Shown here piece by piece: positions 1 to 64,000 of a stretch of DNA of 64,000 nucleotides (positions are counted from its first letter, which is position 1; each line of letters starts with the position of its first letter). A program made the position numbers and the translations under genes. This stretch comes from Halobellus rufus (lineage in GTDB: Archaea > Halobacteriota > Halobacteria > Halobacteriales > Haloferacaceae), in NCBI RefSeq assembly GCF_000739575.1, contig NZ_BBJO01000001.1, positions 1-64,000 on the forward strand, in the 5' to 3' direction. The notes below the pieces were generated by a model, which saw nothing but the letters and a program-made list of their open reading frames with translations, ran no database searches and had not been told where the DNA came from.

Positions 1-1
1 A

Positions 2-658
2 ATTACCGAAAAACGGCGTGCTGAACTCGAAGCCCTCCCTGGAGCCTCGTCATGGCACGTGGACCGGTGGATTGCTCATCGGCAGGCTTTCGAAAACGAT
101 GAGGTCGTGATTCTAAACAAGTCCGCCTTCGACGACCTTCACGATACGGAGCCTCTCCTCTTGGACATAGAAACGGATCTTCAACAGGATCGGATCTGGC
201 TGGTCGGCACCTACAGTTACCAGAACGATGCGTACCGACAATTCTTCGATCCGGACGACGAGTCAGCACTCCTTCAGGCGCTGTCTGAGTACCTTAATGA
301 TCATAGCACCGAGCCAATCATCTACTACGGAGGGAACTACTTCGACGAACAGTGTCTCAGTCGCAGATTCGACGAACACGGCATCACCGAGGGGATCGGC
401 CATCTGGAGCGAGCACACGACCTCGGGATTACTGCACAACAGGAACTCTTCGGGCCCTTCAATCGGCATAAATTGGACGTCGTAGCGAGCGCACTCGGCT
501 TTGAATATCAAGACCCGACCGTCGATGGATTTGTGGTCGGGGGCAAGTACACGCGATACCTCCTCGACGGCGAAGAACCAGACTGGGACCGACTCAAACA
601 ATACAATAACGACGACGTGACTGCACTGAAAACCATCGTCGACCACATCAAGTCATAG
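2..658 (+). CDS. RNase H-like (DEDD) exonuclease-domain protein, C-terminal part
   Basis: The reading frame is open from the window edge, so the gene starts upstream and only its last ~218 residues are seen; the GTG at 59 is probably internal. The visible part looks like the RNase_H_2 (YprB-like) 3'-5' exonuclease fold. It has LLDIETD (first acidic pair), an aspartate in GGNYFDEQ, KLDVVASALGF, and a final YNNDDVTAL that fits a YxxxD exonuclease III motif. It probably degrades nucleic acid in the cytoplasm. It lies 66 nt upstream of the vWA gene on the same strand. The family call is by motif only. Confidence 0.6.
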   Translation: MTEKRRAELEALPGASSWHVDRWIAHRQAFENDEVVILNKSAFDDLHDTEPLLLDIETDLQQDRIWLVGTYSYQNDAYRQFFDPDDESALLQALSEYLNDHSTEPIIYYGGNYFDEQCLSRRFDEHGITEGIGHLERAHDLGITAQQELFGPFNRHKLDVVASALGFEYQDPTVDGFVVGGKYTRYLLDGEEPDWDRLKQYNNDDVTALKTIVDHIKS

Positions 659-724
659 TTTTCTCACGCGCCACGACCCGTAGCCGCGTTCCTCTGACCA
701 CCGTTCCCTGAGGTGAATCAAATA

Positions 725-3700
725 ATGTCGTCACTCACACCAGCGTCGAGCGGCGCTGATACAGCACAATCCGTTCTCCCCGACCGCCCGGCTCAGGCCC
801 GGCGTTCCTCACAACGGACGCGCCGACTCACTGAGTACATCCAGGCTCACACCGGCAAAAACATCGAAGTCGTCCTCACATCACACGTCCAGACTGCGTG
901 CGTTCTCCCGGCAGACGCCGATCGCTTAATCGACGCCGATGCGACCGACTTCGACCAGCAGGCCGCCCAGCAGCTCGTCGATGCCGTCGACGGCGACTAC
1001 CTCGTTCTCATCTCCACCAATCCGGCAAATCTCGATAACCTCCCGCTCGACGACCAGCTCACGGCCGACCGCGCCCAGCAGTTCGGCCTCTCACTACACG
1101 AACTCGGCCACATCCGCTACACGAACATCTCGACGGTCGCCGACCACCTTGACGAGCGCGTCGACGAAGAGTATCAGGAGTTCGTCCACGGCCTCATCAA
1201 CTACGCCGAGGACGCCGCGATCGAACACCAACTCCGAGCGGCACAAAGTCAGCTCGCCGCCGACCGCCTCGAGCTCGTCAACCGGAGTCTCACTCAGATG
1301 GCGAGCGATCTCCCCGACACCGCTACCATCACCTTTACCTACCGGGACGCGATCCAGTCCTACCTCTACGACCACGGCATCTACGACTCTGGAAAGAGCG
1401 ACGTCCTCCTCGACCCGGACGACCCTCGGATCACCTTCCAGTCCCAGGATGACGCGGCGGCCTTCGCGCAGACACAGAACGCGCTTGACGACCTCCTCGC
1501 AACCGTCCTCAGTGAACCCGACTCCGTGAAGCGTGGGGATGCCGTGCTTGACTGCTGGGAACAGACTATCAAGCCGCTCCTCAACCAGATGGACGAGGAC
1601 AACCACCAACAGGGTCAAAAAGACGAAGACACCGCCGCAACGGGTGGCAGTAGTCCGAACACGCCCCCGTCGCCTTCTCAATCCGACTCGTCGACGCCCG
1701 ACGAGTGCGAGCAGGGCGAGTCGTTCGACCCGTCCGCTGACACGGACGCAGAGACACCCGATGAGTCGCCGGAGGATGCACCCAGTGAGGACGGCGCCGC
1801 AGACGCCGACCCGAGTGACGTCTCGGAGTCGCCAACCAGCGACAGTCCGGAGACGTCCGGAGACACTCCTAACGGCGAGCAGGGTGAGTCGCCCGCTGAC
1901 GGCGACCCCTCGGAGGCATCGAGTGACGACGCTTCCGCGGAGCCGCCGGCGGACTTCGACCCAGAGAACGTCTCCCTCGAGCAGACTCAGGACGGGCTCT
2001 CCACAGACGTCCTCGCCTACCCGGACATCGGGACGGCAGACACCGCTGACGAGCTCGCTACCGACGACGCCGAGTCCACTGACGTCGACGTCGGAGCCGC
2101 GTCTGAGACCGCATCCGATGTGGAGTCCGATGCCGAGCCTAACCCCCAGGCCGAGTCGATGGACACCTCCCCGGACGAGGGCGAGAGTGACGATCCGTCG
2201 GACGAGTCGGGGACGGATGCTAGCGGTGCAGACTCCGTAGACGGAGAACGTGACAGTGGTGTTGGAGCGTCCAGCGGCGACGATCTTGAGTCCACGTCCG
2301 ACGAGGTCGAAGAGCCGGCGGCCGAAGAGAGCGGCATCGAGGAGCAGGGAGACGGAAAGGCCACCGAGGGCGCCGCAGACAGTAGCGGAGCATCCGATGC
2401 GTCGAGTGCCCCGTCGAACGGGCAGGCGTCGCTTTCGCACTTCCTCGGCGGTGACCGCGCCGAGCGCACCAGCGGTGAGGCCGCGAGTACCGCCGAGGAG
2501 GCGACCCCAGATGGCTCAGACACCTCAGATACGTCCGACACTACCGGTGGAGACGCGGCTGGCGGCACGGACGGCGGCGACACAGACGCCACGGAGAACG
2601 AAAGCACCGGCACGGCAGGTGAGGATGAAGCGGACATCGACTCAGACACGCTCGACGGCCCCACTGATGACGGCACTGTGCAAGACGGCGAGATGGACAA
2701 CACCGGCAAGCTGGCCGAGGAAGCCGCAGCGCCGCTCGCCGAGCCAGCGTACGATGATTCCCTCGACGAACGAGCCGACGCGCTCAGCACGGACCACGAC
2801 GCCGCTCACGAGGAAGCTGACCGCGCCACTCCCGATCAGGACGCGCTCGAACGCGACCTCGAAGAAACCGTAGCCGCTCTCGAAGATCTCGCGAACGACG
2901 GCGACACCGACGAGAGCCCCGACACAACGACCGCACGGCGACGTGGCGGCGCCGGCGCAGAAAAGGGGAGTCTCGACTCGCTCTCGATCCTCCCACAGAT
3001 CGGTGAGCAGGCACCTCCTGCGAGGTGGCAAGCCGCGACCGCGGGTGCAGACGCCGTCGGTGGCACCCTCCGGATGGCGCTCCGAGAGAGTCGCCGCGAC
3101 CAGACCCGCAGCGGTGTCACCAGCGGGAGCTTCGACCGGCGCCGCGCTGGCGCCCTCGCCCGCGGCGACGTCGACGCCTTCAGCGTCCGCCAGCAGGGCG
3201 ACGAGAAACAGTACGACCTCGTCCTCGTCCTCGACCGCTCCAGCTCGATGAGCAATCTCATCGACACTGCCGAAGACGCTGTTGCACGGTTCGCCCTCGC
3301 CTGTGAGGACCTCGGCATCAACGTCGCCATTATGGACTTCGTCTACGGGGACGCCCGCCTCATCAAACCATTCAGCGTCGAAACCGATCACGTCCAAGCG
3401 AGTCTGATGAGCGGCGAAACGGCTGGCGGGACACCCCTCACTGATGCTCTCGGACTCGCCCGCCGCCTCCTTGACCAGCGCCGCGACTCCCCCCTCGTCA
3501 TCATCATCACTGATGGTAAACCCGGCTCCGCAGACGACTACCAGCAGGAGCTCCAGCAGACGTACGCGCCTGTTTGCGGACTCACGCTCGCTCTCGACAC
3601 TCCCCACGGACAAGCTCCGGAGCGAGCGAAGGATGTCGAGCAGTTCTACGACCGCCATCTCTACGTCCACGACGCCGCCGACCTCGACCGCCGCCTCGAC

Positions 3701-3730
3701 CAGTTCGCCGTGATGTTCGACGGCCTCTAA
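725..3730 (+). CDS. vWA-domain protein with N-terminal metallopeptidase-like motif and long acidic linker
   Basis: About 1001 residues from ATG 725, which has GAGGTG nine bases upstream; the GTG at 713 is a poorer start. Three parts are visible. Residues 1-290 contain HELGH near 125, a zinc-metallopeptidase signature. Residues ~290-690 are a low-complexity Asp/Ser/Thr/Glu linker. The C-terminal 200 residues are a von Willebrand factor A domain with MIDAS motif DRSSS near 837, a later TPLTDAL threonine, and TDGKPG. The layout recalls DUF2201-type metallopeptidase/VWA and CobT-like proteins. Such proteins often work with MoxR AAA+ ATPases, but none is visible here. The substrate is unknown. The methyltransferase gene starts 2 nt after the stop, so the two are probably co-transcribed. 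Confidence 0.72.
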   Translation: MSSLTPASSGADTAQSVLPDRPAQARRSSQRTRRLTEYIQAHTGKNIEVVLTSHVQTACVLPADADRLIDADATDFDQQAAQQLVDAVDGDYLVLISTNPANLDNLPLDDQLTADRAQQFGLSLHELGHIRYTNISTVADHLDERVDEEYQEFVHGLINYAEDAAIEHQLRAAQSQLAADRLELVNRSLTQMASDLPDTATITFTYRDAIQSYLYDHGIYDSGKSDVLLDPDDPRITFQSQDDAAAFAQTQNALDDLLATVLSEPDSVKRGDAVLDCWEQTIKPLLNQMDEDNHQQGQKDEDTAATGGSSPNTPPSPSQSDSSTPDECEQGESFDPSADTDAETPDESPEDAPSEDGAADADPSDVSESPTSDSPETSGDTPNGEQGESPADGDPSEASSDDASAEPPADFDPENVSLEQTQDGLSTDVLAYPDIGTADTADELATDDAESTDVDVGAASETASDVESDAEPNPQAESMDTSPDEGESDDPSDESGTDASGADSVDGERDSGVGASSGDDLESTSDEVEEPAAEESGIEEQGDGKATEGAADSSGASDASSAPSNGQASLSHFLGGDRAERTSGEAASTAEEATPDGSDTSDTSDTTGGDAAGGTDGGDTDATENESTGTAGEDEADIDSDTLDGPTDDGTVQDGEMDNTGKLAEEAAAPLAEPAYDDSLDERADALSTDHDAAHEEADRATPDQDALERDLEETVAALEDLANDGDTDESPDTTTARRRGGAGAEKGSLDSLSILPQIGEQAPPARWQAATAGADAVGGTLRMALRESRRDQTRSGVTSGSFDRRRAGALARGDVDAFSVRQQGDEKQYDLVLVLDRSSSMSNLIDTAEDAVARFALACEDLGINVAIMDFVYGDARLIKPFSVETDHVQASLMSGETAGGTPLTDALGLARRLLDQRRDSPLVIIITDGKPGSADDYQQELQQTYAPVCGLTLALDTPHGQAPERAKDVEQFYDRHLYVHDAADLDRRLDQFAVMFDGL

Positions 3731-3732
3731 CT

Positions 3733-4671
3733 ATGAGCACCGACACCGGCTACGCCCCCACGCCGCCCCGCGTCGCCGACTTTATGACAACCAGCGTCTT
3801 CGGCATCGACCGACCCACGAGCGAGGATACGGTCTTCTACCCCGGCCTCGGCACGGGACACCTCTACGACGCTGTCCACCGCTACTGCACGCCCGGCGAT
3901 GGCTACGTCTCAAAATTCGACTACGATCCCCCGCAAGGCGTCGCGTACGAGATCGATCCAGAGCTCGTCACCGAGTTCAGGCAGACACATCCTGACGCCG
4001 CCATCAAAATCTACCAGGCAGACTTCCTCACGGCGACGATCGACGAACGCGTCGACTACGTCCTCGCGAACCCTCCGTACATCCACTACAACGACCTCCC
4101 CGATGATCGCCGCAATCAGTACACCGACCGTTTCGATACCGCTCACGGTCAGTACAACAGCTACTACCTCTTCTTTGAGCAGGCGCTTCGCGCCCTCACG
4201 CACGGCGGCACCCTCACCTTTCTTACCCCTATCCAGTATCTCTTTGCGGACAACGCCCAGCCCCTCCGTCGTCTCCTCAGTCGGCACACGTTCGATGCGT
4301 TCTACCTGATGCCGGACGCGATCTTCGACGAGACCACCCAGACGATGATCACCACGCTCCGCAAGGTCGAACATCCTCCGCCGAACTTCGCTTGGTCCCC
4401 GCCTAGTGAGTCCGACTTCTGGCTCAAACCCCTCTACCGTTATGAACATGACTACTTCTTCCCCGACCGGACGGATGATGAGAAGACCGCTCTCTGGGCC
4501 GAATATCGAGACCTCGCCCGAAACCTCCGCGGACCGGTCAGACGAGCTACTACCCGCCGCTCCAAGACAAGGCAATCTCCCCCCGAGCAGGTAGAATTCA
4601 TCGAGTACTACTTCGGGTCGACTGTATCCACTGCCACTAGCATTCAAGCAGAGCTATCCAAGTTCGGGTGA
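3733..4671 (+). CDS. N6-adenine DNA methyltransferase
   Basis: 312 residues from ATG 3733, just after the vWA stop. PGLGTGHLYDAV fits the S-adenosylmethionine motif I, and NPPY at residues 113-116 is the catalytic motif IV of gamma-type N6-adenine methyltransferases. It transfers a methyl group to adenine in DNA. No clear target-recognition domain follows; the Arg/Thr-rich C-terminus is short, so specificity may come from a partner or the enzyme may be an orphan. Restriction-like genes lie nearby (HEPN protein at 4719-7781, Mrr-like protein at 16325-17485), but no restriction subunit shares its operon. Confidence 0.8.
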   Translation: MSTDTGYAPTPPRVADFMTTSVFGIDRPTSEDTVFYPGLGTGHLYDAVHRYCTPGDGYVSKFDYDPPQGVAYEIDPELVTEFRQTHPDAAIKIYQADFLTATIDERVDYVLANPPYIHYNDLPDDRRNQYTDRFDTAHGQYNSYYLFFEQALRALTHGGTLTFLTPIQYLFADNAQPLRRLLSRHTFDAFYLMPDAIFDETTQTMITTLRKVEHPPPNFAWSPPSESDFWLKPLYRYEHDYFFPDRTDDEKTALWAEYRDLARNLRGPVRRATTRRSKTRQSPPEQVEFIEYYFGSTVSTATSIQAELSKFG

Positions 4672-4718
4672 CCATCCGAGCGACCGCCCTGTTTTATTAT
4701 GATGGTAGAATTAAATGT

Positions 4719-7700
4719 TCATTCATCTTTTAACTCGGTGATCGTATACGAGACATCTTGTTCCAAATATAGGAGGTTGGCTTGGACGGGCTCAAATCGG
4801 ATTTTCAGCCGGGTTTGTAATCCCTCCGGCTCCTCCATCATTTCTAATTCTGGCGGAAGATGCAACGTTTCCCCAATGTCACTAATATCGTTCGACCATT
4901 CCTCGGCGAAGTCATTTAATTCGTCCAAAGCCTCTTGTAATGTCATCGTCGTACTCACTTCGTTCTTAAACGGCCGGTGGCGGGTTTCTGCCCACTCCTC
5001 CACGAGATCCTCATCTTCCTCCGGTATGTCCTGTTCTGGGAGATGCAGCGGATTGAAGAACGGACCGAGTTTACGCTGCTGGACAACCCTCCCATCAGCT
5101 GTTTCCGCTTCCACCTCCACCCATGACACAGCAGGCCGCATCGCCTCATCCAAGCCATCATACAACGTGGACAAATTCGAGGCAGACTCTATTACATCAA
5201 TCTGCTCGTCGACAAGAAAACCAAGGGTCCGAATTTCTTCATCAATATGCTTCTCAAGCTGGGCAAGCCTCCGATACCAATCAAGGTGCTCCCAATCAAC
5301 CGGCGGGACTGATACCTGAGACTGTGGCCGTAATTCACCAACATTTCGTCCCTCTGCAATAAACTGAATGGACTCTAACGCGTCATCTGCTGCCGCCTTC
5401 GCAAACCGACACACTTCAAAATAGTCTGACACCGATATTAACGTATTACTGAAGGACCAGTTGACTTGGCCACTAAATTCTCCGTACTCCTCAACGACCG
5501 CTTCGAACTCATCACGATCCATCGCATCGATATGGAACAAGTGGTACGCACCGTCCTGCCTGGGATCAAATGAATACTGCACCGAGTGCGGGAACTCGTC
5601 CGTATACTCCTCCTCATCTACAATAATGAACTGAGCCCGTGTCCCGTCACTATACATCCGCAGCTTCGCCGGAAGCACCGTCGCAAAGGGCGTCGTCTGC
5701 ACACCGTCCTGTAGCGAGAACCCCTCAACCGGGGTTACGTCAAGCCACAGCACTGGGATCGGATGCTCCTCCGACGCTTGCAACACGTCTCGAGTCAAGC
5801 CATCATTGAGGAACCGCAAATTCTCTGTCCGGTATAATTCGCCGTCAATGTATAGCTCAAGTGCTGGATCGTCCATTAACTCGAACACAGCATGGTCTGG
5901 CACGTTGCGCAATCCCGTGACTTCACCGTCATAATAGAGATAACGACCATCATCCTGTAAACTGGCCTGCACCGCAACATTCCCATAATACAGGCCATTA
6001 CTGTCCGTCAGGATCCCAACACCCTCAATCGTGTCACCGACCTCCATTGGCGCTTGATCCTGCCGTCCTTCGCGTAGAGCGGCTTCTTTTGCCTCGATCT
6101 CGTCAATCACGTCGGTGATCGTATCGCATGAATCCAAGTTACTGCGGACGACATCCAAGATCATTCGCGTTCGTGATTGAAGTCGCTTCACGTCACGTTC
6201 TAACTCGGGAAAATCACGAGCTGCATCATGCACAATTTGACTGCGGATATCGTACATCCACTCGAAGATCGGTCGATATTCTTCTTCGAACTTCGGCATA
6301 ATCTGGAGTAGACGCATGGCTCGTTCCGCCAGCTGCTCCTTCTTCCGCCACACGGCGCGGTCGGGAACGAGAACGTTCTCTAGGGCGATGATGAATTTCA
6401 AGAACTGATCCTCAGGATGGTAGCTTTCTAGGCCGTACCGGAACCAGCGAAGGCTGTTTTTGTATCCCTGCTCCAATTCCGATGGATTGTCAGAGATGTT
6501 GAAGAACGATTGCTGCCGGTCAACGTGATTTCTCACCTGCTCTGTCGACAACACCGAGCGATGGCCATACCGCTGGTTCCAGGACTTGAACCGGTTACTC
6601 GTTCCATCGGGCTCGAATTCGTAGAAAATGTAGCTCGGCTGCTGAAACGGCGACGCAATTAGGCCGTGATCGCGATAGAAATTCAGGGCGTCTAGAACCC
6701 GGGAGAGTTCTTCCCGCATCGCCTTCCGCGTGACACCGCGTACTGGGCCTGTCGTCGCCATATAAGCGAACTTATCAGCTAAACCGAGGTCGTGGTCGAC
6801 AAACGATTCGGGAAGAACATACTCCGCCTCATCGGACTCCGCGCTTTCGTCCTCAACCTTCAATCGATCCCGGAGGTCAAAATCGCTGTGAGACTGATCG
6901 TAGATGGTGATTTGCCCGGCAAACAAGCGGTCGACATCGAGATCACAGTCAGGAAGAGGGATGTAGTACTCGCGTCCATGATTGGTCCCGGAGAGTGTGT
7001 CGATAAGGTTGTCAATCCGTTCGTCGTGAGAATCGAACTCATCTGTAGTGAACGCATTTAGCAACCGGTCTATATCTGTTTTCGACTGTTCTACAGCCTC
7101 CGCTTTCCCAAATGTCCAGCCATCAGATCGTAGTTCAGCTGATAGCTGAGCGACTATCGTGCGCAGCGTGTCCTGGCTGATGTCCTCCTCGTAGTGGAGG
7201 AATGACGCAATATCCTGGATGAGCGCGGATTTGTAGCGGTCGCGAAAATCAGGTGTTCTGAGATCGCTGATTACAGTGGCTAACGCCGCCTGCAGGTCTT
7301 CGATATCCGCTTCAACCGAGGATTCGCGTTTCGCAAACTCAGCGATTACACCGCCAAGTTCTGCATAGAAATCATCGACTGACTTCTCAATCCCATGGTC
7401 TTCAAATACCGTTTCGAGTTCTGACTCATCGTAGTCAACCGAGTCGTTCAGTTCACGTTGTAGACGCTCGGCATCTGACTGTCGCTGATTCTCATCAATT
7501 TCGAGATAATCATCCAATTGCTCACGGATGTCAGCAAACTCACCGCGCTGTATATCATCGAAGCAGGCCTCAACGTGACGAACTTTTTCCAATATTTTCC
7601 CTCGATTATGAGGCTGATCGATAAGCGTCGTCTGGAGACTTTCTAATAAGTCTACCAGTTCCTGACGAGGGCTTGATCGATATCGCTCTGTATCAATGAC

Positions 7701-7781
7701 TTCCCTCCAAGCGCCCTCCAATCGTCGGACACGCTCATCCGAAGTAGAAAAATCGCGGACTCGGAATTTACCTGATACCAT
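4719..7781 (-). CDS. Large HEPN-domain protein, possible defence ribonuclease
   Basis: 1020 residues with a strong Shine-Dalgarno AGGAGG (7788-7793) before the ATG. Residues ~1-250 are helical and charged, probably coiled coil. The middle contains an ApeA-like HEPN region (FIIALENVL near 480) followed by RSQIVHD near 512-518, matching the R-x4-H catalytic motif of HEPN ribonucleases. The C-terminal ~450 residues look beta-rich and were not recognised. HEPN proteins of this size are often abortive-infection effectors that cut RNA; that role here is inference. It is transcribed towards the methyltransferase (convergent), so it is its own unit. Confidence 0.6.
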   Translation of the reverse strand: MVSGKFRVRDFSTSDERVRRLEGAWREVIDTERYRSSPRQELVDLLESLQTTLIDQPHNRGKILEKVRHVEACFDDIQRGEFADIREQLDDYLEIDENQRQSDAERLQRELNDSVDYDESELETVFEDHGIEKSVDDFYAELGGVIAEFAKRESSVEADIEDLQAALATVISDLRTPDFRDRYKSALIQDIASFLHYEEDISQDTLRTIVAQLSAELRSDGWTFGKAEAVEQSKTDIDRLLNAFTTDEFDSHDERIDNLIDTLSGTNHGREYYIPLPDCDLDVDRLFAGQITIYDQSHSDFDLRDRLKVEDESAESDEAEYVLPESFVDHDLGLADKFAYMATTGPVRGVTRKAMREELSRVLDALNFYRDHGLIASPFQQPSYIFYEFEPDGTSNRFKSWNQRYGHRSVLSTEQVRNHVDRQQSFFNISDNPSELEQGYKNSLRWFRYGLESYHPEDQFLKFIIALENVLVPDRAVWRKKEQLAERAMRLLQIMPKFEEEYRPIFEWMYDIRSQIVHDAARDFPELERDVKRLQSRTRMILDVVRSNLDSCDTITDVIDEIEAKEAALREGRQDQAPMEVGDTIEGVGILTDSNGLYYGNVAVQASLQDDGRYLYYDGEVTGLRNVPDHAVFELMDDPALELYIDGELYRTENLRFLNDGLTRDVLQASEEHPIPVLWLDVTPVEGFSLQDGVQTTPFATVLPAKLRMYSDGTRAQFIIVDEEEYTDEFPHSVQYSFDPRQDGAYHLFHIDAMDRDEFEAVVEEYGEFSGQVNWSFSNTLISVSDYFEVCRFAKAAADDALESIQFIAEGRNVGELRPQSQVSVPPVDWEHLDWYRRLAQLEKHIDEEIRTLGFLVDEQIDVIESASNLSTLYDGLDEAMRPAVSWVEVEAETADGRVVQQRKLGPFFNPLHLPEQDIPEEDEDLVEEWAETRHRPFKNEVSTTMTLQEALDELNDFAEEWSNDISDIGETLHLPPELEMMEEPEGLQTRLKIRFEPVQANLLYLEQDVSYTITELKDE

Positions 7782-8109
7782 AGTATACCTCCTTTATGAA
7801 GGAGTATGTTAAAAACAGGCTGGTGAAATCCCGCATCGCTGTCTGAACCATTGGCTGATGGCTGATTAGGAGGATTTCGACAGTTCTTAGATGGTAGCAA
7901 TTGCGCGATTCGCGCCCTGAGGGCACCGTAAGAAGGGTAAATCTCTATGAGTTCGGTGGTTAGAAGGGCTCTACATCCAGGAAAACATAGTCAGTTTGCA
8001 AACATACCCCTTTTTACTGGGCCCTCGCGCCCTGTATTCCGCAGACTAGTATTATCAACTGTCGATGATTGCTATGGAGCCGGTGCTCAAGCACGTCGAA
8101 TGAGTCTAC
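7782..8109. other. Intergenic region, 328 bp
   Basis: It holds the promoter and strong ribosome binding site of the HEPN gene at its left end. No other gene, repeat or hairpin was recognised. Confidence 0.6.
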
Positions 8110-9096
8110 CTACTGAACGGGTGCGGTATTCTCACACGCCCGGTCACTACCTGCCGTCTTCTCATAGTACCCTGAGCACCCCCAGAACTGGCGGTTCTTC
8201 CCTTTCGGAGATTGGAGCACCATCGGCCGACCACAATCCGAGCAGACCTTTAGTTCGTCCTGCGTTGCCACCGCGTTCTCGAGTTTCTCACGAAGATTCT
8301 GTGGCCACGTCTGTATCCGATACGTCCGCTTTGGCTTCCGCAGCGGCCGCCACGTCGGCTCCTCGCCGGCGTCGGCCACGTTCAGCAGGAGGACCGACTT
8401 TATCGCGTCTGAACCAGCTTCACGACTCGCGTTGTCTTCGCAGTCGATCGACGAGTATACCCGCAGGCACTTCTCCCCGTCATCCAGAATCGATTCGTAT
8501 ACCCATTCGTCGGTCCAGCCGTACGTCTTCCGCTCAAAATCGACGCTGACACCCTCAAGAAACGTCTCGAACTCGCGACGTGTGATCGGGCGATACGTCT
8601 GCGCTGAATCATCCGAGTCGTGCTCCTCGACCATCGCGTCCGTACCCACTCCATCGCCCGCAGCTACCGACTGTTCGGTCGCACCATCGTCTGGCGAGTC
8701 GTCTGCCGTCTCGACTGGGTCCGAGGTGTCTTCTGGTGACTCCGCACCCGGCCACACGACATCGCGGAAGACGCTTGCCTCCGAGTCATAATCGGCGACG
8801 ATCTGCACGGCACCGACGTCTTGGAGCTGCTCGCGAACTCGATCCGGGAGGGAGGCATACGCGGACTCAGACACTGGATAGCTCTTGATTGGGAGCGAAA
8901 CGACGTCGAAGACCGTTAGCTCACGATGCGAAGCGTCTCCGAAGCGCATCAGATAGCCGGTCTGGCTCGATAGTTGTGTGCGGGATTCGCGTAACGCCTC
9001 GGCAATCCCCGGTCGCTGCTCTGAGTCTACATCGGCAGTCGCGAACAGTGTAATGACGTCGTACTCTATCCGCCCCCGCGTGCTGTTCGGTGGCAT
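8110..9096 (-). CDS. Unknown protein with C-terminal topoisomerase-type zinc ribbon
   Basis: 328 residues. The last ~45 carry CSDCGRPM and later WGCSGYY and CENT, a Cys4 zinc ribbon like those at the C-terminus of topoisomerase I, so nucleic-acid binding is likely. Residues 1-125 form an unrecognised domain (VITLFATADVD at its start). Residues ~125-165 are an acidic linker, and a WT/EW-rich segment follows. No catalytic motif was seen. It is transcribed alone on the minus strand. Confidence 0.6.
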   Translation of the reverse strand: MPPNSTRGRIEYDVITLFATADVDSEQRPGIAEALRESRTQLSSQTGYLMRFGDASHRELTVFDVVSLPIKSYPVSESAYASLPDRVREQLQDVGAVQIVADYDSEASVFRDVVWPGAESPEDTSDPVETADDSPDDGATEQSVAAGDGVGTDAMVEEHDSDDSAQTYRPITRREFETFLEGVSVDFERKTYGWTDEWVYESILDDGEKCLRVYSSIDCEDNASREAGSDAIKSVLLLNVADAGEEPTWRPLRKPKRTYRIQTWPQNLREKLENAVATQDELKVCSDCGRPMVLQSPKGKNRQFWGCSGYYEKTAGSDRACENTAPVQ

Positions 9097-9182
9097 AACT
9101 CATCCTCCTCGTCCAGATAGTCCTGTCCCCTTGCTTAACACTCTTACTCTGAACAGAATAGGATCAGGTTCCCCCGCAACCG

Positions 9183-9518
9183 CTACTGGCTACGAGCGCC
9201 ACCGTCTGCTATGGCCTCAGATCTCTCCTCGACATCAACGTGGTCGTTCTCCCATTGCCGCCGCTCTGCGAGTAGCTCGCGAGCAGCATCGGTGAGCTCG
9301 TACGAATTCGTACGGTCGTCGATTTTGCCCTTCTTGAGGAGTCCTTGCTCGACGAGCCTGTCGAGATTCGGATATAAGCGACCGTGGTTCACTTCCTCGC
9401 TGTAGTATTCCTCAAGTTCGCGTTTAATTGCCAGTCCGTAGGGCGAATCCTGATCACCGACCGCATACAGTATATCCCTCTGAAATGCGGTTAGTTCTCG
9501 CATCACACCGATCTTCAT
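9183..9518 (-). CDS. PadR-family transcriptional regulator
   Basis: 111 residues from ATG 9518, which has GGGAG six bases upstream; ATG 9503 (MRELTAF) is the alternative and matches the start of the paralogue at 14867. The winged-helix core has FQRDILYAVG, YGLAIKRELE and GRLYPNLDRLVEQGLL, typical of PadR regulators. It diverges from the gene at 9615, and the 96-bp spacer holds both promoters; a short GGGT-ATG-ACCC inverted repeat lies at 9542-9552. Confidence 0.82.
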   Translation of the reverse strand: MKIGVMRELTAFQRDILYAVGDQDSPYGLAIKRELEEYYSEEVNHGRLYPNLDRLVEQGLLKKGKIDDRTNSYELTDAARELLAERRQWENDHVDVEERSEAIADGGARSQ

Positions 9519-9614
9519 TCGTACTCCCTTATATGACTGTGGGGTATGACCCTCCAAATTTGCCCCAACTAGCGGTCTCCCCTGTGATTTCTTTCGCGCC
9601 ACAAGTGCAGACGC

Positions 9615-10616
9615 ATGGCAAAACCGAATCAAACGCCAACGACTCCCGACGATATCCCGTTCCCCCTCCTCGAGCGGGGCGATGTTGTCCGCCTCAAGGA
9701 CCCCTACGAGCTCGCACCGAGTCGGTATCTCGCTACCGACACCGAAGCCACTGCAGCTGCGCTCGCTGCTACGAGCATTGACCCCGATGACCTCCCCGAC
9801 CATCTCGACATCGAGCACGTCCTCCACTCCCCTCAGTACGAGGAAATCGACTCCGCCCCACCCATTCGCACCTTCACGCACGGGATCGTCGCGGAAGTCG
9901 CTACCCGGTACCCCGCTCGTGACTTCGATCTGCCGGACGGCCGCATCGTCGACTACCAGAGTGTCGGCGGAGGCCCACCTCGAAATGTCGCTCTCTTCCT
10001 TTTCAATCCCGAGACTGGCCTCATCTTCCTTGACCACGGCGCCGGCGAAACCGGCCGCCCTACTTTCGTTGACTTCCACATTCAGTGCCTCATCCTCGTC
10101 CAGAAGCACAACGAGGCCTATTCCCACCGCGAAATAGACATTGGGGCTGTCTACAACCTCTGGGGAATCACCGATATCGTCGACACACTCCCGGGCGACG
10201 ACACCGACGAACCAACCGAACCGCAGCCCTTCCTCTCTTTGACTGAGACCGGCCCCGCAGCGGCCGCCAGCGGTTCTTGGCTCAGCGTCGACCCTGATCG
10301 CCTCATCAGGTCACTCGCCGCCGAAGCCCAAGAACGGCTCCAGAACGAGAGTCCCAGTCTCTATGACGCGATCCACAACACGATCGAGTCCAACCGAGCC
10401 GACCTCTGGCGTGAGCTCTCCTTCGTCGAACAGATAGCACTCGCCGACCAACTCACCGAAATGTACAGCCTTGAGGACGCCTACGAAACAGAACAAGCCA
10501 GCGAGGCACCCTACGGTAGTGAGGATTGGCGTGAAGCCATCCTCAGCGGTTACTTCTGGCATATTCTCCAGAGCGCGATCATAGCCGTCCTCGACGCCGA
10601 CCACGACGACCTTTGA
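9615..10616 (+). CDS. Haloarchaeal protein of unknown function
   Basis: 333 residues, acidic, soluble, start at MAKPNQ. A GDVVRLKDPYEL segment near residue 25 and a DGRIVDYQSVGG segment near 105 look like beta-rich modules. The C-terminal half is helical (AQERLQNE, FVEQIALADQL). No catalytic motif, signal peptide or membrane segment was seen. Divergent from PadR, which may regulate it. Confidence 0.6.
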   Translation: MAKPNQTPTTPDDIPFPLLERGDVVRLKDPYELAPSRYLATDTEATAAALAATSIDPDDLPDHLDIEHVLHSPQYEEIDSAPPIRTFTHGIVAEVATRYPARDFDLPDGRIVDYQSVGGGPPRNVALFLFNPETGLIFLDHGAGETGRPTFVDFHIQCLILVQKHNEAYSHREIDIGAVYNLWGITDIVDTLPGDDTDEPTEPQPFLSLTETGPAAAASGSWLSVDPDRLIRSLAAEAQERLQNESPSLYDAIHNTIESNRADLWRELSFVEQIALADQLTEMYSLEDAYETEQASEAPYGSEDWREAILSGYFWHILQSAIIAVLDADHDDL

Positions 10617-10716
10617 TCGAGTGCCTCCCTTGTGAGTGTCCAAAGATTCTGTCAGGGGTAGTACTACCCCTCGCGTTTCTCCTCGTCCACACTGAGTCGA
10701 ACGGTGCGATCGAACT

Positions 10717-11133
10717 ATGTCCACACAGCCCTCAACGAAAATCCTCTGCCACTGGTCAACGATGGTCGACACTGCGACCAACGTCGCCATCGACTCGAAC
10801 GATCAGTCCCATCGCGTCGTCATCCGGGAATGGCCTGACCGCCCCCAGGTCGACATCGTCCACGAGCAGCGCGTTGGCGCAGGCGACGACTGGCAGACAG
10901 CGGATCTCAAGGAAGTTCACCCACTCGTCCACCGAAGCACGACTACGCTCTGTACGTGGGTAAAAACGCGTTATGACCGAGGGATCGCAATGGCGAGCTA
11001 CCGGAACGATATCGAGCATCGGGTCGTTATTCGCCCTATCGAACCCGCCGATGGTTTCGAGGTCGTTCACGAACGCCGCGGGCCCAGCGAGGACACCTGG
11101 ACGACCGTCGACGACCACCAGATCACCGCCTAG
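10717..11133 (+). CDS. Small protein with internal duplication
   Basis: 138 residues. Two copies of a ~33-residue unit are visible: HRVVIREWPD...VDIVHEQRVGAGDDWQTAD and HRVVIRPIEP...FEVVHERRGPSEDTWTTVD. The protein is therefore a tandem repeat of a small beta-type domain. CHW and TLC cysteines precede each copy. No function is known. It lies 100 nt after the 9615 gene and may share its transcript. Confidence 0.55.
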   Translation: MSTQPSTKILCHWSTMVDTATNVAIDSNDQSHRVVIREWPDRPQVDIVHEQRVGAGDDWQTADLKEVHPLVHRSTTTLCTWVKTRYDRGIAMASYRNDIEHRVVIRPIEPADGFEVVHERRGPSEDTWTTVDDHQITA

Positions 11134-11147
11134 CCACACACAGACTG

Positions 11148-11503
11148 ATGCCACGAGACAGATTCATCGGCGACAGCCAGAGGATGCCCTCGAAGCGTTC
11201 ATCGACGGGTGGTGTCGCAAACACGAACGAGACGGCTACAGCTATGCCTACCAAGTCAAGCGAATCACCGAGGGTCCAGAGGACAAGCCGAACGCCGACG
11301 CGAAGTTCCGGTTCACGCGAAAAGAGACGCTCTACTCGCCGACCTACCGGGAATACGAGGGCTACATCTACGAGATACACGACGGTCGGTACGCGGTTGA
11401 ACACTGGGATAGCCACGTTGATCGAAACACGCCACCCCCGAAGCCTCCGGGGAAGACACCGCGCCGTCTTCGCGGACGGCGACCGCGCGACACGCGATAC
11501 TGA
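11148..11503 (+). pseudogene. Small conserved protein, probably frameshifted near its start
   Basis: The protein-like part (DALEAFIDGWCRKHERDG, then YREYEGYIYEIHDGRYAVEHWDSHVDRN) is open from before 11180 to 11503 but has no good start in its own frame. ATG 11148 starts a different frame, MPRDRFIGDSQR, which would join naturally to DALEAF if one base were gained or lost near 11185. A genuine start far upstream (11051), overlapping the previous gene, is the alternative. Function unknown. Confidence 0.45.
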
Positions 11504-11549
11504 TCCAGTACGTCGAAACACCCGTTTTGTTGCGGGCTGACTACAACAC

Positions 11550-11896
11550 AAGACGACGGCCCCCGACCACCACACCAACGCGGACGGGGACGCTGAACTA
11601 CGATCCCGACTGGCCCGTGCCCTCGCTACCAGCGGTTTCGAGGACGTCCTCATCACCGACCGAGAGACCGCCAAGAAGGTCCTCACGGTGAAGCGCCAGC
11701 AACTCATCTCCCGCATCCGTGAAGGCGACATCAAGTTCGTCCGCGCCCTCGCCGATGGCCTCGATCGCGACGTCTCCGGCGTCAGTCGCGACCTCAATCT
11801 TCTCTTTGAGGCCGATACATCGAGTTCGATACCGACGACCAACGCAAAATCCCCTACCTCAAGCACGACACTATCGTCGCCGAACCCATCGCGTAG
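11550..11896 (+). pseudogene. Helix-turn-helix (MarR/HVO_A0114-like) regulator, degenerate
   Basis: A winged-helix sequence runs LRSRLARALATSGFEDVL, KRQQLISRIREGD, VRALADGLDRDVSGVSRDLNLLFEAD. At 11816 it shifts frame, continuing as YIEFDTDDQRKIPYLKHD to a stop at 11896. At the expected start the codon before Thr-Thr is AAG (11550-11552) where ATG would be expected. Two lesions suggest a true pseudogene rather than one sequencing error. Similar proteins are putative DNA-binding antitoxin-like regulators. Confidence 0.6.
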
Positions 11897-11900
11897 CGAC

Positions 11901-12374
11901 CTACGGACTCGGGCGAACGCTGTCCGGGAGACTCGGGACACGGTCACGAAGCTCAGTGAGGCAAGTTTCGAGGATTGCCATCGGATTCGAGTCTGTGAAG
12001 GATGCAGACTCACGGTGCGGTGCTGGCCACGCTTCGTGGTCAACTTGGAAATGGCTTGGGCCGAGCTTCTCGTGGGTTTTGTCTTGATGCCAGCCACATG
12101 ACCACGGGGTCCTCGGTTCATTATACTGAATGCGGAACTCATCGCGCTTGGAATGGGGGCGCCACTCGAATTCAAGTGTCGCGTCGCCAGCATCCGTGTT
12201 TTGGTCAAAAAAGACCGCGCGATCGAGGGTCGCTACGAGACGGACTGGCCGCATCGGACTTGGTTTGGCTTCTACGGTCGTCACGCCAGCTTCCCGTTGA
12301 AGTCGATTTGTAACCCGTTTGTGGACCTCGTATCGGTGGAGATGCGTGTCTCCAGAAATCGGTGGATTTCCCAT
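11901..12374 (-). CDS. Unknown protein, possible TumE-like toxin of a regulator/effector pair
   Basis: 157 residues, second gene of a minus-strand pair, 15 nt after the winged-helix gene. Visible features are VRLVATLDRAVFF, a beta-rich LEFEWRPH region, and a Trp/His/Cys-rich CGWHQDKTHEKLGPSHFQ segment. The last resembles haloarchaeal proteins annotated as TumE-family toxins, but this rests on memory of the pattern only. The position after an HTH gene with a palindromic promoter fits a toxin-antitoxin operon. Confidence 0.5.
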   Translation of the reverse strand: MGNPPISGDTHLHRYEVHKRVTNRLQREAGVTTVEAKPSPMRPVRLVATLDRAVFFDQNTDAGDATLEFEWRPHSKRDEFRIQYNEPRTPWSCGWHQDKTHEKLGPSHFQVDHEAWPAPHRESASFTDSNPMAILETCLTELRDRVPSLPDSVRPSP

Positions 12375-12389
12375 TTTACTGTCACCGAG

Positions 12390-12908
12390 TCAGTTGGCGG
12401 AGGCAATACGACTCTCACGAGTCGCCTCAATCGTATCATAGAGCTGAATCGCCTGCTTAATGAGCATCGCTTGGTGCTCATAGTAGTCCCAATCCTCCGC
12501 GTCGTGGCGCCGCTGCTGGCGTTCGGATGCCGGAAGATCATCACCGACGGTCGCCCGAAGTTCGTCAGCGGACTCCACATCGTACTCCTCTTTCCACTCG
12601 TCGATATCGTCCCGGATTGCATCTAGTTCAGCCGTGAGTTCGTCTTTTCGATGGTCGTTGACGAGGTCACGGATCTGATCGAAATACTGGGTGACTGGAT
12701 CTGGATAGTAGCGGGTCTCGCGGCCCCGCTGGATCGTTGCGAGTTTATCCGCTTCGACCAGTTGCGTGAGATACTTTTCAGCCGTGTTTCGGGCAACCCC
12801 AGCAGCCTCAGCGATCTCTCCCGCATTTTTTGGTTCACGAACCGTCATCGCAACCTCCCGAATCCGGGCGACCTTTGCCGTGTGATCCGTGGTTCCAGAG
12901 TCGCTCAT
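12390..12908 (-). CDS. Winged-helix regulator, putative antitoxin partner
   Basis: 172 residues. The N-terminal winged helix has REPKNAGEIAEAAGVARNTAEKYLTQLVEADKL and a wing RGRETRYYPDP. The C-terminal half is helical and charged (DELTAELDAIRDDIDEWKEEYD). It is first in the operon with the 11901-12374 gene, and two overlapping palindromes lie upstream of its start, consistent with self-repression. It diverges from the nuclease gene at 13047. Confidence 0.72.
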   Translation of the reverse strand: MSDSGTTDHTAKVARIREVAMTVREPKNAGEIAEAAGVARNTAEKYLTQLVEADKLATIQRGRETRYYPDPVTQYFDQIRDLVNDHRKDELTAELDAIRDDIDEWKEEYDVESADELRATVGDDLPASERQQRRHDAEDWDYYEHQAMLIKQAIQLYDTIEATRESRIASAN

Positions 12909-12939
12909 ACACGTATTCGGATCTCCAGCACCATTACTG

Positions 12940-12966
12940 TTTTGAATCCTAGTTCAAAATATTGAA
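12940..12966. promoter_or_regulatory. Overlapping palindromes, probable operator of the winged-helix gene
   Basis: TTTTGAA-TCCTAG-TTCAAAA (12940-12959) is a perfect inverted repeat. It overlaps a second one, TTCAA-AATA-TTGAA (12953-12966). Both lie 32-58 nt upstream of the minus-strand start at 12908 and also upstream of the nuclease gene at 13047. They suit a dimeric winged-helix repressor. Confidence 0.55.
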
Positions 12967-13046
12967 TTAGTCTTGTTTTTCGCCCGCATACCGACGAACG
13001 GGCCTCGCATCCATCGCTGCGACGCCGTTCGAAGAGGAGATTCACT

Positions 13047-13856
13047 ATGATCGACTTCGAGTCCGCAATCCAGTCAACACTCATCCAGCTCAACGATGAG
13101 CATAGCCACACCGAGCTCGACCCCTACACTTTCCACCCGAGTCAGCTCGCGAAGTGCCCCCGCCAATGCTACAACTCAAAACTCGGTCTTCTCGACCATA
13201 CCGACGCGCTTGGCACCTTCCACACAGGAACCACCATCCACGAGTTTATGGAAAACGAGGTCATCCCAGACCTCGACGTCGAAATCCAGCGCGAAGTCGC
13301 AATCGAGATGGAGGTGGACGGGCTTACGATCATCGGCCATGCCGACCTGTACGAGCCCGGCACCAACACTGCCTACGACTACAAGTCGCGAGCCAACTGG
13401 TATCGGTTCAATCCACCCATCGAGCGCCATCTGGATCAGATCTATCTCTATATGAAGGCGCTTGGCGCGTCTCAGGGTCAGATTGTGTACCTCGCGAAGT
13501 CCGATCTTGAGGTTCGGACGTGGCCACCGGAGAGTGCCGGCATCGATGCCTTCGGTCCCGACCCGGGGCGTGTCCAGGACCTTCTCGAGAAAGGTAAGCA
13601 CATCGCCGCCACAATTATCGACGAGGGCTACCCGACGAGCAAAGAAGACATTCCCTTCAAGACGTGCGACTGCTGGCTCTGCGAGAAGGAATCCCTTCGC
13701 TTCGATCATATCCAAATGGATACCGACTCGACCGTAGCGCGCAACGCACTCGGAGTAGAAGGCGACGATACAACGGACTTCGAAGCGACTGAGGATGACA
13801 ACAGCGGGGACGCTACAAGTAGTAGTGAAGTCTCCCAATCTCCTGCTGACGTCTGA
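13047..13856 (+). CDS. Cas4/RecB-like PD-(D/E)XK nuclease
   Basis: 269 residues. FHPSQLAKCPRQCYN near residue 30 and CDCWLCEKE near 212 give clustered cysteines like the Fe-S Cas4/AddB nucleases. The core has IIGHADLYEP, AYDYKS (the D...D/E-x-K active site) and a Q..LYMKALG motif. It probably cuts or trims DNA. The C-terminal ~45 residues are acidic and disordered. No cas genes or CRISPR repeats lie nearby, so a role in replication or element maintenance is as likely as defence. Confidence 0.78.
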   Translation: MIDFESAIQSTLIQLNDEHSHTELDPYTFHPSQLAKCPRQCYNSKLGLLDHTDALGTFHTGTTIHEFMENEVIPDLDVEIQREVAIEMEVDGLTIIGHADLYEPGTNTAYDYKSRANWYRFNPPIERHLDQIYLYMKALGASQGQIVYLAKSDLEVRTWPPESAGIDAFGPDPGRVQDLLEKGKHIAATIIDEGYPTSKEDIPFKTCDCWLCEKESLRFDHIQMDTDSTVARNALGVEGDDTTDFEATEDDNSGDATSSSEVSQSPADV

Positions 13857-13930
13857 ACACTATCATCTACCGCCTTCATTCTCATCTGTCTCCGGCAAAC
13901 CGCTTTGATGAATTCTATCGAGAACTCAGA

Positions 13931-14491
13931 TTAGCTCAGTAACCCAAGATCGTTGAGCCGATCTTCGATGTTTACGAGGGCTTTTTCAGCGTCATCGAGT
14001 TGTGTTCCACCAGTGATGACGAGTTTCCCACTTCCAAAGAGGAGTGCGACCACGTCCGGGTCATCGAGTCGGTAGACAAGCCCGGGGAACTGTTCAGGTT
14101 CGTATTCGACGCTTTCGAGGCCCAGACCGATCGCGATCGCATTCAAATTGAGTGTGTGGTCGAGATCCCCACTCGAGACAATATTCTGAATTTCAATCTT
14201 CGGCGATGCTGCGACATCGACCCCCAACTCGCGGAGTTCGTCGAAGACGTGCTTAAGCGCAGTCGTCACGTCATCAACGCTGTTCGCTCCCGTACAGACG
14301 ACTTTCCCCGAGCGGAAGATGAGTGCTGCGGCTTTTGGATCGTGCATCCGATACACGAGTCCCGGGAAGTTATCGGGGTCGTAGTCGGTCGCTCCTAAAT
14401 CCCCAGAGAGCGTTTCGAGGTCGAGTTCTTGACCGATATCGGACGAGGCAACGACGTTCTCGACTTGAATTGACTCCGTTGTCATACTCAT
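13931..14491 (-). CDS. tbp: TATA-box binding protein
   Basis: 186 residues with the two-fold TBP repeat. Each half has an IQVENVVAS / IEIQNIVSS strand, a FPGLVYR motif, and a FRSGKVVCTGA / FGSGKLVITGG motif. It binds TATA elements and recruits TFB and RNA polymerase. The start is ATG 14491, or 14485 by skipping two codons. Haloarchaea often carry several tbp genes, some on plasmids; this one is probably an accessory paralogue. It is transcribed alone. Confidence 0.93.
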   Translation of the reverse strand: MSMTTESIQVENVVASSDIGQELDLETLSGDLGATDYDPDNFPGLVYRMHDPKAAALIFRSGKVVCTGANSVDDVTTALKHVFDELRELGVDVAASPKIEIQNIVSSGDLDHTLNLNAIAIGLGLESVEYEPEQFPGLVYRLDDPDVVALLFGSGKLVITGGTQLDDAEKALVNIEDRLNDLGLLS

Positions 14492-14569
14492 AGGGATATC
14501 TACCAGTCACGAGTGTCTTAAAAACAGGTGGGTGAATTCGAGCGATGGGGGTAGTACTTTCTGACCGAG

Positions 14570-14737
14570 CTAGAGGTCGCGGGGCTGGACAGTTTTCCGA
14601 TCGTTTTCCTCGGCACGACGGGCTGCATCTTCGAGCACTTCAGTTACTTCGTCGTCCAGTGCTTCGTAGAAATCCGCCGAGACGTTGTGGTCGTTGAGTG
14701 CTTCTTTCACGGCCGATTTGACAATCAGGTCTGCCAT
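14570..14737 (-). CDS. DUF1931-type histone-fold protein
   Basis: 55 residues starting MADLIVKSAVKEAL and ending RKTVQPRDL. The KSAVKEAL...NVSADFYEALDDEVTEVLEDAARRAEEN pattern is the single histone fold of the DUF1931 family, found in archaea. A longer in-frame reading to 14845 exists, but the short start matches the family. It may bind DNA or act as a chromatin-like factor. It lies next to tbp and a PadR gene. Confidence 0.75.
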   Translation of the reverse strand: MADLIVKSAVKEALNDHNVSADFYEALDDEVTEVLEDAARRAEENDRKTVQPRDL

Positions 14738-14843
14738 ACACTCAGGTTGTTCTCTCGTCCTCTGTATAAACATACAGATATCTGACTCGGTTCCTCTAGG
14801 AGTGTTCACGGCCACTTTCAGGGCAACAGACGTATTCAATAGC

Positions 14844-14860
14844 ACTACGTATCAAGTAGT
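14844..14860. promoter_or_regulatory. Inverted repeat before PadR gene
   Basis: ACTAC-GTATCAA-GTAGT lies 6-22 nt upstream of the PadR start at 14867. The position suits self-repression by a dimer. Its arms are only 5 bp, so chance is possible. Confidence 0.4.
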
Positions 14861-14866
14861 AGGACG

Positions 14867-15160
14867 ATGCACGATCTGACTGGATTCCAACGGGACCTCC
14901 TGTACGTGATCGCTGGCCTTGATGAGCCCCACGGCCTCGCCATCAAGGAAGAACTCGAAAACTACTACGAGAAAGAGATCCATCACGGCCGACTCTACCC
15001 GAACCTCGACACGCTTGTTGAGAAAGGGCTTGTCGAGAAAGGAGAGAAAGATCGGCGAACGAATGTCTATACGCTTACGCGTCGTGGGCGTCGTGAAATC
15101 GAGGCTCGACGCGAGTGGGAGTACCAGTATGTCGAACCCGCAGAGTCAGCTCCTGCGTAG
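14867..15160 (+). CDS. PadR-family transcriptional regulator
   Basis: 97 residues, paralogue of the 9183-9518 protein (shared FQRD, GLAIK.ELE.YY, HGRLYPNLD.LVE.GL). It is a single winged helix with a short C-terminal tail. No Shine-Dalgarno is seen, so it is probably leaderless. Its targets may be itself and the gene at 15227. Confidence 0.85.
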   Translation: MHDLTGFQRDLLYVIAGLDEPHGLAIKEELENYYEKEIHHGRLYPNLDTLVEKGLVEKGEKDRRTNVYTLTRRGRREIEARREWEYQYVEPAESAPA

Positions 15161-15226
15161 ATACGCTTAAACAGTCAATCCGACTATCGAACGAAGTTTA
15201 CTCCTCTCCACTATTATATCATTCAG

Positions 15227-16129
15227 ATGGACGACGACGTGTTCTTCGAACAGCTACAGTCAATCTGTTCAGATGCTGTTGAGTCGTACCGGGCGGAGTA
15301 CCCGGACGCACCACCCCTAACCGAGTCACTCCAACAGAATTCCGATGGCCCCCTCGCGAGCGAGGCTGACCTCCACGAACGGTTCGATGAACTCACGCGA
15401 TTTTACGACGATCTTCTCGATGTCGATTCCACACAGTACCGCGAGATGTGGCGCAAGCATCTCGTTTACGACTGTTCGCGTAGGGAGCGTCTCGCACTCC
15501 TCACGAGCGATCTGCCGGCCTCATTGACGCTCGTGTTCATCGAAGGGCGATATTCCGCGCGGACGGGCAGAATCGGCGTGAGCCCAGGCCAGCTCCCCGA
15601 GACGACGGCGTACACGTATTTAGCGTCGGAGTTGTGCCACGCGTATCAGCACCAGTTTGACTCACCAACTTGGAAGCACCCATACTTGCAGGAAGGTTTC
15701 GAGCAGGCTGTGTCAGTCTGTACGCAAGCTCATTTCGCCACTGAGCTACAGTACGACTTCTTGGCTCATCTCGCGGAGAGACAGCATACGAAGACGCTCT
15801 TGGAGGGCGTCCTTGCCCACGGAACGCGTCGAGGCGGGATCACACCGGCAGCTGTTCGTGAACTCGGTGTTACCGACGAGGAGCTGGCTGCACTTCGATC
15901 TCATCGTTTGTGGCGACCTCTCGGATATCTTCGCCCTCGATACTGGTGGAGCGACGTTGCGTTCCTCCCTGAATACGCTCTCTTCGGCTCATTGCTCCTC
16001 GTGAGTGAGACAGCAGACGTTTCGGCTCCCTATGCCCGGGCGTTCCACGGCAACCACCCGTGGACATCAGCTATCGACGAAATCACTGCCTCAACGCCCG
16101 GCTGGCTCTGGCGCTTCTATCATCAATAA
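15227..16129 (+). CDS. Unknown protein with metallopeptidase-like HxxxH segment
   Basis: 300 residues, soluble. Around residue 138 it reads YLASELCHAYQHQF, followed by PYLQEGFEQAVS. This resembles gluzincin-like proteases in which two histidines and a downstream glutamate bind zinc, but the canonical HExxH glutamate position is not met exactly. The C-terminal third is aromatic-rich (YLRPRYWWSD). No signal peptide was seen. Downstream of padR, possibly controlled by it. The peptidase idea is inference. Confidence 0.5.
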   Translation: MDDDVFFEQLQSICSDAVESYRAEYPDAPPLTESLQQNSDGPLASEADLHERFDELTRFYDDLLDVDSTQYREMWRKHLVYDCSRRERLALLTSDLPASLTLVFIEGRYSARTGRIGVSPGQLPETTAYTYLASELCHAYQHQFDSPTWKHPYLQEGFEQAVSVCTQAHFATELQYDFLAHLAERQHTKTLLEGVLAHGTRRGGITPAAVRELGVTDEELAALRSHRLWRPLGYLRPRYWWSDVAFLPEYALFGSLLLVSETADVSAPYARAFHGNHPWTSAIDEITASTPGWLWRFYHQ

Positions 16130-16324
16130 CAACCATCCTGACGGACGAAGGCGAGTCTTCAGCTAGCTTATCGACCTGTTCAAGCTCCTACTCCTCGGGA
16201 TCAGCGGCCGTCCTCAATAGGTTTCATCGTGGCGTAAGTCCGATGGGGACCATAGCGTGACTGATCGAGAAACCAATTACAGGAGAGCAATTATGCTCGA
16301 CTCGCTCTGTTACTGTGGATACTG

Positions 16325-17485
16325 TTATCGGTATGGATTCCACTCGTAGACAGTTTCACCATCATCTGTCTCGGAGGCTTGATAATTGACTGAGTGGTCC
16401 CAGCCACCATGTCGCCAGAGCTGATCGAACGTCTTCCGCATCACATCCGGGACATCGACATCTGGATTGTCGATTTGGACGCGATTCAACCGTATCTCGT
16501 CCTTGGTGAAAGGTCGCACATTGCTGGGTGGTCGGTTTGATCCACTTGGTCGGGAAAGTGTGTACCCCTCGGCACCCAGTATGCTGACGTACACATAGTA
16601 GGGCGGGTAGATGTCTGCTTCGTCAAACGTCCCGAGAGCAGTGTGGACGAAGTTCGCTATGAGTCGATCAATAGACGTCCGGAGTTGGGGGTTGTCGCTG
16701 GGATACAGAGCTGTGAAGATACCTTCAGTCCACCCGTCCCGATGGATAGCAGTGTATCGCTCCCTCTCGGTGCCATCATGGAAGCGTCGATTATTTTCGG
16801 TGATCTTCACCTTCGGTCGTGTTACAGCGTATGCATCACGTTTTTCGAACTGAGGTGGGTGGGGGAGGTCGCCTGCATACCGGTCGTGATGGTCGTCAAC
16901 GGCTTCCTGAGGAATGACATGGACGACAACCAAGGCTGGGTCCTCGACAATTGTCCCATCGGGAGCTTGTCGGCGCTTCACACGATCCAGCAAATCCTCA
17001 TAGAGATCATCTACTTCTGACTCAATGTCTACGAACGGTCGATTGGGGTCGACACGGAGGTGTTCCCGGATCAGATCGTTGTTCTCACGATCGCCCACCA
17101 AGCTGTTCCGGATTTTCGAGAAGTCCCAAACCGTCGTGGGAATTCCCCATTCCTCGTGGAGCTCCTCTTCAACCCGATCCCGTTTGGTCGTACTGGGGTC
17201 TTGTGTTGTGGCGAAAATGTAGAAGTCAAAGTCACGATCGAAGTTCTCAACAGCTGTTTCGATGTCGTCGTGGGCTTTCCCGACCCAATTGTCCTTCTGC
17301 ACGGAGCAATGAAGGATCCCGTCTCGGTCACCATCCACGAGGAAGGCGTCGCGACCGCCATCGGGACCGCTTGTCCCCGTTGGATCCACTGTGTATCCTT
17401 CCCGCTCCAATAAATCGTGCATCAACCGCTCAAACCGGTCACTGCCTACTGTTTGGAGAGCGACCTCAATTCGGCTGTTCGACAT
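16325..17485 (-). CDS. Mrr-like restriction endonuclease-fold protein
   Basis: 386 residues. The N-terminus has FERLMHDLLEREGY, GPDGGRDAFLV and ILHCSVQKD, matching the Mrr_cat / PD-(D/E)XK pattern (D...QxK) of endonucleases that cut modified or foreign DNA. Residues ~130-380 are an unrecognised domain with VVVHVIPQEAVDDHHDRYAG. It is transcribed alone, away from the iteron region. A role against modified DNA is inferred from the fold only. Confidence 0.68.
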   Translation of the reverse strand: MSNSRIEVALQTVGSDRFERLMHDLLEREGYTVDPTGTSGPDGGRDAFLVDGDRDGILHCSVQKDNWVGKAHDDIETAVENFDRDFDFYIFATTQDPSTTKRDRVEEELHEEWGIPTTVWDFSKIRNSLVGDRENNDLIREHLRVDPNRPFVDIESEVDDLYEDLLDRVKRRQAPDGTIVEDPALVVVHVIPQEAVDDHHDRYAGDLPHPPQFEKRDAYAVTRPKVKITENNRRFHDGTERERYTAIHRDGWTEGIFTALYPSDNPQLRTSIDRLIANFVHTALGTFDEADIYPPYYVYVSILGAEGYTLSRPSGSNRPPSNVRPFTKDEIRLNRVQIDNPDVDVPDVMRKTFDQLWRHGGWDHSVNYQASETDDGETVYEWNPYR

Positions 17486-17748
17486 AGTTGTGTATACTCT
17501 TTGTTTTAGTTAGTTGTATTGACTTCTTTGAGGATATCGACTTGAACGCTGCTTTCGAGCTGAAGACGCCGTTATATCCTATTTGTGGGGCTATTGCATA
17601 CACGGTATTCCCCTGCTGTAGCAACTCTTCTCGTTCAGTCGTACGAGGATGCTAACTCGGGATTCACCTATTTGTTCCATCGGTAGAAATTCCCAACCAA
17701 TTGGAATTTCCAACCCGACCACTATTCACACACTCCATCCTTCCCCCC

Positions 17749-18115
17749 TCAGATACATCAGATATCGCAGTCACCACAGAGCCGTCACGTTGGGAACATC
17801 AGCAATCTCAGATATGGAAGATATATCAGTAAGGGAAGTCGGCCACCATTGAGCTATCTATCTCATTCTCAAATACCTCAGATACATCAGTCATCTCAGT
17901 TTCGCTACTTACGGACCAGCTATCAGTTATCTCAGATACCGTAGTGAGATGGCGTGTTTACGAAAATAGTGTTAGATGCGTCAGATATCTCAGATACACC
18001 AGATAGGTTCCTCCCAAGAACTTCTCAACCTGTCTCATCCCTCGATCAATCTTCTCAGATACGTCAGATACAGCAGGTACGTCTGACAAACAATTATATC
18101 AGACGCCTCAGATAC
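17749..18115. repeat. 9-bp iterons TCAGATAYN upstream of parA (putative centromere)
   Basis: TCAGATAC or TCAGATAT occurs at 17749, 17758, 17808, 17878, 17932, 17981, 17990, 18055, 18064 and 18108. Three pairs are exactly 9 bp apart. The region is non-coding, lies between the Mrr-like gene and parA, and is a good candidate for a plasmid partition site or an operator bound by the partition partner. Confidence 0.7.
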
Positions 18116-18124
18116 ATAGGTCAT

Positions 18125-18925
18125 ATGACGCAGATAATCGCCATCTCAAATCAAGCAGGTGGGGTCGGAAAGACCACTACCACCATCAACCTCGGTGGTG
18201 CGCTCGCGAACCAAGGCCACGATGTCCTCCTCATCGATGCCGACCCGCAGGGAACCCTCACCGAAGGCACGGGCTTCCGTGACCTCTACGATCAGAAGAT
18301 CCCATCTCTCCACCAAGTGATGGTCGAACCAACACGCACCGAGGAGATCAATGAGATTATCGAGCATCACGACGAATTCGACGTCATTCCGTCCAATAAA
18401 GCAATGGACGGGCTCAAAGATATGCTCGTCACTCAGGTCGCAAACAGCGAAATGCGACTCAAAATTGCCGTCGACGAGCTTGACCACGACTATGACTTCA
18501 TCCTCATTGACTGCCCGCCTGATCTCAGTCAAATCCTTGATAATGCCCTCCTCACTGCCGAACAAGTCCTCATCCCCGTTGAACCAACCCGACGTTCCAT
18601 CCGTGCGATCGAGAAGATGAACGAAGAGATCGCCTATCTCTCAAACAGTTTCCCGGGCCAGATCGATACCATCGACATCCTTGGGATTGTCATCAACGCT
18701 GTCGAGAGCGTCCAGAACAACGATACCAAGCAGATGATCGAGTTCTTCAATGACGCTCCATACGACGTCTTCCAGGTGCCTGAGCGCGTCGCTATCCGGC
18801 GTGCTTGGAACAACGGCGTCTCTATCTTCCTTCACGAGGACGACGCGAAGACCGAGGACGCACGCGAAGCCTACAGCGAGATCGCGAAAATGCTCGAACA
18901 TCACACTACGGAGGTGGAAGCATGA
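18125..18925 (+). CDS. parA: ParA-type partition ATPase
   Basis: 266 residues from ATG 18125; the frame is open upstream but the family starts at MTQIIAISNQAGG. The Walker A is NQAGGVGKTTTTINLG: it keeps the GKTT lysine but has Ala where the classic deviant ParA lysine lies. LLIDADPQGTLTEG and ILIDCPPDLSQILDNAL are further ParA motifs. It partitions plasmid copies using ATP-dependent DNA binding with a centromere-binding partner. It overlaps the next gene by 4 nt (ATGA). TCAGATAY iterons lie just upstream. Confidence 0.9.
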   Translation: MTQIIAISNQAGGVGKTTTTINLGGALANQGHDVLLIDADPQGTLTEGTGFRDLYDQKIPSLHQVMVEPTRTEEINEIIEHHDEFDVIPSNKAMDGLKDMLVTQVANSEMRLKIAVDELDHDYDFILIDCPPDLSQILDNALLTAEQVLIPVEPTRRSIRAIEKMNEEIAYLSNSFPGQIDTIDILGIVINAVESVQNNDTKQMIEFFNDAPYDVFQVPERVAIRRAWNNGVSIFLHEDDAKTEDAREAYSEIAKMLEHHTTEVEA

Positions 18926-19503
18926 GCAGCAATGACGGCGACGACGAACTCGAGGAGCGGAAAAGCGACGTTTGGAGTATGGACGAAGTTCGAGGCGGCG
19001 GTACAAAGACGAAAGACACAGAAGATACCTCAGATACAGCCGACGAAGAATCGGCATCCATCACGTCCAATACTGCAGAAGACTCAGACGCCCCAGATAC
19101 ATCAGACGCATCAGATACCTCAGAAATGGAAGATACCTCTGATGACGAATCCTCGTCCACCACGTCCGATGTCGAAGATGCTGAAGATACGGCAGATACC
19201 TCAGATATACCAGACACGGCAGATGAGATCGACGACACCGCTATGCAAGCCGAGGGGGAGACTGTCCGGAAGATGGCCCTTGACGCAGACGCGAAGGGTC
19301 TTGTTGTTCGCGACCTTCACAACGTGAACGTCTATCTCTACGAAAGCGTCTATCAGGAGATGCGTGTGAAGTACAAGGAGCTCGATACCGAGTATTTCGC
19401 CGCACATGGCGAAGATCTCTCGAAGAACAAGGACTTCTTCAACGCCGTCTTTCGGGCCGGACTCCAGAGCCCTCAGCTGAAAGAAGAGCTTGAGATTGAC
19501 TGA
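18922..19503 (+). CDS. Partition partner with Ser-Asp-Thr repeats and RHH-like C-terminus
   Basis: 193 residues with Shine-Dalgarno GGAGGTG. Residues ~30-110 are a low-complexity acidic tract of SDT/DTS repeats. The C-terminal ~70 residues (NVNVYLYESVYQEMRVKYKEL, LSKNKDFFNAVFRAGL) look like a ribbon-helix-helix-type DNA-binding or dimer domain. Translational coupling to parA makes it the likely centromere-binding protein. Its repeat-encoding DNA contains the same 9-bp iterons as the region upstream of parA. Confidence 0.65.
   Translation: MSSNDGDDELEERKSDVWSMDEVRGGGTKTKDTEDTSDTADEESASITSNTAEDSDAPDTSDASDTSEMEDTSDDESSSTTSDVEDAEDTADTSDIPDTADEIDDTAMQAEGETVRKMALDADAKGLVVRDLHNVNVYLYESVYQEMRVKYKELDTEYFAAHGEDLSKNKDFFNAVFRAGLQSPQLKEELEID
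19030..19217 (+). repeat. 9-bp iterons inside the partition partner gene
   Basis: Copies or near copies of TCAGATAC sit at 19030, 19093, 19102, 19111, 19120, 19192, 19201 and 19210, mostly spaced exactly 9 bp, and encode Ser-Asp-Thr. They match the non-coding iterons at 17749-18115 in unit and period. Confidence 0.65.
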
Positions 19504-19587
19504 CTGCTCCCGTCGGATCTATTCACAAAAATCGAGAGAAGGAGCTCGTATTCCTCTGTTTCAGGTCTTAGCGTATCCGAACCCTAC

Positions 19588-20871
19588 TCACTGGACAGCG
19601 GTTTCTTTTGTGAATAAGCCCTCAAGATCCTCTCGCATCTCCTCGCGGCGATGTCGGCGCTTCTCCGCTTCTGAGAGATAGTTATCCAACACGACCTCCG
19701 CTGACTTCGACCCCTGCTCCTCAGCGACATCTGCAAACCGCTCGGCCAAACGACGTACCGCCTCTCCGTACGCCGTGTACCAATATCGTCGCCCCATCTT
19801 CGGCGTCGGGACCTCCCCATCGACAGTCACTCCAGCGCGTTCTGCGAGGTTCTTGAATCGACGTCGAACCGTCGACGTCGACAGGTGCCCGCTCTCCGCC
19901 GACGAAGACGGGAACACAGCGCCCATCCAGTCGTCGCCGGCCTCCTCAACGACGGTGTCGATCCGTGCGGTTGCATCTTCAACACCCGTGAGGAGTGCGA
20001 CCGTCCCGGGTCCGTTCTTCCGCTCACTCCCGAATTCGATGTACGGTCCGGCCTCCGTGTCGTCTTCTGGTGGATCGAGAACCAGCTGGTCAACGCGTAG
20101 CGACGCAACCTCGCTCGGTCGAAGCCCCCACCCGCAGACCCCGATCACGATGAGGCAGTCGACCGGATCGGTGGCTGACTGATAGAGTGTTCGTATCTGA
20201 TCAGCCTCAAGAGCTTGGTTGTCCCACTCAGGCGTCGAATCCCATCCAAAGCGACGTTCCAGCTGGTCGGTTGGGTTGTGACGTGCACCCTTGAACGTGA
20301 CTTGATGGGTGTAAAACTGCCGAACTTCCTGGACGTACTTCCGTCGCGACGCGTGCGTTGTCAGCGTATCCTCGCGGCGACGCAGGACGTCGAACGTATC
20401 CGCGACGCGATCCATCTCGTCGGCCCGCGAAGCGTCGTCGTGAAGCGGTCCAAGCAGATCATCGGTGCCATTGACGTCCTTGTACGTCCGGACGTACAGA
20501 CGGAGCGCAGAGCGGCGTGTGGCGACCGTCGACTCCGCCCGTCCCTGCCGATCGCGCAGCTCGACGAGATAGTCCTCGAGGGCTGCACGCGTCTCGTCGT
20601 CGTCGACGAAGTCAAACGGTCGCTCCTCCGGCTTGGACTCAACCGGAACGTCGATCTTCTCGTAGAAGTCACCCGGTGAGAGGTCGAATCGCCGCGAGAG
20701 ATGTTTGATGAACCCCGGAAAGTGCGATTCGAGCCACGAATAGGTGGGGGTTTCGTGCTCAGGAGCGAGTCCCTCGGCACGCATCTGCGGCGTAATCTCG
20801 TTCTGGTAGAAGGCCTCGGCGTCCTCGAGGTCCATCGTGCTGTAGCGTGGAGTGTCGGTCGTCTTGGTCAT
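19588..20871 (-). CDS. Tyrosine recombinase / integrase
   Basis: 427 residues from ATG 20871. An N-terminal SAM-like core-binding domain (ALEDYLVELRDRQGRAESTVATRR) is followed by the catalytic domain. GLRPSEVASLR carries the first Arg, PKMGRRYWYTAY the second Arg region, and LDNYLSEAEKRR the nucleophilic Tyr. At the usual HxxR position a Lys replaces His. It probably does site-specific recombination of the plasmid or an integrated element, such as dimer resolution, given the adjacent par locus. No att repeats were found. Confidence 0.82.
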   Translation of the reverse strand: MTKTTDTPRYSTMDLEDAEAFYQNEITPQMRAEGLAPEHETPTYSWLESHFPGFIKHLSRRFDLSPGDFYEKIDVPVESKPEERPFDFVDDDETRAALEDYLVELRDRQGRAESTVATRRSALRLYVRTYKDVNGTDDLLGPLHDDASRADEMDRVADTFDVLRRREDTLTTHASRRKYVQEVRQFYTHQVTFKGARHNPTDQLERRFGWDSTPEWDNQALEADQIRTLYQSATDPVDCLIVIGVCGWGLRPSEVASLRVDQLVLDPPEDDTEAGPYIEFGSERKNGPGTVALLTGVEDATARIDTVVEEAGDDWMGAVFPSSSAESGHLSTSTVRRRFKNLAERAGVTVDGEVPTPKMGRRYWYTAYGEAVRRLAERFADVAEEQGSKSAEVVLDNYLSEAEKRRHRREEMREDLEGLFTKETAVQ

Positions 20872-21322
20872 AGTGTTCGTGTAGTCGTCGCGGTCAGTGA
20901 GAGACTCGAGTGTGAGCGCGAGTGAAATCGCCAGCAGGAGCGGACGTGCTCCGTGCAGTAGCGATTCTAAGTCTGGTGGTTTCGGTGGATAGAGCGTTTC
21001 GTTCGATTTACTTATAGGTTGTCCTCTACTGTTTTCCACGTGAGAAAACGGTAACCGGACAAAAATTTCCAAAATAATACACGGCAAGAATAAATCGTAT
21101 GTCGCTATATCTAAACCTAGACTGGGAATTGCCACAGTTTCGGAGGATAGGCCAGTTTCGGGTCGAATCTCCGCCGGTTCGAGGTCTATCTCCCAACGAA
21201 GCGCTCGGTTCCTGTCCACTCAGGACGAGATAATCGAGCGAGCATGCGATATCCCGCGGATTTTTGCGCTCCTACAGAGCGTCGCCACTCCCAAGCGGCG
21301 AACCTAGTGGGGAATGGGTCGC
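20872..21322. other. Intergenic region, 451 bp
   Basis: It holds the integrase upstream region and, at its right end, the 3' flank of the transposase fragment. An AT-rich stretch near 21000-21110 could carry the integrase promoter (ACCTATAAGT on the minus strand near 21010). No gene was recognised. Confidence 0.5.
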
Positions 21323-21862
21323 TCAGTCAGGCGGTATCAATGCCGAGGCGATGATCTCGGCACATTCACCCGCGGTTAGCACGGGTGCGTAGTCCATTTC
21401 GCCATTGACACCAGCTTTCAGCAGGAAGTCGGTCAGCCGCCAGATGTTGTAGAGCAACACCGCGAACACGAAGTAGAACAAGCGAACGCAGTAGTCCTTC
21501 GAGGAGGTCTTCGCGAGGAAATCGTGCTTGATAGATTTGTACTCGTTCTCGATCTGCCACCGGCGACTGTAGCGCCGACAGAACGTCTCGGCCTCGTCTG
21601 GCCCGACTCGGAGATTCGTCGCGAAGACGGTCGTTCCCTCGCCGTTCGTCGACGGAACGTACAAAAACCGCATCGGGTGTGACCCTGCCTCCACATGGAC
21701 GGACGCCGATTCAACAGCGACCTTCTGGTCGTCTTCACCCATCCGCTCAATCACCTCGCGTTCGGAACTGGTCATTCGTTTTGGGATGAGGTAGTTCATA
21801 TTCAGGTTCGAGAGCGTCTGAAACCCCCGCATGGAATCGAACTCGCGGTCACAGAGCACTGT
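21323..21862 (-). mobile_element. C-terminal fragment of an IS4/ISH3-like DDE transposase
   Basis: About 180 residues of transposase remain. VLCDREFDSMRGF holds a catalytic Asp, and the later YSRRWQIENEYKSIK matches the IS4 YREK signature exactly (Y-x2-R-x3-E-x6-K). The N-terminal half is absent. The reading frame continues without a stop into P-type ATPase sequence at its 5' end, so the apparent 212-residue ORF is a chimera and not a working transposase. No terminal inverted repeats were identified. Confidence 0.75.
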
Positions 21863-22080
21863 CTCGACCTTCTCCTCGGGTAGTAACTCAGCACGCATCT
21901 TGTCGACGCGCGCTGCCTCACCAACTGCTCGTTCCGTCAGTTCGTTATCCCCAGTCAACATAACGACGCGCTCAACGCCGAGCTAGTGGAACCGCTTGAC
22001 TGTCTGCTTTGCCTACGCTCGACCTTCGTCTGCGACCGCGACGACGCCCAACCGATGCCGAGCAGTTCGACGTCCTCAAG
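21863..22080 (-). pseudogene. Remnant of a heavy-metal P-type ATPase
   Basis: The minus strand reads GVVAVADEGRA, then stop, AKQTVKRFH, stop, LGVERVVMLTGDNELTERA and DKMRAELLPEEKVE. This matches the P-domain to hinge region of Zn/Cd/Cu ATPases such as the intact gene at 45839. Two in-frame TAG codons (22013-22015 and 21983-21985 on the plus strand) and the abrupt switch to transposase sequence show it is dead. Confidence 0.75.
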
Positions 22081-22166
22081 TACCCCGTGACGGTTGGTTT
22101 CGCTGACGTAACACACGAACTCCGTGAACCCCACCCTGCGATCTGGATCGCGACTTCGAGCGCAGT

Positions 22167-23174
22167 TCAGTCACTTTGCCCCACATCGAGATCGTGTACC
22201 TGGTCGGGGGGATCGGGGACTAACCACGCTGGGACGACTCGCGTGAGGACGACCATTCCCGTCAGTTCAACGAGCGTCTGGGTGACGACGACCGCCGGTG
22301 CAAGCGCGTAACCCGACGGGAGCGCTAGCGCTAGCGGGAGGATAACCAGCGAGTTCCGCGTGACGGAGGTGAACACGAGCGCCCGACTCTCACCGGGGTC
22401 CATTCTCAGGAGTCCAGCCACCACCCGTCCGAGGAGTGGCATGATGGCGAGGAACGCGACGTACACGGGAACAACCGACGCTATCTGTCCGGTCGAATCC
22501 TGTACCCGCGGCAGTTGGGAGGCGATGACGACGAACAGCGTCGCCCCCATCATCGGCACCGGCAACCAGCCCATCGTGTCCTGCCACTGTGCGCCACGCT
22601 CGGAGCGCTCCGCCCAGTATTCAGTCGCCCACGCGAGCGTCAGCGGCAGCGCGATGATGACGACGAACGCTTCGATAAACGGTCCGGCCTCGATGAACTC
22701 GGCCATCTGCTGGCCCATAAACAGCCAGAGGTACAGCGGGAGCAACAGCAGCTGGATGAGCATCAGCGCCGGCGTGGCGGCCGTGATCTGCTCGGCGTTA
22801 CCGCCCGAGAGTTCGGTGAACGTGATGACGTAGTCGATACACGGCGTCAACAACACCATAAACGCTCCCACGAGAATCACCGGCTGCTGCGGAAGGAATC
22901 GCATGAGCCCGAACACGACGACCGGCACGACCACGAAATTCATCCCGAGCGCAGCCGCCATGAACCGGCCATTCCGGAACGCCCGTCGAATCCGGACGAA
23001 CGGGATCTCGAGGAACGTGACGTACAACAGCACCGCGAGCACGGGGTTGATGAGCGGCTCCAGCACCGAGCTCGTGCTTGGAAGTCCGAGGCCGACACCA
23101 ATTGCGAGGATGACTCCAACCGCGTAGATACCGACTTGATTGTGCTGTACCCACTGTTTCGAGAGTCGTGTCAT
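22167..23174 (-). CDS. Acr3 / bile acid:Na+ symporter family arsenic-resistance-type transporter
   Basis: 335 residues, about ten membrane segments. LTPCIDYVITFTELSGGNAEQITAATP and VFTSVTRNSLVILPLALAL fit the arsenical-resistance branch of the BASS superfamily. It would export arsenite or a related oxyanion. It is the last gene of the minus-strand redox operon under the HxlR-type regulator. Substrate is inferred from family and the thiol-redox neighbours. Confidence 0.72.
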   Translation of the reverse strand: MTRLSKQWVQHNQVGIYAVGVILAIGVGLGLPSTSSVLEPLINPVLAVLLYVTFLEIPFVRIRRAFRNGRFMAAALGMNFVVVPVVVFGLMRFLPQQPVILVGAFMVLLTPCIDYVITFTELSGGNAEQITAATPALMLIQLLLLPLYLWLFMGQQMAEFIEAGPFIEAFVVIIALPLTLAWATEYWAERSERGAQWQDTMGWLPVPMMGATLFVVIASQLPRVQDSTGQIASVVPVYVAFLAIMPLLGRVVAGLLRMDPGESRALVFTSVTRNSLVILPLALALPSGYALAPAVVVTQTLVELTGMVVLTRVVPAWLVPDPPDQVHDLDVGQSD

Positions 23175-23190
23175 GAATTGAATCGAATCG

Positions 23191-23362
23191 TTAGCGAATC
23201 GTGATTCCCAGAGCGATCACTACCCCGAGGACAACCAAGGTCGGTGCGGCGACGGATGGATCGCTCGCCGCTGGCCGACCAGTCGGGATATCGAGCAGCG
23301 GCGCTCGGCTGAAGGGCAAAGAGGAGGCCAGCACCGATAAAGACGTACCCGAGCCCACTCAT
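23191..23362 (-). pseudogene. Small two-TM membrane protein, frameshifted
   Basis: One frame starts MSGLGYVFIGAGLLFALQPSAAA (first TM). A second, one base away, continues LLDIPTGRPAASDPSV and VVLGVVIALGITIR to a stop at 23191 (second TM). Joined near 23295-23310 they give a normal ~57-residue membrane protein. It sits between DoxX and the Acr3-like gene in one operon. A sequencing error would restore it. Confidence 0.6.
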
Positions 23363-23405
23363 TCACGGATATATCAGGATGACAGGCGTAAGTCCTCATC
23401 GATAC

Positions 23406-23780
23406 CTACCCCACAACCGCCAGCATACGAGCGTTGGTTCCGATAACAAGGGTGCTCGCAAGCAGGACGCCGATGTTCTGCCAGGAGGGGCCTGCGGTGG
23501 CTATCGCGACACTCATAATCGGGATAGCGAGGACGGCGCCAAGCCACGGGACTCGATCGAAGAACAGCGACAGCGCAGCCCCAATTTCGAAACCCCCGAT
23601 TACGAGCACCAATAATTCAGGAGCCGGAAGCCCGAGCCTCGTAAAGAAGGCGACCGACTGGCCATAGGTGATGAACTTGCTGACACCAGGTCCGAACAGA
23701 AGCGCAGCGGCACCGATTCGAAGCGCCGGCCGGCCATATGTGCGGAGCCACGTTGCCGGAGGTTCTCTCGCCGTCGCCAT
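23406..23780 (-). CDS. DoxX-family membrane protein
   Basis: 124 residues with four membrane segments. LRIGAAALLFGPGVSKFITY, FFTRLGLPAPELLVLVIGGFEI and LFFDRVPWLGAVLAIPIM follow the DoxX/SURF4-like pattern. Some members take part in thiosulfate or thiol oxidation. It starts 3 nt after the previous stop, so it is co-transcribed with the thiol-type genes upstream. Confidence 0.78.
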   Translation of the reverse strand: MATAREPPATWLRTYGRPALRIGAAALLFGPGVSKFITYGQSVAFFTRLGLPAPELLVLVIGGFEIGAALSLFFDRVPWLGAVLAIPIMSVAIATAGPSWQNIGVLLASTLVIGTNARMLAVVG

Positions 23781-23783
23781 TCG

Positions 23784-23993
23784 TTAGTGCCGTGGCCGAT
23801 TATGCTCGTCGAGTGCGCTGCGGATCTCCGCAAGCGTCCGGTTCGAGGTATGCTCGTCGATCCACGCCCGATGGGCCTCATCTCGGCGGGCTTTCTCTTT
23901 GAGATGCTCTGCGACCTTGGCTCTCGCGAACTGTGCGTTTGCGCCCTCCGAGGAGTTACAGACCGGACAGTCTTCTTCGACGGCGTCAGTCAA
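23784..23993 (-). CDS. Small CxxC protein of unknown function
   Basis: 69 residues with CPVC near residue 9 and a charged helical rest (AKVAEHLKEKARRDEAHRAW). A single CxxC could bind metal or act in thiol exchange. Its ATG overlaps the stop of the glutaredoxin-like gene (ATGA), so the two are translationally coupled. Confidence 0.6.
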   Translation of the reverse strand: MTDAVEEDCPVCNSSEGANAQFARAKVAEHLKEKARRDEAHRAWIDEHTSNRTLAEIRSALDEHNRPRH

Positions 23994-24243
23994 ACGTAGT
24001 GCTCCTCTAGGTAGGCGACGATGTCATCGGATTCGTACATCGTCACTCCGCGCTGGTGGTCGACGAGGAACGGGATCTGGTCTTCCCCACTAAGCGTACG
24101 CAGCTGATCATAGGTCTGTTCGTTGAGCGTCTCGCCGGCGGCAGAGCGGGGTTGTGGACGACACACGAGACACCCACGTCGGTCAGTGTCTCGCGGACTT
24201 TGGCCGAGTACTGACATCCCTCTGCCTGGTAGAGTTCTAACAT
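23990..24243 (-). pseudogene. Glutaredoxin / GST N-domain-like protein, frameshifted
   Basis: The first frame reads MLELYQAEGCQYSAKVRETLTDVGVSCVVHNP. The second, one base off, reads RSAAGETLNEQTYDQLRTLSGEDQIPFLVDHQRGVTMYESDDIVAYLEEHYV. Together they make an intact thioredoxin-fold protein with the cis-Pro motif IPFLVD. The shift lies at the GGGG run 24148-24151, so an unsequenced extra G would restore the gene. The active-site Cys is single (CQYS). Confidence 0.7.
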
Positions 24244-24276
24244 GGATAGTGTGAGGTTGCGGCTTCGCAGGGACGC

Positions 24277-24525
24277 TCAGGCGTGGGCGTGAGCGCGATC
24301 GTGAACCGCCTCAGTGATTGCTTCGAGGTCGATCCCGCCGTCGTGCTCGTTTTTGTCCCAGATGAGGTCGTCGTCCGCGTATACTTTGAATACGCCGCCG
24401 TGGGCGGGCTGGAGCCGGACGCCGTCGAGATCCTGCCCGAACTCTTCGAGCAACGTTTCCTGCGTCTCAACGGCGTATTCGAGCAGACCACACGGCACAC
24501 AGTATTCGATATTGACTTCCGTCAT
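24277..24525 (-). CDS. Rdx/SelW-family thioredoxin-like protein
   Basis: 82 residues. IEYCVPCGLLEYAVETQETLLEEFG near the start gives the CxxC of the Rdx (SelT/SelW/SelH) family, followed by the FKVYADDDLIWDK strand pair. A thiol redox role is likely. It is first in the minus-strand operon. A TATA-like TAATTATACT (24552-24561) lies ~30 nt upstream, fitting a leaderless transcript. Confidence 0.8.
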   Translation of the reverse strand: MTEVNIEYCVPCGLLEYAVETQETLLEEFGQDLDGVRLQPAHGGVFKVYADDDLIWDKNEHDGGIDLEAITEAVHDRAHAHA

Positions 24526-24582
24526 TGCAGATCACCCGAGGAGTGCCGGGAGTATAATTATCATGTACCTGTTAGGATATGA

Positions 24583-24600
24583 GGTTTCGTCGGCGAAACC
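24583..24600. promoter_or_regulatory. Palindrome between the SelW-like operon and HxlR gene
   Basis: GGTTTCG-TCGG-CGAAACC, a perfect 7-bp-arm inverted repeat, lies between the TATA-like boxes of the two divergent units (24552-24561 minus, TTTTTATA 24610-24617 plus). It is the best candidate HxlR-type operator here. Confidence 0.6.
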
Positions 24601-24667
24601 GTAGTTTCGTTTTTATACGACGTATCGTTGAGGAACTACTATCCGTGTGGCTGTCTAACAGAGCAGT

Positions 24668-25057
24668 ATGAGCGATTCGGCCGAAGTTCCGGAAGACGAC
24701 TGTCTGGCGGTTTGGTGTGCGGGCGACGACTGGTGTGCGGTTACATGCGCGATTGACGTGATCGGAAATAAGTGGCACACGGTCATCATCCACCGCCTGC
24801 TGCAACACGACGCACTCCGGTTCAACGAACTCAGTGACGAAGTTGGTGCGATCACGAACAAGATGCTCTCGGAAAGTCTTGACGACCTCGAAGAGAAGGA
24901 GTTGGTCGACCGCGAGATCGTGAGTGAGAAGCCCGTCGCTGTCGAATACTCGCTGACCGATCGGGGAGAGTCGCTGCAACCAGTGATTGACTCACTCGAA
25001 AAGTGGGGGAAAACGTATCTCCGTCCTGCCGAGAGCGAAGCGGACGCTGCCTGCTAG
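24668..25057 (+). CDS. HxlR-family regulator
   Basis: 129 residues. A Cys-rich N-terminus (DDCLAVWCAGDDWCAVTCAIDVIG) leads into the HxlR winged helix: NKWHTVIIHRLLQHDALRFNELSDEV, NKMLSESLDDLEEKELV. Five cysteines, including one at the C-terminus, may sense thiol stress or metal, as in some HxlR/DUF24 regulators. It diverges from the thiol/arsenic operon and probably controls it. That link is inferred from position. Confidence 0.85.
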   Translation: MSDSAEVPEDDCLAVWCAGDDWCAVTCAIDVIGNKWHTVIIHRLLQHDALRFNELSDEVGAITNKMLSESLDDLEEKELVDREIVSEKPVAVEYSLTDRGESLQPVIDSLEKWGKTYLRPAESEADAAC

Positions 25058-25205
25058 ACCGGGCGTTAGTGGGTGGTAATACACCCAGAAGGTCCGGGAG
25101 AAAATCGCCCCTGCAGCAGTGTGCGTTGATCACTACGATAACTGCATTCTAAGAAATTAGGAGCGCACCACAGCTGGCGATATCGAGAATATATCACACG
25201 GGAAA

Positions 25206-25227
25206 TTATATATTTAGCCTCGTCTAA
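25206..25227 (+). promoter_or_regulatory. TATA box with overlapping DtxR-type operator
   Basis: TTATATATTTA (25206-25216) lies 23 nt before the ATG at 25239, fitting a leaderless promoter. TTAGC-CTCG-TCTAA (25214-25227) overlaps it and matches in form the operators at 25949-25979, which suggests autorepression. Confidence 0.6.
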
Positions 25228-25238
25228 TTCTCTCCACG

Positions 25239-25916
25239 ATGCTGAGCGCCATCATGGAGGACTATCTCAAAGCGATCTATTACCTCCAGGACGAAACGGA
25301 TGAACGGGTGCGGACCTCGACGCTCGCTGAGCATATGGACGTAGAACAACCGTCAGTCACCAGTATGGTGAAAAAATTGGCCGAGCGCGATTTTATCCAT
25401 TACAAACCTTACAAGGGCGTTGTACTCACAGACACTGGAATTCCTGTCGTGCTCGAAATTATCCGCCATCATCGGCTCTTAGAACGATACCTGACGGAGC
25501 GCCTCGAGTACGATTGGGCCGAGGTACACGACGAAGCAGATCGCCTCGAACACCATATTAGCAATCAATTCGCCGACAGAATTGCAGCGCAGTTAGGGAA
25601 TCCCGCAGTTGACCCACATGGCGACCCGATTCCCACAGCGGATCTGGACGTTTCACCGCCACAATCCGGTGAAACTCTCGCTGATCAGCAGGTCGGCGAC
25701 AAGGTTCGAATCGAACGGGTGCCAGACAATGACCCAGATCTACTCCGGTACCTGTCTGAACACGGGATTACCCCAAAAACTGTAGTCGAGATTGTTGAGA
25801 CCACCTCATTTGGGATGGTGACGCTTGATCCCGATGGCACCGACGAACGAGTTGCACTCCCAGAGGAAGTGGCCCGATCCATAATCGCTCAAACGCTCAC
25901 TGGAGCTTCAAACTAA
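25239..25916 (+). CDS. DtxR/MntR-family metal-dependent regulator
   Basis: 225 residues. The N-terminal winged helix has MEDYLKAIYYLQDE and VEQPSVTSMVKKLAERDFI. The dimer/metal domain has IRHHRLLERYLTERLEYDWAEVHDEADRLEHHIS, holding the His and Glu ligands of Mn/Fe sensors. An SH3-like FeoA domain forms the C-terminus (VGDKVRIERVP...PKTVVEIVETTSFG). It represses with Mn(II) or Fe(II). Its operator-like sites lie at its own promoter and before the multicopper oxidase gene. Confidence 0.9.
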   Translation: MLSAIMEDYLKAIYYLQDETDERVRTSTLAEHMDVEQPSVTSMVKKLAERDFIHYKPYKGVVLTDTGIPVVLEIIRHHRLLERYLTERLEYDWAEVHDEADRLEHHISNQFADRIAAQLGNPAVDPHGDPIPTADLDVSPPQSGETLADQQVGDKVRIERVPDNDPDLLRYLSEHGITPKTVVEIVETTSFGMVTLDPDGTDERVALPEEVARSIIAQTLTGASN

Positions 25917-25948
25917 ACTGATGAGTCTCCAGTAGCGAGATCATTAGT

Positions 25949-25979
25949 TTAGACACAATCTAAGTTTAGATGCGTCTAA
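25949..25979. promoter_or_regulatory. Two DtxR-type operators upstream of the multicopper oxidase
   Basis: TTAGA-CACAA-TCTAA (25949-25963) and TTAGA-TGCG-TCTAA (25966-25979) are tandem inverted repeats. They lie 66-96 nt before the oxidase start, upstream of an AT-rich TTTATG stretch. Confidence 0.65.
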
Positions 25980-26044
25980 TTTATGTATTGGGTGGTACAA
26001 TGGGCGTGTATGGGTAAACGAAGGCTTGACCAGCGGAGGAGATC

Positions 26045-27304
26045 ATGCCATCAATAGATTACGACAGTGCAGCAGACGTCACGAAACGGCTCGAGGAGCG
26101 ACTGGTCGAATCACTCACTGGTGAAACGAGTGTCAGTCGCCGCACGGTCCTCGGCGGGCTCGGTGTTGCCGGGAGTGCAGCCGTCGGACTCGGGAGTTCT
26201 CGGGCAAGTGCCTCGTCCGACCACGACGATGAGGATGAACACGGTAACTTCGGTGCGGTGGGCGAATACCGGGATTTGGATTTCGATCCCCACGAGTTCC
26301 TCACCGCATTCAATACTGGAGACAGCGGGCAGGATAACGTTCCCCAACAGGTCTACGAAGAGAATGGCCGGACCGTGCGGGAGTTCGAGTTCACCGCCGT
26401 CGACACGACGATAGCAATCGCGCCGGGCGTCGAGTTCCAGGCGTGGGCGTACAACGGCCAGGTACCGGGGCCGACGATCCGCGCCGTCGAAGGCGATCTG
26501 ATCCGCGTGAAGTTCACGAATCTGGGACGACACGCACACACGATCCATCCACACCTGAAGAATCTCAACCCGCGAATGGATGGGATTCCTCAGAACGGGC
26601 CTGGCGTCCTCGATACGGGCGAGTCATTCACCTACGAGTGGATCGCCCAACCCGCTGGCACGCACTTCTATCACTGCCACTCACTCCCGTTGAAAGAGCA
26701 CATCCACCGCGGACTCTACGGCACAATCATCGTCGATCCGGATCCCGAGCGCGTCAGGGAGAATCCACGCGAGTACGTCAACTACCCGGGCCCGATTACC
26801 GACGACTTCCGAGAGCAGCTCGTCGAAGAGGCGAAGAGCCGGAATCACGAGTACGCCGAAAACGACGCCGTCAACGAGATGGTGATGGTGATGAACTCAT
26901 TCGATACCAACTTCGACGGCGGTAACGAGGTCTACGCGGCAAACACACGAGCGTTCGGATATGGAGTCGGTGACACCGACGGCAACGGCAACTGGACGGC
27001 GGGCGAGACGAAACGCCCCATCCAGATCAACAAGAACCAACGCCAGCGCGTGTACCTCTCCAATGCAACGGAATTCGACCTCATCAACTCGTTCCACACG
27101 CATTCGCAGTTCTTCGACTACTACGACCACGGGACAACGCTGACGCCGACGAATAAGACCGTGGACACGATCATGCAATGCCAGGCGCAGCGCGGCATCA
27201 TCGAGATCGACTACTCCGATCATGAGCCGGGCCTGTACATGTTCCACGCCCACCAGTCCGAGTTCGCCGAACTCGGCTGGATGAGCTTCTTCGAGGTGGT
27301 CTAA
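26045..27304 (+). CDS. Tat-exported multicopper oxidase
   Basis: 419 residues. The Tat motif SRRTVLGG near residue 36 is followed by a hydrophobic stretch ending ASA. Cupredoxin copper motifs are HTIHPHL, HFYHCHSLPLKEHIH, HTHSQFF and MFHAHQSEFAELGWM; the last two can form a type-1/trinuclear set, and the length fits a two-domain or nitrite-reductase-like enzyme. It acts outside the cytoplasmic membrane and could oxidise Mn(II), Fe(II) or Cu(I). Control by a DtxR-type regulator and the following ZIP transporter favour Mn or Fe. The substrate is inference. Confidence 0.85.
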   Translation: MPSIDYDSAADVTKRLEERLVESLTGETSVSRRTVLGGLGVAGSAAVGLGSSRASASSDHDDEDEHGNFGAVGEYRDLDFDPHEFLTAFNTGDSGQDNVPQQVYEENGRTVREFEFTAVDTTIAIAPGVEFQAWAYNGQVPGPTIRAVEGDLIRVKFTNLGRHAHTIHPHLKNLNPRMDGIPQNGPGVLDTGESFTYEWIAQPAGTHFYHCHSLPLKEHIHRGLYGTIIVDPDPERVRENPREYVNYPGPITDDFREQLVEEAKSRNHEYAENDAVNEMVMVMNSFDTNFDGGNEVYAANTRAFGYGVGDTDGNGNWTAGETKRPIQINKNQRQRVYLSNATEFDLINSFHTHSQFFDYYDHGTTLTPTNKTVDTIMQCQAQRGIIEIDYSDHEPGLYMFHAHQSEFAELGWMSFFEVV

Positions 27305-27305
27305 C

Positions 27306-28556
27306 ATGGCGGATAAGACACGAGACACGACGACGGACGGTGGTGTAACGGCTGACGAAGAGATCACACAACCGCTCGGACTTCCGAAATGGGTCAGTGC
27401 GTTACTCCCAATCGTGTTGCTCGTACTCGTCTTGGGCGTGTTTGCGTTCACGTCACCGCTCGCCGGTGTTCAGAGCGGCGAACCACTTCCCGACGTCACG
27501 GTCACACACACGACGCTTCCGAGCGACGAAACGGTCGTTCTGCACGTCACGAACAACGGGCCCGAATCCGTGACGATATCACAGGTCCTCGTCGACGAAG
27601 CCTACTGGAATTTCCGGGTCGAAGGAGCCGGTGGCGACCAAACGCTCGCGCCAATGGAAAGCGCACAGATTGTGATCCCGTATCACTGGAATCCGGGATG
27701 GGATCTCGAAGTCGCGCTCGTGCTCTCGGATGGAGCGACATTCCATAATACGATCGTCGCTCCGAGTCAGTCACCCGGGTTTAGCCTCAGTCTGCTCGGG
27801 ACGCTTGCAGTAATCGGGCTGTTCGTCGGCGTGATCCCGGTCGCACTAGGGATGCTCTGGTTCCCCTACATCAAGACGATGAGCGATCGCTGGCTGCACG
27901 CCGTGCTCTTGTTTGCGGCCGGCGTACTGGGCTTCTTGGCGTTCGACGCCGGGTTCGAAGCGTTCGAACTCGCCGAACGAGTTCCGGGCGCCTACGAGGG
28001 CAATCTCCTGGTCGTCTTTGGGATCTTCGGTGCACTCCTGCTCGTCCAGGCGATCAGTGCGTGGCGTGAGGGCCGTGTCGCCGCTGGCGATAGTCGGGCG
28101 AGTAGCGGTCTCTGGATCGCGTATCTGGTCGCGGTCGGGATCGGCCTGCACAACCTCGCGGAGGGACTTGCTATCGGGAGTTCGTTCGCACTCGGGCGTG
28201 TGTCGCTCGGCGCATTCCTCGTGATCGGGTTCATGCTCCACAACGTGACGGAAGGCCCGGCTGTCGTCGCGCCGGTGGCCCGCGGAGAGCGGCCGTCGCT
28301 CGGACACTTCGCCGCACTCGGCGTCATCGCCGGCGCACCGGTCATCCTCGGTGGCTGGATCGGTAGTCTTGCCTACTCGCCGACGATCGGTGCCTTCTTC
28401 CTCGCGATCGGGGTCGGCGCAATCCTGCAGGTCGATTGGGAGATCGCCCGAATGGTTCGTGATGCCGGAGGTCGCGTGGCTAGCGCCACGAACCTACTCG
28501 CATTCCTGCTCGGCCTCGCCATCATGTACGTGACTGACCTCTTCGTGGCTCTCTAA
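27306..28556 (+). CDS. ZIP-family metal transporter with extracytoplasmic domain
   Basis: 416 residues. After an N-terminal TM (SALLPIVLLVLVLGVFAF) comes a ~100-residue beta domain, then about eight TMs. LHNLAEGLAIG and LHNVTEGPAVV are the paired HNxxEG metal-site motifs of ZIP permeases. It moves divalent metal into the cytoplasm. It starts 1 nt after the oxidase stop, so they form one operon, probably oxidase-coupled metal uptake or efflux balance. Confidence 0.87.
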   Translation: MADKTRDTTTDGGVTADEEITQPLGLPKWVSALLPIVLLVLVLGVFAFTSPLAGVQSGEPLPDVTVTHTTLPSDETVVLHVTNNGPESVTISQVLVDEAYWNFRVEGAGGDQTLAPMESAQIVIPYHWNPGWDLEVALVLSDGATFHNTIVAPSQSPGFSLSLLGTLAVIGLFVGVIPVALGMLWFPYIKTMSDRWLHAVLLFAAGVLGFLAFDAGFEAFELAERVPGAYEGNLLVVFGIFGALLLVQAISAWREGRVAAGDSRASSGLWIAYLVAVGIGLHNLAEGLAIGSSFALGRVSLGAFLVIGFMLHNVTEGPAVVAPVARGERPSLGHFAALGVIAGAPVILGGWIGSLAYSPTIGAFFLAIGVGAILQVDWEIARMVRDAGGRVASATNLLAFLLGLAIMYVTDLFVAL

Positions 28557-28580
28557 TAGGTAACATCCATTTCTGTAATA

Positions 28581-29003
28581 ATGTCACCCAGGTTCTGCAA
28601 TCGACGAACAGTATTGCGGCTCACCACTGCGACCTTCGCGACTCTCAGCACTTCCGGGTGTCTAAACGGGCAGTCATCGTCGATCCAGACAGTCACGATG
28701 CCCGGCGACCTCACGTTCGAACCGAAGACTGCGACGATCGAAACGGGGGAGACGGTAAAGTGGACGAACGAGAGCGACATCGAGCACACGGTCACAGCGT
28801 ATGAAGACGAGATTCCAGACGAGGCCACGTACTTCGCAAGCGGTGGGTTCGAGTCAGAACGCGCAGCGAGGAACCGTGTCACCGAGGGGCTCATCGCCCC
28901 GGGCGAGGACTACGAGCACACGTTCGATCAACCCGGAACGTACGGTTACTTTTGTATCCCACATGAGAGTTCGGGGATGGTCGGGACAGTTCGTGTGAAA
29001 TAA
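28581..29003 (+). CDS. Halocyanin-type blue copper lipoprotein
   Basis: 140 residues. A Tat-like NRRTVLRL and lipobox-like STSGC at residue 26 mark an exported lipoprotein. The cupredoxin domain has ligands in EHTVTAYED (His) and YFCIPHESSGM (Cys, His, Met). It carries electrons outside the membrane. It is close in sequence to the protein at 48678. It follows the ZIP gene by 24 nt and may be in the same transcript. Confidence 0.88.
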   Translation: MSPRFCNRRTVLRLTTATFATLSTSGCLNGQSSSIQTVTMPGDLTFEPKTATIETGETVKWTNESDIEHTVTAYEDEIPDEATYFASGGFESERAARNRVTEGLIAPGEDYEHTFDQPGTYGYFCIPHESSGMVGTVRVK

Positions 29004-29015
29004 TCGAACAACCGA

Positions 29016-29025
29016 TTTCTTTTTT
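29016..29025 (+). terminator. T-rich archaeal-type terminator
   Basis: A run of T with one C, 13 nt after the halocyanin stop, fits the U-rich termination signals of archaea. No strong stem precedes it. Confidence 0.45.
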
Positions 29026-29055
29026 CTACGGGAGACAGACGAGACCTCTTTACAG

Positions 29056-29568
29056 TCACTCTGGGAGTAGGTTATCAACGAGACGGGTGAATCGGTCGAG
29101 CATCCGACCAGACAGCGACGGGGTGACTTCCTCAAGCAGACGAATGGTTTCCGTCGGCGTGGTCACGACCAACGTCACGTGATTGTGTTTATCCCGTTGT
29201 TTCTTGACGAGGTTCTGCTCTACTAGATGATTGAGATGCCATTCGAGGGTGCTCCGAGCGATCTCAAGTTCGTCTGCGACGGGATCTGGTTTGGAAGGTC
29301 CGTGCTCAAGCAGGTAGAACAGAATGTCTCGGGCCGTTTCTCGACGAAGGACGGCGATTGCCCTCCGTTCACACGGATCGTATTCTTGTGTATAATAATG
29401 CGTCCGTCCGTAGAGGTTTTCTTCGACGATCTGCCCTTGGTTCCGGAGTTTCTTGAGGTGGTACTGGACTTGTCCTGGTGCGAGATCAAGCGCCCGGGTG
29501 ACCGCGTTGAAGTGCTCTCCTGGGTGCGTAGCAATATACTCGTGAATCCGGTCGCGCTGGTGCGTCAT
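29056..29568 (-). CDS. Double winged-helix regulator
   Basis: 170 residues with two helix-turn-helix units: GEHFNAVTRALDLAPGQVQYHLKKLRNQGQI, and PDPVADELEIARSTLEWHLNHLVEQNLV. This is the haloarchaeal MarR/ArsR-like twin wHTH pattern. It overlaps by 4 nt the membrane gene that precedes it. It could control the neighbouring exported redox genes, but no target site was shown. Confidence 0.78.
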   Translation of the reverse strand: MTHQRDRIHEYIATHPGEHFNAVTRALDLAPGQVQYHLKKLRNQGQIVEENLYGRTHYYTQEYDPCERRAIAVLRRETARDILFYLLEHGPSKPDPVADELEIARSTLEWHLNHLVEQNLVKKQRDKHNHVTLVVTTPTETIRLLEEVTPSLSGRMLDRFTRLVDNLLPE

Positions 29569-29903
29569 GGGTTGAAATCGGTCTCCTGGGAGGCGGTTCG
29601 GGAGTGATGAACTGCAGCAATAACGAGTGCGACGAGGACGACATCGAGGCCGTGTTCAAGGAAGTGATGCTCTGCTGGCGAGAACAGGCCTGTGATGGTG
29701 AGTCCTGCAACCGTAGATCGTCCGAGGAGTGCAGCCAAAGCAGCAACGATCAATAGATACGGCCGGGATTGACGCTGGACGAACGCGCCGATCGCAAGTC
29801 CCAGAAGCACCGCTGTGCCCGCAGCCGCGACGGTGATCACCGCGAGCAACGGAAGGGACTGCGAACCGGTGAACTCGCTATGGAGCAGTACGGATCCCGC
29901 CAT
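29565..29903 (-). CDS. Small 3-TM membrane protein
   Basis: 112 residues, three to four TMs. Motifs RQSRPYLLIV, HHFLEHGLDVVLVALVIAAVHHSR. It is paralogous to 33316-33846, which shares the RQSxSYLLVV and HHLVEHALDGLMAVFLLAAV segments. The His-His-x3-His cluster may bind metal or heme. First gene of a two-gene operon with the double winged-helix regulator. Confidence 0.65.
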   Translation of the reverse strand: MAGSVLLHSEFTGSQSLPLLAVITVAAAGTAVLLGLAIGAFVQRQSRPYLLIVAALAALLGRSTVAGLTITGLFSPAEHHFLEHGLDVVLVALVIAAVHHSRTASQETDFNP

Positions 29904-29987
29904 TGCGTCCAGATCGGACCTACAGTCACCTGAGTACGTCGGTTCGAAGAGACGACTGCTGTGGGAGAGTCCTCGTCATAAGAGACC

Positions 29988-31397
29988 TCATCCTGAGACC
30001 ACTGGTTGGGAGATGATCCAGAGCGAGAGGACTGTGTACCCGACCATCAGTACCACCAGCGGCAGGTGTCCACGCCGGGCAGCAGCAGGGGAGTCGTACC
30101 GCCGGACTGCGACGTAGTGAGCAGCGACGACTGCGATGACGTGGCCGACGACGATGAGGACGACTTGCGAGCCCCAGAAGAGGGGGAGAGACAGCCATCC
30201 AAGCGGGCTAACTGATTCGACGCCGGGACTAACCCACCGGACCGAGATGATGATGAGCTGGCCGAGATTCCGGATCACGTAGGGGTAGTTGTGCGCCACT
30301 TCGTACGCGGCGGCGATCGGGAGGACGGTCGGGGCGAACCAACGTGCCGCTGCAATCCAGTCACGCCCCGTCTTCGCCCCAAGTCGTTCGACGACCCAAC
30401 TTCCGATCCCGAAGGTGACGACGAAGCCAGCGAGTCCGACCGCATACAGGAGCACGCTCGATCCGGAACCGGTTCCGAGCGCATCGCGCACGCCGAAGAG
30501 CACGGTCTGAAAGAGGCGCGTGTTGGTGAACCCGTCAAAACTCACCGTATAGACCGTCGCGATGGCGAAGACGATAAGCGGAAAGCTGCCGACGGGATCG
30601 AGACAGCCACGCCACGGCGGACGGAGCGCGACCGTGTACCCGCCATCGTCGGTGCTAGACACATCGATCGGTGCGACACGACCAAAGAGCCGGTAGAACA
30701 CCTCCAGTGGATCAGCATGCCGGAACCACGCCGTCCCGTAGAGGGTGGCGCCACCGACCATCACCAGTGCGTACACGGCGAGTATCACGGTTGTCAGACG
30801 TGGTGACCGGGGGATGACGGTCAGGTTCTCGATGATTCCGATCAGAACGAGGAAGCCGACGATAGCAGGCCATCCTCCGAGAACAGACGGGTAAGTCCCG
30901 AGCACGGCGATAGTACGGCCTTCCAGCCAGACGAGACCACGATAGATAGTCCGCCATGGAGAGAGCGTCCGCCAGGGGTTTCCGAGGAGGATTGCGAGAA
31001 GGGCGACGCCCCGGAACCAAACGGGCCAGGTAAAGACCGTCGCGAAGTTCTCCGCAGCGACCTGACGGCCGACGAATCCGAGCACGAGCGCCATGGCGAC
31101 GCCGACAAGGAAAAGTCCCTGAATCCCGTACCGGAGCGGTTGAGCAATCGGGGATGGCACTGCCAAGACCTGCCGTCGACGCTCCGTTGGCGTTGTGGAT
31201 CGTTCTGTGACGGCCAACCAGAGAGCGGTCAGCGCGACAGTCGCACCGGCACCAGCAAACAGCAATGACAGTGGGAGCGGCGAGTCAAAACGAGACCCAG
31301 CGACTTCGTGGGCACCGGCAACCCCGGAACCAAGAACGAGGACGAAGAGCATGAGAGCGGTCTGTGAAACCCACGAAATATAGCGACGGACTCCCAT
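29988..31397 (-). CDS. Polytopic membrane protein (paralogue A of three)
   Basis: 469 residues, about 11-12 TMs, start MGVRRYIS at 31397 after which a signal-like segment leads to AGAHEVAGS. Family features shared with 38909-40288 and 42116-43627 are GN.W...PWR, YP..LG.WPA, a DPL..FRL.G..AP segment, a Y[EH].AH pair, and a C-terminal YT..SLWII..P. No known transporter or oxidase motif was found. It carries the shared 19-bp upstream motif 34 nt before its start. Confidence 0.7.
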   Translation of the reverse strand: MGVRRYISWVSQTALMLFVLVLGSGVAGAHEVAGSRFDSPLPLSLLFAGAGATVALTALWLAVTERSTTPTERRRQVLAVPSPIAQPLRYGIQGLFLVGVAMALVLGFVGRQVAAENFATVFTWPVWFRGVALLAILLGNPWRTLSPWRTIYRGLVWLEGRTIAVLGTYPSVLGGWPAIVGFLVLIGIIENLTVIPRSPRLTTVILAVYALVMVGGATLYGTAWFRHADPLEVFYRLFGRVAPIDVSSTDDGGYTVALRPPWRGCLDPVGSFPLIVFAIATVYTVSFDGFTNTRLFQTVLFGVRDALGTGSGSSVLLYAVGLAGFVVTFGIGSWVVERLGAKTGRDWIAAARWFAPTVLPIAAAYEVAHNYPYVIRNLGQLIIISVRWVSPGVESVSPLGWLSLPLFWGSQVVLIVVGHVIAVVAAHYVAVRRYDSPAAARRGHLPLVVLMVGYTVLSLWIISQPVVSG

Positions 31398-31431
31398 CAC
31401 GTAGAAATAAACAATTGCTGCTGAAAAGCCA

Positions 31432-31450
31432 CTGTGGTTCACGTCTCGAA
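31432..31450 (-). promoter_or_regulatory. Shared upstream motif TTCGAN-N6-ACCAGAA (copy 1)
   Basis: Minus strand TTCGAG-ACGTGA-ACCACAG, 34 nt upstream of the start at 31397. The ACCA core is kept; the last three bases differ from the other copies. Confidence 0.6.
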
Positions 31451-31505
31451 TCCCCGTGAGACCTGCTATGGCTTTTTGCGCCCGCAGTCGAACATCTCCA
31501 CAGAT

Positions 31506-32753
31506 ATGCGCCCTCGGACGCTGGCAGTGTTGGGTCTCATTGTCCTCGTTGCCGGGGGACTCGCAATCGCTGCATTCACTGGGAGCCAACAGTTCGACGT
31601 GGAGATGACGACCATGTGGGTGAGTGATACGGGTCGTGATACGGGCGGCAATCACCATGCACCGGCAGCGGGTCGAATCCAGGGGACTGGGATGGTCTAT
31701 GCCCCTATCAGTGGTCGTGCGAATACGCGGAACTGCGCGCTCGTCGCGCTCAACGGAACGACGGGGAACAAACGCTGGTCGTACCCGATTCCGGCGGCCA
31801 ACTGCACGATCCACTCGGTAGCCAGTCCGACGCTCGCCGATTTCGACAGCGACGGCACGAAAGAAGTGATCGCGGCGACGACCGAACAGACCGTCACGGC
31901 GTATCATCCACGTACCGGCGACATCGAGTTCCGACACAACCTGACGTCGTACGGCTATACGAAGCCGATCGTCGCCGATTTCGTCGGCGACAGGACACCC
32001 GAGATCATCGTTGTCGACGTCAAGGGGACGGTATTTGTCCTTGAGCCGAACGGGACAGCCGTCTGGTCGAAGCAGCTCTCTTCGTACACATGGGGGCAAC
32101 CAGCCGTCGCTGATTTCGACGGAGACGGGGAGTCTGAATTGACAGTCGCCACTGGGGGGACTGGTAAGCTCTACGTCTTTGAACAGAACGGCTCATTGGC
32201 GTGGGAACAGCCCCAGTCGTACGAGGGGTCGATCACCTGGATGACGACAGGGAATGCAGACGCTGACGATGCTGTGGAAATCGTGGTCGCAACTGCATCT
32301 ACTGGCCGTGTTTCGATGGTCGACGGCGCCTCGGGGGAGCGAGAATGGAGCCGTGACTTCGGGAGCTATGCCGCCGTCCACGCATTCGGTGACGGCGATG
32401 GTGATGGTGAGCCAGAGATCTATGCGGTCGCAAAGGACGGCAAACTCAGAAGTCTCGATGCTGCGACCGGTGAGACGGAGTGGACGACGACACTTACCAC
32501 GAGCGATGTTCAGATGACGCCGCCTCCGTCGCTGGGAGATGTCAACGGCGATGGTGATCCGGAACTGGTGGCCGTCACGAACGACGGCATCGTTTCGGTC
32601 GTCGACCCCGAATCGGGGGCCATATTGGACACGTACAAGCGCGAGACAGCGATCTACACCCATCCACGCCTGGCAGATATCGATGGAGATGGTGACCTCG
32701 AAGCGTTCGTCATGTATGCCGACGGGCGAGTTGTTGCACTCACGTTCAGCTGA
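31506..32753 (+). CDS. Exported beta-propeller (PQQ-like/FG-GAP) protein
   Basis: 415 residues from ATG 31506. An N-terminal hydrophobic segment (LAVLGLIVLVAGGLAIAAF) anchors or exports it. At least six repeats follow of the form ADFDGDGxxELxVAT / DVNGDGDPELVAVT, giving FG-GAP-like calcium loops within a PQQ-type propeller (WSYPIP, WSKQL, WEQPQ). No PQQ dehydrogenase catalytic residues were seen, so it is probably a binding or scaffold protein on the cell surface. It diverges from membrane paralogue A. Confidence 0.78.
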   Translation: MRPRTLAVLGLIVLVAGGLAIAAFTGSQQFDVEMTTMWVSDTGRDTGGNHHAPAAGRIQGTGMVYAPISGRANTRNCALVALNGTTGNKRWSYPIPAANCTIHSVASPTLADFDSDGTKEVIAATTEQTVTAYHPRTGDIEFRHNLTSYGYTKPIVADFVGDRTPEIIVVDVKGTVFVLEPNGTAVWSKQLSSYTWGQPAVADFDGDGESELTVATGGTGKLYVFEQNGSLAWEQPQSYEGSITWMTTGNADADDAVEIVVATASTGRVSMVDGASGEREWSRDFGSYAAVHAFGDGDGDGEPEIYAVAKDGKLRSLDAATGETEWTTTLTTSDVQMTPPPSLGDVNGDGDPELVAVTNDGIVSVVDPESGAILDTYKRETAIYTHPRLADIDGDGDLEAFVMYADGRVVALTFS

Positions 32754-32802
32754 TGCTGTGTGTCGACGGAGGGTGGGATAGTTCTAGGTGTCCGGTGCGT
32801 GA

Positions 32803-33279
32803 TTACGGGTAATTCGATGGAGGCTCGTGAGAGAGGTTACTCCTGGGTGCTGCTCCGCCTGCAATATACCCCTCCACGGCGAAGAGAGCCATCGACAGGA
32901 GAATAAGCGGCACCATCAGAATGTTTCCAGTGTATAGCCACGAAAGCTGACGTATCCCAATGGGATAGGTAGCGAGGAGGTAGTTGATTCCCCACAGTGC
33001 ACTGTAATCGGCACGCGGAATGACGTAACTCATACCGAGCCAGAGGGTGACCCCGAACAGCAACCCGCCGATGAGTCCGGTCAGGAGTCCATGCACGGCA
33101 CGCGTTTGCCATCCTCCGCTCGTGAACCGGCCAGCAACGAGCCCGCCGACTAGTCCAGTAGTGAGGGTGAAGACGACCCCAACCCACATGATCGCCCCCG
33201 GGAGCGAGACGAAATTAGCCACCAGTATCGCCAGAACCTCGACCAGAACTCCCAGAGCGATCGCATCTCGACGTATCAT
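32803..33279 (-). CDS. Small membrane protein with glycine-rich TMs
   Basis: 158 residues, four TMs (LVEVLAILVANFV, GVVFTLTTGLVGGLVAG, LLTGLIGGLLFGVTLWLG, ILMVPLILLSMALFAVEGYIAGG). It resembles haloarchaeal DUF5518-like membrane proteins by pattern. Function unknown. Convergent with the propeller gene. Confidence 0.6.
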   Translation of the reverse strand: MIRRDAIALGVLVEVLAILVANFVSLPGAIMWVGVVFTLTTGLVGGLVAGRFTSGGWQTRAVHGLLTGLIGGLLFGVTLWLGMSYVIPRADYSALWGINYLLATYPIGIRQLSWLYTGNILMVPLILLSMALFAVEGYIAGGAAPRSNLSHEPPSNYP

Positions 33280-33315
33280 TGTCAGTCAGGTCTTCGTGCA
33301 AGGTGGGTGAGGATG

Positions 33316-33846
33316 TTATATCTCATCACCCATAACCGTCCAGAGTCGTGCCAATCGAGCATCTGGGGACTGTGCGGACTGATCTGAGTTGTAACCCGTT
33401 TCGCGATGGTCACGAGTATTCATGTGGCGTGTCGGTGGTGTTCGAGCGTTGTAGACAGCAGCCAACAGAAACACAGCCATGAGTCCATCAAGCGCGTGTT
33501 CGACGAGGTGGTGCTGGCTGATCGGGATTACTTTCCCGAGAGCGAGGCTTCCAAGCACGGCCTTTGCGACGAGCGTTCCGAGGGCCAGCACGACGAGGAG
33601 GTAGGAATGGGATTGCCGTCGAACGAAGGCGAAGAGTCCGAGACTCACCAGGACGGCTGAGGCAACCCCGCTCAAAACGAGTACCGGGAACAACGCAGTA
33701 TCGATGGGCTGGAGGTTGGCTCCGACGTGGAGAGGGGTGGTGCTACAACTCGCGACACACGAATGGGAGAGCGGGGTGGATATAGGCAACTCCATGCCAG
33801 CACGCGTCTCAGGCCCAGCCAAGTCGACGCCACTTCCATCGATCAT
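33316..33846 (-). CDS. Membrane protein, paralogue of 29565-29903
   Basis: 176 residues. A Cys-containing N-terminal extension precedes three TMs. RRQSHSYLLVVLALGTLV and QHHLVEHALDGLMAVFLLAAVYNAR match the smaller paralogue. The C-terminal ~45 residues are soluble. The ATG overlaps the HiPIP-like stop by 4 nt, so the two proteins are probably made and used together, with the HH...H cluster a possible cofactor site. Confidence 0.65.
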   Translation of the reverse strand: MIDGSGVDLAGPETRAGMELPISTPLSHSCVASCSTTPLHVGANLQPIDTALFPVLVLSGVASAVLVSLGLFAFVRRQSHSYLLVVLALGTLVAKAVLGSLALGKVIPISQHHLVEHALDGLMAVFLLAAVYNARTPPTRHMNTRDHRETGYNSDQSAQSPDARLARLWTVMGDEI

Positions 33847-34208
33847 GCGGATGTCTCCTTATAGGGCGCGTAGATCGCACACCACGCATCCGGTTCGATA
33901 TATCCCTCGACGACACTGCAGGCACCAAGCCCGTCACCGTTCCGATCCGGAATATAGTATCGACAGGTCGCACACGTTTGCTTGCGCTCGCCGACTGCAG
34001 AGGAGTAGTTCGCACCGCCCTTCGAAGTGAGCGTCCCAGGATCACGTTTCGTTCCGCCTTGACTGGTCGCTGTTCGATACGCGGCTGGAACGGACCCCTG
34101 GAGTTCCTTCGGGCCAGCTGCGCCGATACACCCAGCAACACCGACGAGTGACAAACTCCCGACCTGACGGAGTATCGACCGACGTGACGTCCGCCGAGTC
34201 TCACCCAT
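33843..34208 (-). CDS. HiPIP-like iron-sulfur protein, Tat-exported
   Basis: 121 residues from ATG 34208; the TTG at 34235 is less likely. A Tat motif SRRSILRQ and lipobox-like VAGC at the start show export and lipid anchoring. The C-terminal domain has CATC, then CSVV 14 residues on and WCAIYAP 12 further, i.e. C-x2-C-x14-C-x12-C, the high-potential iron-sulfur protein pattern for a [4Fe-4S] cluster. It would carry electrons outside the membrane. It has the shared upstream motif at 34242-34260. Confidence 0.8.
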   Translation of the reverse strand: MGETRRTSRRSILRQVGSLSLVGVAGCIGAAGPKELQGSVPAAYRTATSQGGTKRDPGTLTSKGGANYSSAVGERKQTCATCRYYIPDRNGDGLGACSVVEGYIEPDAWCAIYAPYKETSA

Positions 34209-34241
34209 TATGATAGTAATATGCGTGCCGTCCAAAACGAA

Positions 34242-34260
34242 TTCTGGTCCGATTCTCGAA
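34242..34260 (-). promoter_or_regulatory. Shared upstream motif TTCGAN-N6-ACCAGAA (copy 2)
   Basis: Minus strand TTCGAG-AATCGG-ACCAGAA, 33 nt upstream of the HiPIP start. It is identical in all 19 bases to the plus-strand copy at 35841-35859, on the other side of the IS element. Confidence 0.8.
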
Positions 34261-34339
34261 CCAGGGCTACGTACTCGCTACGGGTATTGCTCCTCTTGGA
34301 ATGATCCGAGACGAAGCTTGCGTTACAACGAGTCAACTG

Positions 34340-35720
34340 CCTCGGGGTCAAGCCCCGAGGCTTGTCAGAGGACTCCCGCTCTAACTGCGTAGTGCAGTAG
34401 GTCGGAATCGACCGTTCGCGTTCAACGTCCCTGACTTCAGAGCCAGTTGACTTGTGGCTCGTCCAGCACCAGACTTGAGCCAGTGCTGGACAAGACGCCA
34501 CCCGATATTCCGGGCGGCATTATAATCACTGTGCAACCGCTTTCCCCACTTCAGACACTCAAACTCATCACCGTCACGGTTGTCTTCGTGCGTGAATCCA
34601 CACTCACCGTGACTACACCGTTGACTCGTGTATGCCGGATTCACGTCATTTACGTCGATGCCGTATTCTTCGGCTTTGTATTCGACGTGACGTTGCAGTT
34701 CCTTGAACGCCCACTGCTGGAACTTCGAGGCGTTCGAGATGCGTTTGCGGATGTGTTTCAGGTTCTCGAACGCAATCGCGGTGCAGTCGTTCTCCACGGC
34801 TTCCCGAACGATTGCTTTGGAGATGCGGTGAAGATAGTCGGCGCTCCACCGAGCGAACCGTGACCCGATGCTGTTGATGGTGAGGTGTGCCGAGCGAGTG
34901 CCTGTCTGTTGTAGGTTGCCGCGCCGACGTTCGTATTCGTCGCGGCGGTGGTTGAGGTAATCTGCATTGCCGATGAACGCTCCCGTACTGGTGACGGCCA
35001 CGTATCCGCCCACGTTCAAGTCCACACCGAGAACCACTCCGTTCTCGGTTTCTTCGTCGCAAGAAGGTTCAACGTCTTTCTTCACGGCGACGTGAAGGTA
35101 GTACGTGCCATCGCGTTTGTGAAGCGTTGCTTCGGCTTTCTCCAACTCGTCCGTCCAGTAGTCCTCGAACGATGTGCCGTCTTCGTTGACTGGCGTGACG
35201 TATTCGGCGGTCACGCGCTTGTCTGTGGTAGCAAGGGATACGTGGTCGTCGTTGTATGTGATGGTGCGACCGTTGTACACGACGACCGAGCCTTTGAACT
35301 CGGGTTGCTGGCACGTTCACCATCGAACTTACGGTCTTTGCAATTCGAGAGTGCGGTAGCCGCGAGGTTCCTCGCGCTTTGAACGAGGCTAGATTGCAGG
35401 GAGAGTTCGTCACGAACGTCGGAATACGTCTCGTTGTGGAGCGTGTTCTTCGTGTCCGTGATGTTGTAGGGGTTGTCATCCCATCCGTGGTCTGCGACGT
35501 GTTGCGCCGCTTGTCGGAACTGCTCAAACGTCTCGTCAAGGACTTCATCGCCCTCGTCGGAAACATCGAGTTTGACTTGAATGTTCCGAACAACCTCCAT
35601 ACTTCATTAGCATAGTCAAATATACTTAAAACTACATATTAGATTCGGGAGTCGGCCTTGCTATCGAACGTGGTTTGTGTATTGGGTTGTCGGCTTCCTC
35701 CCCGAGGTCAAGCCTCGGGG
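34340..35720 (-). mobile_element. IS200/IS605-like tnpB-only element with terminal hairpins
   Basis: The tnpB gene is bounded by hairpins of the same family. CCTCGGGG-TCAAG-CCCCGAGG (34340-34360) lies at its 3' side and CCCCGAGG-TCAAG-CCTCGGGG (35700-35720) at its 5' side, the latter followed by TATCCGCCTTGA. It has inserted between the divergent HiPIP and DyP promoters. No tnpA is present. The exact outer ends were not determined. Confidence 0.75.
34381..35600 (-). pseudogene. tnpB: tnpB (RNA-guided nuclease of IS200/IS605 type), frameshifted
   Basis: The 5' part (MEVVRNIQVKLDVSDEGDEV...) and the main part are in different frames. They join near the GGG at 35302-35304, where ASNP|EFKGSVVVYNG would be continuous. 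RuvC residues are present (GVDLNVGG, FENLKHI, HSDYNAA). In the zinc finger the last Cys is Trp: CSHGEC pairs with ECLKWG instead of CxxC-G. The frameshift plus this change suggest an inactive copy. Confidence 0.8.
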
Positions 35721-35840
35721 TATCCGCCTTGAATTTTCGATGAATTGCGATCATGTGGAACGCTGATCTGTAGGTGGAGGTTCGTATGACCATACTATTG
35801 CATCTGCTCATTTGGTAGTTGGTCTTCGACAGAGTCTGTG

Positions 35841-35859
35841 TTCGAGAATCGGACCAGAA
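35841..35859 (+). promoter_or_regulatory. Shared upstream motif TTCGAN-N6-ACCAGAA (copy 3)
   Basis: TTCGAG-AATCGG-ACCAGAA, 33 nt before the DyP start at 35893. It is the exact inverted match of the copy at 34242-34260, and the spacing to the start codon is also equal. Confidence 0.8.
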
Positions 35860-35892
35860 CCCCTATCCAAGACACATTCAAACCATGTCGTG

Positions 35893-37197
35893 ATGACCGA
35901 TGGAAGAGGCATTCCGCGTCGGGCCTTTCTCAAATCAGCGGTGGCGATCGGAGGCACAGCGGCCTTCAGTGCCTGTCTGGGCCGTGAGGAGGTCGATGTC
36001 CCGACTGGACCATCCGACTTGTCGTCGTATCCTCGCCGACAACACGCCTGGAAAAGCGTCCTTCCAACCGACGACGCCGGAAACACAATCGCCCCCCGGC
36101 ACCGCGTTCTCCTCTTTTTAGACTACCTGAACGACGGTGTTCCCGTAGGCAGCGACCAAGAAGCGATGGAGACTGCACTCCAGGGGATCGAACACGCGTA
36201 TGAGCGGAGCGGCAAGGGACTCGTGCTCACCGTGAGCTACTCTCCAGCGTACTTCGACCGGTTTGACGAAGACCTGCCCGAGAGTGTCGCCCTCCCCGCA
36301 CCGAAAGCGCTTGCTCCCTTCGAGGATCCCGAGCTAGACACACCCGACGCCGTCGTTCACCTTGCAAGCAATACGGCACAGGTCGTACTCGGCGCCGAAG
36401 AATCGCTCAAGGGGAACAAATCGACGCTCAACGGTGTCGAACAACCAGACACTGCCCTAACGGACGTCTTCGAGATCGTCGATCGGCGGACGGGCTTCGT
36501 CGGGGACGGCCTCCCCGCAGAGAATGCAGGCGATGCTGAGGGTGTCCCCGCCGACAAGGTCCCGGAGGACGCACCGCTGTTCATGGGATTCAAATCCGGG
36601 TTCAAAAAGAACCAGGCGAGCGAGGATCGCGTCACGATCCAGTCGGGACCGTTCGCGGGCGGGACGACCCAGCACATCTCCAAGCTCCAGCTCAACCTCA
36701 ATCAGTGGTACAATCAGGACGACCGCTGGCAGCGCGAGGCGAAGATGTTCTGTCCGTACCACGCCGAAAACGATGTTATTGAAGGCACTGGAGACAATCT
36801 CGGAACGAGCAGCAAGATCGACGATTGCAAGCCAGTAGACGAGACGGCCCGCGAGATGGGCGTCGTCGGCCATTCGCAGAAATCCGCAGCCGCCCGGGAG
36901 AACGACACCCCGATCATTCTCCGTCGGGACTTCAATTCGACAGACGGTGGGCAAGCTGGCCTCCATTTCCTCGCACTCCAGCGCGGTATCGGTGACTTCG
37001 AAAAGACACGGAAGGCGATGAACGGGACCGATGTCTCCAAACAGTCAGCCGTCGGCCAGCGCAACAACAACGGCATCCTACAGTACATCCGGACGGAACG
37101 TCGCGGCAACTACCTCGTGCCCCCGCGGTCTTTACGCGCGCTTCCGCCTGCACAACCAGCGACCAACGCACAGGAGGTGACGGATGCGTCGTCGTGA
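35893..37197 (+). CDS. Tat-exported DyP-type peroxidase-like protein
   Basis: 434 residues from ATG 35893. Tat motif PRRAFLKSA and FSAC lipobox-like site. The C-terminal half has GFKSGFKKNQ, FCPYHA, VVGHSQKSA and PIILRRDFNSTDGGQAGLHFLALQ, the order of the DyP/EfeB heme domain, in which the GHS histidine would be the heme ligand. In EfeUOB systems such a protein serves iron uptake. It overlaps the P19-like gene by 14 nt and heads an operon with P19-like and CtaA-like genes. The assignment is remote. Confidence 0.65.
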   Translation: MTDGRGIPRRAFLKSAVAIGGTAAFSACLGREEVDVPTGPSDLSSYPRRQHAWKSVLPTDDAGNTIAPRHRVLLFLDYLNDGVPVGSDQEAMETALQGIEHAYERSGKGLVLTVSYSPAYFDRFDEDLPESVALPAPKALAPFEDPELDTPDAVVHLASNTAQVVLGAEESLKGNKSTLNGVEQPDTALTDVFEIVDRRTGFVGDGLPAENAGDAEGVPADKVPEDAPLFMGFKSGFKKNQASEDRVTIQSGPFAGGTTQHISKLQLNLNQWYNQDDRWQREAKMFCPYHAENDVIEGTGDNLGTSSKIDDCKPVDETAREMGVVGHSQKSAAARENDTPIILRRDFNSTDGGQAGLHFLALQRGIGDFEKTRKAMNGTDVSKQSAVGQRNNNGILQYIRTERRGNYLVPPRSLRALPPAQPATNAQEVTDASS

Positions 37198-38245
37198 CGT
37201 GCTCCGGGTTGCCGGAAGCACCTCGATCGTCGGACTCGCTGGTTGTACCAACTTATTCGAGACACGCTCAGCTTCTGAACCACCCCTCGCCGAGAACCGA
37301 CCGGATGCGGTCTACTTTCCGACCCACGTTGAGGGGATGAAGATGCCCGGGATGAACGAACAGGGTGGGTACAAGTGTGCGCTCACGTACTCGTTTCCGC
37401 ATCGGTTCTGGCTGATGAAGCCGAGTGGAATAACGAAAGTCGACATCCAGTCGGCGGATTCCGTTCATATGATGCCGATTGTCTGGGACGCACAGACGAG
37501 GATTATCCCGCCTGACATCAATCCGCAACTCACGATCACGCAGGATGGCGAGTCGGTCGATCAGTTCGCGCCGTGGCCGATGCTCTCCCAGCCGATGGGC
37601 TTTCACTTCGGCGACAACGCTCAACTCAATGGGAACGGCACGTATACCGTCGACGTTAGCATCGGGGGCCCATCGACACGACGTACGGGGTCGCTGGCCG
37701 AGAATCAGGGGGACGCCTCGTTCACGTTCGAGTTCGAATTCAACCAATCGACACTCGACGAGATCTCGGTTACGGACCTCTCCGAAGACAAACAAGGTAC
37801 GAAGGGTGCAGTCGACGTGATGGACATGGAGATGTTGCCGAGTTCGCAGGTGCCGAAACCGGACGCGCTTCCCGGTGACGTCCGGGGGACGGCAACGAGT
37901 GGAGATGCGAAATTCGTGGTCACGGTGCTCGAGGACGCATCGAGATTTGGCGGCACCCAAGACCAGGTCTATCTCGCAGTCTCGCCACGTACGCCCTATA
38001 ACCGGATTATGCTCCCGATGATGTCGCTCTCGGGCACGCTCACGCGGGGTGGATCCTCAGTCTTCGACGGGATTCTGCAGGCGACGATAGACCCCGAGTT
38101 GCGCTATCACTACGGAGCGACGGTCTCGGACGTCCAGTCGGGGGACGAGTTGACGATTACTGTCGATTCGCCACCACAGACGGCTCGCCACGAGGGATAC
38201 GAGACAGCGTTCGTCGATATGCCCTCGATGACCCTAACACTATAA
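37184..38245 (+). CDS. P19/Tp34-like metal-binding lipoprotein (copy 1)
   Basis: 353 residues. RRRDVLRVAG and lipobox LAGC at residue 20 show lipoprotein export. The N-terminal domain, DAVYFPTHVEGMKMPGM...LTYSFPHRFW, with VHMMPIVWD and QPMGFHFGDN, resembles P19/Tp34 periplasmic proteins that bind Cu and Fe through Met and His for FTR1-type iron uptake. A second beta domain (VAVSPRTPYNRIMLP) forms the C-terminus. Translationally coupled to the DyP-like gene. Paralogous to 40964-42031. Confidence 0.68.
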   Translation: MRRRDVLRVAGSTSIVGLAGCTNLFETRSASEPPLAENRPDAVYFPTHVEGMKMPGMNEQGGYKCALTYSFPHRFWLMKPSGITKVDIQSADSVHMMPIVWDAQTRIIPPDINPQLTITQDGESVDQFAPWPMLSQPMGFHFGDNAQLNGNGTYTVDVSIGGPSTRRTGSLAENQGDASFTFEFEFNQSTLDEISVTDLSEDKQGTKGAVDVMDMEMLPSSQVPKPDALPGDVRGTATSGDAKFVVTVLEDASRFGGTQDQVYLAVSPRTPYNRIMLPMMSLSGTLTRGGSSVFDGILQATIDPELRYHYGATVSDVQSGDELTITVDSPPQTARHEGYETAFVDMPSMTLTL

Positions 38246-38260
38246 CATCGGAGAGACACC

Positions 38261-38791
38261 ATGCCTGACACTCAACGCACGGTATCAACGGGTAAGCAGA
38301 TTCTGTCCAAGCAGCCGTCAACTCGTCTTGGATACAGACATTTAGCCGCGGTGACGCTGGTCGGAACATACGTGGTGATGCTTCTCGGTGCGTACACGAG
38401 TGCAATCGGTGCGGGGCTCTCATGTCCGGACTGGCCGACGTGTTACGGAACCTGGGTCCCGTTTCTCCAGCCCGATATCGTTGCCAATTCTCCGTATTCA
38501 GCCCTTCAGATCTTCGCTGAATGGGCGCATCGAGGGCTCGCGATGATCGTCGGCTTTCTGATCCTCGGGACGGCGATTGCCGCATGGCGTACCCACCGTG
38601 ACTCCCCGCTCGTGGTGTGGTCGGCGACGCTCGCTATAGTACTCCTCCCGATACAGGTCCTCCTTGGCGGGCTGACTGTGACCCGAGATCTCCAACCGTT
38701 CATTGTGACGACGCATCTCGGGGTCGCAACCTTGATCCTACTCGGTCTTACGATAACAACGGTCGTGGCGTGGATACGGGCTCAAAACTGA
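38261..38791 (+). CDS. Half-size CtaA/COX15-like membrane protein
   Basis: 176 residues, four TMs. LSCPDWPTCYG after TM1, FAEWAHRG in TM2 and VTTHLG in TM4 match one half of heme A synthase, with His residues as heme ligands and a CPxxPxC cysteine pair. Full enzymes have eight TMs, so it must dimerise or act in a related heme step. It lies 15 nt after the P19-like gene. Confidence 0.78.
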   Translation: MPDTQRTVSTGKQILSKQPSTRLGYRHLAAVTLVGTYVVMLLGAYTSAIGAGLSCPDWPTCYGTWVPFLQPDIVANSPYSALQIFAEWAHRGLAMIVGFLILGTAIAAWRTHRDSPLVVWSATLAIVLLPIQVLLGGLTVTRDLQPFIVTTHLGVATLILLGLTITTVVAWIRAQN

Positions 38792-38908
38792 CTACACTAC
38801 GATGGGCCGCGGAGAGCCCGTTCCCCATACGTTGACTTCGAATCCACGAACCATCGAAATCGCGCAGGCTTTTATAGTGTCCCTCCAATACTCGCCCGAT
38901 TTGAGCTA

Positions 38909-40288
38909 ATGTGGGCGAAAAGGAGGGTTCTGACCATCATCCTTTCAACGCTTGGAGTTGCAAGTCTCGCCCAACCCACGGCTGCCCACGTCGGCGGGCT
39001 CAGCGGGACAACGACGTCTGCATCCGTCCCGACATGGCTGACGATTCTCACCGGTGGTGTGATTGTCGGTGCCTCGTTTATGTTCACGAGTCTGATGACC
39101 GACCATACCGCGATTCGTGCCATCAACGAGTGGCGTATAGTCGTTCCGACGCCCAACGCCGTTCGTACAGCCATTCGCTATGCAGTCCAAGGAACCAGTA
39201 TCGGCGTGTTGCTGGTAATTCTCGTGACCGGGTTCACAGGGCCACAAACACCAACCTCGAACTTCGCGATTCTCGTCGTCTGGGCGGGGTGGTGGGCCGG
39301 GTATACAATGACCGTGTACCTGTTCGGAAACACGTGGCCGCTGTTCAATCCGTGGCGTGCGATCGCGGAGCTCCTCCCCAGCAGTCGACATCGGACGTAT
39401 CCCGAGTGGCTGGGAGCGTGGCCGAGCGTCGCTGCACTCCTTGCCCTCGTCTGGCTCGAGGTCATCAATCCTGTCGCACAAGATTCACAACTGCTCGCGC
39501 TCTTGATTATCGGCTATTCGGTATTCACACTTGGAGGAGCTTGGCTGTACGGAACGGAGACGTGGTTCGGAAACGTCGATCCAATATCGAGAGTGTTCCG
39601 GTGCTACGGACTGTTGGCCCCGTTCCAGCGAACCGAGTCGGGGTTCGAATTCAAATTGCCCAGCGCCGCTCTGGCAGAGCGTCAGGTTTCCGAACGCGTC
39701 GACGAAACCGCGTTCATTATCGCGCTCCTCTGGGTGACCACCTATGATGGATTCGTTTCGACACCACTCTGGACAGACGTTGCACGCCCAATTGTTGGTG
39801 TTGGCATCCCGCCATTACTCCTGTACTCCCTGACGATCATTGCTGGGTTCGGGTTCTTCTACATTTACCGATTCGCAGCTCATCAAGTCCGCCAGACAGG
39901 CCGAACATACGTCACTCCAGAGTTCATCGAGGGATGGTTCGCACCGTCGCTGCTTCCAATCGCGGCCGGTTACCACATTGCTCATTTCCTCGGCTACTTC
40001 CTCACGCTCACACCGGCACTTCTGACGATCCTCAGCCAACCGTTCTCCCCGCCAGTGAACGTTCAGGTCTTGGTACTTCCCGGCTGGTTCCCGATCCTTC
40101 AACTCCTATTCGTTCTCCTCGGCCATCTAGTCGCCGTCTGGGTCGCCCACGCGCTGGCCTTCGAACTGTTCCCCGGTAAACTCAAACCCATCCGGAGCCA
40201 GTATCCGTTCATCATCGTAATGATTTTCTACACGATGACGAGCATGTGGGTTGTCACCCAACCGTTCACCCCCCCACCATACGTATGA
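38909..40288 (+). CDS. Polytopic membrane protein (paralogue B of three)
   Basis: 459 residues, about 11-12 TMs. Features are FGNTWPLFNPWRAI, YPEWLGAWPSVAALLALVWLEV, NVDPISRVFRCYGLLAP, GYHIAHFLGYF and MTSMWVVTQP. The YHxAH pair in a membrane segment may hold metal or heme. TTTATAG at 38870-38876 is a plausible TATA box 33 nt before the start. It overlaps the zinc-finger/TM gene by 4 nt. Function unknown. Confidence 0.72.
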   Translation: MWAKRRVLTIILSTLGVASLAQPTAAHVGGLSGTTTSASVPTWLTILTGGVIVGASFMFTSLMTDHTAIRAINEWRIVVPTPNAVRTAIRYAVQGTSIGVLLVILVTGFTGPQTPTSNFAILVVWAGWWAGYTMTVYLFGNTWPLFNPWRAIAELLPSSRHRTYPEWLGAWPSVAALLALVWLEVINPVAQDSQLLALLIIGYSVFTLGGAWLYGTETWFGNVDPISRVFRCYGLLAPFQRTESGFEFKLPSAALAERQVSERVDETAFIIALLWVTTYDGFVSTPLWTDVARPIVGVGIPPLLLYSLTIIAGFGFFYIYRFAAHQVRQTGRTYVTPEFIEGWFAPSLLPIAAGYHIAHFLGYFLTLTPALLTILSQPFSPPVNVQVLVLPGWFPILQLLFVLLGHLVAVWVAHALAFELFPGKLKPIRSQYPFIIVMIFYTMTSMWVVTQPFTPPPYV

Positions 40289-40566
40289 CTTCCGGTGTCC
40301 TCACCCCAGAGACTGCAGTACTCGATGATGAACCGCCAGAAGCCCGGTGTCAGTACTGTCATCGCCCGTTCGATACTGGCCGTTCGTGTGCGCTCCATAT
40401 CGGTGAGGTTCACTCGAATGAGTGGACCGAAGACGAGCAACTCGCGTACGAAGACGCAGTGGCGGCTGAGGAGGACGAACTCTGGATGTACCACATGAAA
40501 ATCGTCGTTGGTCTTGGCGTGACGTATGCGATAATTGTGCTCATCTATATGATTGTCCTCGGATAG
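40285..40566 (+). CDS. C2H2 zinc finger plus TM protein (copy 1)
   Basis: 93 residues. CQYC, 12 residues, H, 4 residues, H is a canonical C2H2 finger. One C-terminal TM follows (VVGLGVTYAIIVLIYMIVLG). The finger lies on one side of the membrane, probably inside. The ATGA overlap with paralogue B suggests a complex. A second copy pairs with paralogue C at 43611. Confidence 0.75.
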   Translation: MTSGVLTPETAVLDDEPPEARCQYCHRPFDTGRSCALHIGEVHSNEWTEDEQLAYEDAVAAEEDELWMYHMKIVVGLGVTYAIIVLIYMIVLG

Positions 40567-40754
40567 CGATCTACTACCGTCGGCTCTGAAAGTCATGCTA
40601 CACTCGATCGCGCATCGTTGTGCGATTCGACGCGCACACAGTTTCAAAGCAACTATAGAAGTCAGAACGACAATTCTGAGAGTCCACAGAACGCTACTCG
40701 AGACGCGGCTTTCGAAAGGAACACTCATTTGGCGCTCCCATCTAAGCTCTGGAT

Positions 40755-40841
40755 ATGGAGGATAAGAATCTCATGCTGGTAGCACTGCTTGGAATCGTTT
40801 CATTATTGGTTCTGATCGGCTTTGTTATCCGATTAACGTAG
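40755..40841 (+). CDS. Possible 28-residue single-TM peptide
   Basis: ATG 40755 starts MEDKNLMLVALLGIVSLLVL... to a TAG at 40839-40841: a short charged head and one TM. Small TM peptides occur near respiratory genes, but no homology can be shown. Confidence 0.35.
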   Translation: MEDKNLMLVALLGIVSLLVLIGFVIRLT

Positions 40842-40913
40842 GGTCTATCTTGTGTTGAAGGGTCGAAGAACCGCTGTTCAGTCAATCACCCGAAGGGGGC
40901 AGTGACTGGGTGA

Positions 40914-40932
40914 TTCGAGCACTGAACCAGAA
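40914..40932 (+). promoter_or_regulatory. Shared upstream motif TTCGAN-N6-ACCAGAA (copy 4)
   Basis: TTCGAG-CACTGA-ACCAGAA, 31 nt before the P19-like start at 40964. The six central bases differ from copies 2 and 3, so only the two half-sites are conserved. Confidence 0.75.
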
Positions 40933-40963
40933 TTCCTACCTCCGTTGGAAAGAAGAACATCAT

Positions 40964-42031
40964 ATGAAGCGACGCGCCCTCATTACGCGAGGGGCAGGAC
41001 TTGCTGGTGGGGTTGCTCTCACTGGGTGTCTGAGTCGTCTCGGCTTCGAGACGCAATCCGCATGGCGGGACCCCCCTCTCGTTCAGGACCGTCCTGATGC
41101 AGTCTATTATCCGGCAATCGTCGAAGGGATGGGAATGTACGGGGTGACGAAAGCTGGCGACGTCGGATTTGCACTGATGCACTCGTTCCCGCATCGGTTC
41201 TGGAACTTAACGGGGACGAACAAGACGAAGGTCGTCGTTCGATCCAGCGATTCTCTCCATCTCATGGCGAGTGTCTGGGACGTGAAGACGAACACCATCC
41301 TGCCGGTTGATATCTCCGCGGAGATCAGCAACGCCGACGGGCAGGTGACCAGCACCAATTTGTGGCCGATGATCTCGCCGAACATGGGATTTCACTACGG
41401 AGACAACGTCGGGCTGCCCGGTGAGGGACAATACGATGTCACCCTCCGTGTCGGACCGCTTCAGACCAATCGCACAGAGCCACTCGAAGGCCGGTTCACG
41501 GAGGCACAATCGGCGACGATGAGCTTCACCTTCGATACGAGTGAAACGTACAATCTCGAGTACCGACGGTTAGGAGAGAAAGCGGGGACCCGAGGAACCG
41601 TCGACCTGATGGAGATGGAGATGATGCCTGAACCCCTGGCCCCGTCGAAAGACGACCTTCCCGGTCGGCTGATCGGTGACGGCTCCTCTGGTGATGCAAC
41701 TTTCTTCATCACCGTTGTTGAGGGAGAAACCCGCTTTAGTGAGGATGATCGCCCGTACATGATCGTCTCGCCGAGAACACCGTACAATCGTGTCGTTCTC
41801 CCACGGATGACGCTCTCAGTGACCGTAAGACGCGGAGAGAAAACGGTTTTCGAAGGACCGCTTCGGGCTTCGCTCGATCCGGAGATCAGCTGTTATTACG
41901 GGACGTCCATCCCCGAGATCGAGTCCGGCGATAGAGTTACCATCACTGTCCAGACGCCACCCCAGCTCGCACGACACGACGGATACGAGACTGCCTTTAT
42001 CGATATGCCACCGATCGAGTTCACTGTGTGA
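40964..42031 (+). CDS. P19/Tp34-like metal-binding lipoprotein (copy 2)
   Basis: 355 residues from ATG 40964. KRRALITRG and lipobox LTGC at residue 21. DAVYYPAIVEGMGMYG, LMHSFPHRFWNL, LHLMASVWD, SPNMGFHYGDN and the C-terminal IVSPRTPYNRVVLP closely follow copy 1. It is monocistronic, convergent with paralogue C. Met and His residues in the N-terminal domain are the likely metal ligands. Confidence 0.68.
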   Translation: MKRRALITRGAGLAGGVALTGCLSRLGFETQSAWRDPPLVQDRPDAVYYPAIVEGMGMYGVTKAGDVGFALMHSFPHRFWNLTGTNKTKVVVRSSDSLHLMASVWDVKTNTILPVDISAEISNADGQVTSTNLWPMISPNMGFHYGDNVGLPGEGQYDVTLRVGPLQTNRTEPLEGRFTEAQSATMSFTFDTSETYNLEYRRLGEKAGTRGTVDLMEMEMMPEPLAPSKDDLPGRLIGDGSSGDATFFITVVEGETRFSEDDRPYMIVSPRTPYNRVVLPRMTLSVTVRRGEKTVFEGPLRASLDPEISCYYGTSIPEIESGDRVTITVQTPPQLARHDGYETAFIDMPPIEFTV

Positions 42032-42115
42032 TAGATTGGATCTGCCCGAACGTTTGAACTCGTCCATCTCGGTTGGGTAACAGCGAATACACTCGAGGGT
42101 ATATTCCAGCGGCAG

Positions 42116-43627
42116 TCAGGACAGGTATGGTGGGATCGCGCCGGGGAGGGAGATGATCCAGAGGCTGATTACCGTATATCCGATCATCACCGCGATGAAC
42201 GGATACTGACTCCGAATCGCGACGAGTCGGCTGGAGAAGAGATCATACGCGACCGCGTGCGCCGCCCAGATTGCGAGGAGATGCCCGATGAGTACTGACG
42301 CGATACCTAACCCCTCAAACCATGACGGTGGAGACAGAACCAGGGGGTTCGCTGGTGGGGACAGTGGTGAGGTGAGGGCCATCGTCAGTGCCGGGCTGAG
42401 GGAAACAAACAGCCCGGCGTAGTGAGCGAAGTGATATCCTGCTGCAATTGCCAGGAGTGGTGGAGCAAACTGAAACGCGATCGTCCGAGCGGTGATATAG
42501 GTGCCAGTCCCGCGTCGTGAGAGGCGGCCCGCATACCAGTATGCTCCTAGGAAGACGGCATACCCGCAGACGAACAGTATCGTGTACACGAGGACTGCGC
42601 GAACCTCCACGTTCGCGACCATGGCGGGGATAAAGCTGACGAGCGTCTCGACGGTCGTTACACCGGCACTCGTGGTGATGAAGCCGCTGTACGTTAGTTC
42701 CCAGATCAGCGCGATAATGAACGCGACGTCAGAGACATCGGTAACCACGTCCGAACTCCGAAGGTCACTTCCCGGTAGCTTCACCTGGATCTCGTCGTTC
42801 TCTCGTTGGAGGGGTGCAACAGCACCGTACAGCCGGAAGAGGACAGAGAGCGGATCTGCGTTATCAAACCACGATTCTGGGCCGAACAGGAGAGCGCCGG
42901 TAATCGTTATCGTCGAATAGATCAGGATTACCATCACGAGGACAGTCGGAACAGTACTGATGGGGAAAATAACCTCGACCCAGACGAGCACCAATAGCCC
43001 TCCAACGGCTGGCCAGCGTTGCAACGAATCTGGATACTCGCGGTAGCCGGAGGGAAGAATGGCAGCGATGGTCCGCCATGGATTGAGTACTGGCCAGACG
43101 TTCCCAACAAAATAGGTCACGATCGGGAGGCCGGCGCGAACCCCGGCGAACGTGAGCAAGATTGTGAGGCTCGCCGTTGGGAGCTGGGGTCCAGCAAACC
43201 CGAGAAATACCGACAGCACGAGAGCAGCGACTCCAAGACCGTGGCCGATCCAAACAAGAGGATCCCACCACCGTTCAATCGACGGAAGTGTCCGCGACCA
43301 GCTGTGTAGATAGCGGATGAACGCGCGATCGGTAACGAAACTCGCGAGGAGTGCGGATGCCCCAATTGTGGCACCTCCCGTCGCAAGATAGAGCCACTGC
43401 GGGACTGCCAGTGTGTCTCGTGATTGCTTCGAGAGCGTAAGTCCGTTCCCTGCCGCGACGGTATCCACGACGAACATCAACAGCGCGACCCACATGAGAA
43501 ACTGCACGCCGACTCTGAATCGAGGTACCGATAGAACAGTTCTCAGTATGGTCGATAGAGACCATCCCTTCGACTCCTTCTTAGCACAGCCAGTTACGTC
43601 CATATCTGGATCACGCGAAGATGGCAT
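42116..43627 (-). CDS. Polytopic membrane protein (paralogue C of three)
   Basis: 503 residues, about 12-13 TMs. VGNVWPVLNPWRTIAAIL, YPDSLQRWPAVGGLLVLVWVEV, NADPLSVLFRLYGAVAPLQ, GYHFAHYAGLF and VISLWIISLP give the family pattern. It overlaps the preceding zinc-finger/TM gene by 17 nt. A shorter start MDVTGC is possible 24 nt in. Function unknown. Confidence 0.72.
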   Translation of the reverse strand: MPSSRDPDMDVTGCAKKESKGWSLSTILRTVLSVPRFRVGVQFLMWVALLMFVVDTVAAGNGLTLSKQSRDTLAVPQWLYLATGGATIGASALLASFVTDRAFIRYLHSWSRTLPSIERWWDPLVWIGHGLGVAALVLSVFLGFAGPQLPTASLTILLTFAGVRAGLPIVTYFVGNVWPVLNPWRTIAAILPSGYREYPDSLQRWPAVGGLLVLVWVEVIFPISTVPTVLVMVILIYSTITITGALLFGPESWFDNADPLSVLFRLYGAVAPLQRENDEIQVKLPGSDLRSSDVVTDVSDVAFIIALIWELTYSGFITTSAGVTTVETLVSFIPAMVANVEVRAVLVYTILFVCGYAVFLGAYWYAGRLSRRGTGTYITARTIAFQFAPPLLAIAAGYHFAHYAGLFVSLSPALTMALTSPLSPPANPLVLSPPSWFEGLGIASVLIGHLLAIWAAHAVAYDLFSSRLVAIRSQYPFIAVMIGYTVISLWIISLPGAIPPYLS

Positions 43628-43877
43628 AGAGGATTAATAATCCGAAGTATAACAGAACCAATACTGCGAGTGCTTTCAAGCGGAGCGTTCGGAGGTCCGC
43701 CTCCTCTTCGGTTACTGCGGACTCAAACGCCTCTTGCTCTGAATCGTCAAGCTGGCTAGGATGTTCTATCCCCTTGTGGAGCACGAGACGCTCGCTGGTT
43801 GGAAACGGATGCCCGCAATGCTCACAAGTGCCAGCGGGTGTTTCTTCCATCGGTATCGTAGTCCGTATTTGCGACAT
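43611..43877 (-). CDS. C2H2 zinc finger plus TM protein (copy 2)
   Basis: 88 residues from ATG 43877; ATG 43850 (MEETPAGTC) is an alternative. CEHC, 12 residues, H, 4 residues, H, then a TM (LAVLVLLYFGLLILYAIF). Paralogue of 40285-40566, here placed before rather than after its polytopic partner. The shared upstream motif lies 49 nt upstream. Confidence 0.72.
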   Translation of the reverse strand: MSQIRTTIPMEETPAGTCEHCGHPFPTSERLVLHKGIEHPSQLDDSEQEAFESAVTEEEADLRTLRLKALAVLVLLYFGLLILYAIFA

Positions 43878-43926
43878 CACGATCTATCGCTGTTACGAAG
43901 AACTAACGAACTCGGCTATGAAACCG

Positions 43927-43945
43927 TTCTGGTTCGCCGTTCGAA
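43927..43945 (-). promoter_or_regulatory. Shared upstream motif TTCGAN-N6-ACCAGAA (copy 5)
   Basis: Minus strand TTCGAA-CGGCGA-ACCAGAA, 49 nt upstream of ATG 43877. The spacing is longer than in the other copies, which suggests a short 5' leader. Confidence 0.65.
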
Positions 43946-44000
43946 CGTCTCCTCTTGAATATCGAGCTACGTGGCGCCACCAATAGACGGAGATCGTCGG

Positions 44001-44150
44001 TTACAACAGATCTGCTATCAAGGAACGTAGTTGTCCAAGCACTCCCTTTGACGGCGGGGATGTGGCCTTTCTTTCAGAATGGTTGTGCTCGACCGAGGGC
44101 TGACTCTCCTCCTCGTGGTCTTCTTCGTAGGCGTCACAGTAAATGCACAT
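44001..44150 (-). CDS. Small CxxC protein, uncertain
   Basis: 49 residues, MCIYCDAYEEDHEEESQPS at the start, His/Glu-rich, with a C-terminal VLGQLRSLIADLL helix. The start is chosen for the CxxC. No homology could be confirmed. Next to cox-cluster-type genes. Confidence 0.4.
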   Translation of the reverse strand: MCIYCDAYEEDHEEESQPSVEHNHSERKATSPPSKGVLGQLRSLIADLL

Positions 44151-44214
44151 AGGGAAGAGGAAGCAGTGTACCTGTATAAAACCACTTGCTGGAAATGCAG
44201 GATACACCGGAAAA

Positions 44215-44475
44215 TCAGACTGCAGATTGGTCAAACCGGGAGAGAGCGAGTACGATACCAAGAATCATTGTAAGCCCGATTGTTGCGGCTAAGGCTCCAT
44301 AAAGTGCCATACTCGCCGGTGTCGGATGAAAGATAACAACATCGAAAACGGAGATGTGCTGAATCTTTGGGCTCGTCCCGATAATTAACCCGAGTCCAGT
44401 GCCGACGGCGATCCCGATAAGTATGATGATCCCGAAGACGTGCTTCCCGCCATATGTACGTACCGTATCGTCCAT
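44215..44475 (-). CDS. Two-TM cox-cluster-type protein
   Basis: 86 residues from ATG 44475. VFGIIILIGIAVGTGLGLIIG and SMALYGALAATIGLTMILGIVLAL form two TMs with a short loop. It resembles small membrane proteins annotated as cox cluster proteins in haloarchaea. Function unknown. Confidence 0.6.
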   Translation of the reverse strand: MDDTVRTYGGKHVFGIIILIGIAVGTGLGLIIGTSPKIQHISVFDVVIFHPTPASMALYGALAATIGLTMILGIVLALSRFDQSAV

Positions 44476-44784
44476 ACAGGTTAGTCGTGGACGATGGCGT
44501 AAGAACACTGCTGTTCGACTGGAGTTATTAACCTGAAGAGTTCGAAATAGTTTCTTCTGGCAAAACAGGATGGCTTGATAGCAGTCGATTTATTATGTTC
44601 GTAGCCGTAGCTCCATTAATGGCTGATCGATTTGAGAGTCACCACGCCAATATTCGATTGTCAGATGCCTGCCACCGATTGCCTAAAGGTGATGGTCTCT
44701 TGAGACGGCTAATAGCATGTCAAGGTGGACGTAATCAGGAGGTAGGACACAGGCAAACAAACGAGTTCCCGTTACTACCTAACG
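44476..44784. other. Divergent intergenic region, 309 bp
   Basis: It holds the promoters of the 44215 gene and the 44785 gene. AGGAGGT at 44738-44744 is too far from the start to act as its ribosome binding site. No shared motif copy, gene or repeat was recognised. Confidence 0.5.
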
Positions 44785-45189
44785 ATGAGTGACGAGTCCG
44801 ACACCAATTCAACCTACACGGGGGCAAGCCCGTGGCCGCTGTTCGTTGCACTCGGCTTAGCACTCTCTGAGGTTGGCGTCGTCCTCGGGCTGCGTCCAGT
44901 ATCTGTCGCGGGCCTACTACTGTTCGTCGGATCGGTTGCCGGCATTCTGACGGAAGCAGGGTACGTCTCCCGACCTGCACGGGCAGCTGGTGTGCAAGGA
45001 GTCGCATTAGTCGGTATTGGGATTACGTTGGTCCTTCAGAATCAAACCGGGACTACGGTTCGTGGACAGTCGATCGCCATTGCAGGCCTCCTCAGCCTCC
45101 TCAGCGCACTCCTCTGGGTGGGGTTCATCCGGACACGTACTCGAGATTCGATGGCGACAACCGAGTCGACAGACACGACATCCGATTAA
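44785..45189 (+). CDS. Cox-cluster-type membrane protein
   Basis: 134 residues, four TMs (PLFVALGLALSEVGVVLGL, VAGLLLFVGSVAGILTEAGYV, GVQGVALVGIGITLVLQN, SIAIAGLLSLLSALLWVGFI) and an acidic tail. It resembles small proteins in haloarchaeal cytochrome oxidase loci. First of three tightly spaced genes (18-nt gap, then 4-nt overlap). Confidence 0.65.
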   Translation: MSDESDTNSTYTGASPWPLFVALGLALSEVGVVLGLRPVSVAGLLLFVGSVAGILTEAGYVSRPARAAGVQGVALVGIGITLVLQNQTGTTVRGQSIAIAGLLSLLSALLWVGFIRTRTRDSMATTESTDTTSD

Positions 45190-45207
45190 CTCCACTACCT
45201 GATACAA

Positions 45208-45399
45208 ATGGAATTTAACACGACAACGACCGCGATCGTGTTCATCATCCTGCTCGCCGTTCTTGTCGGCGGCACGGCGATGAGTCCGATGAGTACAAGT
45301 ACCGTTGCGATGGTGAGTGTCGGCCTACTCATCTTCGGGGTCCTGTCGCTCGCCCTCGGCGTCAAACACGGCGAATACCGGGCAAGCCACCACCGATGA
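45208..45399 (+). CDS. Small two-TM cox-cluster-type protein
   Basis: 63 residues: VFIILLAVLVGGTAMS and MVSVGLLIFGVLSLALGVKHGEYR. It matches the size and layout of the CbaD-like or related small proteins of ba3-type oxidase clusters. The 4-nt overlap with the next gene suggests coupling. Confidence 0.6.
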   Translation: MEFNTTTTAIVFIILLAVLVGGTAMSPMSTSTVAMVSVGLLIFGVLSLALGVKHGEYRASHHR

Positions 45400-45665
45400 G
45401 ACTTCCCAAGAAAGCACAGTTCGGGCTCACAGTTGTCGCAGCGATCCTCATTCCAGGGCTCGCCGATTACGCCTTGGCTTCAGCAGGCTACAAGACGCTT
45501 GCTGGGCTCGTCTGGACTGGAGGGTATGGCTTCGGTGTTGTCGCCATCTGGTACCTCTGGATTCGTCCGCTCGACCTCACCGGTCCCACGGGGATTCAGC
45601 TCACCGAGGACGAGGACGCAGATCAGGACAGCAATCCACCAGAGGGGAACGCTCCTTCGTCGTAA
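45396..45665 (+). CDS. CbaC-like cox-cluster protein
   Basis: 89 residues, two TMs (FGLTVVAAILIPGLADYALA, WTGGYGFGVVAIWYLWIRPLDLTGP) and an acidic tail. The pattern recalls CbaC of haloarchaeal ba3 oxidase. No oxidase catalytic subunit is in the window. Confidence 0.6.
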   Translation: MRLPKKAQFGLTVVAAILIPGLADYALASAGYKTLAGLVWTGGYGFGVVAIWYLWIRPLDLTGPTGIQLTEDEDADQDSNPPEGNAPSS

Positions 45666-45838
45666 CCCATGTGAATAGGTGACCCAGTACCGACTGGACC
45701 CCAAGACCCCATACTGGGATCTTGCCGCAGCCAAGCCGGGAATTAATAATACAGGACGAAAAATTTGTTAAAGATACTTATCCAGACGCGGTTTTATAGC
45801 AGCCAGTTTAATAATATTCCAGTACCTAGCTGCCAGTA

Positions 45839-48475
45839 ATGACATCGTCCGACCGGGATTCACACGATTCAGGGGATGAATCCCACGACCACGGACACGA
45901 CCATGATCATGACCACGAACACGACCACCACAACAATGGACAGGAAGCCGACCGCGTAACCGCGACCTCGTCGAATCAGGACGACGTCGCCCAGTTCTCG
46001 GTGCCCGAGATGGATTGCCCGTCCTGTGCGGGAAAGGTCGAAAATAGCGTCCGAAAACTCGACGGCATCAATACTGTTGACCCACAGGTGACGACCGGGA
46101 CACTCTCTGTCTCATACGAGGGGAGTCGAACGTCGCCAGATGAGATTGGCGAGCGCATCGAAAAAGCTGGCTACACGGTCGAAAACCAGGGCGAGACGAC
46201 CGCGACGTTCACAGTCCCTGAAATGGACTGTCCTTCCTGTGCGGGGAAAATCGAGAACGCCCTCGATGGTCTCTCGGGCCTCTCGAGCTACGACACCCAA
46301 CCAACTACTGGAAAGGTGACCGTCACGTACGACGCAACGTCGCTCTCGCCACCAGACATCGTCGATGCCATCGAGGGCGCTGGCTACGAGGTGACCAATT
46401 CGACGGCAACTGACGCAGATACCGAGGACAGTCCCACCGACGAACGTGAGAGCGTCTGGACCAGTTCGCGGGCGATCAAAACGTGGATCAGCGGTGGGTT
46501 CGTCGCACTCGGCCTCCTCTTCGAGTTCTTCCTCACCGGCCAGAATATCCTCGTGGCCGAGATCGTCGGCCGCGAATTACTTGTCGCCGACCTCCTCTTC
46601 CTGATTGCCGTTGGGGTCGCTGGCCAGGTCATCTTCCGCAACGGCTACTACTCTGCGCTAAACCGTAACCTCGACATCGACCTGTTGATGAGCATCGCCA
46701 TCAGCGGTGCCATCATCGCCAGTCTCGTCTTCGGCGAGTCACTCTACTTCGAGGCCGCCACGCTCGCGTTCCTGTTTAGTATTGCTGAACTCCTCGAACG
46801 CTATTCGATGGACCGCGCACGCAACTCCCTTAGAGAGTTGATGGATCTATCGCCGGACGAGGCGACAGTGAAACGGAACGGTGAAGAGGTGACGGTTCCC
46901 GTCGACGACGTGGCTATCGGCGATATCGTTGTCGTGCGCCCTGGTGAGAAGATCCCGATGGACGGCGAGGTTCTCGACGGGGAGAGTGCGGTCAACCAGG
47001 CCCCCATCACGGGCGAGAGCGTTCCCGTGGACAAGACGCCGGGCGACGAGGTGTACGCCGGCACAATCAACGAACAGGGATATCTCGAGGTGGAGGTCAC
47101 CTCGGAGGCAAGCGACAATACGCTCTCGCGCATCGTCCAGTTGGTCGAAGACGCCCAGGCTAACAAAACCGAGCGCGAGCAGTTCGTCGAGCGCTTCTCG
47201 TCGTACTACACCCCGGTCGTCGTCGGCTTCGCAATCCTCGTCGCGGTTATCCCGCCCCTCGTGTGGGGTGCGTCGTGGACGACGTTCATCGTCTACGGCC
47301 TCACGTTGCTCGTACTCGCATGTCCGTGCGCGTTCGTCATCTCGACACCCGTCTCAGTCGTCTCGGGCATCACCAGCGCCGCGAAGAACGGCGTCCTCAT
47401 CAAGGGCGGCAACCATCTCGAAGCGATGGGTGCCGTCGAAGCCATCGCGATGGATAAGACCGGCACGATCACCAAGGGCGAACTCACCGTCACCGACGTC
47501 GTTCCGTTGAACGGCAACAGCGAGGAAGACGTCCTCCAGTGTGCCCGTGGCCTCGAATCGCGGTCGGAACACCCCATCGGCGAGGCGATCGTCGGATTTG
47601 CTGAGGAGAGCGACGTCAGGGCGCCGATAGTTGACGACTTCGAGAGCATTACCGGGAAGGGCGTTGAGGCCGATCTCGACGGAAAGAAACACTACGCGGG
47701 TAAGCCCGGGCTCTTCGAGGAACTGGGCTTTGACCTTGATCACGTCCACGCGACGACCGACGGCGGCGTCGTCACGACGAAGAGTCAACAGCTGTGCGAG
47801 CGCAACGACTGCATTGATCTCTTGGAGGAGACGGTCCCCGAACTCCAGTCCCAGGGGAAGACCGTCGTTCTCGTCGGGACCGAGGACGAGATTGAGGGCG
47901 TCATCGCCGTGGCTGACGAGATTCGGCCCGCAGCGACGCAGGCGATCCAGCAGCTCCACGACTTGGGCGTTGAGCACATCATCATGCTCACGGGTGACAA
48001 CGAACGGACTGCCCGAGCAATCGCCGACGAGGTCGGCGTCGACGAGTTCCGCGCGGAACTCCTGCCCGATGAGAAGGTCGAGGCGATCAAGGAACTCGAC
48101 GAACAATATGACGGGGTCGCGATGATCGGCGACGGGGTTAATGATGCACCCGCGCTCGCGACGGCGACCGTGGGCGTCGCGATGGGCGCAGCTGGCACGG
48201 ATACCGCCCTCGAAACGGCAGACATCGCGCTCATGAGCGACGACCTCTCGAAGCTGCCGTACCTCTACGAACTCTCTCACGACGCAAACAGCGTGATTCG
48301 GCAGAACATCTGGACGAGTCTCGGCGCCAAGGGTCTACTTGCACTGGGCGTTCCCTTTGGCCTCGTTCCAATTTGGGCAGCTGTCCTCATCGGTGACGCC
48401 GGGATGACAGTCGGCGTCACTGGAAATGCAATGCGCCTCTCCAGGATCAAGCCGGAGTCGTTACTGACCGAGTAA
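45839..48475 (+). CDS. Zn/Cd-type heavy-metal translocating P-type ATPase
   Basis: 878 residues. A His/Asp-rich N-tail (DHGHDHDHDHEHDHH) precedes two HMA domains with MDCPSCAGK near 58 and 128. Then come eight TMs, the CPCAFVISTPVSVVSG membrane site near 495 as in ZntA/CadA, DKTGTITKG near 538, MLTGDNERTARA, and GDGVNDAPALATA. It exports Zn(II), Cd(II) or Pb(II) using ATP. It stands alone with a TATA-like GTTTTATAGC near 45790. The decayed copy at 21863 is related. Confidence 0.93.
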   Translation: MTSSDRDSHDSGDESHDHGHDHDHDHEHDHHNNGQEADRVTATSSNQDDVAQFSVPEMDCPSCAGKVENSVRKLDGINTVDPQVTTGTLSVSYEGSRTSPDEIGERIEKAGYTVENQGETTATFTVPEMDCPSCAGKIENALDGLSGLSSYDTQPTTGKVTVTYDATSLSPPDIVDAIEGAGYEVTNSTATDADTEDSPTDERESVWTSSRAIKTWISGGFVALGLLFEFFLTGQNILVAEIVGRELLVADLLFLIAVGVAGQVIFRNGYYSALNRNLDIDLLMSIAISGAIIASLVFGESLYFEAATLAFLFSIAELLERYSMDRARNSLRELMDLSPDEATVKRNGEEVTVPVDDVAIGDIVVVRPGEKIPMDGEVLDGESAVNQAPITGESVPVDKTPGDEVYAGTINEQGYLEVEVTSEASDNTLSRIVQLVEDAQANKTEREQFVERFSSYYTPVVVGFAILVAVIPPLVWGASWTTFIVYGLTLLVLACPCAFVISTPVSVVSGITSAAKNGVLIKGGNHLEAMGAVEAIAMDKTGTITKGELTVTDVVPLNGNSEEDVLQCARGLESRSEHPIGEAIVGFAEESDVRAPIVDDFESITGKGVEADLDGKKHYAGKPGLFEELGFDLDHVHATTDGGVVTTKSQQLCERNDCIDLLEETVPELQSQGKTVVLVGTEDEIEGVIAVADEIRPAATQAIQQLHDLGVEHIIMLTGDNERTARAIADEVGVDEFRAELLPDEKVEAIKELDEQYDGVAMIGDGVNDAPALATATVGVAMGAAGTDTALETADIALMSDDLSKLPYLYELSHDANSVIRQNIWTSLGAKGLLALGVPFGLVPIWAAVLIGDAGMTVGVTGNAMRLSRIKPESLLTE

Positions 48476-48572
48476 TCCCACTAATGGCTGGGTTTAGGCA
48501 TAGTACACCTACTGACTTCCCGTCAAGTAGCCATGCGGCAGTCCAGTCGAGGTATTGCAAGGTAGTGAATCG

Positions 48573-48605
48573 TCTCGGGGTCAAGCCCCGGGACATCCGC
48601 CTTGA
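48573..48605. mobile_element. Solo IS200/IS605-type end (hairpin plus CATCCGCCTTGA)
   Basis: TCTCGGGG-TCAAG-CCCCGGGA followed by CATCCGCCTTGA matches the 5' end of the tnpB element at 34340-35720. No tnpB is nearby, so this is an orphan end or a PATE-like non-autonomous remnant. Confidence 0.6.
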
Positions 48606-48626
48606 TCCAGGTGTAAACCATCGTTA

Positions 48627-48645
48627 TTCGATAACCGTACCAGAA
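48627..48645 (+). promoter_or_regulatory. Shared upstream motif TTCGAN-N6-ACCAGAA (copy 6)
   Basis: TTCGAT-AACCGT-ACCAGAA, 32 nt before the halocyanin start at 48678. Confidence 0.75.
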
Positions 48646-48677
48646 CACCCAACCCGTTCGCTTGCTAATTTTCCAGT

Positions 48678-49268
48678 ATGACCGTAGGCGATAGCTCTGT
48701 CTCCCGACGGGCATTTCTTCGGTCAGCCACGGCCGTGACAACGGCGACGGGCGCTACCGGAATCGCAGCTGCTCAAGAGGGACAGTCCAAAACAGTCGAG
48801 ATGAACGACGATCTCAAATTCGTCCCTGCGGATCTGACGATTGCCCCCGGAACGACTGTGGTCTGGGAGAACGTCGGATCTATTGCTCACTCGGTCACTG
48901 CGTATGAAGACAACATCCCGGAGGGAGCATCGTACTTCGCGTCGGGTGGATTCGACGCGGAGCAAGCTGCTCGGTCTGCGTATCCTGATGGCAGCATCGA
49001 GGGGGGCGGAACCTACGAGTATACATTCGACACCGAAGGGACGTTCGATTACTTCTGCATCCCACACGAGTCCGCCGGAATGACGGGTACAGTTTCTGTT
49101 CAGCAAGGCGGTGGAGCTGAAGGAGGTGGTGGCGGAGAATCAGTTCCTCAAGTTCCTAATAGTGCAAAGACACTCGGCGTTGCCACGACTGGCGCGATGG
49201 TACTGACCCTTGGTCTCGCCTACTTTTTCATGAAATACGGTGGTGATTATGGCGAATTCGAAGAATAG
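48678..49268 (+). CDS. Halocyanin-type blue copper protein with C-terminal TM
   Basis: 196 residues. Tat motif SRRAFLRSA with a signal ending AAAQ. The cupredoxin domain has AHSVTAYED and YFCIPHESAGM (His, Cys, His, Met). A Gly-rich linker leads to a C-terminal TM (VATTGAMVLTLGLAYFFMK). It carries electrons on the outer face. It shares ASYFASGGFDAEQAAR-type sequence with 28581-29003. Confidence 0.9.
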   Translation: MTVGDSSVSRRAFLRSATAVTTATGATGIAAAQEGQSKTVEMNDDLKFVPADLTIAPGTTVVWENVGSIAHSVTAYEDNIPEGASYFASGGFDAEQAARSAYPDGSIEGGGTYEYTFDTEGTFDYFCIPHESAGMTGTVSVQQGGGAEGGGGGESVPQVPNSAKTLGVATTGAMVLTLGLAYFFMKYGGDYGEFEE

Positions 49269-49452
49269 CACTTTGCTCGATCATTATGACTGGCCAGTTG
49301 GAGACAACTACCACGTGCCGTTCAACTTCCTGGATAATCTCCTCAACAGAGACAGGTGGTTCCAACAGGCTGAAAGGACCCGACTCCACTCCCTGCAGTT
49401 GGCCAAGCCTCCGGACGCAATCGTCTCCACACTCAACCCCGCTTCGACGTAA
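49249..49452 (+). CDS. Possible small protein, uncertain
   Basis: 67 residues from ATG 49249, which overlaps the end of the halocyanin gene by 20 nt. It fills the gap to the rhomboid gene. MANSKNSTLLDHYDWPVGDNY is not low complexity, but no family was recognised. Confidence 0.35.
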   Translation: MANSKNSTLLDHYDWPVGDNYHVPFNFLDNLLNRDRWFQQAERTRLHSLQLAKPPDAIVSTLNPAST

Positions 49453-49454
49453 CG

Positions 49455-50378
49455 ATGGCTGAGTGTGACGAGTGTGGCGCGGACGAGAACCTACCGTACC
49501 AGTGTCGTCGGTGTGGCAACACGTTCTGTGCCGCCCATCGCCTCCCGGAGAGTCACAATTGCCCCGGACTGAATGACTGGGCTAACCCCGATGGCGTTTT
49601 CGATTCTGGGTTTGATGACTCGATCCAGAATCGAGGTCGTGCCGAGGAGGGTGTGCTCAAGCGGGTAAAGTCTACTGTTGGACGACAAACGTCCACCCAT
49701 AGTGTGGTCAATTTCTTCCCGGGAGGTCTGACCAATGTCTTCCTTGTGCTGATGTGGGTGACGTTTGCGATGCAGTTCGTCATTTTTCCCGTTCTCTTCG
49801 GAATCTCTCCCGGATCATCTCTGTGGCGGTCAGTGTTCGTCCTCTCGACACAGCATCCACTGTATGTCTGGACGTGGCTCACAGCTATCTTCGCCCACGG
49901 TGGCTTCACACACATCGCCGTCAATAGTATCGCACTGTACTTCTTCGGACCAGTCGTCGAGCGTCGCCTCGGGGCAATGCGCTTCACAGTGCTATTTCTC
50001 GCCACGGGCGTGCTCGCTGGGCTCGCACAGGTTGGGGCGACACTGCTCCTGAATCCTGGAGTACAGTCGGGAGTTGTCGGCGCGTCGGGAGCCATCATGG
50101 CTGTCATGGGGGTACTCACCGTTCTCCGACCCAAGCTCACGGTATATCTGTACTTCGTACTCCCAATCCCGCTCTGGATGCTTACCATCGGGTTCGCCGT
50201 TTTTTCGACCGTCGCCGGCTTTTCCTCGATAGGTCCTGGGGGTGTAGCGAACTGGGCCCACCTCGTGGGGATCGGTATCGGCCTTGCGTACGGAGCGGTT
50301 GTCAAGAAAGGACAAAACGTCCCCGAATCGATTCACGTTGGTCGCGGTCCGGGCCGCTCAGGCCGGCGCCGCTTCTGA
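49455..50378 (+). CDS. Rhomboid intramembrane protease with AN1 zinc finger
   Basis: 307 residues. The N-terminus, CDECGADENLPYQCRRCGNTFCAAHRLPESHNC, is an AN1-type zinc finger. Rhomboid features are HGGFTHIAVNSIALYFFG, the catalytic Ser in GASGAIM, and the catalytic His in WAHLVGIGIGLAYG, over six TMs. It cleaves membrane proteins within TMs. The AN1-rhomboid fusion is common in haloarchaea. Confidence 0.9.
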   Translation: MAECDECGADENLPYQCRRCGNTFCAAHRLPESHNCPGLNDWANPDGVFDSGFDDSIQNRGRAEEGVLKRVKSTVGRQTSTHSVVNFFPGGLTNVFLVLMWVTFAMQFVIFPVLFGISPGSSLWRSVFVLSTQHPLYVWTWLTAIFAHGGFTHIAVNSIALYFFGPVVERRLGAMRFTVLFLATGVLAGLAQVGATLLLNPGVQSGVVGASGAIMAVMGVLTVLRPKLTVYLYFVLPIPLWMLTIGFAVFSTVAGFSSIGPGGVANWAHLVGIGIGLAYGAVVKKGQNVPESIHVGRGPGRSGRRRF

Positions 50379-50443
50379 AAGAACGCACAGACGAGTCACC
50401 ATCCATTATCATCATCCGCCTCGAGAAATCCCGCCACGTTTGT

Positions 50444-50662
50444 TCAGCTTGAAAGACGAGCACCCACAAGAAGTGCAGCACCAATGAATACGATCGCGAA
50501 AATAGCGCTTTCGAGTGGGCCGATCACTTCGAAGACGTCATTTGCGACGGTCCAGATAGCATCAGCGTACAGAACAATGAGGAGGCCGAGCGTAAGCATC
50601 ACCATCGCAAGCCCTGAACCATGCACGTCAAGGTCCATCCCGTTTCCGAACTTACGAGCCAC
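50444..50662 (-). CDS. Small two-TM membrane protein
   Basis: 72 residues: GLAMVMLTLGLLIVLYAD and GPLESAIFAIVFIGAALLVGA. No family was recognised. Convergent with the rhomboid gene. Confidence 0.5.
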   Translation of the reverse strand: MARKFGNGMDLDVHGSGLAMVMLTLGLLIVLYADAIWTVANDVFEVIGPLESAIFAIVFIGAALLVGARLSS

Positions 50663-50721
50663 TGATCAAAAGTCTGCGGCAGCATTATGAAGATACAGGT
50701 TACCTACAGGGATGATATCTG

Positions 50722-51120
50722 ATGATTGACTTCGATGATGGAGACCAATTATTGAACATCATCGGAGTTATCCTACTAGTATTCATCATTCTCTCCGTGG
50801 CGGTTCTCATCCTCGCAGCTATGTCCGCTCAGGAACGATCCGCTGAGCAACCAGAGACAGACTGGGACCTGCAACAAATTAATGAGAGCTATGTCAGGAT
50901 CATACATGCTGGTGGCGAACCTGTTCAGACAGGGAAACTCAGCGTGACCGTTGATGGAACCCCTCGTCATCCCCAGTGGACCTCGATCACTCTTACAGAA
51001 GGCGCATACGGAGTCGTCCGAGTGGGGGACGGTGTCACGGTAACGCTCTTGTGGCAACACTCAGAATCAGAGCGGGACGTATTGCAACGGTGGCAGCTCT
51101 CCAGAACGACAACTCAGTGA
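50722..51120 (+). CDS. Pilin-like membrane-anchored protein
   Basis: 132 residues. One N-terminal TM (IIGVILLVFIILSVAVLILA) precedes a beta domain (YVRIIHAGGEPVQTGKLSVTVDG, GDGVTVTLLWQHSE) that resembles the head of haloarchaeal type IV pilins. A clear class III signal-peptide cleavage motif was not seen, so it may be a pilin-like protein rather than a filament subunit. Confidence 0.5.
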   Translation: MIDFDDGDQLLNIIGVILLVFIILSVAVLILAAMSAQERSAEQPETDWDLQQINESYVRIIHAGGEPVQTGKLSVTVDGTPRHPQWTSITLTEGAYGVVRVGDGVTVTLLWQHSESERDVLQRWQLSRTTTQ

Positions 51121-51222
51121 TTTCCCACGCACCTGATCGGCATTTCCACCTATCGAATAGATTTTAGGTCCGCTCTTCTAGGGTAGGTTGTAGATTCGTT
51201 CATAGGCTGTGATAGGCGGATA

Positions 51223-51434
51223 GCTTGGGCTTGACCCCAAGCAGGAAGCCGATAGGCTTAGTTGACTTCGGTTCCGTATCAGGGGCACGTCCTCCAAGGC
51301 CACACGTGTCTGGATGATTGGGCTACCAGTCAACTGGCCCCGAAGTCGGGGACGGCGAGTCCGAGTGGGAACAGAGTGGTTCCGCCCGTCAGAGGGGGAG
51401 TCCACCGACAAGCCCCGTCCATTGTGGTCGGGGC
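51223..51434 (+). mobile_element. Non-autonomous IS200/IS605 remnant (PATE-like)
   Basis: A 5' hairpin GCTTGGG-CTTGAC-CCCAAGC (51223-51242), a fragment reading TSQLAPKSGTASPSGN that matches the TnpB C-terminus (compare TSQLALKSGTLNANG of the element at 34381), and a 3' hairpin GCCCCG...CGGGGC (51412-51434). Both ends and only the last part of tnpB remain. This is the layout of palindrome-associated elements in haloarchaea. Confidence 0.65.
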
Positions 51435-51513
51435 AGCTGACAACGTCGTCCTGTTCAGTATAACGCGAATGGCGGTCGGCAGATGGAACGGTGGAAGATC
51501 AAGTCGGGGAAAC

Positions 51514-52074
51514 TCAGTAGACGACGTAGAGCAGCAGATAGACGACGATACCGAGTGTGAACGAGACGAGCCACAGCGACGTGGCGATTCGTCCTATCGT
51601 CGGATGACGCGTCTGTGGAATCTCTTGGATTGGCCGCGTCATCGCAAGAAGGAGCACGTAGTAAAGCAATGGAACGCAGATGATGGCGAGCGTGATGTGA
51701 ATTGCGAGGAGCGGTAAGTAGGCGAACTGGCGGATGGCTGCCGGACCCGTGAACGGAGTCGGCCCTTGCAGTGCCACCTTGTACAAATAGAGCGTGAGAA
51801 ACACCGCAAATAAGACCACACTCGTGAGCATCGCCGCTCGATGACGGGCGATCCGACCGCCACGAATCCAATACCATCCGGCTCCAATAGTGAGTATAGC
51901 GAGTCCACTGATGATCGCGTTGACGAACGGAATTACGCTGAGCACCCACGCTGGGGCTCGTGGAAGAAGGCTCTTCGGGATCGCTCCAAGGGCGGCGCCA
52001 AATACGAGCGCCAGTGAAATGATGGACAGGAGTCCAGCGACTTCCGGGACGCGGTCTTTCACACGATACTCCAT
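51514..52074 (-). CDS. DUF420-family membrane protein (copy 1)
   Basis: 186 residues, five TMs. RIARHRAAMLTSVVLFAVFLTLYLYKV, AIHITLAIICVPLLYYVLLLA and HPTIGRIATSLWLVSFTLGIVVYLLL hold the conserved His residues of DUF420 proteins, which are found near cytochrome oxidases. Paralogue at 61592-62224. Confidence 0.82.
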   Translation of the reverse strand: MEYRVKDRVPEVAGLLSIISLALVFGAALGAIPKSLLPRAPAWVLSVIPFVNAIISGLAILTIGAGWYWIRGGRIARHRAAMLTSVVLFAVFLTLYLYKVALQGPTPFTGPAAIRQFAYLPLLAIHITLAIICVPLLYYVLLLAMTRPIQEIPQTRHPTIGRIATSLWLVSFTLGIVVYLLLYVVY

Positions 52075-52366
52075 ATTTGGACTGTCTCAGTTCAAGCACT
52101 TGAAATCGGCGAGTGATGTTGCAGATGGATTAAGGTACGACTGGGAAGAGCCCGCGTCCACGGCATTTACTCGGGACAGTCGTGTTCGTCTCGTCAATCG
52201 CCCTCCTGTGGTGGCGTCCCACCGTGTGACTCATATCAGCTTTACATATTGTATTGACTGTCGGCCCCGACGGGCCTCCACCCATAGAGGCAGCCAGCAA
52301 TCGTGGATGCCCCGGTCGCCAGCACACTTCCTCTCCAGCGAAGTACCGTTCGTCGTGAGTACCCCT

Positions 52367-53065
52367 TTATTGTTGTATTCCATGTGTATGGGAATCATCC
52401 GTTGGTTCGAGCTTTTTCACCCGCGTCGCCAGCGCGAGGAACGTCGCGGCGAGCGTCAGCGTCACTGCCGCGGCCGCCGCGAGGTCATGGGCTCGCACCG
52501 AGTGGTCGAGTGCCCCGTTGACGAGTTCGACCCGCAGGAACGTGTGATGGAACTCCCCAACGAGCGGCGCGAAGTAGTCCACGACATCGTTAACTCCGTA
52601 CCAGACGGTGGCGACTGCGACCGCACTGACTGGGAACTCGGCGTAGCGATAGATCAGGAACGACTGCAAACTCATCGCGAGATGGCTGACAATGAGAAAC
52701 CAGTAGAGCCAGGGTTCAATGCCGCCCGGCCCGTTGAGAAACAGCTGGACGAACGGCGTCCAAAGCCCGAGTTTGATGTTGCCGAAGAAGGCGAGCATGT
52801 GGAGCCACTCGACATCGTAGTCCAGCTTCCACGCGGCGAGACTAAGCGCGATCAACAGCGTTGCGCCGGGGCTATCTGGGACGAACGGCCACATAACGAA
52901 CGGCGTCTGGGTGAACTGGAAGCGGTAGTACCAGAACCCGAACGCAGTCCCGGCGAGATTGATCGCGACGACGAGCCACGCATACCGAAGTGCGAAGTCC
53001 TCGAGACGCCGGGGAAGCGGCGCGAGGTACGAGGGGAGATCGTCCCGAGAGATGGTGGTTGCCAT
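52367..53065 (-). CDS. DUF1405-family membrane protein
   Basis: 232 residues, about six TMs. INLAGTAFGFWYYRFQF, PFVPDSPGATLLIALSLAAWKLD, FFGNIKLGLWTPFVQLF, VSHLAMSLQSFLIYR and GVNDVVDYFAP fit DUF1405. It starts 12 nt after the Met-rich gene and completes a three-gene operon. A dead copy lies at 58700-59160. Between it and the DUF420 gene, 52075-52366 shows no gene. Confidence 0.82.
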   Translation of the reverse strand: MATTISRDDLPSYLAPLPRRLEDFALRYAWLVVAINLAGTAFGFWYYRFQFTQTPFVMWPFVPDSPGATLLIALSLAAWKLDYDVEWLHMLAFFGNIKLGLWTPFVQLFLNGPGGIEPWLYWFLIVSHLAMSLQSFLIYRYAEFPVSAVAVATVWYGVNDVVDYFAPLVGEFHHTFLRVELVNGALDHSVRAHDLAAAAAVTLTLAATFLALATRVKKLEPTDDSHTHGIQQ

Positions 53066-53077
53066 TAGCCACCCGGC

Positions 53078-53548
53078 TCACATTCTCGACTCGCTATCGG
53101 AGCGGTTCATCATGATGATTCCGCTGATCAACATCAGGACCGCGAGCGCGACCATCCCGAGGTCCCAGCCCATCCCGGCAGTCATCGACGAGCCCATACC
53201 ACCGCTCATACTTCCACTCATACTGCTGTCCATCCCCGTTCCCATACCGCCTCCCATCCCCCAGTTCATGCTCCCAGTAACGCCGACGATGGCCTGGTTG
53301 AGCAACATCACCAGCGAGTAGCCGATCATCAGCGCCCCACTCGCGTTTCCGAGTCGGCTGGCGTAGGGCGTCAGCAGGACGACGCCGTGAACGACTACGA
53401 CAACGCCGAGGACCGCCATGAGAAGCCCGCTGTTCGAACTCATCATCCCGCTGCCGGTGGTCGCAGAGAACAGCGAATACACTCCCGAGACGAGGGCGAT
53501 TGCCGCGCCGTACTGTCGTGTCGTATCGTTCGTGTTCATCGTATCCAT
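53078..53548 (-). CDS. Met-rich membrane protein
   Basis: 156 residues from ATG 53548, 2 nt after the DUF63 stop. Four TMs, with a loop of repeated Met-Gly/Ser (MGGGMGTGMDSSMSGSMSGG...) holding about a dozen methionines. Met-rich loops bind Cu(I) or Ag(I) in copper-handling proteins, so copper binding is inferred. It sits between DUF63 and DUF1405 genes. Confidence 0.6.
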   Translation of the reverse strand: MDTMNTNDTTRQYGAAIALVSGVYSLFSATTGSGMMSSNSGLLMAVLGVVVVVHGVVLLTPYASRLGNASGALMIGYSLVMLLNQAIVGVTGSMNWGMGGGMGTGMDSSMSGSMSGGMGSSMTAGMGWDLGMVALAVLMLISGIIMMNRSDSESRM

Positions 53549-53550
53549 TA

Positions 53551-54555
53551 TCAGACTCCAAGCATCATTCGGAGTGATCCGCGAACGCCCATCGGCAGCC
53601 CGATTGCCCCGATGAAGAACGTCATGAGCCACCACCAGGTCCGGTTCATTTCAGGCTTCGCGTCCGCGAGGTACCACACGATACCACCGGTGACGAGGAA
53701 TTTGAGAACGAACGTCGATCCAGGAAATCCGGTCGCTTGATAGATGAGGTTGGTCAGAAACATCTTCGGCGAATACCCGAGGAAGGTAACGCCAATGAGG
53801 TTTTGTGCTGCGTCCCACAGTTGGCCGAAGACGGCGAGCAGGAGCATCGGATGACGGAGGTGGGCGACATCAACGAATCTCACGCCCCAGTAGTACAAAG
53901 CGGTCACACCGAGCGCAATCCCCGTCGTCGCAACCGGGACCCAGAGTCGAAGCGGAGCGGCTGTTGTCGCCCCGTACAGGAATGCCCAGCCGACAGCGCC
54001 TACCGCCCAGATTGCTCCAACTACACCGACGGTCCCCGGAATCGAAAGGAATCCCCGGTTACGAGCCAATGCTCCGACGCCGAGTGCAAGGATCGTAATG
54101 GCGGTGACGACGAGATAAATCGTAGGCGTGATGAACAAGACAGCATAGTCGCCGAGCAGCCCGATGTCCTCCAGCGCTCGCATCGCTCCGCCGGCGATAA
54201 TTATCGGTGCGAATCCGTAGGCTAGTCGAGCGTCGAATGTGACGTTCAGGTACCGTAGATATGCACGCAATCCCGGGAAACTATACCCGACTGCGGCGAG
54301 ATACGTCGCTGTGTTCACAATATTGTAGCCGGTAACTGCGCGAACGCCGTCGTGGACTACGGGACGGCCAGCAGCATCTGCGACGACCGGCCCCCAGAGA
54401 TATTGCCAAATAAAGCGGTCGTAGACGAGAGCCGGAAACACAAGCATGGAGATCGCACCAAGGACAATTGGAGCCAGAAGATAAAGCAACCACCATTCCT
54501 TGCTTCCTGTCTCAGGGAGAGCTTCTACTGTCTGCTTCGAGAAATAAGAACTCAT
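53551..54555 (-). CDS. DUF63-family membrane protein
   Basis: 334 residues, eight to nine TMs. YNIVNTATYLAAVGYSFPGLRAYL, FAPIIIAGGAMRALEDIGLL and QLWDAAQNLIGVTFLGYSPKMFL are typical of archaeal DUF63. Function unknown. First of the three-gene minus-strand operon. Confidence 0.82.
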   Translation of the reverse strand: MSSYFSKQTVEALPETGSKEWWLLYLLAPIVLGAISMLVFPALVYDRFIWQYLWGPVVADAAGRPVVHDGVRAVTGYNIVNTATYLAAVGYSFPGLRAYLRYLNVTFDARLAYGFAPIIIAGGAMRALEDIGLLGDYAVLFITPTIYLVVTAITILALGVGALARNRGFLSIPGTVGVVGAIWAVGAVGWAFLYGATTAAPLRLWVPVATTGIALGVTALYYWGVRFVDVAHLRHPMLLLAVFGQLWDAAQNLIGVTFLGYSPKMFLTNLIYQATGFPGSTFVLKFLVTGGIVWYLADAKPEMNRTWWWLMTFFIGAIGLPMGVRGSLRMMLGV

Positions 54556-54636
54556 TTCGAACGTCTATACGTTATCTTTGCCTCACCGACTAAAGTGTCT
54601 GGGTACTATTCCGCTGGAGTAGTGAACTACCCCACC

Positions 54637-55866
54637 CTACTCGCTCACCGCTGACGCGGTTCGCTCTTTGAGGGTGGGGCTTCCTGTTTCCACGACGTGC
54701 TTTGCAGATACGGACGTATCCACAGGGAGCGCAGTCTCCACAGGCGTTGATTCGGAGTGAACCACTCCTACTTCTTCAAGACCGCGAGAAAGAATATTCC
54801 ACGCCGCGTTCGCGTCCCTGTCTGCCTCAAACCCACAGGCTGGACAGGAGTGTTCGCGCACCCACAGCGGCTTCTCCGTTGAGACACCGCAGGACGCGCA
54901 CTCCTTGGTCGTCCCTCTTGGATTCACCGCGACAAAGTGCGTTCCTTCGCGCTCACACTTGTATTCGAGCATCCGCAAGAACATCCCCCACGCCGCACCC
55001 GCTCGGTTCCGCGAGTTGCCCGGTAGTTCGACCAAACCTTTCGCGTCCAAGTCTTCAACCGCTACAAAGTCGTACTGGCGGGCGTAGTGGTTCGACAACT
55101 TGTGAAGGAAGTCCCGACGCTTGTGCTTCAGGTCGGCGTGTCGTTCGGCCACAACTCGGCGCTGTTTCTCCCAATTCGCAGAGCCGTGTTCCTTCCGCGA
55201 GAGGTCACGTTGTGCGCGTTCGAGTCGCTCACGTTCCTCGCTGAAGTCGGGACTCTCGATGGCGTACCCGTCGGTGTCGTGAGCGTACTTGAGGATTCCC
55301 ACGTCGATGCCAACGACCCGCTCGGGATTCTGCGGCTTCTCTGGTGTAGCCTCGTCCACGTCGATGCCGAACGTGGCATACCACTCGCCCGTGGGTTCGC
55401 GTTTGACCGCGACCTGTTTGATGGTCGCGTTCTCGGGGATGTCTCGGTGGAGGTGAATCGGAATCTCGCCGATCTTGCTCAACCACAACGTGGGCCGACC
55501 ACTCGTATTCTTGAGTTCGAAGCCGGACTGGTTGTAGGTGAGCGACCGATACTCCCGAGGTGGTTTCCACTTGAGCATTCCCACGGCGCGTCCATGCTCC
55601 TTCTGTGCTTTAAGTGTGGAGAGGTTGTCGTAGACGCGCTTGACGACCATCTGGAGAACTTTCGAGTGGACATCGCCGAGGTCGTCCCACCACGATTTGA
55701 GGTCAGGGAGTCGCCCCTGCACTTCGTAGCGGGCGGGGATGTCGTCTGCCTCGTTGAGCAGGTGGAGGACGTGGTTGTAGAGTTGCCTACAAGTATCGAC
55801 GTGGTACAGAAGCTCTTCTTCGAGGGTTTCTGGCGGGTTGAGTCGATACTTGTAGTTGTAGTGCAT
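54637..55866 (-). CDS. tnpB: TnpB RNA-guided endonuclease, intact
   Basis: 409 residues. The N-terminal helical REC-like part (YKYRLNPPETLEEELLYHVDTCRQLYN) is followed by the RuvC core: VVGIDVGILKYA (Asp), FVAVEDLDAKGL (Glu) and ADRDANAAWNIL (Asp), with a complete zinc finger CASC...CPAC. It should cut DNA next to a transposon-specific motif, guided by RNA from the element's 3' end. Confidence 0.9.
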   Translation of the reverse strand: MHYNYKYRLNPPETLEEELLYHVDTCRQLYNHVLHLLNEADDIPARYEVQGRLPDLKSWWDDLGDVHSKVLQMVVKRVYDNLSTLKAQKEHGRAVGMLKWKPPREYRSLTYNQSGFELKNTSGRPTLWLSKIGEIPIHLHRDIPENATIKQVAVKREPTGEWYATFGIDVDEATPEKPQNPERVVGIDVGILKYAHDTDGYAIESPDFSEERERLERAQRDLSRKEHGSANWEKQRRVVAERHADLKHKRRDFLHKLSNHYARQYDFVAVEDLDAKGLVELPGNSRNRAGAAWGMFLRMLEYKCEREGTHFVAVNPRGTTKECASCGVSTEKPLWVREHSCPACGFEADRDANAAWNILSRGLEEVGVVHSESTPVETALPVDTSVSAKHVVETGSPTLKERTASAVSE

Positions 55867-55869
55867 GGG

Positions 55870-56043
55870 CTATTCGTCTGGGTCGGGATCGGAGACGCGG
55901 ACGACTTTCACGTCGGCTCCGCGCCAGCGTTTGGGAACGATGACGTGGGCGCTGTTCCCTGACGGTTTTGCCGTCCCGTCGAGGACTTCCTCACCTTCGA
56001 TTTCAAACCTATCCACACTGATGTATAGACTATGGATAGACAT
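55870..56043 (-). CDS. DUF2080 transposase-associated AbrB-like protein
   Basis: 57 residues from ATG 56043, or 48 from GTG 56016, which better matches the family start (DRFEIEGEEVLDG). The core is AKPSGNSAHVIVPKRWRGADVKVVRV, the SpoVT/AbrB-like fold found beside haloarchaeal tnpB. It lies 3 nt before tnpB and may repress the element. Confidence 0.78.
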   Translation of the reverse strand: MSIHSLYISVDRFEIEGEEVLDGTAKPSGNSAHVIVPKRWRGADVKVVRVSDPDPDE

Positions 56044-56141
56044 AAAGGTAGCGGTGGGCCTGTGAGCCGAGCGGTGAACGTGTTTGAGGACTGTGCGGCG
56101 CTGTATCCCCTCCCTACTGCGCTACTCGGTCGCTTCGCTCC

Positions 56142-56172
<31 letters not shown>

Positions 56173-56394
56173 GCCTAATTCCAGTTAACTCCCGCTCGCT
56201 CACAAAACACTTGTTGTGACGTAGGGTTGTCCAATATATCTGGTATAATCCAGGTATCCAGTCTTTCTGGTCTGTCACCCAGAGCATCATCGTTTCTCTA
56301 TGTGTGGGACACGGGACTACGCCCTCGTACGATCGAATCTCCGGCCCGTACTCTTAACCTAGTTAATGCAGAACGCGTAGATGGGTGATTTTGC

Positions 56395-57309
56395 TTGGGA
56401 ACTACTCAGAGCCACAATAGCGGACACGGTCATGGTAATGGCGAACGGAGCATCCGGAAATTGGCTGGCGTCGCCCTAATCAATATTGTCGGCTTTGTGA
56501 TCGAACTCGCTGGTGGTCTCCTCTTTGGTTCCGTGGCACTGGTCGGCGACGCCTTCCATATGCTGTTCGACGCGCTTGCGTACGTTCTTGCCTTCGGTGC
56601 CGCCTACGTCTCGCGACGTGCTGAACCGGGTGAATACTGGTCGTACGGGCTGGACCGGGTTGAGCCGTTTACTGCGTTTCTGAACGGCATCCTCCTCGTC
56701 CCGATGGTCGGCTACCTCGTCTGGGAGTCCTATCAGCGATTCCTCAACCCAGTCGAGATAGATCCGTTAATGACTGCGGGACTCGCCACAGGCGGACTGC
56801 TCGTGAACTTTGCATCTGTGTACTACTTACAGGGAGGCGAAATGAACCTCAACGAGAAGGGGGCGTACTATCATCTCATCGGGGATACCGGCGCGTCTGT
56901 CGCCGTCATCGTTTCGATGCTCGTCGTTGAGTTCACGGGATCGACACTCGCTGACCCGATCACTGCGGTGTTGATCGCGGTCATCATTATCTGGTCGGCC
57001 GTGAAACTGCTCAGAGAGAGTGGAGAGATTTTCTTCCAGCGAAGCCCGGTCTCGGTCGACGAAATCGAAAACCGACTGCGGGAGGTTGACGGCGTGGTCT
57101 CGATCGCCGATGTCCACGTCTGGCAGCTATCGAGTACGATTCGCGTCGCGTCCATGCATCTCCAAGATAACGTCCAATCTCTCGAAGAACGAGAGAAGCT
57201 CAAGAAGCGCGTCGTCGACGTACTCCACGAGGAATTCGGCGTCGACCACGCGACGGTCGATATGTCCGCTGAAACGAGCGAGTTATCCCAGGTTCCAGAC
57301 CATAGCTGA
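56395..57309 (+). CDS. Cation diffusion facilitator (Zn efflux)
   Basis: 304 residues. A short His-rich N-tail (HGHGNG) precedes six TMs with HMLFDALAYVLA in TM2 and YHLIGDTGASVAV in TM5, the HxxxD metal sites of CDF proteins. A C-terminal metallochaperone-like domain follows (VDGVVSIADVHVWQL). It exchanges Zn(II) or similar ions for protons. The start shown is TTG 56395; the ATG at 56381 is out of frame, so the N-terminus is uncertain. Confidence 0.87.
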   Translation: MGTTQSHNSGHGHGNGERSIRKLAGVALINIVGFVIELAGGLLFGSVALVGDAFHMLFDALAYVLAFGAAYVSRRAEPGEYWSYGLDRVEPFTAFLNGILLVPMVGYLVWESYQRFLNPVEIDPLMTAGLATGGLLVNFASVYYLQGGEMNLNEKGAYYHLIGDTGASVAVIVSMLVVEFTGSTLADPITAVLIAVIIIWSAVKLLRESGEIFFQRSPVSVDEIENRLREVDGVVSIADVHVWQLSSTIRVASMHLQDNVQSLEEREKLKKRVVDVLHEEFGVDHATVDMSAETSELSQVPDHS

Positions 57310-57476
57310 TAATAGTACCTATCACGCACGTATTCAGTAGGTTTCAGGCAGCATCCGTCAAACAGCGATCAAGTACTACTGCAGTGACGCTCGGCATCTA
57401 CAGCGAGGACTCTTGAGCGTATCGTACCAGCCCCCAATACCGCCGGAGCTTAATGTCTCCGAGGCAATAGTCGATC

Positions 57477-58301
57477 ATGCGCCACCTCGGTTTGAAAGCT
57501 CGGATGGCCGTCGTCGGTTCCGTCCTGTTCGCCTTCTACGCCGTCGCCGCGGTCGTGGTGATGGGCGTGTTCGGCTGGCCGCTCTGGCTTGTTCTCCTCG
57601 GGAGTATTGGTTTCGTCGGCGTCCAGTATAAACTCGGCAAATGGATGGCGCTCCGGAGTGTCGGTGCTGAGGAGCTCCCTGAAGACCGCTATTCGGATAT
57701 TCATCGACGAGTCGAATCGCTTGCCGATGATATGGGCATCGAGAAACCTCGGCTCATGATCGCCCGGATGGGTGTTCCGAACGCCTTCGCCATCGGTCGG
57801 AAGGGAGCCGGGACGGTCGTCGTCTCCGAAGAACTACTGCAACGCCTCGAACCGGATGAGGTTGAGGGCGTCCTCGCACACGAACTCGCCCACATCCGAA
57901 ACCGCGACGTCGTGATGATGGTGCTCGGCCAAGGTGTCGCCTCTATCGTCGCGATCGTTGCTCAGTGGGCCGTCCTCCTGTCGGGAGACAACGACCTCGC
58001 GGACTTCTTCCTTGCAATCGTTGTTGGGCAGATCACGCAGATGCTCGTGATGCTGTTCGTGTTCGCCATCTCGAGGTACCGCGAGTACGTCGCCGACAGC
58101 GACGCCGCATCAGAAATTGGGAGCGGCGAACCGCTTGCGACGGCACTTGAAAAGATCAGCCGGGGCACCGAACGGGCGCGTGAGTCGGAGGTTGATGCTC
58201 AGGTGAACGCCTTGTGTATCTTCGGCGAGGAACGCGGCCTCGCCCGCCTGTTCGCGACGCATCCACCAGTCGAAAAACGCATCGAGCGCCTTCGCAGGTA
58301 G
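57477..58301 (+). CDS. htpX: HtpX-like M48 membrane zinc protease
   Basis: 274 residues. Two N-terminal TMs, then VEGVLAHELAHIRNRDVV with HELAH for zinc, and later EYVADSDAA with the third ligand Glu, and THPPVEKRIERLR. It degrades misfolded membrane proteins on the cytoplasmic side. The next gene starts directly after its stop. Confidence 0.9.
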   Translation: MRHLGLKARMAVVGSVLFAFYAVAAVVVMGVFGWPLWLVLLGSIGFVGVQYKLGKWMALRSVGAEELPEDRYSDIHRRVESLADDMGIEKPRLMIARMGVPNAFAIGRKGAGTVVVSEELLQRLEPDEVEGVLAHELAHIRNRDVVMMVLGQGVASIVAIVAQWAVLLSGDNDLADFFLAIVVGQITQMLVMLFVFAISRYREYVADSDAASEIGSGEPLATALEKISRGTERARESEVDAQVNALCIFGEERGLARLFATHPPVEKRIERLRR

Positions 58302-58538
58302 ATGGCCGCCTTACGGACGCTCCTAGCAGCCGTCCTCGGAATCGGCATAGGAATCCTGTTGCTCGCATATCCAGAGACCGTAATCCGCGTTCAGACCGCA
58401 GGTCGCATTCCCTCAGATCGAAGTGGTGAGTACGGTACCGAGGCCCCGGTCTCGGATCGCTGGCGGCGGGTGGCACAGCTCGTCGGGGGCGCCTCACTTG
58501 GCCTCGGACTCTACTTTGGCGCAATCGCAGTTATGTGA
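58302..58538 (+). CDS. Small two-TM membrane protein downstream of htpX
   Basis: 78 residues: LLAAVLGIGIGILLLAYPE and AQLVGGASLGLGLYFGAIAVM with a polar loop. It starts at the base after the htpX stop, so the two are coupled. No family was recognised. Confidence 0.6.
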   Translation: MAALRTLLAAVLGIGIGILLLAYPETVIRVQTAGRIPSDRSGEYGTEAPVSDRWRRVAQLVGGASLGLGLYFGAIAVM

Positions 58539-58699
58539 CGGGAGAAAACGTCTCAAGAAACGGATGAGGCAGAGTTGACGCCGACGTGGGGTGAGAGGGG
58601 GTCGGGAGTGAGTGGGGGGTGGGCTACGGGACAGGTGGCCTCTGACAGCGGCGATGCCTATCAGGGTATCACCCCACAATAGCGTCTTGGAGTAGGGGA

Positions 58700-59160
58700 A
58701 CTTATGGTTTTCTCATAAAAAACCGATACCAGACGAACAGCGCCAGCTGACCACGACGACACCGGCCGGAAAGGCTACATAACGGTAGACCACGAACGCC
58801 CGAAAAATAATCGCCAGATGACTGTTGACCAGAACGACGTACAACGACATGTCGATTCCGGCTGAGACCGTTGAGCACGAGTTGGACGTACGGCGTCCAG
58901 AGGCCGAGTTTGATATTGCCGTAGAAGGCGAACATATGGAGACATTCCTGTTCGTCCCCGAGCTTCCTAGTGGCGAGACGGAGCGCCATGAACAAGGTGG
59001 TAGCCAGACTATCGGGGATGACCGGCCACATGACGAGTGGTGTCTGTGCGAACCGGAAGCGATAGTACCAGAACCCAAACGTGGTGCCCGCGAGTTAGTT
59101 CGCTACGATGATTCACGCATACCGGAGTTATCTTCTACCGGGCTCCAGCAGACTAAAGCA
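58700..59160 (-). pseudogene. Dead copy of a DUF1405 gene
   Basis: Minus-strand fragments FGFWYYRF, MWPVIPDSLATTLFMAL, FAFYGNIKLGLWTPYVQLVLNG, and in another frame GIDMSLYVVLVNSHLAIIFRAF, follow the intact protein at 52367-53065 in order. In-frame stops (LRYA-stop-IIVAN-stop-LAG) and a frameshift near 58870 show decay. The plus-strand reading across it is a shadow. Confidence 0.78.
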
Positions 59161-59205
59161 GAGACGCGTGGATTTATTGAACCAGACCGCAGAATTCAAC
59201 CCAGG

Positions 59206-59874
59206 ATGGGCGGAGTCGCACTCGATACCTACGTTCGACGTCTCAGGCCGAACCGACTGACAGTTCTTAGTGCGATTGCTGTCCTCCAACTAGAGATACT
59301 GCTGGTTCTCGGTTACGTCATGATCCGTGATGTACGCATCACAGAGCCACTCATCCTTGTCTATCCGTTTCTCTGGATCAATGTCAGTCTGTGGGTGCTC
59401 CTCACGACAACGACTGACTCGTCATCACGTGGGTACCGCCACCTCGCCACAGTAGTTGGGATCGGGTATTTCCTCATCTTGGCCTATTTTGGCGGACTCC
59501 TCGGGTTCGGTACTGGCGCGAGGGTGATTCCGCTCCAAATTGACTGGACGCTCCCGCCGGGATATAGCCCAGTCCTGCTTTATCAAGGCTCGCTCCTCAG
59601 GCTCGTTCTCGAACCGTACAAACTTATCGGGTATCTCACCCTCACCTACCTCGTCTACACAACCGTTCTTGATACCGCTGGCAGTGCAGTCTCAGGTGTT
59701 GTCGGCCTCTTCTCGTGCGTGAGTTGTTCGTGGCCCATCCTTGCAACGGCCGCAACGAGTCTATTTGGGAGTTCCTCCGCTGTGGCTGCCTTCGCACTTG
59801 ACCAGACGTACGGGCTTTCGACCCTCGCGTTCCTCTCCGCTATCGCTCTCCTCTACTGGCGACCATTACGTTGA
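59206..59874 (+). CDS. Six-TM membrane protein of unknown function
   Basis: 222 residues from ATG 59206; the longer upstream reading overlaps the DUF1405 pseudogene. Six to seven TMs. GLFSCVSCSWPILATAATSLFG holds a CxxC in or near a TM, an uncommon feature that could bind metal. It resembles haloarchaeal proteins near COX15-type genes. Confidence 0.6.
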   Translation: MGGVALDTYVRRLRPNRLTVLSAIAVLQLEILLVLGYVMIRDVRITEPLILVYPFLWINVSLWVLLTTTTDSSSRGYRHLATVVGIGYFLILAYFGGLLGFGTGARVIPLQIDWTLPPGYSPVLLYQGSLLRLVLEPYKLIGYLTLTYLVYTTVLDTAGSAVSGVVGLFSCVSCSWPILATAATSLFGSSSAVAAFALDQTYGLSTLAFLSAIALLYWRPLR

Positions 59875-60115
59875 CAATGTCTTCGCCTGAAGGCGGGTGT
59901 ATTCGCGTCCCAACTTTCATAATCACAGTTCGATTGATCCATTGGTAATCAATAGCATCGAGAGTTCAGTCAAATGGAAATCCGGGAACGGGCTAGAGTC
60001 CGTAATATTGTCATATAATGTCAATTAGCATTTATTTAAGTGTAGTGGGGATTCTCAGATTATAGGAAAACGAACCATCATTATATTGACTTCAAGCCGA
60101 TTTAGCTAAACAACA

Positions 60116-60301
60116 ATGGCTGAAGGTATCTTCTCAGGCACCAAACACACGCTCGGCTCCCCAGTGTCTGCTCGAAGTCGGTGGCTGGAGTTCGATGAAA
60201 TGAGTCTCAAAGCCATCGTCTACAACCTTAGTCGGGGTGTCCGGTCCCCGTGTGATCAACCGTCATATGTCGAAATTACAGAATTGGCTACAACCAGCTA
60301 A
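60116..60301 (+). mobile_element. C-terminal transposase fragment
   Basis: 61 residues, with GIFSGTKHTLGSPVSARSRW and FDEMSLKAIVYNLSRGV. This resembles the end of DDE transposases of the IS5/IS1182 type (..F..K...G...RAR.W..QFRE..LKA.VYN). The rest of the IS is absent; 59875-60115 is AT-rich and shows no gene. Confidence 0.5.
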
Positions 60302-60572
60302 TATGACTAGTATATTATCACTTGTTCCGCTGCAGGTGATCGATAGCTTCCTACTGAATTATAATATCGGTCAAGTGATCCTCTTCTTCTTTCTTCTCGC
60401 ACTCATGGCCGGGATTTTCCGTAGATCTGGAAAAATCACCGCGATCATTGTGATGCTTTTTGGACTCATCTTTCTCTTGACTCCCTCAAGCCTCGCGCCA
60501 ATTCACTACCAGTATCTCGGCATCGCTCTACTCGTCACTGGCCCAATTATGTACACATCCACGAACCGGTGA
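60267..60572 (+). CDS. Small three-TM membrane protein
   Basis: 101 residues from ATG 60267; ATG 60303 (MTSILSLV) avoids the overlap with the transposase remnant and may be the true start. TMs are VILFFFLLALMAGIF, ITAIIVMLFGLIFLL and YQYLGIALLVTGPIMY. No family was recognised. Confidence 0.5.
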   Translation: MSKLQNWLQPANMTSILSLVPLQVIDSFLLNYNIGQVILFFFLLALMAGIFRRSGKITAIIVMLFGLIFLLTPSSLAPIHYQYLGIALLVTGPIMYTSTNR

Positions 60573-60652
60573 ACGGTTTTTGGCGAAGTGTTGGCACAAC
60601 TCGCCTAGAATCGCTCTACCATACATATGCATCGCATCGGCCGAAACGCTAC

Positions 60653-61375
60653 TTACGTGACTCGAACGTAGAGAGCGGAGAATAAAACGGCATTATAGAC
60701 ACCGTGTATCACGGCCGGAATCACGAGGTTTTCCGCGTATTCGTAGGTGGCACCGAGAACGAGCGCAAGAACGAACACGACAGCCATATAGGTGAGTTGG
60801 CCGTCGCCACTGAGAGCTGTCGCGTGGCTCACAGCGAAGATCGCACTCGCAATGACGATTGCACTCACCGGTCGAAAGGTTCGTCGGAGCGTTCCCTGGA
60901 TGAGCCCCCGGAATAGGAGCTCTTCGCCAGGACCAATGAGCAGAAGAGAGAAGGGCACCAGCAATAGGAGCACGTCTGGGTTTTGACCACCAATTTGTGC
61001 CACTTGATTTTCTGCGACGGGAACGCCGAGTGCTGAGATAACGAGATTCATCGCCCCATAGAGGACAAAAAACACGAGGAGCCCGCCGACAGTCCAGCCA
61101 GCGTCTCGGAGGGTCGGACGCCGGAGTGCGAGGAAGTTGAGGCCGAGCCCACTCAGTTTGAGATAGCCAATGGCTAAAAGACCAAACGTGACGCCCTGTA
61201 ACATCACCGTCGAAATGACGAGCTGAACCGCTGGCGCATTCATCACATCAACACCTGCGAAAATGAGCACCTGGGCCGTGAGAAAAACGACGAGTGCTCC
61301 AACAACGAACCCGCTGACGGCTAATGCAACGGCCGTAAGCAAGCTGCGGCCTCGATGCCGTAGTCCCGTCTCCAT
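60653..61375 (-). CDS. CPBP-family intramembrane metalloprotease
   Basis: 240 residues from ATG 61375. Eight TMs with the motifs GEELLFRGLIQG (EExxxR), IFAVSHA and VIHGVYNAVLF (HxxxN), the CAAX-protease/CPBP signature. It is a membrane protease; in other organisms members process prenylated proteins or give immunity to peptides. The substrate here is unknown. Confidence 0.87.
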   Translation of the reverse strand: METGLRHRGRSLLTAVALAVSGFVVGALVVFLTAQVLIFAGVDVMNAPAVQLVISTVMLQGVTFGLLAIGYLKLSGLGLNFLALRRPTLRDAGWTVGGLLVFFVLYGAMNLVISALGVPVAENQVAQIGGQNPDVLLLLVPFSLLLIGPGEELLFRGLIQGTLRRTFRPVSAIVIASAIFAVSHATALSGDGQLTYMAVVFVLALVLGATYEYAENLVIPAVIHGVYNAVLFSALYVRVT

Positions 61376-61591
61376 ACTTCTAGTTTCTGGATTGGCGTCG
61401 CTTGTACCTTCCTGTCTGCCGATCCGAGTCCCGATTGTTGCTGGTGTACGCAGGCGTACGGTAAAGTCGTGGAACACGATACATATTCGGACTGGCTGTG
61501 TTGTCGGAGGGGGACTACCATCGATCTGGACGGCGGTATGGCTCTCCCGCGAATCGAAATACCGTTTGGCCTGGACCTGAAAGGGGGTGAC

Positions 61592-62224
61592 ATGGCAATC
61601 TCGGAGGATGTCCGCCGCTACACACGCGCTCATCCACGCCACGTCACCGCAGTCGTGAGCGTGATCGGGTATGTTGTCGTCATTGGAGCATTCGCAGGGA
61701 TGGTGCCGGTACCTGAGATCGGGGCAGCAACTGTCCAACTGTTCTCGGATCTGATCGCGGTCATCAATACCACCGCCTTAGTCTTGTTAGTTGCTGGCTG
61801 GCGGTTCATCAAACGTGGCGAGATTCAGAAACACCGAGCGGCGATGCTCACGGCCTTCGGCCTCATTATGCTCTTTCTCGTTCTGTACGTCTGGAAAGTG
61901 GGTGGCGGGTTCGAAAAAGCGTTCGTCGGCCCGACGCTCGTCACGTACGTGTACTGGGCACTGCTCGCTGTCCATATCCTTCTGTCAGTCGTCTCGGTAC
62001 CGGTCGTCCTCCATGCGGTTATACTCGGGCTTACGCACTCTCCCGCGGAGCTTCGTGATACCGTTCACCCTCGTGTCGGTCGAGTTGCAGTCGCTGCTTG
62101 GACGCTGAGCCTGTTCCTCGGCGTCGTGACGTACATCCTGCTCAACCATATCTACGACTGGGAACGCGTTCGGCTCAGTACCGCCGTCATTCTAGTGTTC
62201 GGACCGGTCGTCTGGCGGCGGTAA
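61592..62224 (+). CDS. DUF420-family membrane protein (copy 2)
   Basis: 210 residues from ATG 61592 with GGGGGTG upstream. Five TMs; EIQKHRAAMLTAFGLIMLFLVLYVWKV, AVHILLSVVSVPVVLHAVILGL and HPRVGRVAVAAWTLSLFLGVVTYILL match the copy at 51514. It diverges from the CPBP gene. Confidence 0.83.
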   Translation: MAISEDVRRYTRAHPRHVTAVVSVIGYVVVIGAFAGMVPVPEIGAATVQLFSDLIAVINTTALVLLVAGWRFIKRGEIQKHRAAMLTAFGLIMLFLVLYVWKVGGGFEKAFVGPTLVTYVYWALLAVHILLSVVSVPVVLHAVILGLTHSPAELRDTVHPRVGRVAVAAWTLSLFLGVVTYILLNHIYDWERVRLSTAVILVFGPVVWRR

Positions 62225-62356
62225 ATCTTCTAAAGTAGTACTAAGTAGCGATGTCTCCATCTATCACCTGCATCGGTTCATCAGTAGGTCAGATAGTAAT
62301 CGAACTGGCTGCTATAATTCGGTTGAATTATACCCCACGAGACGAACCCTCAGCGT

Positions 62357-62560
62357 ATGAACAAGGGACTTGGCAACGCAATAGTGGTGGCAATGCTACT
62401 CTTGCTGTTTATAATGTACATCCTGTATGTATTGACCCCAGATCCAGCAGGATCGCCGACGGTGAGCTTGATTATTAATGGCTCCCTTGGGGCTATCATC
62501 ATCCTCACCATCGCTCTCGTTGGGATAGTGATGAGAGACGCTGAATTCGGCACACACTAG
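62357..62560 (+). CDS. Small two-TM membrane protein
   Basis: 67 residues: IVVAMLLLLFIMYILYVL and LGAIIILTIALVGIVM. No Shine-Dalgarno; TTATACC 13-19 nt upstream is close for a leaderless start. No family was recognised. Confidence 0.5.
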   Translation: MNKGLGNAIVVAMLLLLFIMYILYVLTPDPAGSPTVSLIINGSLGAIIILTIALVGIVMRDAEFGTH

Positions 62561-62717
62561 TCAACCACCAAGCAGCACGACGAGGGTGAATCAGTAGCAG
62601 ATTTTCGACCGCGAGCAGGAATAAAAGATCAATTTCACGACAAGCCCGGGGTCACCAAACCAAAGCTGTAGGTCAAACGAGACCAAACAGAATCGATCCC
62701 AATAGTCTGGCGAACCG

Positions 62718-62752
62718 CCTCGGGGTACAAGCCACGAGACACTCGCCTTGAT
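62718..62752. mobile_element. Degenerate solo IS200/IS605-type end
   Basis: CCTCGGGGTACAAGCCACGAG followed by ACACTCGCCTTGA is a degraded match to the ends at 35700 and 48573. No tnpB is nearby. The 62561-62859 spacer shows no gene. Confidence 0.45.
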
Positions 62753-62859
62753 TATCTGTAGAATCACGGCCCTCAATGGAAATCAGGATTTTTATGCGCA
62801 GATCTGACTCGATATTCTATGTGCCCTCTGAGAAAGCTCCCACTCTAAATTTACGATGG

Positions 62860-64000
62860 ATGCGCACGATTCGCCTTCAGCGTGCGATCGTCGTCATCAC
62901 TGTTATCGCACTCGTTGCTCGCCTCCTCTTCCTCGGTCAGCGGATCGCCCACTTCGACGAAGGGCGCGTCGGCTACTGGACCCTCCAGTATATGCAGACC
63001 GGGTCATTTCACTATCATTATATCACACACGGGCCGTTCATCCAATTGCTGAACACCTACGTATTTACTCTACTCGGAGCGACTGATCTGACGTCTCGGC
63101 TCATCGTGGCTATTGTTGGTGGGTTACTCCCCGGGACTGCCCTCTTATTTCGTGAGCATCTCAACGCGGGTGAACTAATAGCCCTGGCGCTCTTCCTCGC
63201 CTTCAACCCTGTCCTTTTGTATTACTCCCGCTTCTTGCGCAGTACCATCTTAGTTGCCGGGTTCATGTTCGCCGCGTTCGGCTGTGTCGTCCGAGCCTAT
63301 GATACCCGACGGATACGATACGTCTATGCAGCGGTCGTGTTGACAGCGCTGGGCTTCACGGCAAAGGAGAATGCTGCGGTCTATCTTCTCACGTGGCTCG
63401 GCGCGACGGCCCTAATTGTTGACGATTCACTCTTTCGACCGGGAACGGGTACTTCTGGATTGACACGTCTTCAGTCAACCTGGCACCAGTTGGTTCAGCG
63501 GTGGTCGGTCTATCGGAGATCTCTCCCTCGATATATTGGCCATTCAACCCTGATAGTCGGATTATTTCTCGGCATCATCCTGTTTTTCTATGCGCCGCGG
63601 ACGGCCGATCCCAGCGGAGTGGGACTGTGGCAGGCACTTACGAATCCGGACCGTTTCCCTGCGCTTGTTGATGCAACAGTGACGGATATCGAGGCGGGGT
63701 ATTCGTACTGGTTCGGCGGTGTCTCGCAAGAAGATGACCTTGTCGCGGTCTTCCTCGACTTCTTCGGGCGATTCGTCGAGGTCCTTTTCACGTACGCTGG
63801 ACCGCTCGTCCTGTTCGCAGTCGGAGGATTCGTCCTCGAACGGTATGGCACTCGGTCTGTGCGATACCTGGTGATGTTCGCGTCCTACTGGGGATTTGTC
63901 AGTATCCTTGGCTATCCGCTCGGGACCGACATCTTCGGGGCATGGATTACCGTCAATGCACTCGTCCCACTGGCCATCCCGGCGGCTGTCGGCCTCGCGT
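62860..64000 (+). CDS. Agl23/TIGR03663-like polytopic membrane protein, 5' part
   Basis: The frame opens at ATG 62860 (MRTIRLQRAIVVITVIAL) and runs off the window at residue ~380. HFDEGRVGYWTLQYMQTG, ITHGPFIQLLN and FTAKENAAVYLLTWLG match the family linked to flippase activity in protein N-glycosylation and related to GT39-type glycosyltransferases, with the DE pair in the first outer loop. It acts in the membrane with dolichol-linked sugars. The C-terminus is missing. Confidence 0.8.
   Translation, partial: MRTIRLQRAIVVITVIALVARLLFLGQRIAHFDEGRVGYWTLQYMQTGSFHYHYITHGPFIQLLNTYVFTLLGATDLTSRLIVAIVGGLLPGTALLFREHLNAGELIALALFLAFNPVLLYYSRFLRSTILVAGFMFAAFGCVVRAYDTRRIRYVYAAVVLTALGFTAKENAAVYLLTWLGATALIVDDSLFRPGTGTSGLTRLQSTWHQLVQRWSVYRRSLPRYIGHSTLIVGLFLGIILFFYAPRTADPSGVGLWQALTNPDRFPALVDATVTDIEAGYSYWFGGVSQEDDLVAVFLDFFGRFVEVLFTYAGPLVLFAVGGFVLERYGTRSVRYLVMFASYWGFVSILGYPLGTDIFGAWITVNALVPLAIPAAVGLA

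Follow-up and report, generated by a model that had tools for sequence, protein, structure and literature searches.

The 19-bp element TTCGA-N7-ACCAGAA of Halobellus rufus is real and common to many related species and some methane-making archaea, and it is probably the operator of an old HVO_0163-type (PF24266) regulator that helps TFB/TBP as an activator. The window, by which we mean the whole 64,000-nt stretch of contig NZ_BBJO01000001.1 analysed here, contains all five exact copies present in the 3.85-Mb genome, within a single 14-kb stretch. The coordinates and strands of these copies and of a sixth, at 31432, agree with the preliminary description of this DNA, which had already given the deviating 3′ half of the latter; it has two mismatches (Table 1).

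Table 1. Element copies and genes of the cluster in the window
Feature	Position	Strand	Remarks
Exact element	34242..34260	-	before HiPIP - DUF7471b - DUF5518-like; PWM 32.1 bits
Exact element	35841..35859	+	before DyP - P19 - CtaA; PWM 33.9 bits
Exact element	40914..40932	+	before second P19 gene; PWM 21.5 bits; site also in locus L083
Exact element	43927..43945	-	before zinc-finger/TM and paralogue C; PWM 16.6 bits
Exact element	48627..48645	+	before halocyanin; PWM 27.8 bits; site also in locus L083
Degenerate element TTCGAGACGTGAACCACAG	31432..31450	-	34 nt before paralogue A; PWM 20.0 bits
Probable cognate regulator, tandem winged-helix	29056..29568	-	PF24266 (HTH_HVO_0163_N) and ArsR-like winged helix
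DUF7471	29565..29903	-	conserved HHxxEHxLD motif and three hydrophobic segments
Paralogue A, multi-helix membrane protein	29988..31397	-	
DUF7471b, second DUF7471-family protein	33316..33846	-	
HiPIP-like protein	33843..34208	-	lipobox-type signal judged by eye
DyP-type peroxidase (DUF7405/Dyp_perox_C)	35893..37197	+	
P19-type transport protein (Iron_transport and DUF7350)	37184..38245	+	
CtaA/COX15-like protein	38261..38791	+	
Second P19-type protein	40964..42031	+	
Paralogue C, membrane protein	42116..43627	-	
Small zinc-finger/TM protein	43611..43877	-	
Halocyanin (Copper-bind)	48678..49268	+	

A pattern refined from the relatives matched seven places genome-wide, six of them these sites, and its reversed control matched none. 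With a position weight matrix (PWM), the six sites ranked highest among the 15 places in the window above 9 bits; the sixth-ranked, 43927, barely exceeded an unrelated place at 22972 (16.0 bits), and an exact element precedes the same zinc-finger/TM and paralogue C pair in five related loci (L084, L087, L089, L091 and L099). Beyond the window, 15 one-mismatch copies were found, every one within a stop-to-stop open frame of at least 244 codons. Among the starts listed (frames longer than 50 codons, at most two per site), an ATG or GTG lay 29–36 nt past two of the 15, opening frames of 51 and 95 codons. The genome scan proposed in the preliminary description, run for exact and near-exact copies, left the regulon standing, the element being nearly absent elsewhere. 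The 34242 and 35841 copies are identical 19-mers; we ruled out a copied segment because their flanks match at only 12/60 and 21/60 positions. A weaker form, earlier placed at 38837–38853 before paralogue B, found no support: it has an 8-nt spacer and is absent from the 15 PWM places above 9 bits. No exact element occurred within ±1.5 kb of 29 paralogue-B relatives (L054–L082), and the inclusion of paralogue B in the regulon is likewise unsupported.

The distance from element to ATG was 34 nt for paralogue A, 33 nt for both HiPIP and DyP, 31 nt for the second P19 gene and 32 nt for halocyanin, as expected from the 31–34 nt described for five of the six sites. The first ATG of the zinc-finger/TM gene is 49 nt away, so its transcript likely has a short leader. 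In the relatives, whose elements precede mainly P19-type and DyP-type genes, the start lay 31–33 nt past the element in 35 of 36 P19a-type promoters and in all 29 DyP-type promoters bearing it. The logo of 112 non-redundant related promoters, 12 columns of which are fixed by construction of the exact-element search, is asymmetric (TTCGA-N4-CG-N-ACCAGAA, with a T-box and a fixed A). The spacer has the length of seven nucleotides first reported but is not free, its position 5 being C in 82% and its position 6 being G in 76% of these promoters. A gap of four nucleotides then leads to a short T-rich box at positions 5–8 past the element; the earlier statement that the following bases are not TATA-like was therefore too strong, although the weakness of the TATA box was correctly seen. 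With the 3′ end of the element at the expected BRE position, followed by the gap and the T-box, the arrangement is that of a leaderless promoter. This fixed geometry and the weak TATA box are consistent with the activator site that had been suggested. The element is also conserved, exactly or nearly so, in orthologous promoters, and a shared regulon is borne out by its genome specificity, fixed geometry and conservation in relatives.

The probable regulator encoded at 29056–29568, which the preliminary description had not mentioned, usually travels with the element and probably uses it to switch genes. A search with this protein gave 65 non-redundant haloarchaeal loci, in which we counted 58 exact elements, 55 of them promoter-positioned; 300 letter-shuffled motifs on the same loci gave means of 0.05 (all) and 0.01 (positioned), the largest counts being 2 and 2. 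Leaving out the one locus whose regulator sat in the query alignment gave 57 exact and 54 positioned elements in 64 loci. Within 10 kb of a regulator (150 matches listed) lay 73 of the 207 sites of the family, compared with ∼1.3 expected. Of the 143 genomes whose regulator match is better than 1e-30, 59 showed positioned regulon sites, as did 1 of the 27 genomes lacking such a match; Fisher values are inflated by the relatedness of the genomes. No positioned exact element lay in the flanking DNA covered (up to 10 kb) at 32 of the 65 regulator loci. Haloferax and Natrinema stand out among these, with weak best PWM matches, and ∼10 of the 32 have positioned copies with one or two mismatches. One genome (G069) carries positioned elements before DyP without a strong regulator match.

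The N-terminal domain of the regulator belongs to PF24266 (114 bits; cut-off 31), and a second winged helix lies C-terminal to it (HTH_24/HTH_5 matches at residues 76–123). Its AlphaFold model (pLDDT 89) contains two helix-helix-helix-strand-strand units, and many of the residues best conserved among 48 orthologues are carried by helices 31–43 and 105–117. HVO_0163 itself is named 'ArsR-type', and a proteome study describes it as increasing in abundance after hypochlorite (PMC10294847). PF24266 proteins have paralogues. Counting these, 166 of the 170 genomes of the family contain a match to the regulator at E ≤ 0.001.

The linkage extends to methanogens, in a family that is probably Methanosarcinaceae. 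An exact element lay within 5 kb of 22 of the 25 methanogen regulator matches better than 1e-60, and within 2 kb of 18. Across 111 methanogen genomes, TTCGA-N4-TGTACCAGAA and the regulator occurred together in 22, the pattern without a strong regulator match in 4, the regulator alone in 2 and neither in 83. In the whole methanogen family exact matches showed no excess (69 versus ∼71 in reversed controls); the excess is confined to regulator-linked matches. The methanogen regulator (L329:9645-10169) passes the PF24266 model at 64.9 bits, and the alignment covers 161 columns. When 27 window proteins were compared with 13 methanogen loci, the regulator alone had relatives there, in eight. At least one further unit stands in exact 19-bp register in 12 of 20 methanogen promoters, upstream of the promoter, and none of these extra units ends in AGAA, which is why we assign AGAA to the BRE.

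We propose that both winged helices of the regulator probably sit on the asymmetric site TTCGA-N4-[C/T]G-N-AC[C/T]A, with the trailing AGAA serving as BRE and the weak TATA box at a fixed distance behind. Once bound, it would recruit TFB/TBP and so activate leaderless transcripts of exported redox and metal proteins (DyP, P19, halocyanin, HiPIP and the CtaA operon). Across species the core regulon is P19 and DyP; halocyanin, HiPIP, CtaA and the zinc-finger/paralogue C pair are less frequent. A redox or metal signal is plausible.

The regulator more likely acts as an activator than as a repressor. A repressor would cover the BRE and block TFB until a signal (metal, oxidant) arrives, like bacterial ArsR-type proteins, and the overlap of the element with the presumed BRE would suit this. 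So would the description of MsvR, a winged-helix protein of methanogens whose box contains TTCG, as a repressor (PMC3729527), and the resemblance of the second domain to ArsR/SmtB metalloregulators, although at 47.4 bits against NCBIfam HTH_metalloreg the protein stays below the 55-bit cut-off and is not placed in that family; no cysteine that could be a conserved metal ligand stands in the invariant or nearly invariant columns of the 48 orthologues. The weak haloarchaeal TATA boxes would be odd if only derepression were needed, the extra methanogen units lie upstream of the promoter rather than over or behind it, and a site 5′ of BRE/TATA is the activating position for OxsR (PMC9426492) and GvpE (PMC4390858) as described. 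We consider repression unlikely.

The fixed spacing to the T-box and start, with the 3′ end at the BRE position, would also fit an extended core promoter, a variant BRE recognized by a dedicated TFB/TBP pair with no DNA-binding regulator. We give this very little credence: the unit recurs once or twice upstream in 19-bp register in 12 of 20 methanogen promoters, as a core element would not, the linkage is to a winged-helix regulator, and conservation reaches ∼15 bp upstream of the AGAA. It is also improbable that another regulator binds the element, such as the DtxR/FeoA-type protein at 25239–25916, with the PF24266 gene a mere fellow traveller. The DtxR-type gene shares the island and is retained in clusters such as L084, L088, L089, L091 and L099, but it occurs in just five of 80 named loci (L184, L185, L187, L188 and L189), and none of the 13 methanogen loci contains a relative of its product, whereas eight contain one of the PF24266 protein. 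Nor does a Bat/HTH_10 activator stand beside the sites: none of the 20 HTH_10 matches in the genome is on the contig of the window.

Returning to the activator, the 31432 copy stands at the head of the gene run paralogue A - DUF7471 - regulator, through which the regulator may activate its own gene. A variant resembling this copy, TTCGAGGGTCGAACCACAA, lies 31/34 nt before paralogue A in locus L195, and another, TTCGAGAGGTGAACCATAG, ∼33 nt before a paralogue A match in L183, where the start codon is ambiguous. DUF7471 is often the gene preceding the regulator. Other loci speak for such autoregulation only weakly. In L207, L212, L222 and L231, a start codon 32–33 nt past an element opens frames of only 25–49 codons before DUF7471; in L236 a different exported protein stands between, and L234 alone has a one-mismatch copy 35 nt before DUF7471 itself. 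The membrane protein DUF7471, with its HHxxEH motif, is the best candidate for a sensor or partner of the regulator; a search of 13 methanogen loci gave no relative of it. In its widest and most tentative form, a possibility more doubtful than probable, the proposal would be an ancient switch, in which DUF7471 senses envelope metal, heme or redox state through HHxxEH and signals to an activator on a BRE-fused operator that stacks in 19-bp units. The pairing would predate the split of haloarchaea from Methanosarcina-type archaea and would have been re-used for DyP, P19 and halocyanin on one side and for DUF347 membrane proteins and lipoproteins on the other.

Operators are known for few archaeal regulators, and the PF24266 regulator has widespread relatives. 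For one member of this group, our analysis supplies a defined 19-bp site, the layout of its promoters and a set of targets, and it connects uncharacterized membrane proteins (DUF7471 and paralogues A and C) with electron carriers that are already known. An operator with the same letters in a halophile rich in G+C and in a methanogen rich in A+T would make an unusually old regulator-site pair.

Among known systems, the GvpE upstream activating sequence of haloarchaeal gas vesicle genes also lies directly next to the BRE. It consists of two 8-nt elements with a 4-nt spacer, TGAAACGG-n4-TGAACCAA, and differs from our element in half lengths and letters, which in this form share part of the element's 3′ half only. 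GvpE resembles a leucine-zipper protein, whereas the regulator here is a tandem winged helix. The GvpE site is described as a bipartite 20-nt sequence adjoining the BRE, with close spacing essential and strong activation (PMC4390858). MsvR of methanogens is likewise a winged-helix protein, with TTCG in its box and the box upstream of its own gene, but that box is an inverted repeat, TTCGTA-N4-TACGAA (PMC3729527), while ours is asymmetric. MsvR carries a V4R domain, for which Pfam gave no match in either the window or the methanogen proteins, where our regulator has its second winged helix; the C-terminal domain matches the MsvR model weakly (22.5 of 220 bits). OxsR of Haloferax volcanii is described as a small winged-helix regulator that activates if its motif lies 5′ of BRE/TATA; this motif, CGGnCGnGCG (PMC9426492), is absent from our logo, and OxsR, unlike our regulator, is a TrmB-family protein that has one winged helix only and senses with a cysteine. 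The denitrification motif of Haloferax mediterranei, CGAAYATDKTYG (PMC11218638), differs from the element logo but is, like the element, a promoter element common to a set of redox operons. EarA, the archaellum activator of methanogens and Pyrococcus, has different targets; by its description as a winged-helix activator bound upstream of the promoter, bypassed by a stronger BRE (PMC13286277), it resembles the mode of action proposed here.

Within the 64-kb window, TTCGA-N7-ACCAGAA matched exactly at five places; this pattern search, together with a reading of the flanking sequence, confirmed the coordinates and strands that the preliminary description had assigned to them. The sixth copy, before the gene for the membrane protein paralogue A, had been called deviant and indeed carries two mismatches. 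Five of the six copies had been placed 31–34 nt from the start codon, in line with the measured distances of 31, 32, 33, 33 and 34 nt. The genome scan that had been proposed as a check, run here for exact and near-exact copies, returned no exact copy outside the window in the whole 3.85-Mb genome. Allowing one mismatch gave 20 places (5 for the reversed pattern), and the 15 outside the window were all inside stop-to-stop frames of at least 244 codons; two of these were listed with a start codon 29–36 nt on, opening frames of just 51 and 95 codons. The flanks of two identical element copies were unrelated (identity 12/60 and 21/60).

Element copies and neighbouring features in the window
Feature	Position	Strand	Element to ATG (nt)
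Multicopper oxidase and ZIP-like transporter	26045-28556	+	
Probable regulator	29056-29568	-	
DUF7471 protein adjoining the regulator	29565-29903		
Paralogue A	29988-31397		
Element before paralogue A (two mismatches)	31432-31450	-	34
DUF7471 protein in the HiPIP gene run	33316-33846		
Element before HiPIP	34242-34260	-	33
Two overlapping frames in the HiPIP–DyP interval (divergent promoters)	34381-35600	-	
Element before DyP	35841-35859	+	33
Paralogue B	38909-40288		
Element before P19-2	40914-40932	+	31
Paralogue C	42116-43627		
Element before the zinc-finger gene	43927-43945	-	49
Element before halocyanin	48627-48645	+	32
TnpB-type gene, all three Pfam domains	54637-55866		

Exact elements were present in 113 of 170 genomes of the family, with 209 matches in total versus 7 for the reversed pattern (sums of table rows). 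We assigned 142 distinct sites from the fetched loci of relatives by the gene downstream: 36 preceded a P19a-type gene, 29 DyP, five the zinc-finger/paralogue-C pair, two halocyanin, and one each a P19b-type gene, CtaA and a weak unrelated match (25% identity). The remaining 67 were matched to no window protein; part of them are probably chance matches, and some have a start codon 31–34 nt on (e.g. loci L151–L153). Orthologous loci had been proposed as a further check; the element lies 31–33 nt before the start in 35 of 36 P19a-type and all 29 DyP cases. A later count, with loci L001–L022 and L053–L082 left out, covered 231 distinct exact sites; in 151 of them a frame of 60 or more codons opens 29–36 nt on, and by clustering these comprise 64 P19, 64 DyP and 23 others, including three halocyanin, one HiPIP and one CtaA. 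Separately, a pair of sites, TTCGATGACCCAACCAGAA and TTCGAAAGACAAACCAGAA, is conserved about 3.8 kb apart in four genomes of three genera (G016, G085, G088 and G144; loci L086, L093 and L094), and TTCGATGACCCAACCAGAA occurs without TTCGAAAGACAAACCAGAA in G018, G061 and G131; the copies examined showed no gene of 60 or more codons beginning at promoter distance.

Aligning 112 non-redundant promoter-positioned sites gave the logo TTCGA[C/G][G/A][R]N-CG-N-ACCAGAA-CCCN-[C/T][T/A]T[T/C]C, with an A in 85% at 41 nt from the first T of the element. Twelve letters were fixed by the search itself; the spacer CG (C in 82%, G in 76% of the 112 sites), the T-box and the A were free and therefore provide independent support. 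The established archaeal promoter layout defines the places of the BRE and TATA box in a leaderless transcript; the T-box, about 24–28 nt before the start codon, would occupy that of the TATA box, and AGAA that of the BRE. A 26-letter pattern from the logo (≤2 mismatches), which is not blind to the window because the logo contains its sites and which leaves the G of ACCAGAA open, matched seven places in the whole genome, namely the six sites, including the deviant copy, and one other (L267) without a start codon at the right distance. Its reversed control had no genome match.

The candidate reader of the element is a winged-helix protein with PF24266 in its N-terminal part (114 bits) and an ArsR-like winged helix behind it; its AlphaFold model shows two winged helices (mean pLDDT 89). 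Pfam scans of the window and methanogen proteins found no V4R domain in either. The regulator belongs to PF24266; it scored below the ArsR metalloregulator cut-off and has no conserved cysteine. The gene order is paralogue A, DUF7471, regulator, with the deviant copy in the paralogue A promoter. A variant resembling this copy lies 31/34 nt before paralogue A in locus L195, and in L234 a one-mismatch element precedes DUF7471 by 35 nt. The deviant copy and the L234 copy suggest feedback on the regulator's own gene; exact elements also precede the DUF7471-regulator pair in L207, L212, L222, L231 and L236, there with small frames or the gene of another exported protein in between. The DUF7471 protein adjoining the regulator has three hydrophobic segments; its HHxxEHxLD motif is conserved across 75 distinct sequences of the family and is shared by the DUF7471 protein in the HiPIP gene run. 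A single membrane-protein family comprises paralogues A, B and C, with neither NCBIfam nor Pfam matches (residues 1–69 of A were not part of the Pfam scan); for B, solved structures gave no usable match. The family conserves AAxYxxAH and GH motifs, which may be binding sites for heme or metal.

Using an alignment of six regulator relatives, five from site-bearing loci, as the query, we retrieved the best 80 of 91 loci from haloarchaea. Among them, loci of Halococcus, Halosimplex, Halorientalis, Halomicrobium, Halorussus, Haloarcula, Halogranum, Natronomonas and others have the regulator, mostly with DUF7471, next to DyP, P19, HiPIP or paralogue A. Collapsing near-identical loci left 65. These contained 58 exact elements, of which 55 had promoter position and were spread over 33 loci; for 300 motifs of shuffled letters the averages were 0.05 exact and 0.01 positioned matches, and the reversed motif had none. 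Without the one locus holding a query-alignment protein, the counts were 57 exact and 54 positioned in 64 loci. Counted from the site side, 73 of 207 sites lay within 10 kb of one of 150 listed regulator matches (∼1.3 expected). Positioned regulon sites, an undercount, were seen in 59 of the 143 genomes whose regulator match was better than 1e-30 and in 1 of the other 27. Because the genomes are related, significance values are inflated. Other results speak against the proposed link. No positioned exact element was found in the fetched flanks of 32 of the 65 loci, including those of Haloferax and Natrinema; near-copies in promoter position occur in about ten of these 32, and in Haloferax the element before DyP sits on contigs other than the regulator's. 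Genome G069 has an element before DyP, yet no strong PF24266-type regulator match was found in it; in its locus L098 (7192–11391), SCO1-, thioredoxin- and CcdA-like (by eye), DUF7471 and DsbD_2-type genes lie at and between two elements.

The overlapping frames between HiPIP and DyP read, by eye from their translations, like an IS605-type OrfB/TnpB transposase in pieces. The multicopper oxidase and ZIP-like transporter share 96–98% protein identity with copies in other genera (L084, L088, L089, L091 and L099), where DyP, P19, paralogue C, zinc-finger and regulator proteins share 65–84%, indicating either recent transfer or very strong constraint. Loci L190–L194 (Haloarcula japonica, Haloarcula amylovorans, Halorussus marinus, Halorussus halobius and Halosegnis rubeus; five species, three genera) have all 31-mers in common over 20.5 kb, which suggests a recently spread plasmid or contamination.

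Across 344 genomes of the phylum, a promoter-type pattern matched 42: haloarchaea, scattered single matches and a methanogen family with several close element variants per locus, which we took to be Methanosarcinaceae because one locus encodes a relative of the S-layer protein MA0829. When 27 window proteins were compared with 13 fetched loci of this family, the regulator alone found relatives, in eight; the methanogen relative passes PF24266 (64.9 bits) and aligns with the haloarchaeal profile over 161 columns. In 111 genomes of the family, an exact element lay within 5 kb of 22 of 25 regulator matches better than 1e-60, accounting for 27 of 69 exact sites. The family overall showed no excess (69 exact matches versus about 71 reversed controls), and the other 42 sites therefore look like background. 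TTCGA-N4-TGTACCAGAA and the regulator occurred together in 22 genomes, the element only in four (without a strong regulator match), the regulator only in two and neither in 83. Among the products of the downstream genes are DUF347 membrane proteins and lipoprotein-like proteins; for two of the latter, Pfam gave no match.

Among 20 methanogen promoters listed for 16 loci, whose elements have T before the spacer G, 12 carry one or more additional units upstream, placed exactly in 19-bp register; these units match 9 to 11 of the 11 unit letters (random chance of 8 or more, 0.0015). Two additional units occur in three promoters (a single one in each of L329, L330 and L331); eight promoters have none, nor was any such unit found in haloarchaeal promoters. 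No upstream unit has AGAA at its end; the usual endings are AAT plus one letter, or ATA. A regulator part and a core-promoter part are thus separable: TTCGA-N4-[C/T]G-N-AC[C/T]A would belong to the regulator, and AGAA would be part of the core promoter. The three-unit elements point towards the 3′ side of the methanogen regulator, where no frame of 60 or more codons turned up within 220 nt; this stretch may give rise to a small protein or an RNA.

We favour reading the regulator as an activator, predicted to recruit TFB/TBP from the element, because the site lies upstream of BRE/TATA, the TATA box is weak and units stack upstream. Repression by covering the BRE is a possible alternative. Activators of this kind have been described in GvpE (PMC4390858), OxsR (PMC9426492) and EarA (PMC13286277). 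To judge by the targets, the signal may be the redox or metal state of the envelope. HVO_0163, an ArsR-type protein and possible orthologue of the window regulator, is reported as more abundant after hypochlorite in one proteome (PMC10294847). Three known motifs were rejected as the element: the MsvR box is an inverted repeat, TTCGTA-N4-TACGAA, and MsvR has a V4R domain (PMC3729527), and the letters of the OxsR motif (PMC9426492) and of the denitrification motif (PMC11218638) differ. In working principle, GvpE with its UAS and EarA are nearest to the element and its regulator.
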